This document shows, one piece after another, positions 1-64,000 of a DNA stretch of 64,000 nucleotides. A model generated the notes under the pieces. The model was not told the DNA's origin and did no database searches. It saw nothing but the letters and a program-made list of their open reading frames with translations. Position 1 is the stretch's first letter. Each line of letters begins with the position of its first letter. The DNA is from Delphinapterus leucas (taxonomy: Eukaryota > Chordata > Mammalia > Artiodactyla > Monodontidae). Where the stretch lies: the NCBI RefSeq assembly GCF_002288925.2, contig NW_022098050.1:4603882-4667881 (forward strand), read 5' to 3'. Position numbers and translations under genes: made by a program.

Positions 1-194
1 AGATTTATGATAAGAATACTGGGGTGTTCCATGCAAGAAGAATGTGGTTGGGCCCAGTAACAGCTGGAGTGCGGGGCCACTCCATTCCCCCACCTGCCAT
101 CTCGGTTTCTCTCTCACTTCCTCTTCCTTGTCCTCTCTCACTACAGCCCAGCTTTCTCCACAGGGTGGAAACATCGTCACAGGCGGCTCCTGAG

Positions 195-345
195 CTTTAC
201 CTCTTGAAACCTCATTGGCTGCCCTGATGCTTGCTCCTACTTTTAACCAATCAGAGCTGCTTCCCAAGAAACAGCCCTGATTGGCCCAATCAGAGCAGGT
301 GCCTAACCTCAGGCCAATCAGTTATGGCAGGGATTGGGTCATCTT
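195..345 (+). promoter_or_regulatory. CCAAT-box cluster, probable old LTR promoter relic
   Basis: Three CCAATCAG motifs lie within about 75 bp (near 248, 286 and 313), plus an inverted ATTGG near 279. Dense CCAAT boxes are typical of LTR U3 regions, and the surrounding sequence (about 1-480) looks like an old LTR, but no ends or TATA box are clear. Function is not implied. Confidence 0.35.
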
Positions 346-558
346 GTACAAAATGGCAGTAGGTATTGCCTTGAACCGGGGGGACTGTAGTTCTCATAAG
401 AGGATGCTAGGAGAGCAATTCCCCCAGGTGCCCACCTCACTCTTGTTCCTGATCCGTTTTATTGCATCTTGGTATAGCGTGTATGTTAACAGTAGCCACT
501 TGAAATAATTTCCAATAAGGGATAGACAGAAGGACAAGCAGAAACATAATAGTGGGAT

Positions 559-937
559 GTTCTATTAGTCAATGTTCTCCAGGGCAAGTCGAATATGCAA
601 GGTGGGCCAGCAGTCTGGAGACCCAGCAAAAGCCGATGTTCCAGTTTGAAGGCCATCAGGCAGGAAGAGGCAATGTTGCAGATGAAGTCCAAGGTCATCT
701 GCTATAGAATTCCCTCCTGCTCAAGGAGGCCAATTTTTTTGTTCTAGTCAGGCCTTCAACTGTTTGGGTGAGGTCCACCCACGTTAGGGAGGACAGTCTG
801 CTTTAGCCAAAGTTTATTGATTTTAATGGTAATGTCATCCAGAAACACCCTCAAAGAAACACCCAGAATAATGTTTGACCACATTTCTGGGCCTCCCACA
901 GCCCGTTCAAGTTAACACCTGCAGTTAACCATCAGAT
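559..937 (-). mobile_element. MLT2-type (ERVL) solo LTR
   Basis: Read on the minus strand, the element ends with a CTGGAGAACATTGACTAATA-like tail (560-590). It contains the GTGGGTGGACCTCACCCAAA and AAGGCCTGACTAGAACAAAA blocks, and starts with the GGTTAACTGCAGGTGTTAAC region (905-937). This order matches MLT2-family LTRs of endogenous retrovirus class III. No internal retroviral genes are present. It is old and diverged. Confidence 0.6.
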
Positions 938-1739
938 GTTTTCTGAGTTGCATAAATTACATTTTATCCCATTTCTTAATCCCAGGCACCTAGCCCAGTG
1001 TCTGTCATATAAGAGTTCAATAAATGTTGAATGAATGAATGAGAAATTATATTTTTAATTCCAGTGAGGCGGAACTTTGTCATTTAAAGGGACCCTGAGG
1101 TTAGGCCTTCTATAATAGAATATGAGGAATTATACCCTAATCCACTCAATTTGTAGATTCTGACTTTAATTTATTGAGCCTTCTTAACACCCTCAGTAGA
1201 ACGGTTTGGTGGTTTTAAGTTTCTTTCCTCCTCAAATGACCCGAGATATGATGGAGACACATACTTTTGTGACAGAGACAAGAATTTAGCTCTCTACTCA
1301 GCTCTCAGCCCCAGTCTTTCCAGCTCGCTAGGCTTCTGTCCAGGCGGGCTGAGAAGAAGCCAAGACCCAGCCTTCCACATCTGAACCCAAGAAGCAGGCT
1401 GCACCTTTCATGACTAGAGCTGCCATGCAGGAGTTGGCCCAACCTGTGGCATGTCCCAGCGATGTCATCAAAGTGAAGGTGGCAACTTCCCACGGCCAGT
1501 TCTGCCCCCTGAGTTCGGCTGGAGTTGGAGGGGTAGGAGAACATATTTCTAGACATGAGTTGCCAAACTATGTTTTTTTCCACCAGCTTAGAGCCTCTTA
1601 TAGCAAAAGTTCCTGGCTAGCTACATTTGAAGTTCCAACACCAGATCGTGGGAGAAGACGGTTGCTGGGATCCTTGGTTCAAATCCTAAACTGAAATGTT
1701 CAAAACGTGAAGAGATTCTATGCTGGTGGTCGAAGAGGG
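938..1739. other. Non-coding; short L2-like tail at 985-1045
   Basis: The part at 985-1045 resembles the 3' end of L2: CCTAGCCCAGTGTCTG, then TTCAATAAATGTTGAATGAA. The rest shows no gene or clear repeat. Overlapping frames of 92 and 94 aa at 1305-1694 on opposite strands have no recognisable domain. Confidence 0.45.
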
Positions 1740-1835
1740 TGACCAGGAAGTCAGAAATCCTTGGGTTCACTGCACTGAGCCTCAGTTGCCTCATCTGTAA
1801 AGTGGGGGCGATCATAATGCAGCATGTTGCTGTGA
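1740..1835 (+). mobile_element. MIR fragment
   Basis: GAGCCTCAGTTGCCTCATCT followed by GTAAAGTGGGGGCGATCATA is the diagnostic core of a MIR SINE in the plus orientation. Both ends are missing. Confidence 0.65.
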
Positions 1836-1865
1836 TCATTCAACTATATCATTAAGTCATTTTTC

Positions 1866-2015
1866 AATGTGCATTTATTGAGCACCCACTGTATGTCAAA
1901 CACTGCTATACAGACATGGCCTCTGCCCCTGTGGACGTTTAAGGAAGATGAGCTGGGTATCACTGAGCTGTATCTGAAGCAGTAGGTCAGGGCTGTGGCC
2001 ACCACTATGGCACAA
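1866..2015 (-). mobile_element. L2-type LINE relic
   Basis: TTTATTGAGCACCCACTGTA, then TGTCAAACACTGCTATACAG, match the antisense 3' end of L2 or related ancient LINEs. It decays to the right, with no coding remnant. Confidence 0.5.
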
Positions 2016-2554
2016 GGTGTAGCCGGGAGCCCCATGAGGTCTGACGCCTGTGGTCACAGGCTGGGGTTTGGAGGGCCATTTGTCACCACTTTTTGTGCCT
2101 TTACCCACTTTCCTAGGTATAGTTGTGCCACTGACGTGGCATCACTTTGAAGAGAAATGGTGACTTCTCTAGGAGCGAAGAGGTAACACATAATGAAGGA
2201 AGGTCATTCATCCAGGTGACTTGACCCAGGCCCTTTATGTGGAGCACAGAAGTAAAAACACCGCCCAACAGTGGGCATAACCACACTAAAATCAATTAGG
2301 AAAAAGAAATCAAACCCTGAAATGTTTCAGAAAAAAAAAATTTAAGTTACAAAAGAACATAAAGAACACTTATCATGGGTGTGCTTGCAAATGCACCAAC
2401 GACAGAGCCAAACATACAGTCGGTGCTCAATAAGTGTACGTTTCTAGGTATTAATTTGGGGGAAAGCAGGATGGTAATAACGTGGAAAACTTGACTTCTA
2501 AGTCCCGGATTCTGATCCCAGATTTACAATTTACTGCCTCTATAACATACCTTC

Positions 2555-2775
2555 TTTGGCACATCCAGTAACTATTTATTGAGCACTTACTATGAGCCAG
2601 GCATTCTTCTAGCCCTGGGGATACAGCTGTAGGAAAAAAATAGACAAAAATCCTGATCCTGGAGCTCCATTCTAGTGGGGAGGGTTGCTATCAAATGACC
2701 TAACCTTTCTGAGCCTCAAATTCTTATCTGTGAAATAGGTAATAATCTCCACCTCGTTGGATTCCCTTGATAATT
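2555..2775. mobile_element. L2-type relic followed by MIR core
   Basis: ACTATTTATTGAGCACTTAC and GAGCCAGGCATTCTTCTAGC (2568-2612) are L2-like. TGACCTAACCTTTCTGAGCC and a CTGTGAAATAGG stretch (2694-2740) match the MIR core in plus orientation. The two old fragments are probably adjacent rather than one element. Confidence 0.5.
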
Positions 2776-3009
2776 ACTCTAGACAATCTAGATGAAGTGA
2801 CTGGGTCCCAGAGACCTCAACGGTTGTGCCCCCGCCACCTCCCCACCAAGTCTTCCCTTAGCCTGCTGATGTCAACAAAAACCACGTGGCCAGCATTCAG
2901 AAGAAGCATCTTCCTTGTAGTATTTCAGAATATCCCTGCTCTTTTTGGGGTCTGTATCTATCTTGAGAGTATCATCTTGCCATGAGAAGATTCCAGACAT
3001 TTGTTGTAA

Positions 3010-3245
3010 TTTATGGGAAGGCAACCCATGCTGTGGGAAACACACAGACTTAGGAACCAGACAGGCAGGAATTCAAATCCTGTTTCTGCATCTACCTGTT
3101 GTCAGACTTTGAACCTTTGTTTCACTGTTGTCAAACTGGAAAATATAGAGTACTGGCAGTGGTGGGCTAGGGAAAGGGTTGAATTAGATTATACATAGAC
3201 TGGCACCAAGAACGTCCCCTGCATGTAGTGGGTGGCTGAACCTAT
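3010..3245 (+). mobile_element. MIR SINE, near full length
   Basis: The piece at 3055-3085 resembles the MIR tRNA-derived head (CAGGAATTCAAATCCTGTTT carries a degenerate B box). TTTGAACCTTTGTTTCACTG, a core region and a tail near 3200-3240 (CTGGCACC, GTAGTGGGTGGCTGAA) follow. It is heavily diverged, as expected for MIR. Confidence 0.55.
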
Positions 3246-3339
3246 TACAGTTCTTTCTCTTCTCCTATGGGCACCAGAGAAATAAATTGTCATCTCCAGA
3301 AGGTCAGGTGGGGACAGCATCAGCATGGGGTACCTGTTT

Positions 3340-3895
3340 ATGCCTCACCTGCTATCAGTCAGGTGTTGCCAGGAGGCAACCCTCACCAACACAGAAGCGG
3401 ATAAACAGACTTTGCTGTAGGGGACACGTGCAGAGGGGCTGACGGGTGACAGCAACCAGGCGGGGATGTTAAGGCACCTAGAAACTAGGATCAGCTGGAA
3501 GCCATTAGCACTCCTAGGACAAGGGGAGGGAATAATGTCATATGGGAGCCCAGGGAGAGGTAGAACCTTGAACGGGGGCCTCCAGCAGGAGCTGCAATGA
3601 TGGAGGGACATGGCCTTCCTTGTAGCAGAGAGGTGAGCAGAGGGGAGGCAAAGGAGAAACACCCCGACCCCTCTCTCTCCTCCCACCTCCAATCTGTTGC
3701 TCGAAACTGGCCAAACCCAGCTAAAAGCCAGCTGGCAAGGAGCCCGAAGGATCAATCCACACAGTTGGGTCTCCAGGACACAGAACATGGTGGGAAATAG
3801 TTGAAATTGATCTTGGAAGGCAAACAGAGGACACACAGCGCACACCTACACCATGATGTTTGCTCTTGACACACTTCTGGGCATCTGCTCTTCCT
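3340..3895. repeat. Unassigned old interspersed repeat, LTR-like
   Basis: The sequence resembles a mammalian LTR-like repeat with an AAACCCAGCTAAAAGCCAGC block (3713-3732) and purine-rich stretches. I cannot name the family. A 166-aa minus-strand frame (3345-3845) lies wholly within it and has no recognisable domain, so it is not called as a gene. Confidence 0.3.
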
Positions 3896-3900
3896 ATACC

Positions 3901-4084
3901 ACGGTGGTTCTCACACTGCAGCAGGCCTGCAAATCCCCTGGAGGACTTGTTAAACACAGATTACTGGGCCCAGCCTCCCAAAGTATCTAATTCTGAGGTC
4001 TGATGTGTGGCCCCTTGCAGTTCTAACAAGTTCCCAGGTGATATCAATGCTGCCAGTCTGAGGACCACCCTTTGAGATCCACTG
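3901..4084 (+). mobile_element. MER20 (hAT-type DNA transposon)
   Basis: The element starts GGTGGTTCTCACACTGC and ends CTTTGAGATCCACTG, the imperfect terminal inverted repeats of MER20. Between them are CTGGAGGACTTGTTAAACAC and TTCTAACAAGTTCCCAGGTG, both diagnostic. It is essentially full length and non-autonomous. Confidence 0.8.
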
Positions 4085-4311
4085 CTTTATAACAAGAGAT
4101 GTCTCGAGAGCAGCTTCCCTTCTTCTGTGCTTAGCATTTAACTGTGTCCCCTACACCCCAGGACAGATCCACAGCCAGCAGAACCATGGGCAGCTCAGAG
4201 CCATGCAGGGCAGCCTCCACAGCTCCCCTCACCTGACGGCCCCAGGGCCACAGATCCTGCCAGATGGGCTGGCCTGGCCTTAGCTCACCTTGTTCTTGCC
4301 CCCCCCAGGGC

Positions 4312-4313
4312 GC

Positions 4314-4358
<45 letters not shown>
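4312..4358. repeat. (CA)n microsatellite with CG interruptions
   Basis: Alternating purine/pyrimidine tract with an internal CGCGCGCG block. It could adopt Z-DNA and is likely to be polymorphic. It lies in the single-copy left flank. Confidence 0.95.
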
Positions 4359-4361
<3 letters not shown>

Positions 4362-5407
4362 ACAAGCACACGTTCGTGGACAATCACACTCCGATTAGCT
4401 ACACCTGGATGCCTGGTCTGTTTCCTAGGGGAAGATGAGTCAACGACTCCTTGGGGCCCTGCGACGTCCTGTGCTCAGGCCAGGAGGTCACAACTCCTGG
4501 CCACGCAACATTGCCTCTCTGCAGGCAGCCCTGCCAGTCTGCAGCTTCGCCTGACATCTCTGTTTTAGGGGAAATGAACACAGAATACTGCTGGGTCCCT
4601 GCCAAACTGGGCCAACCGTGTTCCCTCCTCCGTCCCCTGATGGGCTGAGACCCATCCAAGAGCTGCTTCCCCTTCCCCTTCTTGTTCTCATCTGGCTCCT
4701 CGTCTGACTTATCCCTTTCCTCAGATTTCTGCTTTGAGGGTGTCACTCTAACAGCATGTCCTCTCTTCCATCTTCACTAAGGAGCCGCTAGAGTAATATC
4801 TGAGACGCCCCAGGGAGCGTCAGCCACGGAAAAGGCCTCCCGGGAACACATGTTGTTTAGGCCCCTTCTGGGGGTTCCCACTCCCCTTCCATGTGGTTTT
4901 CGTCTGGCTCTTGGTCCCATCATCTTACGCCCCCTCCCCAACCCCAGCCACCAGGCAACAAGAGACTTCGTCCTGACCTGTCAATCAGCACAGCCCATTC
5001 CCCTGGACACAGGGCTCAGTCTGGGGCTGGGCCTGAGTGCCAAGCACAGGCAGTCAGACTGATTTCCTGGAATGGGTGTGCAGACACCAAAGCAGCAGTG
5101 TGCTGGAGCCCTCCTTCCACCAGCTTTTGAGAGCCAAAGATGTGCAGCTCTCGAGTACCTTGAAACGGACCATGGTGGGAATCTGTGTACTCTGGAGAAA
5201 TCAGCAAATGCTACACAACGGAGCTTTTTTATTTGGAGAGTCAATGGTTAAACATTTACCAACGTACAACTGCATGGTAAGGAGAAACTCTGTTTTCATG
5301 AGGTGGCAAAACTGGAAGGCTTTGAAGGCAGCAACTTCTTGTGCGAGTGGAGAGAGCTGTTATGTATCAGCAAAGAATGAGGATAGTGCAGAGTCAAGAA
5401 CAATGGA
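4359..5407. other. Non-coding, no gene recognised
   Basis: Moderately GC-rich unique-looking DNA. Several short frames (115 aa minus at 4399-4746, 152 aa plus at 5037-5495) overlap on both strands and show no domain, signal peptide or splice-supported exon. Confidence 0.5.
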
Positions 5408-5429
5408 AGAGAGAGAGAGAGAGAGAGAG
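5408..5429. repeat. (GA)n microsatellite
   Basis: About eleven GA dinucleotides in the left flank, outside the duplication. Confidence 0.9.
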
Positions 5430-5574
5430 CTGACAATATGGGGTGTGCTCCTGGATCCAGCCGTGCCTGAACTCCAAGTTATTGCAATTATATAAAACAA
5501 GAGTTGCCCGGTGTGCAGTCGCTAATTTGAACTGGGTTTTTCCCTTGAAGCAGTTTAGGATGAGCCTCCCCAAA

Positions 5575-6031
5575 ATGTGCCACTTTGGCACGTGGACTAT
5601 TTTGAGCTGAAGACAGTCAAGACCTAAAATACCGAGGAAGAGCTTTTTACTTCCCCCTTTTAACTGCCTAAGAGAATTTAGACAGGGGAGCCTGGCTCAG
5701 AGACAGAGCTATTACCAAAGGTAAGTTTTATCTGAATGACGCATCTGCATGGCAGGGCAAACATCTAATTACCAGCTATCTGCTCTTCTTATCACCCTGT
5801 GACTGACCCTCCTGTCCTTGGAAACCCTAGGCCCCTATCCCATTTCTTGGCTCATGATGTCATATAAGCCTCAACTGGCCCGCTTGCCCTTGGGTCTTAT
5901 ATTTTTATGGGAATCCCTTAGGTACAAAATTAAATTTGTTTTTCTCCTGTTAATCTGTCTTGTGTTTATTTGATTATTGGACCAGCCAAAGAACCCACAG
6001 GGGTAGAGGAAAATGTTTTCCTCCCCAACAC
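5575..6031 (+). mobile_element. Solo LTR, unassigned ERV family (LTR A)
   Basis: The block begins near TGCCACTTTGGCACGTGG and ends near GAAAATGTTTTCCTCCCCAA. It carries a polyadenylation-like AAATTAAATTT (5928-5938) followed by TTTTTCTCCTGTTAATCTGT, a layout typical of an LTR 3' half. The same 3' motif order recurs in the LTR at 6405-6965, so the two are probably related families. No gag, pol or env remnant is seen. Confidence 0.5.
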
Positions 6032-6147
6032 CCTCATGAACTTTAAGATCCCTGACTGAAATGGAACTTAGGAGAAATTCCTAAAATTGTCACCGCAAAA
6101 GGGGAAACTTAGTCCAAAAGAAGGTCAGTCCTCTCATAGTTGATGGA

Positions 6148-6208
6148 GATGGAGGCTGCAAGGAGATGGAGGCTGCAAGGAGATGGAGGCTGCAAGGAGA
6201 TGGAGGCT
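6148..6208. repeat. 17-bp minisatellite, about 3.6 units
   Basis: The unit GATGGAGGCTGCAAGGA is repeated exactly at 6148-6164, 6165-6181 and 6182-6198, with a partial unit at 6199-6208. The array ends precisely where the 24.8-kb duplication begins. Confidence 0.95.
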
Positions 6209-6404
6209 GATGAGCCCTGCTAAGCAGGAGGCAGGGCATCTAGGGTGTGGCTCTCCAGTGTCAGACACACACCTTCAGCCCAATGGCGGGGGTCCCAGCC
6301 CTGGGGGCCCAGGGCTTGGGTGATCAGCTTGGAGAATCCCCACCACCATCATCACCATCATGAAGCCGAGGTGGGACCGCTCTGGTTTCTGTTATTGTGA
6401 ATCT

Positions 6405-6965
6405 CAGATGCAAATGTTTACAATTGGCCCTGAAGGGAAGTCAAATTTGCCACCCCCAAATATGCCTCTTAGGCATAAGGATGATTTTAGGCTGATTACT
6501 TTTAAGAAACAGCAGTCACTGGAGAAGCTCTGAAAATAGAGTAAGTTTTGTAAGAGACATTTCCGTGTATAAGGGAAATTTCCATTTGCCAGGGTGTCTC
6601 CCTCTCTGTACCAGGAAGAGGAAGATGACTCGAAATCTCTTGAAACTCTTATGAATGAAGCAGGCATGGACTTAAATCTGCATAAAAACCTTACCTTTGT
6701 TTCCCATGCATTTCCGGACAACCTCCCATAAATGGCCCCACCCCCCACCCCCAGCATCTTCCTTTGTCTTTAGCTGGAGGTGGGATTTAAGGTGGCGCTT
6801 TGAGCCATTTCGGGGAGCTACTCATTTTTCCTGGGGCTCTCCCATGGATACAGACAGTATACACGTTATTAAACTTCCGTTTGTTTTTCTCCTGTTCATC
6901 TGTCTTCTATTACAGGGGGTCTTAGCCAAGAACCTAGAAAGGTAGCAGGAGAATTCTATTTCCTC
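6405..6965 (+). mobile_element. Solo LTR, unassigned ERV family (LTR B, copy 1)
   Basis: It has the same architecture as LTR A: a GCCACCCCCAAATATGCC start region, a GATTTTAGGCTGA block, a TATTAAAC polyadenylation-like motif (6868-6875), then TTTTTCTCCTGTTCATCTGT and a TTTCCTCCCC end. The 117-aa and 82-aa frames here are chance products. No retroviral genes are seen. Confidence 0.5.
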
Positions 6966-7707
6966 CCCCCGGAGCCCCTTTCCAGCCAGAAGGCCTCCAA
7001 GTGCAGCCATCCTGCCTGTGCTGCTGGCACAGAGCAGCAGTGCCCACCAGCCCTCTCGGGAGGACCAGAGCCAGGGAGTCACAGGAGACCCCGTTATCCC
7101 TGAACTCCGATTCTACGTAGCCAAGAGAGGTCCTTCCAGCACCTTCACCCCAGCGCAACGATGATGTGCTCCAGGCTACCGGCAGCCTCAGCCCCAACAC
7201 AGGAGAGGCCACAGATTAAAGCCCTCCATCAAGGGCATCCTGGGCAATCCGGCCTCAAAGGCACCCAGTTGCTCTTAAGATCTTGAGAAACCCTGACCCT
7301 TTCTGAAGCGCCCACTTGTGTTATTTCTGGGCCACCCCCCCAATCTTCTTCTCGATCATGAATACCCCTCTTTTTGGCCACAGGGTAGTTACCCACCCCC
7401 ACCCCCCCCATGGTGATCAGCTTTGAAACCCTGACACCGGAAGGTTCTGCGGGTGTTCCTTCTAGGAGAGAGAAGAAAGAAGAGGAGAGATTGTGACTCA
7501 TCCTGCAGCCCAGCCTGGGTCGGGGAAGGAGGGTGCCCCACCATGGCGAGAGGGCAGCGGGCTAAGCCCCAGGTACCCGAGAGAAGGAGGCAGCCCATGG
7601 ATGGCCCAGCGCGGACAGCAAGGGGCCCTGCATCAAGAGGAGATGCAGTGGGTTCAGCACTGGGGTGAAGCCTGCCTGGCCTCGGCATGTGCAAGACCCA
7701 GCTACAT
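6966..7707. other. Non-coding, GC-rich; no gene recognised
   Basis: Pyrimidine-rich unique-looking DNA with C-runs. Frames of 71-129 aa overlap on both strands and are dominated by low-complexity residues. The counterpart is 31742-32483. Confidence 0.45.
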
Positions 7708-7937
7708 CCACACACACCATACACACACCACACAGAGACACACACCGCAGACACACCGTGCATAAACATACACCCCACACGCTACACAACCCACACTCGC
7801 TCCTGCACAGACACGAACACACAAAGACGCATACACACGCTCCCGCACGTGCATACACATGCACTGACACACACATATATAAACACACACACTTACAATC
7901 GCCTATGCATAGACATACACACCCAAATGTGCATGTG

Positions 7938-7974
<37 letters not shown>
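7708..7974. repeat. CA-rich degenerate satellite with pure (CA)n end, copy 1
   Basis: About 230 bp of imperfect ACAC repeats lead into an uninterrupted 35-bp CA tract (7940-7974). His/Thr-rich plus-strand frames and Cys/Val-rich minus-strand frames (up to 169 aa) are artefacts of the repeat. The pure tract has exactly the same length in copy 2. Confidence 0.95.
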
Positions 7975-7976
<2 letters not shown>

Positions 7977-9019
7977 CTGTCTACAACTATTGTGAAATCC
8001 CAGCTCACAAAGCAATCTCCGGGACACTTCTGTGATCAAACTCCTTCCCTCCTCACTGACCCCAGGCCATCTTTCCCCTCCCTGCTGCTGCCCTTGCCCC
8101 CCTGCCCCTCCCGAGGAGCTGGACCACTTTACCCACTCCTCCCCCACACCCCCCAACTTGTTTTCTTTTCCTGAGAGATTTTAAGTTTCCATCTGTCATC
8201 TGAGGTCATTAATCCCAAGACAGAAGGCCAAAGAAGCCTACCCCACACAGCCAAGCCATTAACTAATTGCAAAAGGTGCGCACATCCCATCATATTAATC
8301 CCCCTGCAGCAGCCCATCGCCCGCGCCTCGCTTCCGGAGTTGTGCTGATCAAAAGGACAAGCCGCCTGCTACCATCCTGGATGGCGTTGCCATGATGGAT
8401 GGTCCGTGTCCAGAAAGGGTGTGGGTCAGCCTCGGGGACTCATGTGTCAGGCTGAGGAGGGGGGGAGAGGTAGCTGGGCAGGAACAGGTGGCCGGGTGCC
8501 AGGGTGATTTTTTTTCCTCCAGCTGAGAAGGGAGCCGAGACTTCCTGTGTCCCCAGGCCTTGCCAGACCTAGACCACTGCCCCGGGATGGCCAGGCCTCT
8601 GAGGACAAGCACAGGTGAGAAGACCTGAAAGGTCCCCAGCGCCCTCCGTCCAGCAACTCTTCTCTCGCTAAGTCAGCGAGTTCAAGGAGACCGGCTTTCA
8701 ATGGACCGCCCACGGTCTGCGGACACAAACCTTCTTTCTGACGGTGCTCCTGGACGGCAGGTGGTCTCCCCAAGCTTCCCCTCGCCTCCACTGAGGGCTG
8801 GCAGGCCACGCCAGCAACGTGCAGGAACTGTCTGATGACCTATTTCCCAGCGGGAATTATTGGCGAGTCTGCGAGCGTGCGTGCGTGCGTGCACATCCGG
8901 CTTCTCTACTTCCAGGATGGGAATAAATTACCTGATTGACAAACCTCCACTGTAGTTCATGCACACTGTGCCCGTGGGTCGGCCGTGGCTACAGTTGCAG
9001 GCAGCTGACCTAATCCATT
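7975..9019. other. Non-coding unique DNA with a short GCGT repeat
   Basis: No gene was recognised. A CpG cluster lies near 8318-8338, and a short (GCGT)n run is at 8875-8891. The segment 8170-8310, with TAAT and ATTAAC motifs and no repeats, could be a conserved non-coding element, but this cannot be judged from one sequence. The counterpart is 32751-33795. Confidence 0.4.
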
Positions 9020-9078
9020 TATCTTATTTATACTGTGTTCCATTTTCCATATGCGGAGTTGGGGCCTCCTGGATCTGG

Positions 9079-9110
9079 TATGCAAATGAGACACAGTGAT
9101 TTGCAAATGA
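9079..9110 (+). promoter_or_regulatory. Paired octamer motifs, copy 1
   Basis: A perfect POU/Oct octamer ATGCAAAT (9080-9087) is followed 12 bp later by the near-palindromic ATTTGCAAAT (9099-9108). Both continue into GAG or GAGC. The region 9020-9130 is free of recognisable repeats, so an enhancer role is possible but unproven. Confidence 0.3.
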
Positions 9111-9130
9111 GCAGAGGCCTGACACTTTTA

Positions 9131-11184
9131 AAAATTATCATTAAGAACCTTGCCACCCTGCCACTGGGTAGGAGGAGAGAGGCTGGAACCGAGAGCGGGT
9201 GATAGGCAGCTTCCTTCCCTTCTTCCTCCCAGACTTCCTGAAGCCTCACTGGCCCCTGGCCCCTTACACAGCCACTCTATTGTTGGGGGGTGATGGGCAC
9301 AGGCATCCCTGAGGACAAAAAGGCTGGCAGGACATTCACAGAGAGCTAAACAAGGCCAGACGGGGATTCCAACTGGCACTTCCCATCCGGGTCCTGGAGT
9401 CCCACAGCCCACTGCTTCAACGAACAAAAGATAGAGTTTCGCTGACCCAGTTTTTTCTTTTATGGGGGGCTCCACGGATGGTGATTTCTCCTGGGCTTTC
9501 TTTAGAGCAAGCCGGTACGTGTAAGCCACGTAATAAGATAATCATGGATCAAATAGCCCTCGAGCAAGCTCTGAGTTTACTACATTATAACGCACGACCA
9601 TGCAACTTTACAGAACCTTCCTTCTCCTTCTTCCTCCCCTCCAAACCCTCTTCAGGCAGATGTGTTTGTTCAAAATAGGCAAGCGTGGCCCAGCTTAGTC
9701 TTTATCGAGAGCCCCCTACCTCAGAAGCCAGCACGTGGATGAGGCCAAGTGGGAACATCAAGTCTGAATCTTCCTCGGAGCTCCAAGGAGTACGTTCACT
9801 GTGACGCACCCGACGTGGTCCCACAATGCATCCTGGAGAGTGAGTGAGTCACCTCTAGTGGGCTGGATGGAGGCCAGCCGGGGAACCCAGTTTTGAGAAA
9901 TAGGAAGGCACGACCATCCTAAGCTCCTCCGTGCAGTAACTCTGCCCCTTCTGGTCTCCCCCCGCCCCTCCCGCTCCATCTTCTGGCAGCCTGCTGTGTT
10001 ATTCTCTAGTGTGGTATTCTAGAAAGGAACCTCATTTTAGTTCAAAGTTCTGTGGATTCATTTGAAGCCAGCGCCTTACTTTTTTTAAAAAACACTGGAG
10101 AAAAGAACATGTAATCCCGGCTTTTCCAAAGGCGGAGCGAGAGACCTCAATGACAAAGTTGTATTTCACTTGGCAATCAGGGAAAGCTGCCCTTTTTTTC
10201 CAAGTGTCCTTGTTTATTGTTCTGTTTCTAAGAATACGAAGAAGAGACGTCTCCAGGGCAGTAGGAACTCTTCCATCAGGAATTTCAAAAATGGCATTCA
10301 AAACATTTGGCCAACGGTTAGGCATATGTGAGCCCGTTTCCAAGACGCAAATCGTGGTACCTGACATCAGGAGCTGTACGGCAAGTTGTCTCTGACAAAT
10401 AAGACAACATTCGCAGGGGTTTTAGTAAAATTAAGTACAAGATCCTGAAGAGATAATGCCAGATTTAACCCCGAAGTGCCCGGTTTGCAGTAAGAACGTA
10501 CTCAACCCCCTTTGCTATCTCTCGACGCAAACCTACGTGTCCTTTGGATTTGTCTTAACATGATTCATTAAGGACAAGCCACATTGGGGACCAGGCGATG
10601 TTTGTAATTACTGTGTTCCCGTTCCCGTCTGCATGGCCTTGTTATCGTTCCAGTAGATATTTACAAACATGACTTCTGTGGGGGTTCCCTGTGATCTCCA
10701 CAAGGACTACAGCTGCTAATGAGAGCCAGGCAGGCCCCCAGCCAAGGGGCGCTGCTGATTATCAAGCCAAGAAACTAATGAGCTGGCAGAGAGACCAAAA
10801 CAGACTCAGAATGTGTAGCACAGCACTGGCGAGAGAGGTCACGGAGACAGCCTTAGGAGTGGGACAGAGCAGAGGGAGAAACTTTCATTCTAGCCGAATC
10901 TTTGCAGTTGCTAACAGCCGGGACAGCTGTGTTGGCAAAAGCAGAGTGAGCTGTTTATTTGGAGGTTCTTGGAGACATGTCTGAGGCCCACCAGGGAAAG
11001 AACGTGTGGACCGGTAGATTTGTTCCCGGAAGCCTCTGCTTACTCGGAGAGCCGACGTTTGAAAATCAGCTCTCGCCATTATTCTCTCTGCCTGGGAGGA
11101 TGCTCCCAGCCCGCCCTCCACCCCTCTGCAAGTCCGCTCCACCATTCCAAGGCCAAGCGCGCGTTCCATCCCCTCTGCTGGACC
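9131..11184. other. Unique non-coding DNA, no gene recognised
   Basis: About 2 kb with no obvious transposons. Frames up to 133 aa (9128-9529, minus) and 111 aa (10032-10367, minus) lack any recognisable motif. The lack of recognisable repeats makes this a reasonable candidate for conserved non-coding sequence. The counterpart is 33907-35960. Confidence 0.4.
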
Positions 11185-11335
11185 GCCCCGATTAACAGTG
11201 CTTTTATTCACCAAACATTTATCAACTTCCTTCTATGAGCCTCGCATTGGGCTAGGTGCTGGGGAGATGATTCCGTCATGGTTGCCGTCCTGGAAGAAGC
11301 GCTGGGAAGGCCGACAGGGAAAGGATTACCACAAA
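11185..11335 (-). mobile_element. L2-type LINE relic, copy 1
   Basis: ACATTTATCAACTTCCTTCT, then TTGGGCTAGGTGCTGGGGAG, follow the pattern of an antisense L2 3' end. It is diverged. The copy-2 counterpart is at 35961-36111. Confidence 0.45.
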
Positions 11336-12310
11336 TATGTAGGAGCCCCAAGGGCTGTTCCACTCATGGAGAAAGTAATCGAGTTCTGCCTTGTGACCTG
11401 CTCTCGCCGTGGTATCATCCGGATCTGAGATTTCACTCTGGAATGGCTTCAGACACATGCCTTGGGGCAGAGATGGCCCAGATGCTCAATAAAACTGTTT
11501 CCTCTTCCTGGGCACGCAGTTAAACTAATTTCGAAGCCCCTTTTAATCTTGATGAGAGACTAGCTTTCACCAATCAAATGTGGGCAAAAGGGATGAGGTA
11601 CTGGAGAATAAGGGTGCCTTCTCTCCCCCTTGCTCCCGTCTGCTTGCTGGATGATGCCAGAGTGACCTTGAAGGCACATTTTGAAGGTGGCAGTGCTACA
11701 GCATGTTAGAAGCTAGGTCAGGCTCCCCAAAGGCGGAGCTTGTAATGGGGATTCCTATGCAAGGGATTGAATGATAGAACGCTCCCAGGTGAAACCTACA
11801 AAGACAGAAGCAGGATAAGTCAAGGGAAGAATCTCAGCAAACGGGTAGTTTGAGATGAAGTTGAGCCTCTGATCCCCCAGGGAGCTCTGGAAGCTGAATG
11901 GCTCCATGGAGTTGTGTCCACTTGAGGCCACGGAGCCAGGCATCTGTACTGTGGGTCAGTCAGTCATTGGCTATGGGCTACCTCCCGGGGCTGCCTGTCC
12001 TCTCCGGCATTTCTGGGTGGAGTGGCTGCCTGTGGACTCAGGGCAAATGGCTGGATAATGGTGTGACTGGGAGCAATCAGTATCCAACTTTTACAACAGC
12101 TGCTGGAAGGGGGTACCAGCCTGATGAAGGGGAACTGAGAAGAGACCTAGTAGCCTCTACTACGATGGGTTCCCTCAATGCCCCCACCTGCATTCGACTG
12201 TGACATGAACAGGAAGTAACCCTTTATGGCTGGAAGTGTTAAGCCACTGAGATCTTGGGTTTGTTTGTTACAGTAGCCGGCGTCAGACTAGTTGCACACC
12301 TAGCCTCCTA
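11336..12310. other. Non-coding, no gene recognised
   Basis: Unique-looking DNA. A 101-aa plus-strand frame (11898-12203) has no recognisable domain. The counterpart is 36112-37086. Confidence 0.4.
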
Positions 12311-12440
12311 AACCAGAAGTTGGTAAACTTTCTCTGTAGAGGACGAGATTGTAAATATTTTCAGCTTCTTGGGCCACATTGACCTCCGTTGCTACCGTTG
12401 GCCAGATTTGTCTTGTGGGCCACAGTTTGCCAACCCCTCC
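12311..12440 (+). mobile_element. hAT-Charlie relic (MER58-like), copy 1
   Basis: The left end reads AAGTTGGTAAACTTTCTCTG and GATTGTAAATATTTTCAGCT. The right end reads TTGTGGGCCACAGTTTGCCA followed by ACCCCTCCCC. These ends are imperfect inverted repeats typical of MER58-type non-autonomous hAT elements. The centre is deleted relative to the remembered consensus. Confidence 0.6.
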
Positions 12441-13683
12441 CCTAAGCTACAACCTTCAAGAGTAGACAGTATGTCTTGGGGTTCTTTCTTTTGCACCTAA
12501 GGCCTAGGACAGAACTTTACGTGTATTATACAACCCATTAAATAAAGCCCAGGTGATCGATTTGAAAATGAAAAAAAAAAAGTGCGGTTTGGGTTACGGT
12601 TGTTCTTTGATTTGATTTCATCTTGAGTGACCACAGAAGGGCTGACTTTCTGGGTCTGTTGGAGATGGTTCTGGATTCTGTGCGGGCTCCTTATGAGTTT
12701 CTATTGCAGATGGCTGGCTGCAGCTCCCCGTGCCTTGGAACCTCCTGTCTCAAATCTCTCTCACCAGTGAGAACAGAAGTTGGTGGAGGAGGTCAGCCAA
12801 GTCTGGCATGCCAGCTGGGGCAGTGTGCTCACCGTGGAGGACCCAAGGTGTGCAGAAAGACCAGCATCATCATGTCCTAGAATCTTAGGGTTGATCCATG
12901 TAGCACTTAAGTCCTATTGGCTACAATCTCATCTTGGTGCTCCCACATCCAATTTTAATGGTAAATAGGCAAATATGGCAACCATAGTCTGAGAAGAGCA
13001 CGGTACCCAGAGGCCCAGACCCATATGCAGTGAGAGTCTAACTCACCCCACCGGGAAAGCTGCCTAGAATTAGCAGAGGTGCTACCCAGGCGTGAGGGGA
13101 TCCTTGAACGGATGATAGAGGCGGGGGGTGGTGAACATCAGTTATGGCCACAAGGTCAATGAACTCTTCTTTTGTAAGTTTCCCGGGAAATAAGACCATT
13201 CAGAATCCTGGAGAAGGTCTTCCCAAATGGGACAAGCTTACCTAAGAGGCAAGTAAATCAGAACAGCACAGGGGTAGACTTAGGGGACACTGAGAACACG
13301 AGACAGTCGGTGTCAGGGCCAACACACCTATCCCCCAGTAGCTGAGAATATCAGCTGTTGACCACTCACAGCTGGGTCCTTCACTGGGCATTGCCCTCAG
13401 TCACAAGAAACTGCCCCGCCCAAGTTTATGCTCCCCTCCCAGGAGACAGCCCTCAGCCATCCCTGGCTGATACAGGGGTACAAAGGCCTGGCCCCCTCAC
13501 CTCAGTTTGGAACAATTCTGAAGGGCCACCTCAGCTCCCATGCCCCTGTACCTGCGGAGGCCTCAGTTGCAACTGCTTTATGCGTCAGCTTCCCCATCCT
13601 GCATCCCTCACTCCCTTGCAGGTGCCTCTCTAGAGCCACTCCCAATAAACCTGCACGCAGCAACTGAGCTGATCCTAGTATGT
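12441..13683. other. Non-coding, no gene recognised
   Basis: It contains an 11-bp A-run (12571-12581) whose length is the same in copy 2, and unique-looking DNA with scattered short frames. The counterpart is 37217-38459. Confidence 0.4.
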
Positions 13684-15124
13684 ATATGAAGCTGTAAAGG
13701 AACCAGAAGAGCCAAAACAATTTTGAAAAAAAGAATAAAATTGGAGGACTTATACTTCCTGACTTAAAATATACTACAAAGCTATAGTAATCAAGATAGT
13801 GTGTTACTGGTGTAAGGATAGACATATAAACCAATGGAGCAGAATTGACAGTCCAGAAAGAAACCCTTACATTTATGGTCAATTAATTTTCAACACAGGT
13901 GCCAAGACTATTCAATGGGAAAGGATAATCCTTTCAATAAATGATGCTGGGACTACTGGATACACTTATGGAAAAAGATGAATTTAAACCCTTATCTCTC
14001 ATCATATACAAAAATTAACTCAAAATGGATGATAGATCTAAACGTTAGAGCTAAAACTATAAAACTTCTAGAAGAAAACATACGACAAAATCTTTGTGGA
14101 CTTGGATTAGTCTTCACCAAAAGCATAATCCATAAAATTTTAAAAATTATAAATCGGACTACATCAAATTTTATAACTTTTGTACTTCAAAAGACACCGT
14201 TAAGAAAATGAAAAGACATGCCACAGTCTGGGAAAAAATATTTGCAAATCATATAACTGATAAAGGTCTTGCATCCAAAACAAAATTTTTCTTTAAACTC
14301 TTAAAACTCAATAATGAGGAAAACAAGAACCCAATTTTTTTAAATGAGTAAAAACATTTGAATAGCTGTTTCATCAAAGACGATATATTGTACAAATGGC
14401 TAATACGCATATGAAAAGATGCTCAACATCATTGGTCATTAGGGAAATGCAAATCAAACCCACGATGAGATACCACTTCACACCACTAGGATGGCTAGAA
14501 TCAAAAAGACAGTAGCAAGTGTCAGTGAGGATGTGGAGCAACTGGGACTCTCACACTCTGGCGGTTCCTTAAAAAGTTAACCATAAATATACCACACGAT
14601 CCAGCAGTTCCACTCCTAGGTAAACACCCAAGAAAAAATGAAAGCTTATGTCTGTCCGCACAAAGACTTGTGCACAAGTGTTCATAGCAGCATTACTCAT
14701 AACAGCCAAAAAGTGGAAACAACACAGATGTCCATCAACAGATGAACAGATAAATAAAATGTGGTCTACCCATACAATGGAATGTTATTCGGCTATAAAA
14801 AGGAACAAAGCATGGATACATGCTAAAACGTGAATGAAGCTTGAAAACATGTTGCCTAATAAAAGAAGCCAGACATGAATACCACATACTGTGTAATTCT
14901 ATTCACGTGAAATATCCAGAAAAGGCAAATTTATAGAGACAGAAAGTAGATTAATGATTGCCTGGGGCTGGGGCTGGAAATGGACAATGTTTTAAAGTTG
15001 GATTGTGATGATGGTTGCACAACTGGGTAAATTTACTAGAAAACCTTTGAAAGGTATGCTTCAAACAGGTGAATTTTGCAGTATGTAAATCATGGTTCAA
15101 TAAAGCCATTTTGATTTTTTTAAA
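13684..15124 (+). mobile_element. 5'-truncated L1: ORF2 C-terminal part and 3' UTR, copy 1
   Basis: The translation shows diverged, frameshifted L1 ORF2p C-terminal text spread over several short frames: a [19 protein letters not shown] stretch, then VFIAALLITAKKWKQHRCPS and an MWSTHTMECYSAIKRNKAW-like end. A non-coding 3' UTR follows to about 15124. The frames are broken by many stops, so it is an old dead copy. The reverse transcriptase domain lies upstream of the truncation and is absent. Confidence 0.88.
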
Positions 15125-15484
15125 AACCTTCTGCCCACGTATCTCTAGCTCAAACTCCATTTCCAGGGAGCCCAACTGAAGACAACATACATTGCATTTT
15201 AATAGGAATGCCTGTTACTTTGTACTTCTGGTCAAATTTGAGAAAATTGCAGTTTCAAGACGAAAAGCCCCAAAGGATGCCCAAGCACACAGACACACGC
15301 ACATACACATACATCTTTCAAGCTTTAGGCATCGACACCACAGCTACCATCACCATCACCTTCACTGACACGAGGTCTAGGACCCAACACTGGAATCCCT
15401 TCCCATGAAGAAAATAACTTGATCGCTGCCCACATGAAACAGAGTCACAGTGGCCCATCCTCATCATTTTTAACTGTGAATTCC

Positions 15485-15680
15485 TTTTTTTTTTTTTTTT
15501 TTTTTTTGCGGTACGCGGGCCTCTCACTGTTGTGGTCTCTCCCGCCGCGGAGCACAGGCTCCAAACGCGCAGGCTCAGCGGCCATGGCTCACGGGCCCAG
15601 CCGCTCCCGGACCGGGGCACGAACCCGCGTCCCCTGCATCGGCAGGCGGACTCTCAACCACTGCGCCACCAGGGAAGCCC
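15485..15680 (-). mobile_element. CHR SINE with 19-bp internal deletion, copy 1
   Basis: A 23-T tail (15485-15507) precedes a minus-strand tRNA-derived SINE ending at CCACCAGGGAAGCCC. The B box reads GGGTTCGTGCCCC on the minus strand. Compared with the SINE at 55654-55861 it lacks 19 bp between CCGGTCCGGGA and GCGGCTGGG. Imperfect flanking repeats TGAATTCCT and TGAGTTCCT (15477, 15682) look like the target-site duplication. Similar deletions define cetacean CHR-2 subfamilies. Confidence 0.88.
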
Positions 15681-17404
15681 CTGAGTTCCTATTTTTAATA
15701 GCTGTTTCTGCTCTGTGCTATTTGTCATAATTCTTTGGCCTGAAAAGCTCTGCTACCCTGAGGTGTAAACAGTGGTGGTGTAAATTACCTGTGTTTGGTG
15801 GGGAGCGAGGGTCAATGGGTTGGCAGGAAGGAGCCCCTGAGACAGACTAGGGAACAGAGAAGGGCAGGGAAAAAAAAAAGACGAGTTGATAAATAAGGAC
15901 TCTGAGTCCATCCCCACAAGGCTGACCAGTCATTGCTCAATGTTGCGAGACACTGACTTCTTAGAGGTTTGCAGTAACAGCTCGCTCGACTTGGAAGTTG
16001 CCGTGAATGTGCGTCCCACCTGAGGCTGAGCCTGTGGAAAGAGTTCTCGTGCGGCCCTGCCTCGCTGACAGGTCTGGGACATCAGGTGCTCCTTGGAGGG
16101 TGGCTGAGTCTGAGCCCCAGAAAGCCTGCCCCCAAGCTCTTGACCACTGGACGGATCAGCAATGACCTTGTGCCACCACTCCATCTGTCCCCTGGCTCTT
16201 GCTTCTGCCGTAGGTCCCAGCCACAGTACCACGCCCTTCCTACTGCCTGGAATACCAGACGCCCACTCGGTCACTCCCCAAACATTTATAGAGCATCTAC
16301 CATGTGCCCATGGAGCTACCTCTGGGCTAAGTTCCAGTTCAAACAAGCCATGAGTAACAGCCTCCACCCACAAGAAGCTCGCAGGTGTCAGAATTAGGTG
16401 TTCTTTGTGCTGTGATGGGTGTGGAAGGGGGAAATATCGGAGACAGAGAGGTGGCTTTGGACAAGTCCACCTAGAAGGAGATGCCTGGGGAGACTTCCAA
16501 GAAGAGAGGACGCATAGATGGTCTCTTCAAAGAAGGGTGGCCGCTTGCAGACAAGGTGTTAGATTTCTTCAAAAGGAGAGAGCGTGTCAGTTGAACTAAA
16601 ACCCCAGAGCCACGCTGTCCATTAGAACTTTCTTCAATGACGAAAATGTTCTGTATCTGCTCCATCCAAAACGGTAGCCACTCACTAATGAGCACGTGAA
16701 ATGCGGCTAGTGCCGCTGAGGAAGGGAATTTTTAATTTTATTTCATTTTGGTTTACTATAACTTAAATTTAAATATGCACACGTGACTGGAGGCTAGCGA
16801 AGTGGACAGCACATCTCCCAGGATACAAAACAGCAGGGCCCGTTCCCAGAAGTGCCAGTGGTCATAGGAGACAGACGATTCGGGTGCCCGGAAGTGGCTA
16901 CTAGAAACACAGCCAGCTAAAAAGAGGCCAGGTCACCGAGGAGCTCGTGGGCGTGTCTGTCACGCACCTCAACAGTGACACATAGATACCGCCCTACCCA
17001 GTGAAGGAATGCATCCACCTCTGCCCCTCCACTCAAATGCTGACAGCTGCCAGAGGGAGATGGGCTGAGAAAGGGCACATATGCCCGTTGTGGGCGTTCT
17101 GGTCATGGTGCCCAGCTGGACGAGTGCAAGCCCCGTTAAAAGGGAGCAGCCACTACTCAGCATCACTTGTGCTCTTGTTGCCTCCAAACACAGGCCCCCA
17201 ACTGCCTGATCTTCAAATGATTCAAGAAGAGCCAAAAGTCATGAATTATTTTGTGAAATCATTCAGTATCCAAATGTTGGCTACATTTCTTTTTAACTCT
17301 CTGCGGTCCAAGGAAAGCCAATCTTGGGGCTGGGATTTGGTCCTTGAAACTACAAATTTGCCACCAAGACTCCTTTCTCTACCTCTTTTGTAGCACCTGT
17401 CATG
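15681..17404. other. Non-coding with one L2-type fragment
   Basis: The part near 16280-16390 (ACATTTATAGAGCATCTACC, then ATGTGCCCATGGAGC) looks like an antisense L2 tail. The rest is unrecognised. Overlapping frames on both strands (147 aa minus at 15930-16373; 130 aa plus at 17001-17393) have no domain. The counterpart is 40456-42179. Confidence 0.4.
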
Positions 17405-17575
17405 CTTCTAGCATGAACCTGTGTTTATAATGCCCATCTCTCCCCACTAGGCTCCCCATTCCTCAGGGACGTTCTTATTCATCCATCATTCCCAGAACCT
17501 AGTACAATGCCTGTACGTGGTCTCTGTTTCATAGATGTTTGCTGAACGAATGAAGGAAGGAAGGAAGGAACGACC
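17405..17575 (+). mobile_element. L2 3' end with GGAA tail
   Basis: CATTCCCAGAACCTAGTACA, then ATGCCTGTACGTGGTCTCTG, and the TGTTTGCTGAACGAATGAAG tail match the L2 3' end. A short (GGAA)n run follows. The counterpart is 42180-42350. Confidence 0.55.
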
Positions 17576-18699
17576 TTATTCATGGGTGAAATGATTTTGC
17601 CAGCCAAGGCAGTGGCTCGAAGAGACAGCAGCAAAGGAGTTAAAAGGCAGGAAATGAACTAGGCTTTGGGATAAATCCCCATTAATTACCATCTTACCAG
17701 AAATCCTCTTCCCTGCAAATCCGCAGGCTGTAAATTAAGATCCGAATTGTTGTTTTGAGCGCAGCTTTCTCCAAACCACAGATTTGCAAGCACCTCTCTT
17801 CCCGGTAGCTTGAGGCCTCACAACAGTCTCGTGCTATTAAATCTTGCTGAAAACTGGGTTGAGACCACTAGGTCTCTTGTGAAAATTACCAGACCTGTGG
17901 ACGGCTGGTGTAGGATTCCGCAAGATACCTCTGCCCCCTGTCACCAGGGGGAGCCCAGCCACGAAGAGGCACCTCGGGAGGAGAATCTCTGACCTCGGGT
18001 GACTCCCAGAGCTGTGAGGAGGGGTGGGGGTGGGGATCGGAGGTGGCATCCCAAAGTGGTGAATCCAGGTCCACAGCCCCCTAGCTTGTTCCACTCCAAA
18101 TTCCTATAGCACGTTAGGGGAAGTCATGCTTCAGCTGCTCCAAGTGATGCCTGGGAGTAGATGTGCTCCGAGGCACGGCAGCTTCCTAGAGCCAGGTGGA
18201 TCTTTGTGCAGCGATTTCAAACTTGTGGCAAGAACGAGAGCTGAGCCAAGAAAATGCACAGAGAAACTTCTAAAAGGGGTGGGAGGGTGTACCGTGGCAG
18301 ACACAGAAAAGCCTGCTCCCGACATAGCTACACCCGGCCTCCCGTTAGAAGCGAGAGACTGCCTTCTTGTGATTTTTTTCCTTTGGGGCCATTTTGGAGA
18401 GATTCTGAATGCCTAAAATTTATCCTGGTAGAATCAAGAGTGAAAGGCACCCAAAGGACTTTGAGTTGACCCTCCCTCCCCCGCTTCCTGTACAGATGAG
18501 GAAACCGAGGCTCCCGTTTCTTATGCGCTTAGTTCAAGGGCACATGGATAGACTCCCAGTGCCAAGCCCAGCACTCTCTGTCTTTTATGGCACCACGGTG
18601 CCCCTTGCTAATCCATACATCTGCACACACCATGGAGTCCTCTCCCAGTCACTGATGACACAGGCCATTTTTCACAAGAGGATATAATCTGCTAAGATC
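17576..18699. other. Non-coding with an antisense MIR/L2 fragment
   Basis: TGTACAGATGAGGAAACCGA near 18490 is the antisense MIR core; related sequence runs to about 18605. Otherwise no gene or repeat was recognised. The counterpart is 42351-43474. Confidence 0.4.
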
Positions 18700-19350
18700 T
18701 TCTCCTGCATTCCAGGGCAAGAGCTCCCATATTTCACCAAGCAGGTTAATCACAAACATCAAGTGATGAAGCGAGAAGAACGACAAGAGAAGAAAAGGAG
18801 CCCTCGCAGTTCGTGGAAACTTCTGGAATGGGACCCGTTTTGCTTCCCCTGCTCATATAGTACACACTTCCTAAAAGCCTGTAACATTTAGCAAAACTCT
18901 TTGCAATGCCTGGATACAAAATCTTACTCTCTTTAAACCAATGGACAATTTATTTAGGAAAGATAATTGATGAGTTATTTATATCAGTCTCCAGTGCCCA
19001 GCGCCACCATCACTGAGATGAAGTACTCAGGACAGAGTGAAATCCCTTAATTACTCTCACACGTGTTGCTTGTTGCCGAGAAAGAAAACATAATGCAAAG
19101 GGCTTATATATTTCAGCAGCATGATAGCTTGATGAAGATTTCTAAATTTTTCAAAATGTCATTTCTTTCCAAAAGATGGATTATTTCTGTTGGGGTTTAG
19201 TCTACCTAATTACTCCTGCCTTGATTACTTAACTACTCCAGATATTTCATTCCTCCAATCTCTTATCATGTTCGGGGTGTTAGAAGAACCAAGGCAGCTT
19301 ATTAGCACAAAGTAGACAATCGTGTTTCCTGGCAGTAAGTGTGGGAGGGT
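18700..19350. promoter_or_regulatory. Repeat-free AT-rich candidate regulatory region, copy 1
   Basis: The stretch is AT-rich and has several homeodomain-type motifs (TTAATTAC near 19047, TAATTAC near 19207, GATTAC near 19224) and a CACGTG E-box-like site near 19061. No repeat or open frame is seen. This resembles developmental conserved non-coding DNA, but conservation was not tested. Confidence 0.25.
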
Positions 19351-19579
19351 GGGTGACGAAATGGAACGCCAGGAACCGCTCCCATGAACCGGCGGACTTA
19401 CTGAAGCTTCTGCCCATTAGCAGCTCCCAGCGCTGGTCTGCATGCGGCATCTTCTAGACCTGTGTCCCCCTTCCCCGCATCCCAGGAGACAGCATGTTAA
19501 TTCCCCTCTGCTCTCCAGGTCTCTGCCGTGTCCATTACATAGGCCTTGAGTCTGGGCTCTGTATTTCTTTCTTTAGAGG

Positions 19580-19752
19580 AGTGCTTCTCCAAATTCAGCC
19601 TGGAGGACTTATTAAAACCGAGATGGCCAGGCCGCACTCCCAGAGCGGCTGATTTGGCACGTCTGCGGTGAGGGTCAGAGAACCTGCGTTTCTAACAAAT
19701 TCCCAGGCCATGCTGATGCTTCTGGTCCTGGGGCCACACCTTGAGAACACTG
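19580..19752 (+). mobile_element. MER20, plus orientation, copy 1
   Basis: It begins AGTGCTTCTCCAAATTCAGC, carries CTGGAGGACTTATTAAAACC and TTCTAACAAATTCCCAGGCC, and ends CCTTGAGAACACTG. It is full length with degenerate terminal inverted repeats. Confidence 0.8.
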
Positions 19753-20139
19753 CTTTACAATTTTCGTCTTTCTTAAAAAAAATTTTTTTTTACCAGTTCA
19801 ATCTGCGATTACTGTCTGTATTAGGTTGGAAATTGGGAGCTCATGACATCTGTTTGTTTGATTTTAGAAATATCTGTCCAGTATCCAGCTCTGGATTGAA
19901 CGAGCAGAATAACTATTTAGGTGAAAGGTAAGGGCCTCAAAGTGAGAGAGGGGAAGGAAGGGAGGGAGGAGTGACGGATGGAAGGAAGGAAGATGGTTGG
20001 AAATGGCAGCTTCCAGAACATCTCTGGAAGGTGTGATTCTACATCTTTGCTCTGAAGAAACAGGGAGTGGGCACAGCTCCACGGCTGGACTAAAAGGAAT
20101 ATGGCTTTTCTCCGTGTTTTCCTATCACATGGGGATGGC

Positions 20140-20152
20140 GGGGGGGGGGGGG
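20140..20152. repeat. G13 homopolymer (copy difference site)
   Basis: Thirteen G in copy 1 against fourteen in copy 2 (44915-44928). It is one of two single-base length differences between the copies. It changes the overlapping frames (107 aa in copy 1, 69 aa in copy 2) and shows that those frames are not maintained genes. Confidence 0.95.
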
Positions 20153-20154
20153 TT

Positions 20155-20575
20155 ACCCTACCAACCGCGGGTCCATTTTCACTCACGCGGGGCGCTGGGC
20201 AATAGGCAAGCCCGGATTCCAGAGCCTGCCTCCGGCGCACCTGTCACGCTGAGGGAAGGAGGCCCGCGCCCTTTGGCTGATCCCAGAGCCTGGAAAAATT
20301 CCAGACTCCGCTGCCTTTGAAAGCCTGTTCCTTGGAGCAATCCTGGCTCGCTAGGTTTAATTGTTTCGTCTCTTTTTTTTCTGGTTTATGAAGCCGCCTC
20401 GCCTGGAGCCCGCCCCTTGCGCAGCGGCCCGGAAAGGTGGGAGGAGCGCATTCAGCGTTCGCGGCTTGGGCCAGAGCGGGTTTCTATTTCCCGATTATAA
20501 AGAAGCATTTGTTGGGAGCTGATGAATTGCGGCGGGGCTGGGGCCGGGCCGGATGCGCACCTGTGATGCTCTGCC
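20155..20575. promoter_or_regulatory. CpG-rich patch, copy 1
   Basis: CpG density rises sharply (CCGCGGG, CACGCGGGGCGC, GCCCGCGCC, GTTCGCGGC, GAATTGCGGCGGGG) compared with the depleted surroundings. A GATTATAAAG TATA-like motif lies near 20495 and GCGCACCTGT sits at each end. It may be a small CpG island with promoter or enhancer activity, but no first exon was recognised beside it. Confidence 0.4.
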
Positions 20576-20648
20576 TCTGCTGGATTCTGTTTATCCAGTG
20601 CAGCCCCTTTCCATCCCCCCTCCACAAGTGTGAAAGCCTCTGAGACGT

Positions 20649-20775
20649 GGCTACTCAAAGTGTGGTCCACGGACCTGCAGCACCACCCGGGAGCTTGTTA
20701 GAAGTGCAGATCTCGGGCCCCACCCAGACCCACTGAATCAGAATCTGCATTTTAATGAGAGCCTGCAGTAATTCC
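20649..20775 (-). mobile_element. MER20 partial, minus orientation, copy 1
   Basis: CTACTCAAAGTGTGGTCCAC and CGGGAGCTTGTTAGAAGTGC, then TCGGGCCCCACCCAGACC, match the reverse strand of MER20. The far end is lost. The counterpart is 45425-45551. Confidence 0.65.
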
Positions 20776-22000
20776 CTATTCCTGTTAAGCAAGACACTGG
20801 GGGGTCCGTGGCACAGAAAAGGTTAAGAGCTCCTTCTCTCAGACAAGGAAAGGGAGGGGAGGGGGGAAAGTTCAGTCCCGGATTTGCAAAGGAGTAGGGG
20901 GTTAACCCTGAGGTTTGCCCGCTGGAGTGGAAGACAGAGAAATTAACATATGGAGTGAGTTACTGGGGAAGTGGCGGAAGCTGGAAGTGAACATGAGTTG
21001 GGGGACAGCCCAATTCGTCTGGGGGGAGGGGTGGAAAGAAAGGAGATGGGGTAAGTGGGTGCCGCCCACACTCCCAGGAAAGCTGGGTATGTTGCAGGCT
21101 GGGACCTTTTCCTCTGCCTGCTGCGCGTTTTCTGAGACCCAACTGAGGCGTTTCGGCACGTATAAGGCGTAATAGATGAGAAAACAGTAGCGGCCAGAGC
21201 TGATGGCAGGCGCGCAGCTGAGGTAAGAGCACCTGGGAACTTCTTAATAAGCAGGCTGACATGTGGTGAATAAAATTTTAATGCTGGAAGAAAGAGAAAA
21301 CAGTGTCGTAAAAAGTATGCCCGGCATCGCTGCATCGTAACCAAGAGGACACGCCTGGCAGGGAGCTCCGGTGGAGCGGACAGTGGCGAGAGTCACCCCC
21401 CGCCTCGGACCTAGCGGTAACTCATGTCTGGGCCCGAGAACCAGCCTGGCTCCATTTTCTGCACTAGTGGAGGGGAGAAGAGGCACTGAGCGCGTTCAAC
21501 AGGACCTAATCCAAAAGGAAATGATTTGGATTTGGTGTAAGGACAGGAACTGATACGCACAAGCCTTTCTGGGTTCCCATCTGACCATCTCTTGCCCTCG
21601 CATACTATCAGCCCTGCGGGAACCATGTGTCGGTAGGGAAAACTGGCCGGGTCGGGGGTGGGGGGGTGGGGGTGGGGGAAGGCTTCAGTTAAATCGCATA
21701 AAATCCAAAGTAGCTGATACACTTTCAGACTCCCCTCCAGGCCTCTTTTGTCAGCCCTGTTCAACAATTTTATGCATGGAGCCAGTGGGCCTCAGGAAGA
21801 CACACACCTATCAAATTCCTGATTGCCCCAAGCTGGTAGAGTAGCTAATCTACCAAGAAGATAATCTATTTGTGTAACCAAGCAGAACCCTATGGGGCCT
21901 TCCCGGGACAGGCCTTCCCCCATATCCTCTGCTTTAGCTCCTCTCTGAAGTACCCAGATAATTGTATTTGATGCACATTTCCTGAGTTGTTCTGCAGACT
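20776..22000. other. Non-coding, no gene recognised
   Basis: G-rich runs occur at 20850-20875 and 21640-21680. Overlapping frames up to 133 aa (20943-21344, minus) have no domain. The counterpart is 45552-46776. Confidence 0.4.
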
Positions 22001-22362
22001 TGAAAACCCCACCACCAAATGGAACATGTTAACTACTTGATGACCATGAGCACAGAGCCCCAGGCCTCCTGGAGCCTAAGGACTGGTAATGTTAACCCCT
22101 GTGACGCCACTCTGCTGCCTCACCATCAGCCAATCAGAGAACTGTGCACAAGCTGATCACATACCCTGAGACTCGCCCCGCCTCCCCTCACCTGGCCTTT
22201 AAAAATGCTTTGCCGAAACCCTTCAGGGGGCTCGAGGCTTTTTAGGGCATGAGCCACCTCTCTCTTTGCATGGCCCTGCAATACACCTTTCTCTGCTCCA
22301 AACTCCGACGTTTCAGTTTGTTTGGCCTCAGTGTGCATCGGGCACACGAACTTGCATTAACA
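22001..22362 (+). mobile_element. Solo LTR, ERV1-like, copy 1
   Basis: It carries a CCAATCAGAG box (22130), a TTTAAAAATGC TATA-like box (22199), a downstream AATACACC polyadenylation-like region, and an end at CGAACTTGCATTAACA. The order U3-R-U5 is convincing, but the left edge is uncertain and the family is not named. No internal genes are present. Confidence 0.5.
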
Positions 22363-23199
22363 CTTGGACTCCAATCATGTCTCAACAGACTGTCACAATA
22401 AAGCGAGTCTATCAAAACGGTATTCACTTATTTATATGCCTCCTCACCCTCTTTCATAAAGGTTTTGAGATGATTTGCAGAAATCGTAGTAAATTAAATT
22501 AAAATATTAAAATTAAAATGTAAAACTCAAGTTCGGTTCTGGTATAAACTAGCATTGGAGGTCAGGACTGGTGTGAATGGTGACATTTAATAGGAAAAAA
22601 TATAAAGTTCTGTCCTCCATCTAGAAAGAGAAAGCCCAGGTATAGGATGTGAGCAATGTGGTTTAGCAACGTCTCAGATAAAAAAGAAACTGTAATGAAT
22701 GGTAAGCTCAGTCTGAGTAAAGAGTGGCATACGGTGGCTGGAAAAATTAAAAAGAACGCTGCCCCTAGGGTATAGTTACAGATGGAAATGTTTCTAAAAA
22801 AGGAAGGGATGGTCCCACACTGCCCCACTCTTGTTAAGACCACTCCTAGAACATTCGGCTCAGTTCTGAAAGTCACACTTTGAAAAAGTCATTGGCAAAC
22901 TGGATACATTCCAAAGAGAGTAATCTGGAGCGTGAAAGATCATGAAACACAGAAGTGGGCTATGTGCCGGCCCCTGTGTGAGGTACCAAAGGGACAAAGT
23001 CATAGAAGACATGGTCTTGTCCTTCAGAAACTTACAGCCCATGAGAAAATCAGATAAGTAAACCACAAAAAGAAAGAAGGCTAAATCAGGCTGTGGAATC
23101 TTGGAAGAAATTATGAAATATTTGGACTGGATGACATCCGGCACTCAACACTCCCAGCAGCTGGGGAAAGGAGTGCCTCCGTGTTAAAGGGAGAATCCA
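22363..23199. other. Non-coding AT-rich DNA, no gene recognised
   Basis: A short AT-rich low-complexity stretch lies near 22488-22525. Minus-strand frames of 104 and 94 aa are hydrophobic by composition only, with no domain. The counterpart is 47139-47975. Confidence 0.4.
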
Positions 23200-23560
23200 A
23201 GTGGTGCATCTCCGATGTACCACATGTATCAAAAAAACCTGACTACAGAGGCTTCAACAAATAAGGTGTATTTTGCTTGCACCACAAGAAAGGAGGAGGT
23301 AGGCAAATATGAGGCCAAGAATGTCAGCCCCTTAGACTCTGCGATTCTCTTGGCCCTTCCCTCATGGTTACAAAGTGGTTGCTACTGCTCTTGCCTTCAA
23401 GTCTGCATTCCAGCAGGAAGAATGGGAAGGGGCAACACTTGTATCAGGAAGACAAAAGCCTTCCCAGGAACCCACAGCAGACGCCTGCTTACAGCTCATC
23501 AGCCAGAACTGTGGCCCCTGGTCCCACAGTGGGGTTCATTATCAGGAATGGGGATTGGGT
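23200..23560. repeat. Unassigned interspersed repeat
   Basis: CCTCATGGTTACAAAGTGGT and TGCATTCCAGCAGGAAGAAT belong to a pattern common in mammalian genomes that I cannot assign to a family. The 118-aa and 107-aa plus frames are within it and are not genes. The counterpart is 47976-48336. Confidence 0.35.
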
Positions 23561-25649
23561 CAGGCAACTAGTGGATGGTGGTGCCATCCACAGAGACAAG
23601 AAATACAGAGGAGGAACAGGTTTGCTGGGTGCAGGGGTGGCGGTTAATGAGTTCAGTCTTGGACATGTTAAGCTGAAAAGCCTGTGAAGTATCCCGAAAC
23701 AGAGATGTTAAGTGGAGAAATTCGATGTGAGGGTTTGGATTGCAACTGAGAGTACTGTGCTTCAGACATGGATTTGGGAGTCAGCAGCAAAGTGGGGATC
23801 GCAGCCCTGGTTGTAGGCGAGCTCCCTCAGGGAGGAAGTGCCGAGTGAGAGGCCCAGCCAGGCTCCAGCTGGGTACCAGTTTCACATTTAGGCATGAAGT
23901 TGGGAGGAAGAGAGGAGTCTGAAAATATGCTGGGAAGAAAAAGCCAGAGAGATGGGAAACCAGGAGAGAGTGGTTCACAGAGGCTGTGGGAAGAGAGACT
24001 TTGAAGTGGGGGAGACAGACAGGCACCGCCCAGACTGTCGACGCCCCTCCCCTTATCCCTTTAGCCCTCCTCTGATCGCACCTGCAGCTGGGGGCCACGC
24101 CTTCCTGGGCATGCTGCCAGCTTCTGCCTTGAGTGCTCATGTCTCCCTGTGTCATGGGACTTTCTCTGGCCCCATGGGGGATTGTTGAGCCAAGTGCAGG
24201 CACAGCTTGGAAGGTAGGGAGTTAACCCCCTAGTCTGGAGGGGGTTGGGGAAAACAGGAGCCATCGGGTAAATCCCCCAACCTTCCCAGTTCCAAGCTGG
24301 ATCCCACAAGGTTCTTCGAGGACCCACAGAGGGGACTGAGCTCTGGTTGCCCACCGCAGTGACCCGCTTTACTGGCTCTGCTCTCTTCTCCGTCTCATTC
24401 TCCCTACGCATTGAAGTGTGGGCATGGCTCGGGAGCCCCCGCGGAGGTGACAGGGAGCCACCCACCCACTGGTATCATCTTGTTTTGATCCTTTTTATGG
24501 TTTGGTTGTTACTTTAGAAGGAAACCAAACTAAAAGCAACCTTGAACCAGGTCCCAGTCATCATTTTCTCCCATCCTTGAACGAGGACCAGACTCTGAAC
24601 TGACCCAACACAGAGGTCAAAATGCATGGGAGAAGGACAGAAAAGTGAAGCTTGGCTTTGGCAAAGGGGGTCAACGTTGACCTTGGACCAAGCAATTTCA
24701 GAGATGTGGCAGTGGCTGGGGCCAGGTGTCAGTGAGATGAGAAGTAAATAAAAGAGAAGGAAGTAGAGTCAGCCAGTGTGGACCACACTTTCAAGACTCT
24801 TGACACCGAGGGGCAGGAGAGACCCAGGATCATAGCTAGCGTGTGATGTAGAGTCAAGGGAAGCTGTTGTTGTTGTTTTGAATTGTCTTGTTTTGCTTTG
24901 TTTGTTATTTGAGATGGAGGAATGGCCCCTCAGAGGGTCTAAGGTGAGAACAAGGCTACTGACAGCCACAGCAAAGACTCCCAAGCTCTGAGCACCACAC
25001 AAGGCAGCAGAGAGACCCCAAACTAACGGGACCGTGGGAGCAGGGATAAGGACCAAGGTCTGGTCCAGCAGGAAGATGGAAACTGATGGCTGGGGTCATT
25101 CGCATCCCACCTCTACCTCCTGCCCTGTTACTGCGTAAGATCCTGAAACTGTGGCGTGACCCTGGGGAGGGAGAGGTCCCCTGGAAGGTCTGTGGTTCAG
25201 TTTTCCACCAGTCCAGTGAAATGGGGGCTCTGAGTCAGAGTTCCACTGGACTTGTAGGAAATAACAAATACATGGCATGTAACCCCAAATGAAGTAATGA
25301 ATCATATTCATTGGCTGCTAATGATATCAATGGCTGCTAAGATCACAAAAAGAGGGATGACCAGACGTCATGTGCCTGCTAAAGGAATTAACAAATATTG
25401 AGCCTCAATCCCTTCAGCCCCTGGATCCATTTACCAAATCACAGTAAGTACACAGAACGGAGAAGCAAGTGAAACTCTACCACAGAGATGCGATCACCAA
25501 AGCCCACACTATGTGATACTCCACAGGACAAAGGACGAGGTTCCCTCAACAAGTAAGAGAGAGAGAGAGGAGAAACCTACAGATTAAGAGACTTTAAAAG
25601 ACAAATCAATAATCCCAGTGTGTAGAACCTATTTGAATCCCAATCCAAA
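23561..25649. other. Non-coding, no gene recognised
   Basis: About 2 kb of unique-looking DNA, including a short GTT-rich stretch near 24862-24908 and a (GA)n run near 25556-25570. Frames up to 140 aa (23781-24203, minus) have no domain. The counterpart is 48337-50425. Confidence 0.4.
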
Positions 25650-26160
25650 GAAACTTAAAAAAAAACTTTGAGATGTATGAAGCAATTAAAATTTGAACAC
25701 TGACGAGATTTGATAAAATTAATAGGTAATTGCTAAATAATATAGTTACATTAGGAAAAGAGTCTTTATCTTTTAGAGATATTTACATATACGTGATAGG
25801 ATGTTTGGGATTTGCTTCAGAAGAGTCCAGTGGATAGAAAGGAAACCAAACTGGCATGAGTTCACCATTGTTGCAGCTGGATAATGGGTCCATGGAGGTT
25901 AGTGATCCTAGTCTGTCTAATTTGGTATGCGTTTGAAATTCTTTTTCTAAAATATTTTTTTAAATATTTATTTATTTAGGCTGCACCAGGTCCTGGTTTC
26001 AGCACGCAGGCTCTTAGTTGTAGCATTCGAACTCTTAGTTGCGGCATGCATGTGGGATCCGGTTCCCTGACCAGGGATCGAACCTGGGCCCCCTGCATTG
26101 GGAGCGCGGAGTGTTACCCATTGGACCACCAGGGAAGTCCCTATGTTTGAAATTAAAAGG
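25650..26160 (+). mobile_element. Old LINE-like 3' relic interrupted by a SINE, copy 1
   Basis: GAGTCTTTATCTTTTAGAGA and TTGGGATTTGCTTCAGAAGA, then TTGTTGCAGCTGGATAATGG, follow an old mammalian 3' repeat end; the family is not certain. The CHR SINE at 25941-26141 is inserted near its end, so it is older than the SINE. The counterpart is 50426-50936. Confidence 0.4.
25941..26141 (-). mobile_element. CHR-type SINE (CHRL-like), copy 1
   Basis: Minus-strand SINE ending CCACCAGGGAAGTCCC, with a B-box region GGTTCGATCCCTGG on the minus strand and a TTGCGGCATGCATGTGGG body. The T-rich tail is at 25941-25978. Flanking repeats TATGCGTTTGAAATT (25926-25940) and TATGTTTGAAATT (26142-26154) are an imperfect target-site duplication. 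It is diverged from the younger SINEs in the window. Confidence 0.85.
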
Positions 26161-26245
26161 TGGGTAGGAGGGAGAGAAGGAAGGAAGGTGGGATGGAGAA
26201 AGGGGGTAGGAAAGGGGAGGGAAGAGAGCGGGGAGGGGAGGGGAA
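26160..26245. repeat. Purine-rich GGAA/GGGA tract
   Basis: Almost pure purine on the plus strand over more than 80 bp, with mirror-like GGGGAGGGGAGGGG at the end. It could form triplex or G-quadruplex structures. The counterpart is 50936-51021. Confidence 0.8.
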
Positions 26246-27044
26246 TCACACAGTTTTCTCCCCAACCTAAAACAATCACAAAGTAAAAAGCCGGTGGCAC
26301 GGTGTGCGCTCCTGCATTGGGGGAGGGATATTCAGAGCCACCACAGCGGTGGAAGGAAGGGTTTTTACTTGCTCACAGCTACATTTGGTTCCACCACTAA
26401 CTCACTGCCCCAACAGCCCCTGATGCTCTCCAGACCTTTTCAAATGCCCCCTTGTTAAGCCTTATCTCTCCATCCTGTTACTTGGGCTGGAAAGTGACTC
26501 CTCGCACCAGAATTGAAAATAAGGGAAATAAGTTTGCCCGTAGGAAGTAATGTAAACCATCAACACTGAATGTGTCAGAGTGAAGTCACCTTGAAGGAGT
26601 GGAATGCCCGGGCCAGCGAGACTTGGCAGGCAGCAGCCTGATTTAAGTGGTTAGGAAATTAATATGTGTCCATCACGTGGCAGGCTGGGGGCAGGCAGGG
26701 TCGGGTGGACACCTTGCTTTTTCCCTCCGGAATCATTCTCCTCCCTCCCCAACCTGCGCTGGCTCCGGCAGGCTGACCTATATGGCTTTCACTGTGCTTT
26801 GATGGAGTTTGGCTAATGGGAAGCCACAGAAGGTGGTCGGGGTGGGGAGGGGATTGCGGTCAACTTACTTCTTCTCCTGGCTCCCCCCTGCCACCAAGGA
26901 TCCCCCAGATCCCCCAGAATCCCCCAGTTCTTCGTAAGGGTCCTTCTCCAACTAGGTTTTGCTAACCATTCCGTTGCTTTGGGCTTAGGGATGCTTCAAG
27001 CCATTCCTCTGTAAGTAGCACCTTTGACATTTGAATTATATGCA
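26246..27044. other. Non-coding; short GATCCCCCA triplet repeat near 26900
   Basis: Unique-looking DNA. Three imperfect copies of GATCCCCCA lie at about 26899-26927. No gene was recognised. The counterpart is 51022-51820. Confidence 0.4.
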
Positions 27045-27665
27045 CTCTTGAAGCCGAATCCGGCCTCTGGAGCCCAACACCGAATTAAATCTCGGAGACA
27101 GAGTTTTGGGTGAAATAGAAAAGAATAGCTTTATTGCTTTGCGGGACAAAGGGGGCCACAGTGGGCTAATGCCCTCAAAACTGTGTGTCCCAACCTGGAG
27201 GGGGTAGTGAGACATTTTTTTAGTAATGGTTCAAAGAGGGCGTGATCAGCTGGTGGACATTCTTCTGATTGGTTGGTGGTGAGGTAAGTGGGAGTCGGCA
27301 TCATCAACCTTCTGGTTCCAACCCGTCTGGGGTCTTGTGCGCAGCAGACAGTTGACTTCTCCCACCTGGTGCGAGTTTCAGTGTCTGCAAAACAGCTCCA
27401 GGATATTGTTTGTGTGTCCCTTGAGGGGGAACCAGGACCCTGCCCCAAGGCTGCACTATGGGTTCTCTCGACTGTTCCCCCCTTGTCTCTGCATCCCCTC
27501 CTTTCCCTAATTAACATCTGTTTGAACCTGGAACCCCATTGGAACTCAGGGAATGTCCTGGTGGCTGAATGAAGCCTATTTCCTATAATCAATAAATGGG
27601 GGACATGGAAAGGCTTTTGTGCCCAGGAGCCCCACTGGCTACTACTCAGTATCACTCTCAACGTC
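27045..27665 (-). mobile_element. Solo LTR, ERV class uncertain, copy 1
   Basis: On the minus strand an AATAAAGC polyadenylation signal (27129-27136) is followed by a short U5 ending near the CCGGATTCGGCTTCA block. A CCAATCAG box lies near 27270 on the minus strand. The 178-aa minus frame (27131-27667) covers the LTR and has no retroviral protein motif. Confidence 0.5.
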
Positions 27666-27669
27666 ACAT

Positions 27670-27825
27670 AAAATCATAGACTTGTAGGGCTGGGATGGTC
27701 TTAGACATGAGATGGCCTGGTCCCGGCTCCTCATTTGGGGCGTGAGAGATTTGGAGATCAGAGAGGCTGAATAACTTGCCCAGGGGTGTTCAGAGAGTGA
27801 ATGGGTCAGGGCAAGGACCACCCCC
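27670..27825 (-). mobile_element. MIR/L2-class fragment, copy 1
   Basis: AAAATCATAGACTTGTAGGG, then GAGGCTGAATAACTTGCCCA, is the common antisense pattern of ancient mammalian SINE/LINE relics. It ends at a C10 run, whose length is the same in copy 2 (52446-52601). Confidence 0.45.
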
Positions 27826-27845
27826 CCCCCAAGGCAGTGTCCTTT

Positions 27846-28530
27846 TTATTTCTTAATTTCAGCTTTATTGAGTATATTGACAAACAAAATTTGAATTAAC
27901 ATACCCACCACCTCACACATCTATCTCTTTCTTTTTTTCTTTTTTTTTGGTGAGAACATCTGAGTTCCATCCTCCCAGCAAACCTCAACCATATGACACA
28001 GTGTTATCAACAATGGTCACCATGCTTTACATCAGATCCTCAGACCTTATTCATCTTATAACTGAAAGTTTGTACCCTTTTACCAACCTTTCCCTATCTC
28101 CCCTGCCCCCAGCCCCTGGCAACTACTTTTCTACTCTCTGTTTCTATGAGGTAGACTTTTTTTGTTGTTCAGATTCCATATATAAGTGCAGTATTTGTCT
28201 TTCTCTGTCTGGCTTATTTCACTTAGCACAATGCCCTCAAGGTCCATCCATGTTGTCACAAGTGGCAAGATTTCCTTGTTTTTTTAATGGCTGGATAATG
28301 TTCCGTTGTATGTATATACCACATCTTCTTTATCCATTTATCGGTTGATGGACACTTAGGTTTCTTCCATATCTTGGTTATTGGGAATAATGCTCCAGTG
28401 AACGTTGGGGTGCAGATCAGTATCGCTTCGAAATCCCGTTTTCACTTCCTTTGGATAAATACCCAGAAGTGGGATTGCTGGATCATAGGGTAGTTCTCGT
28501 TTTAAGTTTTTAAGGAAACTCCATAGTGTT
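27846..28530 (-). mobile_element. L1 3' part, antisense, copy 1
   Basis: The plus strand shows typical antisense L1 text: ATGGCTGGATAATGTTCCGT, ATTGGGAATAATGCTCCAGT, and GATTGCTGGATCATAGGGTA. This corresponds to the L1 3' end up to the ORF2 C-terminus. The 133-aa plus frame (27947-28348) is a shadow on the antisense strand. Confidence 0.85.
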
Positions 28531-28734
28531 TACTGCCTGCGCCAGTTTACTGCCCCGAGGGCAGTGCCTTTTGACCACACCCAGCACTACCCATCTACAA
28601 GGGCATATCTGGATTTGGGGGTCCTGGGCCTATCAGCCAGTGGGACCTCCCAGCCCTCCCAGTTCTAAGCCACCCTCAGCGCAGGTAAAGGATGGATTTG
28701 TCGGGGTTGTGGGAGAGCCCTAGACTCACGAAGA

Positions 28735-28930
28735 CAAGCAGCACACTGGGCCTGTGTGACCCTCTGGAAGCGTCTTAACCTCTCTGAATCTTTTCCTCAT
28801 CTCCAAAATCGTACCTAATAATACCTTCTTTGACAAGGTTGTCATGAGACCCAGAATGTGGTATCGCAGAGAACTCCTAACTCGGTGCCTGGCGTGAAGC
28901 GGGGACTCATAGCTAAATATTACTCATAAC
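28735..28930 (+). mobile_element. MIR SINE, copy 1
   Basis: TTAACCTCTCTGAATCTTTT, a TCATCTCCAAAATCG core, AGGTTGTCATGAGACC and GTGCCTGGCGTGAAGCGGGG follow MIR order from core to tail. The counterpart is 53511-53706. Confidence 0.6.
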
Positions 28931-30877
28931 TAACTAAGGGTCTGAAATTGCTTACTGGGTCCCAGCCTAGGACTGCACCCTCCATCCCGACCTTACGCCT
29001 TCCTCCAGGTCAACATCTACACCTTCCCCAACACCTTTTCAAGTAAAGGCAAATGTCACAGATGCTGCCAGCACCTCGCCTGGATCCCCTCAGCTTACCC
29101 TGGGGGTCCCAAACTAGATGCTCTTTCCATCCCTCTGCCTGAGAGCCATCTCTGGCTGCGGCACGCGCTGAGCCCAGGTCTGGGCAGGCCGGAAGCGCCG
29201 GGGACTTAGTATCATCCCGGACAGCCCTCCAACAATGTGGGCCGGGGGTGGGGGTGCGGGGTTGAAGAAATGCCTGGCCCCCTCGCCTCTCACTAGGACA
29301 GTTACAAGCCACATTTCAGACAGTCTCTGAGAAGGTCCCCAACGGGACTGCGCCCCTGTGCGTAAAGTGGAAACCCGCTCAATGAAACGCCCGTCACCGG
29401 CTTTCCCTCCTTCCTTGTCTCATTTCTGAGCTTCTTGGACTCACCTCCCAAATCCTTATCTCGAGTCTGCTTTGAGGGGATACCAAGGTAAGACCCAAAA
29501 TAATAGGTGCAAGGAAATCTCACTGAGCTTTGCTGGGTCCACCCCAGTGTTCCCCCCGCCAGAGCAGCCTGGGAAGTTGGAGAACTCACCCCCAGGTGCC
29601 GGGGTGCTTCCTGGAGAGAATCAGCCTCGTGAAAGAGAGAACTAAGCAGTAGGCTGGCCCCGTGCCAGCGCACAGAGAGCCGCATTTGAGGACAGAGCAA
29701 TCTGTCACGAAAATCCCCCTCCTCCCCAACCCAGTGGGGTTCCGTCCGCACCCACGAGCAAAGGGATTTAGAGAAAGCGCGAGGAAAATCTCAACCACGG
29801 AGACAATGAAGCCCCTCGCTCCCGCAGCGTCGATGGCTGGAAAGAAGACAGAAGTGGGGCCCCGGGCCCGCGACCTGAACACCATCAGGCTCCTCCAAGT
29901 GGCAGGGCCAAGCCTGGCCCCGCCATCCCAGCAGCCACTGCAGAGGGAGGAGGGGAAGTGCCTGTCTTCTGCCTCCAAACATGCCTCCACTTCACACCCA
30001 TTAGGATGCCTGTTATAATGAAAACCACTGACAAATAGAAGACAGCCAACTGGTACAAAGAATGCCCGCCTTGCAAGGTTGTTGTGAGGATTAAATGAGG
30101 TAATATCTGTACAGAGAGGTGTCTGATAATGGTCATTGTCACTTGTCAAAGCCAAACAGGGGTGCGAGCCACTTCCTCTGTCACGTGTGAAGGGCAGCTC
30201 ATCAGACCCCCAAGCAGTGAGCAGACGTCCTTCTCTTCACCTTCCTACCCAGAATTTTAAAAAGCCCTCGCGGATGCCCTGGCATGGTTTAAGGCTCAGT
30301 TCACGCTTTAACCTTCCTGCCACCACTCATGCTGTTCCCTGCAACTGTTTTTGTGCTCCTCGTTGGCTATCCGCCGGCTCTTCGGCATGATCGACAAAAC
30401 TGAGGTCCCTGGGGCTCCCTGCAGAGCAGCAGCTCTTGGTCAAGTCCATCATTTCTTCCTCCTCGTACTCCTTTGTGGTGGTTGATTTGGAATTTCATTT
30501 TTGCATCCTTCCAACCTTCCAGATAGCCTCTATAACATCTCAAGCCATGAGTTCCTACCTCTGTTTTCCCCAAAGTGCCCTCTGGGGCTCCCTTGCAACG
30601 AGAACAGAGATTCCTGGCCCTGCTCCCAACAGACCCAATCAGAATCTTGGAGGCAGAGCCTGGCAGGGTGGAGGTGGGGTTGTATCAGCCCTTGATGGTG
30701 TGTATGGCCCTCCAGCCTTGGAGGACTGCGGCTCCAAGCCTTTTCAAGTCTGAACAGCCCATTCCCCATGCCTCTTATTCCGAGAGGACAGACTCACCTT
30801 CTCCCGAGGTCTCATCCCGCTCGCTCACCAAACGGTCCCTCCTTCTTGGTTTGAATTAACTCAAGAATAGCAATTCT
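28931..30877. other. GC-rich non-coding DNA with a MIR tail fragment
   Basis: No gene was recognised. The part at 30062-30145 is a MIR tail (AAGGTTGTTGTGAGGATTAA). The 189-aa minus frame (29586-30155) covers it and has no domain; its N-terminal part is translated MIR sequence. The copy-distinguishing A/G site is 30284. The counterpart is 53707-55653. Confidence 0.45.
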
Positions 30878-30985
30878 GGGCTTCCCCGGTGGCACAGTGG
30901 TTGAGAGTCCGCCTGCCGATGCGGGGGACGCGGGTTCGTGCCCCGGTCCGGGAAGATCCCACATGCCGCGGAGCGGCTGGGCCCG
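30878..30985 (+). mobile_element. CHR SINE truncated by the duplication junction
   Basis: The SINE begins GGGCTTCCCCGGTGGCACAG, directly after the 15-bp left target site AAGAATAGCAATTCT (30863-30877). It stops after GGGCCCG, where the intact version at 55654 continues. The 3' half, the A tail and the right target site are absent here, so the truncation was caused by the rearrangement and not by retrotransposition. Confidence 0.95.
30984..30985. other. Tandem-duplication junction
   Basis: SINE sequence ending GGCTGGGCCCG is joined to ATGAGCCCTG from the left edge of the unit. The only strictly ambiguous base is one shared G (30985). There is wider imperfect similarity: both parents carry GGCTG just before and TGAGCC just after the breakpoint. 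This fits end-joining or template switching with minimal microhomology, not recombination between long homologous repeats. It could also be an assembly join. Confidence 0.9.
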
Positions 30986-31180
30986 ATGAGCCCTGCTAAG
31001 CAGGAGGCAGGGCATCTAGGGTGTGGCTCTCCAGTGTCAGACACACACCTTCAGCCCAATGGCGGGGGTCCCAGCCCTGGGGGCCCAGGGCTTGGGTGAT
31101 CAGCTTGGAGAATCCCCACCACCATCATCACCATCATGAAGCCGAGGTGGGACCGCTCTGGTTTCTGTTATTGTGAATCT

Positions 31181-31741
31181 CAGATGCAAATGTTTACAAT
31201 TGGCCCTGAAGGGAAGTCAAATTTGCCACCCCCAAATATGCCTCTTAGGCATAAGGATGATTTTAGGCTGATTACTTTTAAGAAACAGCAGTCACTGGAG
31301 AAGCTCTGAAAATAGAGTAAGTTTTGTAAGAGACATTTCCGTGTATAAGGGAAATTTCCATTTGCCAGGGTGTCTCCCTCTCTGTACCAGGAAGAGGAAG
31401 ATGACTCGAAATCTCTTGAAACTCTTATGAATGAAGCAGGCATGGACTTAAATCTGCATAAAAACCTTACCTTTGTTTCCCATGCATTTCCGGACAACCT
31501 CCCATAAATGGCCCCACCCCCCACCCCCAGCATCTTCCTTTGTCTTTAGCTGGAGGTGGGATTTAAGGTGGCGCTTTGAGCCATTTCGGGGAGCTACTCA
31601 TTTTTCCTGGGGCTCTCCCATGGATACAGACAGTATACACGTTATTAAACTTCCGTTTGTTTTTCTCCTGTTCATCTGTCTTCTATTACAGGGGGTCTTA
31701 GCCAAGAACCTAGAAAGGTAGCAGGAGAATTCTATTTCCTC
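31181..31741 (+). mobile_element. Solo LTR (LTR B, copy 2)
   Basis: Identical counterpart of 6405-6965. Here it lies about 200 bp right of the duplication junction, without LTR A upstream. Confidence 0.5.
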
Positions 31742-32483
31742 CCCCCGGAGCCCCTTTCCAGCCAGAAGGCCTCCAAGTGCAGCCATCCTGCCTGTGCTGC
31801 TGGCACAGAGCAGCAGTGCCCACCAGCCCTCTCGGGAGGACCAGAGCCAGGGAGTCACAGGAGACCCCGTTATCCCTGAACTCCGATTCTACGTAGCCAA
31901 GAGAGGTCCTTCCAGCACCTTCACCCCAGCGCAACGATGATGTGCTCCAGGCTACCGGCAGCCTCAGCCCCAACACAGGAGAGGCCACAGATTAAAGCCC
32001 TCCATCAAGGGCATCCTGGGCAATCCGGCCTCAAAGGCACCCAGTTGCTCTTAAGATCTTGAGAAACCCTGACCCTTTCTGAAGCGCCCACTTGTGTTAT
32101 TTCTGGGCCACCCCCCCAATCTTCTTCTCGATCATGAATACCCCTCTTTTTGGCCACAGGGTAGTTACCCACCCCCACCCCCCCCATGGTGATCAGCTTT
32201 GAAACCCTGACACCGGAAGGTTCTGCGGGTGTTCCTTCTAGGAGAGAGAAGAAAGAAGAGGAGAGATTGTGACTCATCCTGCAGCCCAGCCTGGGTCGGG
32301 GAAGGAGGGTGCCCCACCATGGCGAGAGGGCAGCGGGCTAAGCCCCAGGTACCCGAGAGAAGGAGGCAGCCCATGGATGGCCCAGCGCGGACAGCAAGGG
32401 GCCCTGCATCAAGAGGAGATGCAGTGGGTTCAGCACTGGGGTGAAGCCTGCCTGGCCTCGGCATGTGCAAGACCCAGCTACAT

Positions 32484-32713
32484 CCACACACACCATACAC
32501 ACACCACACAGAGACACACACCGCAGACACACCGTGCATAAACATACACCCCACACGCTACACAACCCACACTCGCTCCTGCACAGACACGAACACACAA
32601 AGACGCATACACACGCTCCCGCACGTGCATACACATGCACTGACACACACATATATAAACACACACACTTACAATCGCCTATGCATAGACATACACACCC
32701 AAATGTGCATGTG

Positions 32714-32750
<37 letters not shown>
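32484..32750. repeat. CA-rich degenerate satellite, copy 2
   Basis: Counterpart of 7708-7974. The pure CA tract is 32716-32750, again 35 bp. Confidence 0.95.
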
Positions 32751-32752
<2 letters not shown>

Positions 32753-33854
32753 CTGTCTACAACTATTGTGAAATCCCAGCTCACAAAGCAATCTCCGGGA
32801 CACTTCTGTGATCAAACTCCTTCCCTCCTCACTGACCCCAGGCCATCTTTCCCCTCCCTGCTGCTGCCCTTGCCCCCCTGCCCCTCCCGAGGAGCTGGAC
32901 CACTTTACCCACTCCTCCCCCACACCCCCCAACTTGTTTTCTTTTCCTGAGAGATTTTAAGTTTCCATCTGTCATCTGAGGTCATTAATCCCAAGACAGA
33001 AGGCCAAAGAAGCCTACCCCACACAGCCAAGCCATTAACTAATTGCAAAAGGTGCGCACATCCCATCATATTAATCCCCCTGCAGCAGCCCATCGCCCGC
33101 GCCTCGCTTCCGGAGTTGTGCTGATCAAAAGGACAAGCCGCCTGCTACCATCCTGGATGGCGTTGCCATGATGGATGGTCCGTGTCCAGAAAGGGTGTGG
33201 GTCAGCCTCGGGGACTCATGTGTCAGGCTGAGGAGGGGGGGAGAGGTAGCTGGGCAGGAACAGGTGGCCGGGTGCCAGGGTGATTTTTTTTCCTCCAGCT
33301 GAGAAGGGAGCCGAGACTTCCTGTGTCCCCAGGCCTTGCCAGACCTAGACCACTGCCCCGGGATGGCCAGGCCTCTGAGGACAAGCACAGGTGAGAAGAC
33401 CTGAAAGGTCCCCAGCGCCCTCCGTCCAGCAACTCTTCTCTCGCTAAGTCAGCGAGTTCAAGGAGACCGGCTTTCAATGGACCGCCCACGGTCTGCGGAC
33501 ACAAACCTTCTTTCTGACGGTGCTCCTGGACGGCAGGTGGTCTCCCCAAGCTTCCCCTCGCCTCCACTGAGGGCTGGCAGGCCACGCCAGCAACGTGCAG
33601 GAACTGTCTGATGACCTATTTCCCAGCGGGAATTATTGGCGAGTCTGCGAGCGTGCGTGCGTGCGTGCACATCCGGCTTCTCTACTTCCAGGATGGGAAT
33701 AAATTACCTGATTGACAAACCTCCACTGTAGTTCATGCACACTGTGCCCGTGGGTCGGCCGTGGCTACAGTTGCAGGCAGCTGACCTAATCCATTTATCT
33801 TATTTATACTGTGTTCCATTTTCCATATGCGGAGTTGGGGCCTCCTGGATCTGG

Positions 33855-33886
33855 TATGCAAATGAGACACAGTGATTTGCAAATGA
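33855..33886 (+). promoter_or_regulatory. Paired octamer motifs, copy 2
   Basis: Identical counterpart of 9079-9110 (ATGCAAAT at 33856-33863). Confidence 0.3.
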
Positions 33887-36800
33887 GCAGAGGCCTGACA
33901 CTTTTAAAAATTATCATTAAGAACCTTGCCACCCTGCCACTGGGTAGGAGGAGAGAGGCTGGAACCGAGAGCGGGTGATAGGCAGCTTCCTTCCCTTCTT
34001 CCTCCCAGACTTCCTGAAGCCTCACTGGCCCCTGGCCCCTTACACAGCCACTCTATTGTTGGGGGGTGATGGGCACAGGCATCCCTGAGGACAAAAAGGC
34101 TGGCAGGACATTCACAGAGAGCTAAACAAGGCCAGACGGGGATTCCAACTGGCACTTCCCATCCGGGTCCTGGAGTCCCACAGCCCACTGCTTCAACGAA
34201 CAAAAGATAGAGTTTCGCTGACCCAGTTTTTTCTTTTATGGGGGGCTCCACGGATGGTGATTTCTCCTGGGCTTTCTTTAGAGCAAGCCGGTACGTGTAA
34301 GCCACGTAATAAGATAATCATGGATCAAATAGCCCTCGAGCAAGCTCTGAGTTTACTACATTATAACGCACGACCATGCAACTTTACAGAACCTTCCTTC
34401 TCCTTCTTCCTCCCCTCCAAACCCTCTTCAGGCAGATGTGTTTGTTCAAAATAGGCAAGCGTGGCCCAGCTTAGTCTTTATCGAGAGCCCCCTACCTCAG
34501 AAGCCAGCACGTGGATGAGGCCAAGTGGGAACATCAAGTCTGAATCTTCCTCGGAGCTCCAAGGAGTACGTTCACTGTGACGCACCCGACGTGGTCCCAC
34601 AATGCATCCTGGAGAGTGAGTGAGTCACCTCTAGTGGGCTGGATGGAGGCCAGCCGGGGAACCCAGTTTTGAGAAATAGGAAGGCACGACCATCCTAAGC
34701 TCCTCCGTGCAGTAACTCTGCCCCTTCTGGTCTCCCCCCGCCCCTCCCGCTCCATCTTCTGGCAGCCTGCTGTGTTATTCTCTAGTGTGGTATTCTAGAA
34801 AGGAACCTCATTTTAGTTCAAAGTTCTGTGGATTCATTTGAAGCCAGCGCCTTACTTTTTTTAAAAAACACTGGAGAAAAGAACATGTAATCCCGGCTTT
34901 TCCAAAGGCGGAGCGAGAGACCTCAATGACAAAGTTGTATTTCACTTGGCAATCAGGGAAAGCTGCCCTTTTTTTCCAAGTGTCCTTGTTTATTGTTCTG
35001 TTTCTAAGAATACGAAGAAGAGACGTCTCCAGGGCAGTAGGAACTCTTCCATCAGGAATTTCAAAAATGGCATTCAAAACATTTGGCCAACGGTTAGGCA
35101 TATGTGAGCCCGTTTCCAAGACGCAAATCGTGGTACCTGACATCAGGAGCTGTACGGCAAGTTGTCTCTGACAAATAAGACAACATTCGCAGGGGTTTTA
35201 GTAAAATTAAGTACAAGATCCTGAAGAGATAATGCCAGATTTAACCCCGAAGTGCCCGGTTTGCAGTAAGAACGTACTCAACCCCCTTTGCTATCTCTCG
35301 ACGCAAACCTACGTGTCCTTTGGATTTGTCTTAACATGATTCATTAAGGACAAGCCACATTGGGGACCAGGCGATGTTTGTAATTACTGTGTTCCCGTTC
35401 CCGTCTGCATGGCCTTGTTATCGTTCCAGTAGATATTTACAAACATGACTTCTGTGGGGGTTCCCTGTGATCTCCACAAGGACTACAGCTGCTAATGAGA
35501 GCCAGGCAGGCCCCCAGCCAAGGGGCGCTGCTGATTATCAAGCCAAGAAACTAATGAGCTGGCAGAGAGACCAAAACAGACTCAGAATGTGTAGCACAGC
35601 ACTGGCGAGAGAGGTCACGGAGACAGCCTTAGGAGTGGGACAGAGCAGAGGGAGAAACTTTCATTCTAGCCGAATCTTTGCAGTTGCTAACAGCCGGGAC
35701 AGCTGTGTTGGCAAAAGCAGAGTGAGCTGTTTATTTGGAGGTTCTTGGAGACATGTCTGAGGCCCACCAGGGAAAGAACGTGTGGACCGGTAGATTTGTT
35801 CCCGGAAGCCTCTGCTTACTCGGAGAGCCGACGTTTGAAAATCAGCTCTCGCCATTATTCTCTCTGCCTGGGAGGATGCTCCCAGCCCGCCCTCCACCCC
35901 TCTGCAAGTCCGCTCCACCATTCCAAGGCCAAGCGCGCGTTCCATCCCCTCTGCTGGACCGCCCCGATTAACAGTGCTTTTATTCACCAAACATTTATCA
36001 ACTTCCTTCTATGAGCCTCGCATTGGGCTAGGTGCTGGGGAGATGATTCCGTCATGGTTGCCGTCCTGGAAGAAGCGCTGGGAAGGCCGACAGGGAAAGG
36101 ATTACCACAAATATGTAGGAGCCCCAAGGGCTGTTCCACTCATGGAGAAAGTAATCGAGTTCTGCCTTGTGACCTGCTCTCGCCGTGGTATCATCCGGAT
36201 CTGAGATTTCACTCTGGAATGGCTTCAGACACATGCCTTGGGGCAGAGATGGCCCAGATGCTCAATAAAACTGTTTCCTCTTCCTGGGCACGCAGTTAAA
36301 CTAATTTCGAAGCCCCTTTTAATCTTGATGAGAGACTAGCTTTCACCAATCAAATGTGGGCAAAAGGGATGAGGTACTGGAGAATAAGGGTGCCTTCTCT
36401 CCCCCTTGCTCCCGTCTGCTTGCTGGATGATGCCAGAGTGACCTTGAAGGCACATTTTGAAGGTGGCAGTGCTACAGCATGTTAGAAGCTAGGTCAGGCT
36501 CCCCAAAGGCGGAGCTTGTAATGGGGATTCCTATGCAAGGGATTGAATGATAGAACGCTCCCAGGTGAAACCTACAAAGACAGAAGCAGGATAAGTCAAG
36601 GGAAGAATCTCAGCAAACGGGTAGTTTGAGATGAAGTTGAGCCTCTGATCCCCCAGGGAGCTCTGGAAGCTGAATGGCTCCATGGAGTTGTGTCCACTTG
36701 AGGCCACGGAGCCAGGCATCTGTACTGTGGGTCAGTCAGTCATTGGCTATGGGCTACCTCCCGGGGCTGCCTGTCCTCTCCGGCATTTCTGGGTGGAGTG

Positions 36801-37086
36801 GCTGCCTGTGGACTCAGGGCAAATGGCTGGATAATGGTGTGACTGGGAGCAATCAGTATCCAACTTTTACAACAGCTGCTGGAAGGGGGTACCAGCCTGA
36901 TGAAGGGGAACTGAGAAGAGACCTAGTAGCCTCTACTACGATGGGTTCCCTCAATGCCCCCACCTGCATTCGACTGTGACATGAACAGGAAGTAACCCTT
37001 TATGGCTGGAAGTGTTAAGCCACTGAGATCTTGGGTTTGTTTGTTACAGTAGCCGGCGTCAGACTAGTTGCACACCTAGCCTCCTA

Positions 37087-37216
37087 AACCAGAAGTTGGT
37101 AAACTTTCTCTGTAGAGGACGAGATTGTAAATATTTTCAGCTTCTTGGGCCACATTGACCTCCGTTGCTACCGTTGGCCAGATTTGTCTTGTGGGCCACA
37201 GTTTGCCAACCCCTCC
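37087..37216 (+). mobile_element. hAT-Charlie relic (MER58-like), copy 2
   Basis: Identical counterpart of 12311-12440. Confidence 0.6.
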
Positions 37217-38459
37217 CCTAAGCTACAACCTTCAAGAGTAGACAGTATGTCTTGGGGTTCTTTCTTTTGCACCTAAGGCCTAGGACAGAACTTTACGTGT
37301 ATTATACAACCCATTAAATAAAGCCCAGGTGATCGATTTGAAAATGAAAAAAAAAAAGTGCGGTTTGGGTTACGGTTGTTCTTTGATTTGATTTCATCTT
37401 GAGTGACCACAGAAGGGCTGACTTTCTGGGTCTGTTGGAGATGGTTCTGGATTCTGTGCGGGCTCCTTATGAGTTTCTATTGCAGATGGCTGGCTGCAGC
37501 TCCCCGTGCCTTGGAACCTCCTGTCTCAAATCTCTCTCACCAGTGAGAACAGAAGTTGGTGGAGGAGGTCAGCCAAGTCTGGCATGCCAGCTGGGGCAGT
37601 GTGCTCACCGTGGAGGACCCAAGGTGTGCAGAAAGACCAGCATCATCATGTCCTAGAATCTTAGGGTTGATCCATGTAGCACTTAAGTCCTATTGGCTAC
37701 AATCTCATCTTGGTGCTCCCACATCCAATTTTAATGGTAAATAGGCAAATATGGCAACCATAGTCTGAGAAGAGCACGGTACCCAGAGGCCCAGACCCAT
37801 ATGCAGTGAGAGTCTAACTCACCCCACCGGGAAAGCTGCCTAGAATTAGCAGAGGTGCTACCCAGGCGTGAGGGGATCCTTGAACGGATGATAGAGGCGG
37901 GGGGTGGTGAACATCAGTTATGGCCACAAGGTCAATGAACTCTTCTTTTGTAAGTTTCCCGGGAAATAAGACCATTCAGAATCCTGGAGAAGGTCTTCCC
38001 AAATGGGACAAGCTTACCTAAGAGGCAAGTAAATCAGAACAGCACAGGGGTAGACTTAGGGGACACTGAGAACACGAGACAGTCGGTGTCAGGGCCAACA
38101 CACCTATCCCCCAGTAGCTGAGAATATCAGCTGTTGACCACTCACAGCTGGGTCCTTCACTGGGCATTGCCCTCAGTCACAAGAAACTGCCCCGCCCAAG
38201 TTTATGCTCCCCTCCCAGGAGACAGCCCTCAGCCATCCCTGGCTGATACAGGGGTACAAAGGCCTGGCCCCCTCACCTCAGTTTGGAACAATTCTGAAGG
38301 GCCACCTCAGCTCCCATGCCCCTGTACCTGCGGAGGCCTCAGTTGCAACTGCTTTATGCGTCAGCTTCCCCATCCTGCATCCCTCACTCCCTTGCAGGTG
38401 CCTCTCTAGAGCCACTCCCAATAAACCTGCACGCAGCAACTGAGCTGATCCTAGTATGT

Positions 38460-39900
38460 ATATGAAGCTGTAAAGGAACCAGAAGAGCCAAAACAATTTT
38501 GAAAAAAAGAATAAAATTGGAGGACTTATACTTCCTGACTTAAAATATACTACAAAGCTATAGTAATCAAGATAGTGTGTTACTGGTGTAAGGATAGACA
38601 TATAAACCAATGGAGCAGAATTGACAGTCCAGAAAGAAACCCTTACATTTATGGTCAATTAATTTTCAACACAGGTGCCAAGACTATTCAATGGGAAAGG
38701 ATAATCCTTTCAATAAATGATGCTGGGACTACTGGATACACTTATGGAAAAAGATGAATTTAAACCCTTATCTCTCATCATATACAAAAATTAACTCAAA
38801 ATGGATGATAGATCTAAACGTTAGAGCTAAAACTATAAAACTTCTAGAAGAAAACATACGACAAAATCTTTGTGGACTTGGATTAGTCTTCACCAAAAGC
38901 ATAATCCATAAAATTTTAAAAATTATAAATCGGACTACATCAAATTTTATAACTTTTGTACTTCAAAAGACACCGTTAAGAAAATGAAAAGACATGCCAC
39001 AGTCTGGGAAAAAATATTTGCAAATCATATAACTGATAAAGGTCTTGCATCCAAAACAAAATTTTTCTTTAAACTCTTAAAACTCAATAATGAGGAAAAC
39101 AAGAACCCAATTTTTTTAAATGAGTAAAAACATTTGAATAGCTGTTTCATCAAAGACGATATATTGTACAAATGGCTAATACGCATATGAAAAGATGCTC
39201 AACATCATTGGTCATTAGGGAAATGCAAATCAAACCCACGATGAGATACCACTTCACACCACTAGGATGGCTAGAATCAAAAAGACAGTAGCAAGTGTCA
39301 GTGAGGATGTGGAGCAACTGGGACTCTCACACTCTGGCGGTTCCTTAAAAAGTTAACCATAAATATACCACACGATCCAGCAGTTCCACTCCTAGGTAAA
39401 CACCCAAGAAAAAATGAAAGCTTATGTCTGTCCGCACAAAGACTTGTGCACAAGTGTTCATAGCAGCATTACTCATAACAGCCAAAAAGTGGAAACAACA
39501 CAGATGTCCATCAACAGATGAACAGATAAATAAAATGTGGTCTACCCATACAATGGAATGTTATTCGGCTATAAAAAGGAACAAAGCATGGATACATGCT
39601 AAAACGTGAATGAAGCTTGAAAACATGTTGCCTAATAAAAGAAGCCAGACATGAATACCACATACTGTGTAATTCTATTCACGTGAAATATCCAGAAAAG
39701 GCAAATTTATAGAGACAGAAAGTAGATTAATGATTGCCTGGGGCTGGGGCTGGAAATGGACAATGTTTTAAAGTTGGATTGTGATGATGGTTGCACAACT
39801 GGGTAAATTTACTAGAAAACCTTTGAAAGGTATGCTTCAAACAGGTGAATTTTGCAGTATGTAAATCATGGTTCAATAAAGCCATTTTGATTTTTTTAAA
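38460..39900 (+). mobile_element. 5'-truncated L1, copy 2
   Basis: Counterpart of 13684-15124 with the same stops and frame breaks. Confidence 0.88.
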
Positions 39901-40260
39901 AACCTTCTGCCCACGTATCTCTAGCTCAAACTCCATTTCCAGGGAGCCCAACTGAAGACAACATACATTGCATTTTAATAGGAATGCCTGTTACTTTGTA
40001 CTTCTGGTCAAATTTGAGAAAATTGCAGTTTCAAGACGAAAAGCCCCAAAGGATGCCCAAGCACACAGACACACGCACATACACATACATCTTTCAAGCT
40101 TTAGGCATCGACACCACAGCTACCATCACCATCACCTTCACTGACACGAGGTCTAGGACCCAACACTGGAATCCCTTCCCATGAAGAAAATAACTTGATC
40201 GCTGCCCACATGAAACAGAGTCACAGTGGCCCATCCTCATCATTTTTAACTGTGAATTCC

Positions 40261-40455
40261 TTTTTTTTTTTTTTGTTTTTTTGCGGTACGCGGGCCTCTC
40301 ACTGTTGTGGTCTCTCCCGCCGCGGAGCACAGGCTCCAAACGCGCAGGCTCAGCGGCCATGGCTCACGGGCCCAGCCGCTCCCGGACCGGGGCACGAACC
40401 CGCGTCCCCTGCATCGGCAGGCGGACTCTCAACCACTGCGCCACCAGGGAAGCCC
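40261..40455 (-). mobile_element. CHR SINE with 19-bp internal deletion, copy 2
   Basis: Counterpart of 15485-15680. The tail here is 14 T, one G and 7 T (22 bases), against 23 uninterrupted T in copy 1. This accounts for one of the two indels and one of the two substitutions between the copies. Confidence 0.88.
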
Positions 40456-43400
40456 CTGAGTTCCTATTTTTAATAGCTGTTTCTGCTCTGTGCTATTTGT
40501 CATAATTCTTTGGCCTGAAAAGCTCTGCTACCCTGAGGTGTAAACAGTGGTGGTGTAAATTACCTGTGTTTGGTGGGGAGCGAGGGTCAATGGGTTGGCA
40601 GGAAGGAGCCCCTGAGACAGACTAGGGAACAGAGAAGGGCAGGGAAAAAAAAAAGACGAGTTGATAAATAAGGACTCTGAGTCCATCCCCACAAGGCTGA
40701 CCAGTCATTGCTCAATGTTGCGAGACACTGACTTCTTAGAGGTTTGCAGTAACAGCTCGCTCGACTTGGAAGTTGCCGTGAATGTGCGTCCCACCTGAGG
40801 CTGAGCCTGTGGAAAGAGTTCTCGTGCGGCCCTGCCTCGCTGACAGGTCTGGGACATCAGGTGCTCCTTGGAGGGTGGCTGAGTCTGAGCCCCAGAAAGC
40901 CTGCCCCCAAGCTCTTGACCACTGGACGGATCAGCAATGACCTTGTGCCACCACTCCATCTGTCCCCTGGCTCTTGCTTCTGCCGTAGGTCCCAGCCACA
41001 GTACCACGCCCTTCCTACTGCCTGGAATACCAGACGCCCACTCGGTCACTCCCCAAACATTTATAGAGCATCTACCATGTGCCCATGGAGCTACCTCTGG
41101 GCTAAGTTCCAGTTCAAACAAGCCATGAGTAACAGCCTCCACCCACAAGAAGCTCGCAGGTGTCAGAATTAGGTGTTCTTTGTGCTGTGATGGGTGTGGA
41201 AGGGGGAAATATCGGAGACAGAGAGGTGGCTTTGGACAAGTCCACCTAGAAGGAGATGCCTGGGGAGACTTCCAAGAAGAGAGGACGCATAGATGGTCTC
41301 TTCAAAGAAGGGTGGCCGCTTGCAGACAAGGTGTTAGATTTCTTCAAAAGGAGAGAGCGTGTCAGTTGAACTAAAACCCCAGAGCCACGCTGTCCATTAG
41401 AACTTTCTTCAATGACGAAAATGTTCTGTATCTGCTCCATCCAAAACGGTAGCCACTCACTAATGAGCACGTGAAATGCGGCTAGTGCCGCTGAGGAAGG
41501 GAATTTTTAATTTTATTTCATTTTGGTTTACTATAACTTAAATTTAAATATGCACACGTGACTGGAGGCTAGCGAAGTGGACAGCACATCTCCCAGGATA
41601 CAAAACAGCAGGGCCCGTTCCCAGAAGTGCCAGTGGTCATAGGAGACAGACGATTCGGGTGCCCGGAAGTGGCTACTAGAAACACAGCCAGCTAAAAAGA
41701 GGCCAGGTCACCGAGGAGCTCGTGGGCGTGTCTGTCACGCACCTCAACAGTGACACATAGATACCGCCCTACCCAGTGAAGGAATGCATCCACCTCTGCC
41801 CCTCCACTCAAATGCTGACAGCTGCCAGAGGGAGATGGGCTGAGAAAGGGCACATATGCCCGTTGTGGGCGTTCTGGTCATGGTGCCCAGCTGGACGAGT
41901 GCAAGCCCCGTTAAAAGGGAGCAGCCACTACTCAGCATCACTTGTGCTCTTGTTGCCTCCAAACACAGGCCCCCAACTGCCTGATCTTCAAATGATTCAA
42001 GAAGAGCCAAAAGTCATGAATTATTTTGTGAAATCATTCAGTATCCAAATGTTGGCTACATTTCTTTTTAACTCTCTGCGGTCCAAGGAAAGCCAATCTT
42101 GGGGCTGGGATTTGGTCCTTGAAACTACAAATTTGCCACCAAGACTCCTTTCTCTACCTCTTTTGTAGCACCTGTCATGCTTCTAGCATGAACCTGTGTT
42201 TATAATGCCCATCTCTCCCCACTAGGCTCCCCATTCCTCAGGGACGTTCTTATTCATCCATCATTCCCAGAACCTAGTACAATGCCTGTACGTGGTCTCT
42301 GTTTCATAGATGTTTGCTGAACGAATGAAGGAAGGAAGGAAGGAACGACCTTATTCATGGGTGAAATGATTTTGCCAGCCAAGGCAGTGGCTCGAAGAGA
42401 CAGCAGCAAAGGAGTTAAAAGGCAGGAAATGAACTAGGCTTTGGGATAAATCCCCATTAATTACCATCTTACCAGAAATCCTCTTCCCTGCAAATCCGCA
42501 GGCTGTAAATTAAGATCCGAATTGTTGTTTTGAGCGCAGCTTTCTCCAAACCACAGATTTGCAAGCACCTCTCTTCCCGGTAGCTTGAGGCCTCACAACA
42601 GTCTCGTGCTATTAAATCTTGCTGAAAACTGGGTTGAGACCACTAGGTCTCTTGTGAAAATTACCAGACCTGTGGACGGCTGGTGTAGGATTCCGCAAGA
42701 TACCTCTGCCCCCTGTCACCAGGGGGAGCCCAGCCACGAAGAGGCACCTCGGGAGGAGAATCTCTGACCTCGGGTGACTCCCAGAGCTGTGAGGAGGGGT
42801 GGGGGTGGGGATCGGAGGTGGCATCCCAAAGTGGTGAATCCAGGTCCACAGCCCCCTAGCTTGTTCCACTCCAAATTCCTATAGCACGTTAGGGGAAGTC
42901 ATGCTTCAGCTGCTCCAAGTGATGCCTGGGAGTAGATGTGCTCCGAGGCACGGCAGCTTCCTAGAGCCAGGTGGATCTTTGTGCAGCGATTTCAAACTTG
43001 TGGCAAGAACGAGAGCTGAGCCAAGAAAATGCACAGAGAAACTTCTAAAAGGGGTGGGAGGGTGTACCGTGGCAGACACAGAAAAGCCTGCTCCCGACAT
43101 AGCTACACCCGGCCTCCCGTTAGAAGCGAGAGACTGCCTTCTTGTGATTTTTTTCCTTTGGGGCCATTTTGGAGAGATTCTGAATGCCTAAAATTTATCC
43201 TGGTAGAATCAAGAGTGAAAGGCACCCAAAGGACTTTGAGTTGACCCTCCCTCCCCCGCTTCCTGTACAGATGAGGAAACCGAGGCTCCCGTTTCTTATG
43301 CGCTTAGTTCAAGGGCACATGGATAGACTCCCAGTGCCAAGCCCAGCACTCTCTGTCTTTTATGGCACCACGGTGCCCCTTGCTAATCCATACATCTGCA

Positions 43401-43474
43401 CACACCATGGAGTCCTCTCCCAGTCACTGATGACACAGGCCATTTTTCACAAGAGGATATAATCTGCTAAGATC

Positions 43475-44125
43475 TTCTCCTGCATTCCAGGGCAAGAGCT
43501 CCCATATTTCACCAAGCAGGTTAATCACAAACATCAAGTGATGAAGCGAGAAGAACGACAAGAGAAGAAAAGGAGCCCTCGCAGTTCGTGGAAACTTCTG
43601 GAATGGGACCCGTTTTGCTTCCCCTGCTCATATAGTACACACTTCCTAAAAGCCTGTAACATTTAGCAAAACTCTTTGCAATGCCTGGATACAAAATCTT
43701 ACTCTCTTTAAACCAATGGACAATTTATTTAGGAAAGATAATTGATGAGTTATTTATATCAGTCTCCAGTGCCCAGCGCCACCATCACTGAGATGAAGTA
43801 CTCAGGACAGAGTGAAATCCCTTAATTACTCTCACACGTGTTGCTTGTTGCCGAGAAAGAAAACATAATGCAAAGGGCTTATATATTTCAGCAGCATGAT
43901 AGCTTGATGAAGATTTCTAAATTTTTCAAAATGTCATTTCTTTCCAAAAGATGGATTATTTCTGTTGGGGTTTAGTCTACCTAATTACTCCTGCCTTGAT
44001 TACTTAACTACTCCAGATATTTCATTCCTCCAATCTCTTATCATGTTCGGGGTGTTAGAAGAACCAAGGCAGCTTATTAGCACAAAGTAGACAATCGTGT
44101 TTCCTGGCAGTAAGTGTGGGAGGGT
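43475..44125. promoter_or_regulatory. Repeat-free AT-rich candidate regulatory region, copy 2
   Basis: Counterpart of 18700-19350 (offset 24,775 in this interval). Confidence 0.25.
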
Positions 44126-44354
44126 GGGTGACGAAATGGAACGCCAGGAACCGCTCCCATGAACCGGCGGACTTACTGAAGCTTCTGCCCATTAGCAGCT
44201 CCCAGCGCTGGTCTGCATGCGGCATCTTCTAGACCTGTGTCCCCCTTCCCCGCATCCCAGGAGACAGCATGTTAATTCCCCTCTGCTCTCCAGGTCTCTG
44301 CCGTGTCCATTACATAGGCCTTGAGTCTGGGCTCTGTATTTCTTTCTTTAGAGG

Positions 44355-44527
44355 AGTGCTTCTCCAAATTCAGCCTGGAGGACTTATTAAAACCGAGATG
44401 GCCAGGCCGCACTCCCAGAGCGGCTGATTTGGCACGTCTGCGGTGAGGGTCAGAGAACCTGCGTTTCTAACAAATTCCCAGGCCATGCTGATGCTTCTGG
44501 TCCTGGGGCCACACCTTGAGAACACTG
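44355..44527 (+). mobile_element. MER20, plus orientation, copy 2
   Basis: Counterpart of 19580-19752. Confidence 0.8.
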
Positions 44528-44930
44528 CTTTACAATTTTCGTCTTTCTTAAAAAAAATTTTTTTTTACCAGTTCAATCTGCGATTACTGTCTGTATTAGG
44601 TTGGAAATTGGGAGCTCATGACATCTGTTTGTTTGATTTTAGAAATATCTGTCCAGTATCCAGCTCTGGATTGAACGAGCAGAATAACTATTTAGGTGAA
44701 AGGTAAGGGCCTCAAAGTGAGAGAGGGGAAGGAAGGGAGGGAGGAGTGACGGATGGAAGGAAGGAAGATGGTTGGAAATGGCAGCTTCCAGAACATCTCT
44801 GGAAGGTGTGATTCTACATCTTTGCTCTGAAGAAACAGGGAGTGGGCACAGCTCCACGGCTGGACTAAAAGGAATATGGCTTTTCTCCGTGTTTTCCTAT
44901 CACATGGGGATGGCGGGGGGGGGGGGGGTT

Positions 44931-45351
44931 ACCCTACCAACCGCGGGTCCATTTTCACTCACGCGGGGCGCTGGGCAATAGGCAAGCCCGGATTCCAGAG
45001 CCTGCCTCCGGCGCACCTGTCACGCTGAGGGAAGGAGGCCCGCGCCCTTTGGCTGATCCCAGAGCCTGGAAAAATTCCAGACTCCGCTGCCTTTGAAAGC
45101 CTGTTCCTTGGAGCAATCCTGGCTCGCTAGGTTTAATTGTTTCGTCTCTTTTTTTTCTGGTTTATGAAGCCGCCTCGCCTGGAGCCCGCCCCTTGCGCAG
45201 CGGCCCGGAAAGGTGGGAGGAGCGCATTCAGCGTTCGCGGCTTGGGCCAGAGCGGGTTTCTATTTCCCGATTATAAAGAAGCATTTGTTGGGAGCTGATG
45301 AATTGCGGCGGGGCTGGGGCCGGGCCGGATGCGCACCTGTGATGCTCTGCC
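44931..45351. promoter_or_regulatory. CpG-rich patch, copy 2
   Basis: Counterpart of 20155-20575. If the duplication is real, this element is present twice on the chromosome. Confidence 0.4.
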
Positions 45352-46776
45352 TCTGCTGGATTCTGTTTATCCAGTGCAGCCCCTTTCCATCCCCCCTCCA
45401 CAAGTGTGAAAGCCTCTGAGACGTGGCTACTCAAAGTGTGGTCCACGGACCTGCAGCACCACCCGGGAGCTTGTTAGAAGTGCAGATCTCGGGCCCCACC
45501 CAGACCCACTGAATCAGAATCTGCATTTTAATGAGAGCCTGCAGTAATTCCCTATTCCTGTTAAGCAAGACACTGGGGGGTCCGTGGCACAGAAAAGGTT
45601 AAGAGCTCCTTCTCTCAGACAAGGAAAGGGAGGGGAGGGGGGAAAGTTCAGTCCCGGATTTGCAAAGGAGTAGGGGGTTAACCCTGAGGTTTGCCCGCTG
45701 GAGTGGAAGACAGAGAAATTAACATATGGAGTGAGTTACTGGGGAAGTGGCGGAAGCTGGAAGTGAACATGAGTTGGGGGACAGCCCAATTCGTCTGGGG
45801 GGAGGGGTGGAAAGAAAGGAGATGGGGTAAGTGGGTGCCGCCCACACTCCCAGGAAAGCTGGGTATGTTGCAGGCTGGGACCTTTTCCTCTGCCTGCTGC
45901 GCGTTTTCTGAGACCCAACTGAGGCGTTTCGGCACGTATAAGGCGTAATAGATGAGAAAACAGTAGCGGCCAGAGCTGATGGCAGGCGCGCAGCTGAGGT
46001 AAGAGCACCTGGGAACTTCTTAATAAGCAGGCTGACATGTGGTGAATAAAATTTTAATGCTGGAAGAAAGAGAAAACAGTGTCGTAAAAAGTATGCCCGG
46101 CATCGCTGCATCGTAACCAAGAGGACACGCCTGGCAGGGAGCTCCGGTGGAGCGGACAGTGGCGAGAGTCACCCCCCGCCTCGGACCTAGCGGTAACTCA
46201 TGTCTGGGCCCGAGAACCAGCCTGGCTCCATTTTCTGCACTAGTGGAGGGGAGAAGAGGCACTGAGCGCGTTCAACAGGACCTAATCCAAAAGGAAATGA
46301 TTTGGATTTGGTGTAAGGACAGGAACTGATACGCACAAGCCTTTCTGGGTTCCCATCTGACCATCTCTTGCCCTCGCATACTATCAGCCCTGCGGGAACC
46401 ATGTGTCGGTAGGGAAAACTGGCCGGGTCGGGGGTGGGGGGGTGGGGGTGGGGGAAGGCTTCAGTTAAATCGCATAAAATCCAAAGTAGCTGATACACTT
46501 TCAGACTCCCCTCCAGGCCTCTTTTGTCAGCCCTGTTCAACAATTTTATGCATGGAGCCAGTGGGCCTCAGGAAGACACACACCTATCAAATTCCTGATT
46601 GCCCCAAGCTGGTAGAGTAGCTAATCTACCAAGAAGATAATCTATTTGTGTAACCAAGCAGAACCCTATGGGGCCTTCCCGGGACAGGCCTTCCCCCATA
46701 TCCTCTGCTTTAGCTCCTCTCTGAAGTACCCAGATAATTGTATTTGATGCACATTTCCTGAGTTGTTCTGCAGACT

Positions 46777-47138
46777 TGAAAACCCCACCACCAAATGGAA
46801 CATGTTAACTACTTGATGACCATGAGCACAGAGCCCCAGGCCTCCTGGAGCCTAAGGACTGGTAATGTTAACCCCTGTGACGCCACTCTGCTGCCTCACC
46901 ATCAGCCAATCAGAGAACTGTGCACAAGCTGATCACATACCCTGAGACTCGCCCCGCCTCCCCTCACCTGGCCTTTAAAAATGCTTTGCCGAAACCCTTC
47001 AGGGGGCTCGAGGCTTTTTAGGGCATGAGCCACCTCTCTCTTTGCATGGCCCTGCAATACACCTTTCTCTGCTCCAAACTCCGACGTTTCAGTTTGTTTG
47101 GCCTCAGTGTGCATCGGGCACACGAACTTGCATTAACA
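46777..47138 (+). mobile_element. Solo LTR, ERV1-like, copy 2
   Basis: Counterpart of 22001-22362. Confidence 0.5.
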
Positions 47139-50100
47139 CTTGGACTCCAATCATGTCTCAACAGACTGTCACAATAAAGCGAGTCTATCAAAACGGTATT
47201 CACTTATTTATATGCCTCCTCACCCTCTTTCATAAAGGTTTTGAGATGATTTGCAGAAATCGTAGTAAATTAAATTAAAATATTAAAATTAAAATGTAAA
47301 ACTCAAGTTCGGTTCTGGTATAAACTAGCATTGGAGGTCAGGACTGGTGTGAATGGTGACATTTAATAGGAAAAAATATAAAGTTCTGTCCTCCATCTAG
47401 AAAGAGAAAGCCCAGGTATAGGATGTGAGCAATGTGGTTTAGCAACGTCTCAGATAAAAAAGAAACTGTAATGAATGGTAAGCTCAGTCTGAGTAAAGAG
47501 TGGCATACGGTGGCTGGAAAAATTAAAAAGAACGCTGCCCCTAGGGTATAGTTACAGATGGAAATGTTTCTAAAAAAGGAAGGGATGGTCCCACACTGCC
47601 CCACTCTTGTTAAGACCACTCCTAGAACATTCGGCTCAGTTCTGAAAGTCACACTTTGAAAAAGTCATTGGCAAACTGGATACATTCCAAAGAGAGTAAT
47701 CTGGAGCGTGAAAGATCATGAAACACAGAAGTGGGCTATGTGCCGGCCCCTGTGTGAGGTACCAAAGGGACAAAGTCATAGAAGACATGGTCTTGTCCTT
47801 CAGAAACTTACAGCCCATGAGAAAATCAGATAAGTAAACCACAAAAAGAAAGAAGGCTAAATCAGGCTGTGGAATCTTGGAAGAAATTATGAAATATTTG
47901 GACTGGATGACATCCGGCACTCAACACTCCCAGCAGCTGGGGAAAGGAGTGCCTCCGTGTTAAAGGGAGAATCCAAGTGGTGCATCTCCGATGTACCACA
48001 TGTATCAAAAAAACCTGACTACAGAGGCTTCAACAAATAAGGTGTATTTTGCTTGCACCACAAGAAAGGAGGAGGTAGGCAAATATGAGGCCAAGAATGT
48101 CAGCCCCTTAGACTCTGCGATTCTCTTGGCCCTTCCCTCATGGTTACAAAGTGGTTGCTACTGCTCTTGCCTTCAAGTCTGCATTCCAGCAGGAAGAATG
48201 GGAAGGGGCAACACTTGTATCAGGAAGACAAAAGCCTTCCCAGGAACCCACAGCAGACGCCTGCTTACAGCTCATCAGCCAGAACTGTGGCCCCTGGTCC
48301 CACAGTGGGGTTCATTATCAGGAATGGGGATTGGGTCAGGCAACTAGTGGATGGTGGTGCCATCCACAGAGACAAGAAATACAGAGGAGGAACAGGTTTG
48401 CTGGGTGCAGGGGTGGCGGTTAATGAGTTCAGTCTTGGACATGTTAAGCTGAAAAGCCTGTGAAGTATCCCGAAACAGAGATGTTAAGTGGAGAAATTCG
48501 ATGTGAGGGTTTGGATTGCAACTGAGAGTACTGTGCTTCAGACATGGATTTGGGAGTCAGCAGCAAAGTGGGGATCGCAGCCCTGGTTGTAGGCGAGCTC
48601 CCTCAGGGAGGAAGTGCCGAGTGAGAGGCCCAGCCAGGCTCCAGCTGGGTACCAGTTTCACATTTAGGCATGAAGTTGGGAGGAAGAGAGGAGTCTGAAA
48701 ATATGCTGGGAAGAAAAAGCCAGAGAGATGGGAAACCAGGAGAGAGTGGTTCACAGAGGCTGTGGGAAGAGAGACTTTGAAGTGGGGGAGACAGACAGGC
48801 ACCGCCCAGACTGTCGACGCCCCTCCCCTTATCCCTTTAGCCCTCCTCTGATCGCACCTGCAGCTGGGGGCCACGCCTTCCTGGGCATGCTGCCAGCTTC
48901 TGCCTTGAGTGCTCATGTCTCCCTGTGTCATGGGACTTTCTCTGGCCCCATGGGGGATTGTTGAGCCAAGTGCAGGCACAGCTTGGAAGGTAGGGAGTTA
49001 ACCCCCTAGTCTGGAGGGGGTTGGGGAAAACAGGAGCCATCGGGTAAATCCCCCAACCTTCCCAGTTCCAAGCTGGATCCCACAAGGTTCTTCGAGGACC
49101 CACAGAGGGGACTGAGCTCTGGTTGCCCACCGCAGTGACCCGCTTTACTGGCTCTGCTCTCTTCTCCGTCTCATTCTCCCTACGCATTGAAGTGTGGGCA
49201 TGGCTCGGGAGCCCCCGCGGAGGTGACAGGGAGCCACCCACCCACTGGTATCATCTTGTTTTGATCCTTTTTATGGTTTGGTTGTTACTTTAGAAGGAAA
49301 CCAAACTAAAAGCAACCTTGAACCAGGTCCCAGTCATCATTTTCTCCCATCCTTGAACGAGGACCAGACTCTGAACTGACCCAACACAGAGGTCAAAATG
49401 CATGGGAGAAGGACAGAAAAGTGAAGCTTGGCTTTGGCAAAGGGGGTCAACGTTGACCTTGGACCAAGCAATTTCAGAGATGTGGCAGTGGCTGGGGCCA
49501 GGTGTCAGTGAGATGAGAAGTAAATAAAAGAGAAGGAAGTAGAGTCAGCCAGTGTGGACCACACTTTCAAGACTCTTGACACCGAGGGGCAGGAGAGACC
49601 CAGGATCATAGCTAGCGTGTGATGTAGAGTCAAGGGAAGCTGTTGTTGTTGTTTTGAATTGTCTTGTTTTGCTTTGTTTGTTATTTGAGATGGAGGAATG
49701 GCCCCTCAGAGGGTCTAAGGTGAGAACAAGGCTACTGACAGCCACAGCAAAGACTCCCAAGCTCTGAGCACCACACAAGGCAGCAGAGAGACCCCAAACT
49801 AACGGGACCGTGGGAGCAGGGATAAGGACCAAGGTCTGGTCCAGCAGGAAGATGGAAACTGATGGCTGGGGTCATTCGCATCCCACCTCTACCTCCTGCC
49901 CTGTTACTGCGTAAGATCCTGAAACTGTGGCGTGACCCTGGGGAGGGAGAGGTCCCCTGGAAGGTCTGTGGTTCAGTTTTCCACCAGTCCAGTGAAATGG
50001 GGGCTCTGAGTCAGAGTTCCACTGGACTTGTAGGAAATAACAAATACATGGCATGTAACCCCAAATGAAGTAATGAATCATATTCATTGGCTGCTAATGA

Positions 50101-50716
50101 TATCAATGGCTGCTAAGATCACAAAAAGAGGGATGACCAGACGTCATGTGCCTGCTAAAGGAATTAACAAATATTGAGCCTCAATCCCTTCAGCCCCTGG
50201 ATCCATTTACCAAATCACAGTAAGTACACAGAACGGAGAAGCAAGTGAAACTCTACCACAGAGATGCGATCACCAAAGCCCACACTATGTGATACTCCAC
50301 AGGACAAAGGACGAGGTTCCCTCAACAAGTAAGAGAGAGAGAGAGGAGAAACCTACAGATTAAGAGACTTTAAAAGACAAATCAATAATCCCAGTGTGTA
50401 GAACCTATTTGAATCCCAATCCAAAGAAACTTAAAAAAAAACTTTGAGATGTATGAAGCAATTAAAATTTGAACACTGACGAGATTTGATAAAATTAATA
50501 GGTAATTGCTAAATAATATAGTTACATTAGGAAAAGAGTCTTTATCTTTTAGAGATATTTACATATACGTGATAGGATGTTTGGGATTTGCTTCAGAAGA
50601 GTCCAGTGGATAGAAAGGAAACCAAACTGGCATGAGTTCACCATTGTTGCAGCTGGATAATGGGTCCATGGAGGTTAGTGATCCTAGTCTGTCTAATTTG
50701 GTATGCGTTTGAAATT

Positions 50717-50917
50717 CTTTTTCTAAAATATTTTTTTAAATATTTATTTATTTAGGCTGCACCAGGTCCTGGTTTCAGCACGCAGGCTCTTAGTTGTAGC
50801 ATTCGAACTCTTAGTTGCGGCATGCATGTGGGATCCGGTTCCCTGACCAGGGATCGAACCTGGGCCCCCTGCATTGGGAGCGCGGAGTGTTACCCATTGG
50901 ACCACCAGGGAAGTCCC
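50717..50917 (-). mobile_element. CHR-type SINE (CHRL-like), copy 2
   Basis: Counterpart of 25941-26141. Confidence 0.85.
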
Positions 50918-51820
50918 TATGTTTGAAATTAAAAGGTGGGTAGGAGGGAGAGAAGGAAGGAAGGTGGGATGGAGAAAGGGGGTAGGAAAGGGGAGGGAAG
51001 AGAGCGGGGAGGGGAGGGGAATCACACAGTTTTCTCCCCAACCTAAAACAATCACAAAGTAAAAAGCCGGTGGCACGGTGTGCGCTCCTGCATTGGGGGA
51101 GGGATATTCAGAGCCACCACAGCGGTGGAAGGAAGGGTTTTTACTTGCTCACAGCTACATTTGGTTCCACCACTAACTCACTGCCCCAACAGCCCCTGAT
51201 GCTCTCCAGACCTTTTCAAATGCCCCCTTGTTAAGCCTTATCTCTCCATCCTGTTACTTGGGCTGGAAAGTGACTCCTCGCACCAGAATTGAAAATAAGG
51301 GAAATAAGTTTGCCCGTAGGAAGTAATGTAAACCATCAACACTGAATGTGTCAGAGTGAAGTCACCTTGAAGGAGTGGAATGCCCGGGCCAGCGAGACTT
51401 GGCAGGCAGCAGCCTGATTTAAGTGGTTAGGAAATTAATATGTGTCCATCACGTGGCAGGCTGGGGGCAGGCAGGGTCGGGTGGACACCTTGCTTTTTCC
51501 CTCCGGAATCATTCTCCTCCCTCCCCAACCTGCGCTGGCTCCGGCAGGCTGACCTATATGGCTTTCACTGTGCTTTGATGGAGTTTGGCTAATGGGAAGC
51601 CACAGAAGGTGGTCGGGGTGGGGAGGGGATTGCGGTCAACTTACTTCTTCTCCTGGCTCCCCCCTGCCACCAAGGATCCCCCAGATCCCCCAGAATCCCC
51701 CAGTTCTTCGTAAGGGTCCTTCTCCAACTAGGTTTTGCTAACCATTCCGTTGCTTTGGGCTTAGGGATGCTTCAAGCCATTCCTCTGTAAGTAGCACCTT
51801 TGACATTTGAATTATATGCA

Positions 51821-52441
51821 CTCTTGAAGCCGAATCCGGCCTCTGGAGCCCAACACCGAATTAAATCTCGGAGACAGAGTTTTGGGTGAAATAGAAAAGA
51901 ATAGCTTTATTGCTTTGCGGGACAAAGGGGGCCACAGTGGGCTAATGCCCTCAAAACTGTGTGTCCCAACCTGGAGGGGGTAGTGAGACATTTTTTTAGT
52001 AATGGTTCAAAGAGGGCGTGATCAGCTGGTGGACATTCTTCTGATTGGTTGGTGGTGAGGTAAGTGGGAGTCGGCATCATCAACCTTCTGGTTCCAACCC
52101 GTCTGGGGTCTTGTGCGCAGCAGACAGTTGACTTCTCCCACCTGGTGCGAGTTTCAGTGTCTGCAAAACAGCTCCAGGATATTGTTTGTGTGTCCCTTGA
52201 GGGGGAACCAGGACCCTGCCCCAAGGCTGCACTATGGGTTCTCTCGACTGTTCCCCCCTTGTCTCTGCATCCCCTCCTTTCCCTAATTAACATCTGTTTG
52301 AACCTGGAACCCCATTGGAACTCAGGGAATGTCCTGGTGGCTGAATGAAGCCTATTTCCTATAATCAATAAATGGGGGACATGGAAAGGCTTTTGTGCCC
52401 AGGAGCCCCACTGGCTACTACTCAGTATCACTCTCAACGTC
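51821..52441 (-). mobile_element. Solo LTR, copy 2
   Basis: Counterpart of 27045-27665. Confidence 0.5.
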
Positions 52442-52621
52442 ACATAAAATCATAGACTTGTAGGGCTGGGATGGTCTTAGACATGAGATGGCCTGGTCCC
52501 GGCTCCTCATTTGGGGCGTGAGAGATTTGGAGATCAGAGAGGCTGAATAACTTGCCCAGGGGTGTTCAGAGAGTGAATGGGTCAGGGCAAGGACCACCCC
52601 CCCCCCAAGGCAGTGTCCTTT

Positions 52622-53306
52622 TTATTTCTTAATTTCAGCTTTATTGAGTATATTGACAAACAAAATTTGAATTAACATACCCACCACCTCACACATCTAT
52701 CTCTTTCTTTTTTTCTTTTTTTTTGGTGAGAACATCTGAGTTCCATCCTCCCAGCAAACCTCAACCATATGACACAGTGTTATCAACAATGGTCACCATG
52801 CTTTACATCAGATCCTCAGACCTTATTCATCTTATAACTGAAAGTTTGTACCCTTTTACCAACCTTTCCCTATCTCCCCTGCCCCCAGCCCCTGGCAACT
52901 ACTTTTCTACTCTCTGTTTCTATGAGGTAGACTTTTTTTGTTGTTCAGATTCCATATATAAGTGCAGTATTTGTCTTTCTCTGTCTGGCTTATTTCACTT
53001 AGCACAATGCCCTCAAGGTCCATCCATGTTGTCACAAGTGGCAAGATTTCCTTGTTTTTTTAATGGCTGGATAATGTTCCGTTGTATGTATATACCACAT
53101 CTTCTTTATCCATTTATCGGTTGATGGACACTTAGGTTTCTTCCATATCTTGGTTATTGGGAATAATGCTCCAGTGAACGTTGGGGTGCAGATCAGTATC
53201 GCTTCGAAATCCCGTTTTCACTTCCTTTGGATAAATACCCAGAAGTGGGATTGCTGGATCATAGGGTAGTTCTCGTTTTAAGTTTTTAAGGAAACTCCAT
53301 AGTGTT
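52622..53306 (-). mobile_element. L1 3' part, antisense, copy 2
   Basis: Counterpart of 27846-28530. Confidence 0.85.
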
Positions 53307-55653
53307 TACTGCCTGCGCCAGTTTACTGCCCCGAGGGCAGTGCCTTTTGACCACACCCAGCACTACCCATCTACAAGGGCATATCTGGATTTGGGGGTCC
53401 TGGGCCTATCAGCCAGTGGGACCTCCCAGCCCTCCCAGTTCTAAGCCACCCTCAGCGCAGGTAAAGGATGGATTTGTCGGGGTTGTGGGAGAGCCCTAGA
53501 CTCACGAAGACAAGCAGCACACTGGGCCTGTGTGACCCTCTGGAAGCGTCTTAACCTCTCTGAATCTTTTCCTCATCTCCAAAATCGTACCTAATAATAC
53601 CTTCTTTGACAAGGTTGTCATGAGACCCAGAATGTGGTATCGCAGAGAACTCCTAACTCGGTGCCTGGCGTGAAGCGGGGACTCATAGCTAAATATTACT
53701 CATAACTAACTAAGGGTCTGAAATTGCTTACTGGGTCCCAGCCTAGGACTGCACCCTCCATCCCGACCTTACGCCTTCCTCCAGGTCAACATCTACACCT
53801 TCCCCAACACCTTTTCAAGTAAAGGCAAATGTCACAGATGCTGCCAGCACCTCGCCTGGATCCCCTCAGCTTACCCTGGGGGTCCCAAACTAGATGCTCT
53901 TTCCATCCCTCTGCCTGAGAGCCATCTCTGGCTGCGGCACGCGCTGAGCCCAGGTCTGGGCAGGCCGGAAGCGCCGGGGACTTAGTATCATCCCGGACAG
54001 CCCTCCAACAATGTGGGCCGGGGGTGGGGGTGCGGGGTTGAAGAAATGCCTGGCCCCCTCGCCTCTCACTAGGACAGTTACAAGCCACATTTCAGACAGT
54101 CTCTGAGAAGGTCCCCAACGGGACTGCGCCCCTGTGCGTAAAGTGGAAACCCGCTCAATGAAACGCCCGTCACCGGCTTTCCCTCCTTCCTTGTCTCATT
54201 TCTGAGCTTCTTGGACTCACCTCCCAAATCCTTATCTCGAGTCTGCTTTGAGGGGATACCAAGGTAAGACCCAAAATAATAGGTGCAAGGAAATCTCACT
54301 GAGCTTTGCTGGGTCCACCCCAGTGTTCCCCCCGCCAGAGCAGCCTGGGAAGTTGGAGAACTCACCCCCAGGTGCCGGGGTGCTTCCTGGAGAGAATCAG
54401 CCTCGTGAAAGAGAGAACTAAGCAGTAGGCTGGCCCCGTGCCAGCGCACAGAGAGCCGCATTTGAGGACAGAGCAATCTGTCACGAAAATCCCCCTCCTC
54501 CCCAACCCAGTGGGGTTCCGTCCGCACCCACGAGCAAAGGGATTTAGAGAAAGCGCGAGGAAAATCTCAACCACGGAGACAATGAAGCCCCTCGCTCCCG
54601 CAGCGTCGATGGCTGGAAAGAAGACAGAAGTGGGGCCCCGGGCCCGCGACCTGAACACCATCAGGCTCCTCCAAGTGGCAGGGCCAAGCCTGGCCCCGCC
54701 ATCCCAGCAGCCACTGCAGAGGGAGGAGGGGAAGTGCCTGTCTTCTGCCTCCAAACATGCCTCCACTTCACACCCATTAGGATGCCTGTTATAATGAAAA
54801 CCACTGACAAATAGAAGACAGCCAACTGGTACAAAGAATGCCCGCCTTGCAAGGTTGTTGTGAGGATTAAATGAGGTAATATCTGTACAGAGAGGTGTCT
54901 GATAATGGTCATTGTCACTTGTCAAAGCCAAACAGGGGTGCGAGCCACTTCCTCTGTCACGTGTGAAGGGCAGCTCATCAGACCCCCAAGCAGTGAGCAG
55001 ACGTCCTTCTCTTCACCTTCCTACCCAGAATTTTAAAAAGCCCTCGCGGATGCCCTGGCGTGGTTTAAGGCTCAGTTCACGCTTTAACCTTCCTGCCACC
55101 ACTCATGCTGTTCCCTGCAACTGTTTTTGTGCTCCTCGTTGGCTATCCGCCGGCTCTTCGGCATGATCGACAAAACTGAGGTCCCTGGGGCTCCCTGCAG
55201 AGCAGCAGCTCTTGGTCAAGTCCATCATTTCTTCCTCCTCGTACTCCTTTGTGGTGGTTGATTTGGAATTTCATTTTTGCATCCTTCCAACCTTCCAGAT
55301 AGCCTCTATAACATCTCAAGCCATGAGTTCCTACCTCTGTTTTCCCCAAAGTGCCCTCTGGGGCTCCCTTGCAACGAGAACAGAGATTCCTGGCCCTGCT
55401 CCCAACAGACCCAATCAGAATCTTGGAGGCAGAGCCTGGCAGGGTGGAGGTGGGGTTGTATCAGCCCTTGATGGTGTGTATGGCCCTCCAGCCTTGGAGG
55501 ACTGCGGCTCCAAGCCTTTTCAAGTCTGAACAGCCCATTCCCCATGCCTCTTATTCCGAGAGGACAGACTCACCTTCTCCCGAGGTCTCATCCCGCTCGC
55601 TCACCAAACGGTCCCTCCTTCTTGGTTTGAATTAACTCAAGAATAGCAATTCT

Positions 55654-55861
55654 GGGCTTCCCCGGTGGCACAGTGGTTGAGAGTCCGCCTGCCGATGCGG
55701 GGGACGCGGGTTCGTGCCCCGGTCCGGGAAGATCCCACATGCCGCGGAGCGGCTGGGCCCGTGAGCCATGGCCGCTGAGCCTGCGCGTCCGGAGCCTGTG
55801 CTCCGCAACGGGAGAGGCCACAACAGTGAGAGGCCCGTGTACCGCAAAAAAAAAAAAAAAA
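55654..55861 (+). mobile_element. Intact CHR SINE spanning the right edge of copy 2
   Basis: Complete tRNA-derived SINE with an A box (TGGCACAGTGGTTGAGAG), a B box (GGGTTCGTGCCCC), a tRNA-unrelated body and an A-run ending at 55861. Perfect 15-bp target-site duplications AAGAATAGCAATTCT flank it (55639-55653 and 55862-55876). The duplication boundary at 55760 lies inside it. Confidence 0.95.
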
Positions 55862-55876
55862 AAGAATAGCAATTCT

Positions 55877-55944
55877 CCTTGTCAATGCTCAATCGTAACA
55901 GGAGGTGAAATTGTCAGGAAGGCAAGCCAAGCGTTTGTTCAGAG
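55877..55944. other. Short unique right-flank sequence
   Basis: Single-copy right flank beyond the SINE target site. No feature is seen. Confidence 0.4.
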
Positions 55945-56260
55945 GCTCTGCTTTCAGCTGATGGCGGCTCTGAGCAGCTGTCCAGCTGGTGCTGTGACTC
56001 CCCATCGCCCCCATCGGAAGGTATCTCGACTCCAAGCCAGTTGTGTGGTCTCAGTCAGGAACCCATCATCAGTTTTCCCCATCTGGTCTGGCAGCCTGTA
56101 ATACGCTCCCACAACAATAGGACTTCTGCTCCGCTTGCCTTTGATCTCCACCCACATGGTTTCCAACACAGCTCCATCCCCAGGACTATGGATTTCCATG
56201 TGGGTGTAAATCTTTTTATCATGTACTGATGCTCCATCTCCCCTTCTAAAAGTTTCTTTT
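55945..56260 (-). pseudogene. Possible CR1/L3-class LINE endonuclease relic
   Basis: The minus-strand translation contains MWVEIKGKRSRSPIVVGAYY followed by RLPDQMGKTDDGFL. This resembles the WVEIKGK...VVGVYYRPPDQ signature of CR1/L3-type non-LTR endonuclease domains; the expected P after YYR is L here. About 80 codons are open and the frame extends upstream of the annotated Met. No reverse transcriptase region follows. The family call is by memory of the motif and needs a search. Confidence 0.45.
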
Positions 56261-56420
56261 TAATAAGATCAACCTTCCTATATCTGACCCACCCATAGTT
56301 CCATTTCCTGCTTCTGAGGCTGACCCTCCTGCTTAAGTAACTTTGGCCACACCTAGTTGGATTAGCATTTTAGCGTGGGCTCCCCCAGCGCTGGACTCCC
56401 AGGCAAGGATTCACGTGCAA
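56261..56420. other. Non-coding, no gene recognised
   Basis: Short spacer between the LINE relic and Tigger1. Possibly more decayed repeat. Confidence 0.3.
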
Positions 56421-56422
56421 TA

Positions 56423-56918
56423 CAGGCAGACGTCGGATATATTGCGGGTTTGGTTCCAAACCACTGCAATAAAGCAAATATCACAAGAAAGCAGTCATGC
56501 GAACCTTTTGCTTTCCCAGTGCATATAAAAGTTATGTTTACACTACACTATAGTCTATTAAGTGTGCAATGGCACTATGTCTAAAAACCAATGGACATAC
56601 CTTAATTAAAAAATACTTTCTTGCTAAAAAAATGCTAACCATCATCTAAGCCTTCGACGAGTCGTAAACTTTTTGCAATAGTAACATCAAAGATCACTGA
56701 TCACAGATTGCCATAACAATATAATAATAATGAAAAACTCGGAAATAGTTCAAGGATTACCGAAATATGCCACAGAGACACAAAGCGAGCAAATGCTGTT
56801 AGAAAAATTATGCCGATAGACTTGCTCAACATTGGGTTGCCATAAACCTTGAATTTGTAAAAAATGCAACAATTGTGAGGTGCAATGAAGCGAGGTGAAA
56901 TAAAATGAGGTATGTCTA
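56423..56918 (+). mobile_element. Internally deleted Tigger1 (Tc1/mariner, pogo type)
   Basis: The left end is CAGGCAGACGTCGGATATAT. The right end GAGGTATGTCTA is its diverged inverse. Both ends are flanked by TA dinucleotides (56421-56422, 56919-56920). The body contains GTTATGTTTACACTACACTA and ACATCAAAGATCACTGATCA, which are the two outer parts of Tigger1. The transposase region is missing, leaving a 496-bp non-autonomous form. Confidence 0.85.
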
Positions 56919-56920
56919 TA

Positions 56921-57965
56921 GTTTACGTAGGAGGGGATTTCGAGATGCACCAGTAGTGGAGTGGAGAAATGAGACATGAAAGCAGCCAGTAGAGGGTGCC
57001 TTGTCAAGCAAGTTACCACTGTGGGTAAAGGGAGCTCAGTCTCATTGGAGACTACTCTAGAGGAAAAGCCTTGGTGTTATCCCACCAAAGGGGTAAAGGA
57101 ATCAGGGTGTTTACAAATTAACTCTCATCAGTCACTGGGCATTTATACCCAGCACTTCTAGCCAGCCATGCCTGCCGAATCACAGCAGTGTCCAGGCCAC
57201 AGAAGCTCCCAGATAAAGAGATGTAAGGGCTGTCAGTTGGAAATGCAGCCAGCATGCACTGAGATGGTAAAAGCTCTGGGCAGGCACTGCCAGCGTCTGC
57301 TCCAACCAGGCATAAGTCCCCTGACTAAAGGAAACACACAGCTATCTAGAGTCACCAAAAACGTGAACCAAGAGATACAGAAACTGCAGCTTTTTCATGT
57401 GGGTTAAGATGGACCCCACAGAACTTGGATGGAGCAGGCTTTTTCAGCTACATGCATGTTCCTGAGTTAACAGAAAAATCCAACTGTAAAGGCACGGAGG
57501 GGAATAGGGAAGATAAGTGAGCGAAAGAAGAAATAAGAGAACGTGTGGCCCCAAGAAGGAGAAGAGGTCAGCATCCTTGGACCCTAATGGCTTCTTCGCA
57601 ATGCCAGCCCCCAAACCATTGTTCCTTGTCTCATGAGATGCCCCCGCATCTTTTTAATTGAGCCAATGTAAGTAGACTTATGTTCCACCCAATCAAAACG
57701 CTTTGACTAAGGCCACTTATGAAGTCTTCTGTCAACATCTCAAATTTGTTTTGTTTGTCCTCATACGCTGTACACAGGTGCATGGATTTCTAAAGCAATA
57801 GGACTCTTCCCATCGCCCTCCTCAATCACTTGCTCCAACTAACTCTACAAGGCATTTCTCCCTCACCCTCGTTCCTGTCATTTCCCTTCGACTCAGATCA
57901 ACACATCTCACTGCAACGCAACTCTTCTCTGTCTTTACGAGAGGTGTTGCCTCGATCCTTCAGCC
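56921..57965. other. Non-coding, no gene recognised
   Basis: Mixed-composition DNA, possibly including an old LTR around 57560-57950, but no ends or motifs can be assigned. Short frames (61 and 79 aa) show no domain. Confidence 0.35.
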
Positions 57966-58937
57966 CACTGTGACAGTGCCTAAGAGGGGTTCGGTCCCAA
58001 TTCTGATATGGGGAGGGATTTTCTCCCCACACCACCAGGCAATTCTTCAGACACCAGCAGCGCATCCTACAATTTAACTCAATTCTGACATTATGTACTC
58101 AGAGATAGCTTCAGATCCCACATGCCAAGGGCTCAGCCCCACAAGACTGCCCCACCCCTTACTCCAGATGCCAGTTGAAAGTCCAGGTTGTCACCTGTGC
58201 TTCTGACCAACCGGTTATAGATCCAAGGTTCCAACAACCCCCTCCTTCGGTTTGATTAACTTGCGAGAGCAGCTCATAGGACTCAGAGAAACATTTTACT
58301 TGCTGGATCACTGGTTTATTATAAAAGGATATGACTCAGGAACAGGCAGATGGTAGAGATGCGTAGGGCAAGGTGTGGGGAAACGGCGTGGAGCTTCCAT
58401 GCCCTCCCTGGGCTCACCATTCTCCCCACATCTCCACGTGTTTGCCAACTCAGAAGCCCTCCGAACTCTGTCATTTTTGGTGTTCACAGGGGCTTCTTTA
58501 TATAGACACGATTGATTAAATCATTGGCCATTGGTGATTGGTTCAACTTCCAGCCCCTCTCCCCTTTCCCGAGGTCAAGGTGTGGGACTGAAAGTTCCAG
58601 TCCTCCAATCACATGGTTGGTTTCCCTGGCAGCCCCCATCTTTAGGTGTTTTCCAAAACTCACCTCATTAACATAATCCTAGTTGTGATGGAAGGGGGTT
58701 TGTTATGAATAACAAGACACCCATTTCACCTTTATGGCTCTGAAGGGGTTTCAGGAACTGAGGACAAGAGACCAAATTTTATAGCAAAAGATGTTCCTAT
58801 TGTTCTTATCACTCAGGAAATTCTAAGAGTTTTGAGATCTGTGAGCCAGGAACTGTGGACGAAACCAAATACAAATGTGAAGTGTATTTGGGTCATCTGA
58901 ATGATGAAATATATATTTCTTATAAATCATAATATCC
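57966..58937 (-). mobile_element. LTR element(s), probable ERVL class
   Basis: The right end ATATATATTTCTTATAAATC and the AAATTCTAAGAGTTTTGAGA block, with the TTATTATAAAAGGATATGAC and GGCCATTGGTGATTGGTTCA blocks further left, match a long mammalian LTR in minus orientation. The length (about 970 bp) suggests internal duplication or two adjacent LTR pieces. No retroviral coding remnant was recognised. Confidence 0.5.
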
Positions 58938-59352
58938 AAGCACCTTAAGCCAAGATACTCATCACATTATGTATTGTATGTGAGAAATCCATTATGAACC
59001 CTGATCCTGGAATTTTTCCACGGTCTGAACTGAGGGTCAGCTTCCCACTGCCTCTTTGCAGCAAGTGTGTTACAAGTACGCAGATGACATGATCTTTAGA
59101 TGCCTTATGGTCATGTGGTTAGCCAGACCCCAGGAGAACCGGAGAGGGCCCTAGGGACTTTCCCACAGGCTCTTTACTGCATTGGTCTGATGGATTCTGG
59201 GACTCAAAACCAAAGGTGACACTCCGCAGCCTATGGGTAACCAGGCTCTGGTAACCAGCCTCATGTCTGAATAGCAGCTAAACGCCAGCTATCCAAGGCC
59301 TGGGTCTTTTTCATTCTGGGTAAAGATCTGCATTTCCCAGTTCAGACACCCC
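58938..59352. other. Non-coding, no gene recognised
   Basis: Unique-looking or decayed sequence between the LTR and an L1 insertion. Confidence 0.35.
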
Positions 59353-59362
59353 GATCCTAGTT

Positions 59363-59578
59363 GTTGTTTTTTGTTGTTGTTGTTTTTTTACTCTTTATTA
59401 CTACTATTTTTTGATTTTTTTGAAGTATAGTTGATTTACAATGTGTTAATTTCTGCTGTACAGCAAAGTGACTCAGTTATACACATATACTCTTTTAGGT
59501 ACTCTTTCCCATTATGGTTTATCACAGGATATTGAATATAATTCCCTGTGCTATACAGTAGGACCTTGTTGTTTATTT
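59363..59578 (-). mobile_element. 5'-truncated L1 3' end, antisense
   Basis: AAGTATAGTTGATTTACAAT, then CTGTACAGCAAAGTGACTCA and TCCCTGTGCTATACAGTAGG, are the antisense 3' UTR of artiodactyl/cetacean L1. A T/G-rich antisense tail is on the left, and 10-bp repeats GATCCTAGTT (59353-59362 and 59579-59588) flank the insertion. Confidence 0.85.
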
Positions 59579-59700
59579 GATCCTAGTTTTAATTCAAACT
59601 CGGTTCAGTGGGTCTGAGCTGGGAGCCCTCAACGAAGTCAGATTTTTGTGGTGCTTTATTTTTCGAACTTGCAAATGTAGTGCTATGGTAATACAAGGTC

Positions 59701-60015
59701 TTTTTTTTTTAAGATGTTGGGGGTAGGAGTTTATTAATTAATTAATTTATTTTTGCTGTGTTGGGTCTTCGTTTCTGTGCGAGGGCTTTCTCTAGTTGTG
59801 GCAAGCGGGGGCCACTCTTCATCGCGGTGCGCGGGCCTCTCACTATCGCGGCCTCTCTTGTTGTGGAGCACAGGCTCCAGACGCGCAGACTCAGTAGTTG
59901 TGGCTCACGGGCCTAGTTGCTCCGCGGCATGTGGGATCTTCCCAGACCAGGGCTCGAACCCGTGTCCCCTGCATTAGCAGGCAGATTCTCAACCACTGAG
60001 CCACCAGGGAAGCCC
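59701..60015 (-). mobile_element. Long-form CHR SINE, antisense
   Basis: T-run at the left, an internal CGCGGCATGTGGGATCTTCC block, a minus-strand B box GGTTCGAGCCCTGG, and an end at CCACCAGGGAAGCCC. At about 315 bp it is longer than the SINE at 55654 because it carries an extra 3' part. Imperfect target-site repeats ACAAGGTCTTTTT (59693) and ACAAGTTCTTTTA (60016) are visible. Confidence 0.88.
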
Positions 60016-60765
60016 ACAAGTTCTTTTATTTAGCCAGAAATTCTGCCTTAGCAGCGTTTAATTAACGCATTACCTTAGGAGTTTCAAATATCTCTTGGAA
60101 GTAGGTGAGAAATTAATACAAAACTAAATAAATAAGCATTTTCTTTCTTTAAAGCAAGTATTTTTGACATGCAGCAAATGCTTACCAGATTAAAAACTCA
60201 ATTCACTGGTGCCTACACTGATGAAAATCCTAAAAAAATGGGATGTATTTTGGACATTGAGCTTTTAAGTAAAAAAAGTACAAATGAAACACACAGCACA
60301 GTTCCTTGGTCTAGGCTGGTACTCTTGAACCATTTGGTGAGGGACTTTTATTTTTTTAATTTTAGTATCTTTTTAATTATAAAATTAGCAGGTAATCATG
60401 GTAAAAAAAAAAATTCAAAATATAAACAACAAGTAAAAGTTCTTCCTACCCCTATCCCAGGCCCAGAGATATTTTTGATTAACAGTTTCTTCAGTGTTCT
60501 TTTAGAATTTTCCATGTATATATATACATACAGCACAAATTTAGTCTAATGGAATCATACTTAGCATACTATTCTAGCATTTGCATTTTAAACATGATAA
60601 TATGTAGATGAGCCTTTTTTTAGAAAAGCAAATAAGGTATATGTTGGACTAGGTATAAATCCAGCCTCTGTCTTTTAAATCTATAGTTCTAAAGAATCAA
60701 TGTTCACTCTATGACCCCAAGAATCACAAAATGCCAATTCACCAAACACTCCATTATGTTTAGTA
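60016..60765. other. AT-rich non-coding DNA, no gene recognised
   Basis: Low-GC sequence with short A and T runs. The 126-aa plus frame (60169-60549) is Lys/Asn/Phe-rich from base composition and has no domain. Confidence 0.4.
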
Positions 60766-61540
60766 TCCTGTAGCAGTTAGCTTTTTCTGCGTAACAAATT
60801 ACTCCATAACTCAGTAGCTTAAAACAATAACCATTTATTTAGCTCAAGAGTAAGTGGACTACGGGTTTCCCTGGTGACGTAGTGGTTAAGAATCCGCCTG
60901 CCAATGCAGGAGACACGGGTTCGAGCCCTGGTCCGGAAAGATCCCACATGCCGCGGAGCAACTAGGCCCGTGCACCACAACGATTGAACCTGCGCTCTAG
61001 AGTCCGCAAACCACAGCTACTGAGCCCATGTGCCTGTGCTCCGAAACGGGAGAAGCCACCATAATGAGAAGCCTGCGCACCGCAACAAAGAATAGCCCCC
61101 ACTCACCACAACTAGAGAAAGCCCGCGCACAGCAACGAAGACCCAACGCAGCCAAAAATAAAAATAAATTATTTAATTTCGAAAAAAAAGAGTAAGTGGA
61201 CTAGCAATTTGGGCTGGGCATGACTGAGCAGCTCTGCTGGTCTTAGGCAGTCTTATTCACGCATCTGTGATCAGCTGCGAGGTCAGCTGAGGTCACAGGG
61301 GCCTAGTCAGGCCACAAGTCTGCCATCATCCAGCAGACTAGCCCAGGGCTATTCACATGGTTGTGGGGGCAGGGCCCTCAAGAGCACGAGAAGGTGACCC
61401 CCAGTGCACAAGAACTGTGTCCGTCCCATTGGCTAAAGCAAATCACACAGTCAAGGTCAGAGTCAAGAGGTGAAGAAAGTGTCTCTACCTCTTGATGGGA
61501 AGGGAAGAATTTGTGGCCATTTTTGCAACCTACTATATAT
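60766..61540. repeat. Unassigned old repeat split by a SINE insertion
   Basis: CTTTTTCTGCGTAACAAATT plus TAGCTTAAAACAATAACC on the left, and AGCAATTTGGGCTGGGC through CTACCTCTTGATGGGAAG on the right, belong to one widespread mammalian repeat whose family I cannot name. The CHR SINE at 60862-61187 interrupts it. Confidence 0.55.
60862..61187 (+). mobile_element. Long-form CHR SINE with perfect 16-bp target duplications
   Basis: A-box region GGTGACGTAGTGGTTAAG, B box GGGTTCGAGCCCTGG, a body with AGATCCCACATGCCGCGGAG, and a long 3' part ending in an AT-rich tail. AAGAGTAAGTGGACTA flanks it exactly (60846-60861 and 61188-61203). Confidence 0.93.
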
Positions 61541-61588
61541 ATGGCAGCAGAAGGGGGGAAAGAGGACCTCATTTAAAAAGAAATTCAA

Positions 61589-61800
61589 CACTACTATATA
61601 TAAAATAGATAAACAATAAGGACCTACTGTATAGCACAGGGAACTATATACGATATCTTGTAATAACCTATAATGGAAAAGAATCTGAAAAAGAATACAC
61701 ACACACAGACACACAGACACACACACACACACATACAACTGAATCACTTTGGTGTACACCTGAAGCTAACACAACATTGTAAATCAACTACAATTTTTTA
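61589..61800 (+). mobile_element. 5'-truncated L1 3' UTR with internal CA repeat
   Basis: GGACCTACTGTATAGCACAG and TTTGGTGTACACCTGAAGCT, then AACATTGTAAATCAACTACA, are the sense 3' end of artiodactyl/cetacean L1. A CACA/CAGA microsatellite (61698-61732) lies inside. Perfect 14-bp target duplications AAAAAGAAATTCAA flank it (61575-61588 and 61801-61814). Confidence 0.9.
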
Positions 61801-61814
61801 AAAAAGAAATTCAA

Positions 61815-63404
61815 ATTAACCAAAATCTCACTGTCACCCTAAAGGTTTTGAATTCTTCAAATATCATATGAGAAGTAGGAATAAGAATGCAGACTGTTTT
61901 ACAGAGCTAGTCCAGTGCAGTACCAGAGTGAGCTGTGCTCTCGCTTGTGCTAGCAACCATGGATGATGTACACATTAGAAACAGGAAAGGCAGCAAAGCA
62001 CCGGGGTCTTCTAGCAGGTTCTTCCTTATGGCCACAGAAAAGGGAGTACAGTAAAGAGAGACCACCTAGAAACAGCACCCACAAGCCACTTTCTTTTGAG
62101 ATTTGGTCATCTGGTTCTGGTTGATAATTAGAAAAGAACCCCATTGCCATGGTATAATGTCTTGAAATAATAACAGAATTTTCTTTCCTACATTTTTCCT
62201 CTTGCCTCTACAAGCCTTTGGTGCATGATGTCAGTGGCATTCATGAGGGTGGGGAGGGAGGAAGGGGTGAGAATACAGCTGAAAACAAAGAAGCCATTTG
62301 AGTTTCAGCACAGATTTTTAGAAACTCAAAGCAGAGGCCAAAGTTTGAAAGACAGGGCTTTCAATGATAAGCACGGAGCTCTTGAGAGAGCAAAGGTTTC
62401 TGAGTGCCAAGAGAATAAGAAGCTAGGGGCCTGGAACAGACACTGGAGCTGCAAATAACAGAGCGAGAAAGAGCCTCAAGGTAGATCAAGGTTAGGCCAG
62501 CTGGCCAGAGGAGAGAACTGGAGAGAGGAGAGTCAAGCTTAGATGCTCAGGTGCCGGTGAGTCCACCATCTGAAGGAACCTCCTAGCTCATCCCCAACTA
62601 AGCCTGGCTGGTCCCTGGGACCAGGACAAGAGGAACGCCAGAGGAGAGGGCAGATGAGTCTGGGAAAATCCCTGAGCAGAGGAGCCTTTTGCTCTAGGTC
62701 AAACCAAGACGATGCCCAAGGGGCAGAGTGCGTGTGTTGGTAGCGCGTCTGGAGGCTTGAAATGAGAAGGATCTCAGAGAGGTGCTCACAACTCAGCTTG
62801 GCCCAGAGTGTCTGAGATGTGGCCAGAAAGGCATGGAAAATTTCCACAGCCAGACAAGGAAGCTGCCAGGTAATAGCAAGTACCCTGCGAGGTGGAGGCA
62901 GAAAGGATACAGGTGTTTTCCATGCGCTGGCAGTATGGTGGGTGCTAATGACCAAATATGCATGGATCCCACATCTTGGCCAACAACCAGGGCAGGACAG
63001 AAATCAGCCTCGTACAAGAGACCTCAGTCCCATGCCAGGACAATGGTCAGCCCACCAGAACTTAGAAGCACTGGAAGTTGGGGGCAAGACCCTGAACTGG
63101 CCGAGCTTTTTATAATCTCTAAGTGACTGTTTACGTGGAAGCATAGGTCAAGTTTTCTGCAATTTGGTAGAATGGAGTGCCAGGCCAATTTCAGTTTAAT
63201 TTCATAGGAACAAAAGATGTTATATACCTAACTCAGTGATTGTTAAACTTGTACTAACATCCCTTCATTCCCTAATTCCCCATCCACTGTTAGACTTGGG
63301 CGAGGGCCCATTTGCTAATTCCTGGGGAATAAACAGGTATTTACAAACTATAATTGAGATTATAAATAATTGAACTAAAAATCATTCGTATTACTAACAT
63401 TGTG
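61815..63404. other. Non-coding, no gene recognised
   Basis: Unique-looking DNA. Frames up to 138 aa (62539-62955, minus) overlap frames on the other strand and contain no recognisable domain. Confidence 0.4.
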
Positions 63405-63865
63405 GGCGTGTTTGGCTGTTGCTTCAGGAAGAATGCTCATGCCGATAGTATCCTTATACTCCAGGCAGAATGTAGCATCTTGTAATTTGGGGTAATGATG
63501 CACTCAGCAGGACCCTGGAGACCAGATGGCCAGAGCGAAGCAGTAAACCAGGAATACGGCACACTTGTACAGCTGGGCCTGCTCTTATGCATCCGCCATC
63601 TCCACGAGAAGAACATTCTGGTCCTAGGAAGGGATGAGAGGCACATGACACAAACTGAATAGGCCCAGCTAAACCTGACTTAAGTCCGTTAACACCAGAA
63701 ATGTGAGTGCAGTCAAGATCAGCAAGATTGCCCAGCCAAGCCCAGCCTAAATGAGCTAGGCTCCAGCCAATCCAGAGACTCATGAGTGAAATAAATGCTT
63801 ATTGTTGTATGCTGATGGGATTTTTGTGGTTGGTTGTTACACAGCACTAGCTAGCTGAAACAAGA
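63405..63865 (+). mobile_element. MaLR-type (MLT1-like) LTR
   Basis: The end GTGAAATAAATGCTTATTGT, then TTTGTGGTTGGTTGTTACAC and AGCACTAGCTAGCTGAAACA, match the 3' end of MLT1-group LTRs, including the AATAAA signal (63791-63796). The 5' part is poorly conserved and the start is approximate. Confidence 0.5.
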
Positions 63866-64000
63866 ACTGCGTGCAGCAGCAAAGGAAACCATAATCAAGA
63901 CCAAAAGACAACCCTCAGAATGGGAGAAAATATTTGCAAATGAAGCAACTGACAAAGGATTAATCTCCAAAATTTACAAGCAGCTCATGCAGCTCAATAG
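63866..64000 (+). mobile_element. L1 ORF2 fragment, continues beyond the window
   Basis: The translation reads [19 protein letters not shown] and then [20 protein letters not shown], the conserved ORF2p stretch ahead of the C-terminal domain. The frame is open to the window end. The insertion is 5'-truncated near 63866, directly after the MaLR-like LTR. Confidence 0.92.

Follow-up and report, generated by a model that had tools for sequence, protein, structure and literature searches.

Among 1,019 humans, tandem duplications account for 15,295 of 17,029 duplications, according to the available text of PMC12350158. Two copies are regarded as a segmental duplication when they extend over at least 1 kb with at least 90% identity, as defined in section 8 of PMC10919930. 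Regarding the sequences in which such events break, the available part of PMC4090240 describes an enrichment of tandem repeats at human CNV breakpoints, and of Alu SINEs at the breakpoints of interstitial deletions and duplications. Adjacent copies may also be introduced by the assembly process; as stated in the portion of PMC9516828 that deals with them, the copies of a false duplication usually have a gap between them and are sometimes joined by wrong gap filling, and the features used to recognize them are half depth (heterotype) or very low depth (homotype), discordant pairs and 1-copy k-mers.

The locus described here was found in a window of 64,000 nucleotides, which is the whole stretch of DNA that was analysed; it belongs to an assembly of 2,346,454,124 bases in 324 contigs, with one contig beyond 120 Mb. 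The window contains the letters A, C, G and T alone (N count 0), and 77.4% of it is formed by two copies of the same unit arranged head-to-tail with 0 bases in between (Table 1). When the window was compared with itself shifted by 24,776, matching began exactly at position 6209. The sequence-only reading had proposed two gapless copies of 24,776 bp that fill 77% of the window, and this was borne out to the base; likewise, its count of four differences at three sites was recovered by a base-by-base alignment with MAFFT (6209-30984 versus 30985-55760), in which four columns out of 24,777 differ. The copies are 99.98% identical over 24,776 bp, which places them within the definition of a segmental duplication, and chance as the origin of a 24.8-kb match is out of the question.

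Table 1. Coordinates of the duplicated unit, its edges, the differences between its copies and the two other tandem pairs (window positions unless a contig is named).
Feature	Position	Strand	Details
Window	C59:4603882-4667881		C59 has 14,556,120 bases
Copy 1 of the unit	6209..30984	+	24,776 bp
Copy 2 of the unit	30985..55760	+	24,776 bp
Novel junction	30984..30985	.	SINE interior joined to unit start, 1-bp microhomology (G)
17-bp minisatellite	6145..6209	+	3.8 perfect copies; its final base coincides with the unit's left edge
Cut SINE in copy 1	30878..30984	+	without its 3' half and without the right target-site copy
Complete SINE over native right edge of the unit	55654..55861	+	
Left target-site duplication	55639..55653	+	15 bp; copy 1 counterpart at 30863-30877
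Right target-site duplication	55862..55876	+	outside the unit
Site 1, T-run	T23 15485..15507 (copy 1); T14-G-T7 40261-40282 (copy 2)	+	from the alignment
Site 2, G-run	G13 20140..20152 (copy 1); G14 44915-44928 (copy 2)	+	one indel
Site 3	A 30284 (copy 1); G 55060 (copy 2)	+	CpG-type transition
10.3-kb pair on C59	-75811 to -65473; -65472 to -55132		10,339 bp; 10,341 bp
6.9-kb pair on C14	C14:1176617-1183541 (copy 1); C14:1183542-1190466 (copy 2)		6,925 bp, head-to-tail

The right outer edge of the unit falls inside a SINE which we take to be of the cetacean CHR family, and from this type of SINE the DNA source is probably a cetacean. Both outer edges, 6209 and 55760, look native. Since the SINE with both target-site copies is present only at the right outer edge, the sequence identifies 55760/55761 as the old connection and 30984/30985 as the new one; the element spans the former and is cut at the latter, therefore its insertion predates the duplication. 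The contrast between the native SINE, which has a target-site copy on either side, and its truncated counterpart lacking the right copy was counted in favour of a real duplication, as were the gapless copies and their near-identity, the N-free window and the length of the contigs.

The new junction was compared with 20,000 random junctions drawn from the same region. Its exact microhomology is 1 bp, and 43.5% of the random junctions do as well; this value, no better than chance, was counted against a real duplication. The motif TGAGCC occurs on both parental sides of the junction with an offset of one base, and if one gap is allowed GTGAGCC pairs with GATGAGCC across it; a banded local alignment gave a score of 9, reached by 1.0% of the random junctions, and was listed in favour of a real duplication. 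A comparison of the edges of the 24.8-kb unit found no long homology between them. Unequal crossing-over (NAHR) between interspersed repeats flanking the unit could be suspected from the SINE at the right edge, whose family has several members in the window; nevertheless, such an exchange depends on extended similarity at the two edges and should produce a hybrid repeat instead of a cut SINE, whereas the left edge has no SINE and the edges share 1 bp plus the displaced TGAGCC. Exchange between SINEs was rejected as there is no partner at the left edge, and NAHR in general is extremely improbable here. Because no long homology was found, repeat-mediated exchange is discarded, which leaves end joining or template switching as the possible routes. 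The partners at the junction are unrelated, so there is no repeat on which an assembler could have formed a loop, and this too was counted in favour of a real duplication.

The differences between the copies are concentrated in homopolymers. Runs of at least 10 residues comprise 67 of the 24,776 bases of the unit, yet they hold three of the four differences: site 1 includes one indel and one T/G change, and site 2 is also in a run. The sole difference outside homopolymers is the A/G at site 3, which lies in a CpG context. CpG transitions are a very common class of germline change, and the nature of this difference was counted in favour of a real duplication. Using the whale mutation rate of 1.58e-8 per site per generation given in the available text of PMC10919930, one substitution corresponds to approximately 1,300 generations (95% interval 32-7,100); gene conversion could be a reason for the copies looking younger than they are.

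This scarcity of substitutions also bears on the possibility that the pair is a false duplication, i.e., that overlapping or haplotype-derived contig ends were placed in series and the gap between them closed, a tentative explanation that carries limited though appreciable weight. If the copies were two haplotypes, 12 differences outside homopolymers would be predicted in 24.8 kb at a heterozygosity of 5e-4, and 27 at 1.1e-3, as compared with the one observed; the probability of one or none is 6e-5 and 4e-11, respectively. The dolphin heterozygosities of 0.0011 and 0.0007 reported in the accessible part of PMC12415809 do not fit the copies as two haplotypes. A heterozygosity of about 1e-4 does fit one difference or none (P 0.29), and this is the value that a plain allelic false duplication would need; the same part of PMC12415809 gives the vaquita as the cetacean with the lowest heterozygosity. 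The absence of a gap in the N-free window also argues against a false duplication, in which a gap is usual though not obligatory.

Regarding the content of the unit, a six-frame search against Pfam with stops read as X, covering positions 1-29,900 of the plus strand, 1-29,800 of the minus strand and 54,000-64,000 of both strands, found no family at E 0.01; the last 1.2 kb of the unit were reached through copy 2. The method is able to detect a domain, as it found RVT_1 in one of three frames of a flanking locus (L020), while one frame of another flanking locus (L027) gave nothing in the domain scan. Three tRNA calls in the window (ARAGORN, Rfam), which exceed the Rfam cut-off by 1 to 7 bits, resemble the heads of tRNA-derived SINEs. 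The 24.8-kb unit is thus apparently non-coding, although a short exon lacking any Pfam domain would escape the scan. A provirus or a LINE was considered as the nature of the unit and received no support, given that no domain was found and that the 24.8 kb are mixed sequence. Because the scans found no coding domain, a direct functional effect of the duplication is unlikely, and any effect would be exerted through regulatory DNA.

The copy number was followed with two pieces of the unit. The piece 6209-6700 has two full-length matches in the genome at 100%, both in the window, and the other 38 of the 40 scored matches (from 1,081 candidates) show 78-83% over part of the query, a pattern as an interspersed repeat gives. 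For the piece 18700-19300, the two matches obtained in the genome are both at 100% and both in the window. At the sensitivity of the search, neither piece occurs on another contig at high identity, and judged from these two pieces alone, the unit is not a high-copy mobile or simple repeat. That each piece appears twice at 100%, both times in the window, was counted in favour of a real duplication.

The 24.8-kb pair is accompanied by other tandem duplications in the same genome. In 304 kb of contiguous sequence examined around the window, a second head-to-tail pair of 10.3 kb was detected 61 kb to the left. Its copies differ in three columns, all of them in homopolymers, its junction has a 3-bp microhomology, a length reached by random junctions in 5.4% of cases, and the left edge of the pair lies inside a 31-bp minisatellite; two ORFs of this duplication gave no match above the curated cut-off, the one match obtained having 14 bits versus a cut-off of 27. 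A third pair, of 6.9 kb, came from a sample of five patterns with 354 points (10, 84, the first 100 of 623, 71 and 89), which was read by eye for same-strand pairs less than 60 kb apart. Two such pairs were seen, the one confirmed on C14 and a candidate on C15 at 46 kb, both with the pattern represented by the first 100 of 623 matches, which cover C1-C19 alone and for which about one chance pair is expected by our estimate. Of the 354 sampled points, two therefore fall within a tandem duplication that was confirmed, a number too small to estimate the rate well. The copies on C14 show four mismatches (SNVs) in 5,541 bp compared, with a further 459 bases identical and about 0.9 kb outside the comparison; the right edge is in a poly-A run, the left edge falls within a 68-bp minisatellite, which continues leftwards beyond it, and the junction microhomology, measured to the right of the break, is 0 bp.

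Earlier, the near-identity of the 24.8-kb copies had been called unusual for ordinary non-coding DNA; the near-identity stands, and the rarity is weakened by at least two more such duplications in the same assembly. The neighbour at 61 kb makes the case less singular and a systematic cause likelier. It was counted against a real duplication, as it would be unexpected for independent rare germline events without a shared cause; also counted against was the bias of the differences towards homopolymers (six of the seven differing columns in the two C59 pairs), as consensus errors would give it too. These same facts support a false duplication: the near-identical head-to-tail pairs number three, of which two lie 61 kb from each other, each pair starts at or within a minisatellite, and six of seven differences on C59 are in homopolymers. 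The lengths of minisatellites often differ between haplotypes, and perhaps heterozygous minisatellites broke the assembly graph and triggered the false joins. If the pair is an assembly error, it represents a gapless kind of false duplication that would be missed by gap-based screens and would inflate the duplication counts in the assembly.

A shared cause could also be biological, with the 24.8-kb and the 10.3-kb duplications arising from one replication-stress event or being somatic or culture-borne. We consider this unlikely; it overlaps with, and in part is a sub-case of, a real duplication. Both C59 pairs are simple, head-to-tail and 61 kb apart, have a minisatellite edge each, and show one and zero differences outside homopolymers and 1 and 3 bp of microhomology, respectively; moreover, the available text of PMC9609164 describes tandem duplications with microhomology in human multiple de novo CNV (MdnCNV) cases, where they are attributed to MMBIR. 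Nevertheless, the human events in that text measure about 1 Mb and are found on separate chromosomes, and the C14 duplication, with its four SNVs in 5,541 bp, is older or allelic, so that no single event accounts for the three pairs.

Each of the three near-identical duplications (24.8, 10.3 and 6.9 kb) starts within a minisatellite or at its edge. With minisatellites defined by a period of at least 14 and a score of at least 100, a definition chosen after the cases were seen, 917 of the 268,882 non-duplicated positions of the 304-kb region are in or within one base of one. For two or more of the four breakpoints on C59 to fall there, the probability is 7e-5; under a looser definition it is 6e-4. 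The C14 case came from a sample that was blind to minisatellites and, as a plain observation outside this calculation, adds the third of three. A broader idea, which we put forward as speculative and rather improbable, is that very young tandem duplications of about 7-25 kb, starting in or at minisatellites, are numerous in this genome, and that minisatellites would act as launch points for the breakdown of forks and for copying the adjacent DNA again. If true, the re-replication of neighbouring DNA launched from minisatellites would have produced a recent, partly clustered wave of tandem duplications.

Taken together, the 24.8-kb pair is probably real and very young, a tandem duplication that arose at a minisatellite prone to breakage with no long homology involved. 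In a possible sequence of events, the start would have been a replication fork or a break at the end of the 17-bp minisatellite, the 24.8 kb would have been copied again, and the product would have been closed into the middle of the SINE by end joining or template switching without long homology. Its origin would be germline, and it could still be segregating; alternatively, it may be somatic or have appeared in cell culture. The arrangement of the copies, their near-identity, the position of the new junction and the lack of long homology at the flanks are read directly from the sequence, whereas the replicative nature of the event, its age and the real existence of the duplicated molecule are what we infer from it. 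The initial pair of readings, a very recent segmental duplication or else copies duplicated falsely during assembly, is supported as a pair, and neither is proved. The flanks carry 3,450 N in the 304 kb around the window, and these runs may be assembly gaps or withheld stretches; if they are gaps, the contigs are scaffolds and the argument from a long contig for a real duplication becomes weaker. A real duplication would provide a very young structural variant resolved to the base, with the native and the new junctions both readable; it may be a polymorphism, and it could be used to test whether tandem duplications are seeded by minisatellites.

The locus can be compared with three described systems. 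It resembles the false duplications of the heterotype and homotype classes, as presented in the available text of PMC9516828, in its adjacent near-identical copies, in the homopolymer differences and in the presence of several cases per assembly; it differs from them in being gapless and in that its copies are too alike for haplotypes at usual heterozygosity. With the human MdnCNVs of PMC9609164, as far as that text describes them, it shares the head-to-tail arrangement, a short or imperfect junction homology and the occurrence of more than one event per genome, whereas the duplications found here, of 7-25 kb and partly clustered, contrast with events of about 1 Mb on different chromosomes. 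A further likeness is with the recent tandem segmental duplications and tandem-duplication CNVs of mammals, described for cetaceans in the available part of PMC10919930 and for humans in that of PMC12350158, which also exceed 1 kb and, by far, 90% identity, are head-to-tail, and involve neither a mobile element nor long homology at the junction. In contrast with these, the present unit has an identity of 99.98% with one change outside homopolymers, is apparently non-coding, has an edge exactly at the end of a minisatellite, and is known from assembled sequence. Among human structural variants, tandem duplications are frequent according to PMC12350158. The present case is ordinary in kind, and its possible link with the minisatellite is the interesting part.

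Another head-to-tail duplication, with near-identical copies of 10,339 and 10,341 bp, lies on the same contig (C59), 61 kb to the left of the 24.8-kb one; it shows a 3-bp microhomology, and its left edge is contained in a 31-bp minisatellite. A third head-to-tail duplication, with a unit of 6,925 bp, was found on contig C14 of the same assembly (G000, GCF_002288925.2); its copies showed 4 mismatches in the 5,541 bp compared, and its left edge is enclosed by a 68-bp minisatellite. On contig C15, one 9-base pattern matched twice on the same strand with a spacing of 46 kb; the two matches may belong to a tandem pair or be coincidental.

Within the window, three tRNA calls, 1 to 7 bits over the Rfam cut-off, look like tRNA-derived SINE heads rather than tRNA genes.

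Positions of the features (negative values lie left of the window start)
Feature	Sequence	Position
Second duplication	C59 (window coordinates)	-75811 to -55132
Third duplication	C14	1176617-1190466
Pattern pair	C15	15261413 and 15307468
tRNA call	window	26061-26135
tRNA call	window	50837-50911
tRNA call	window	59938-60011
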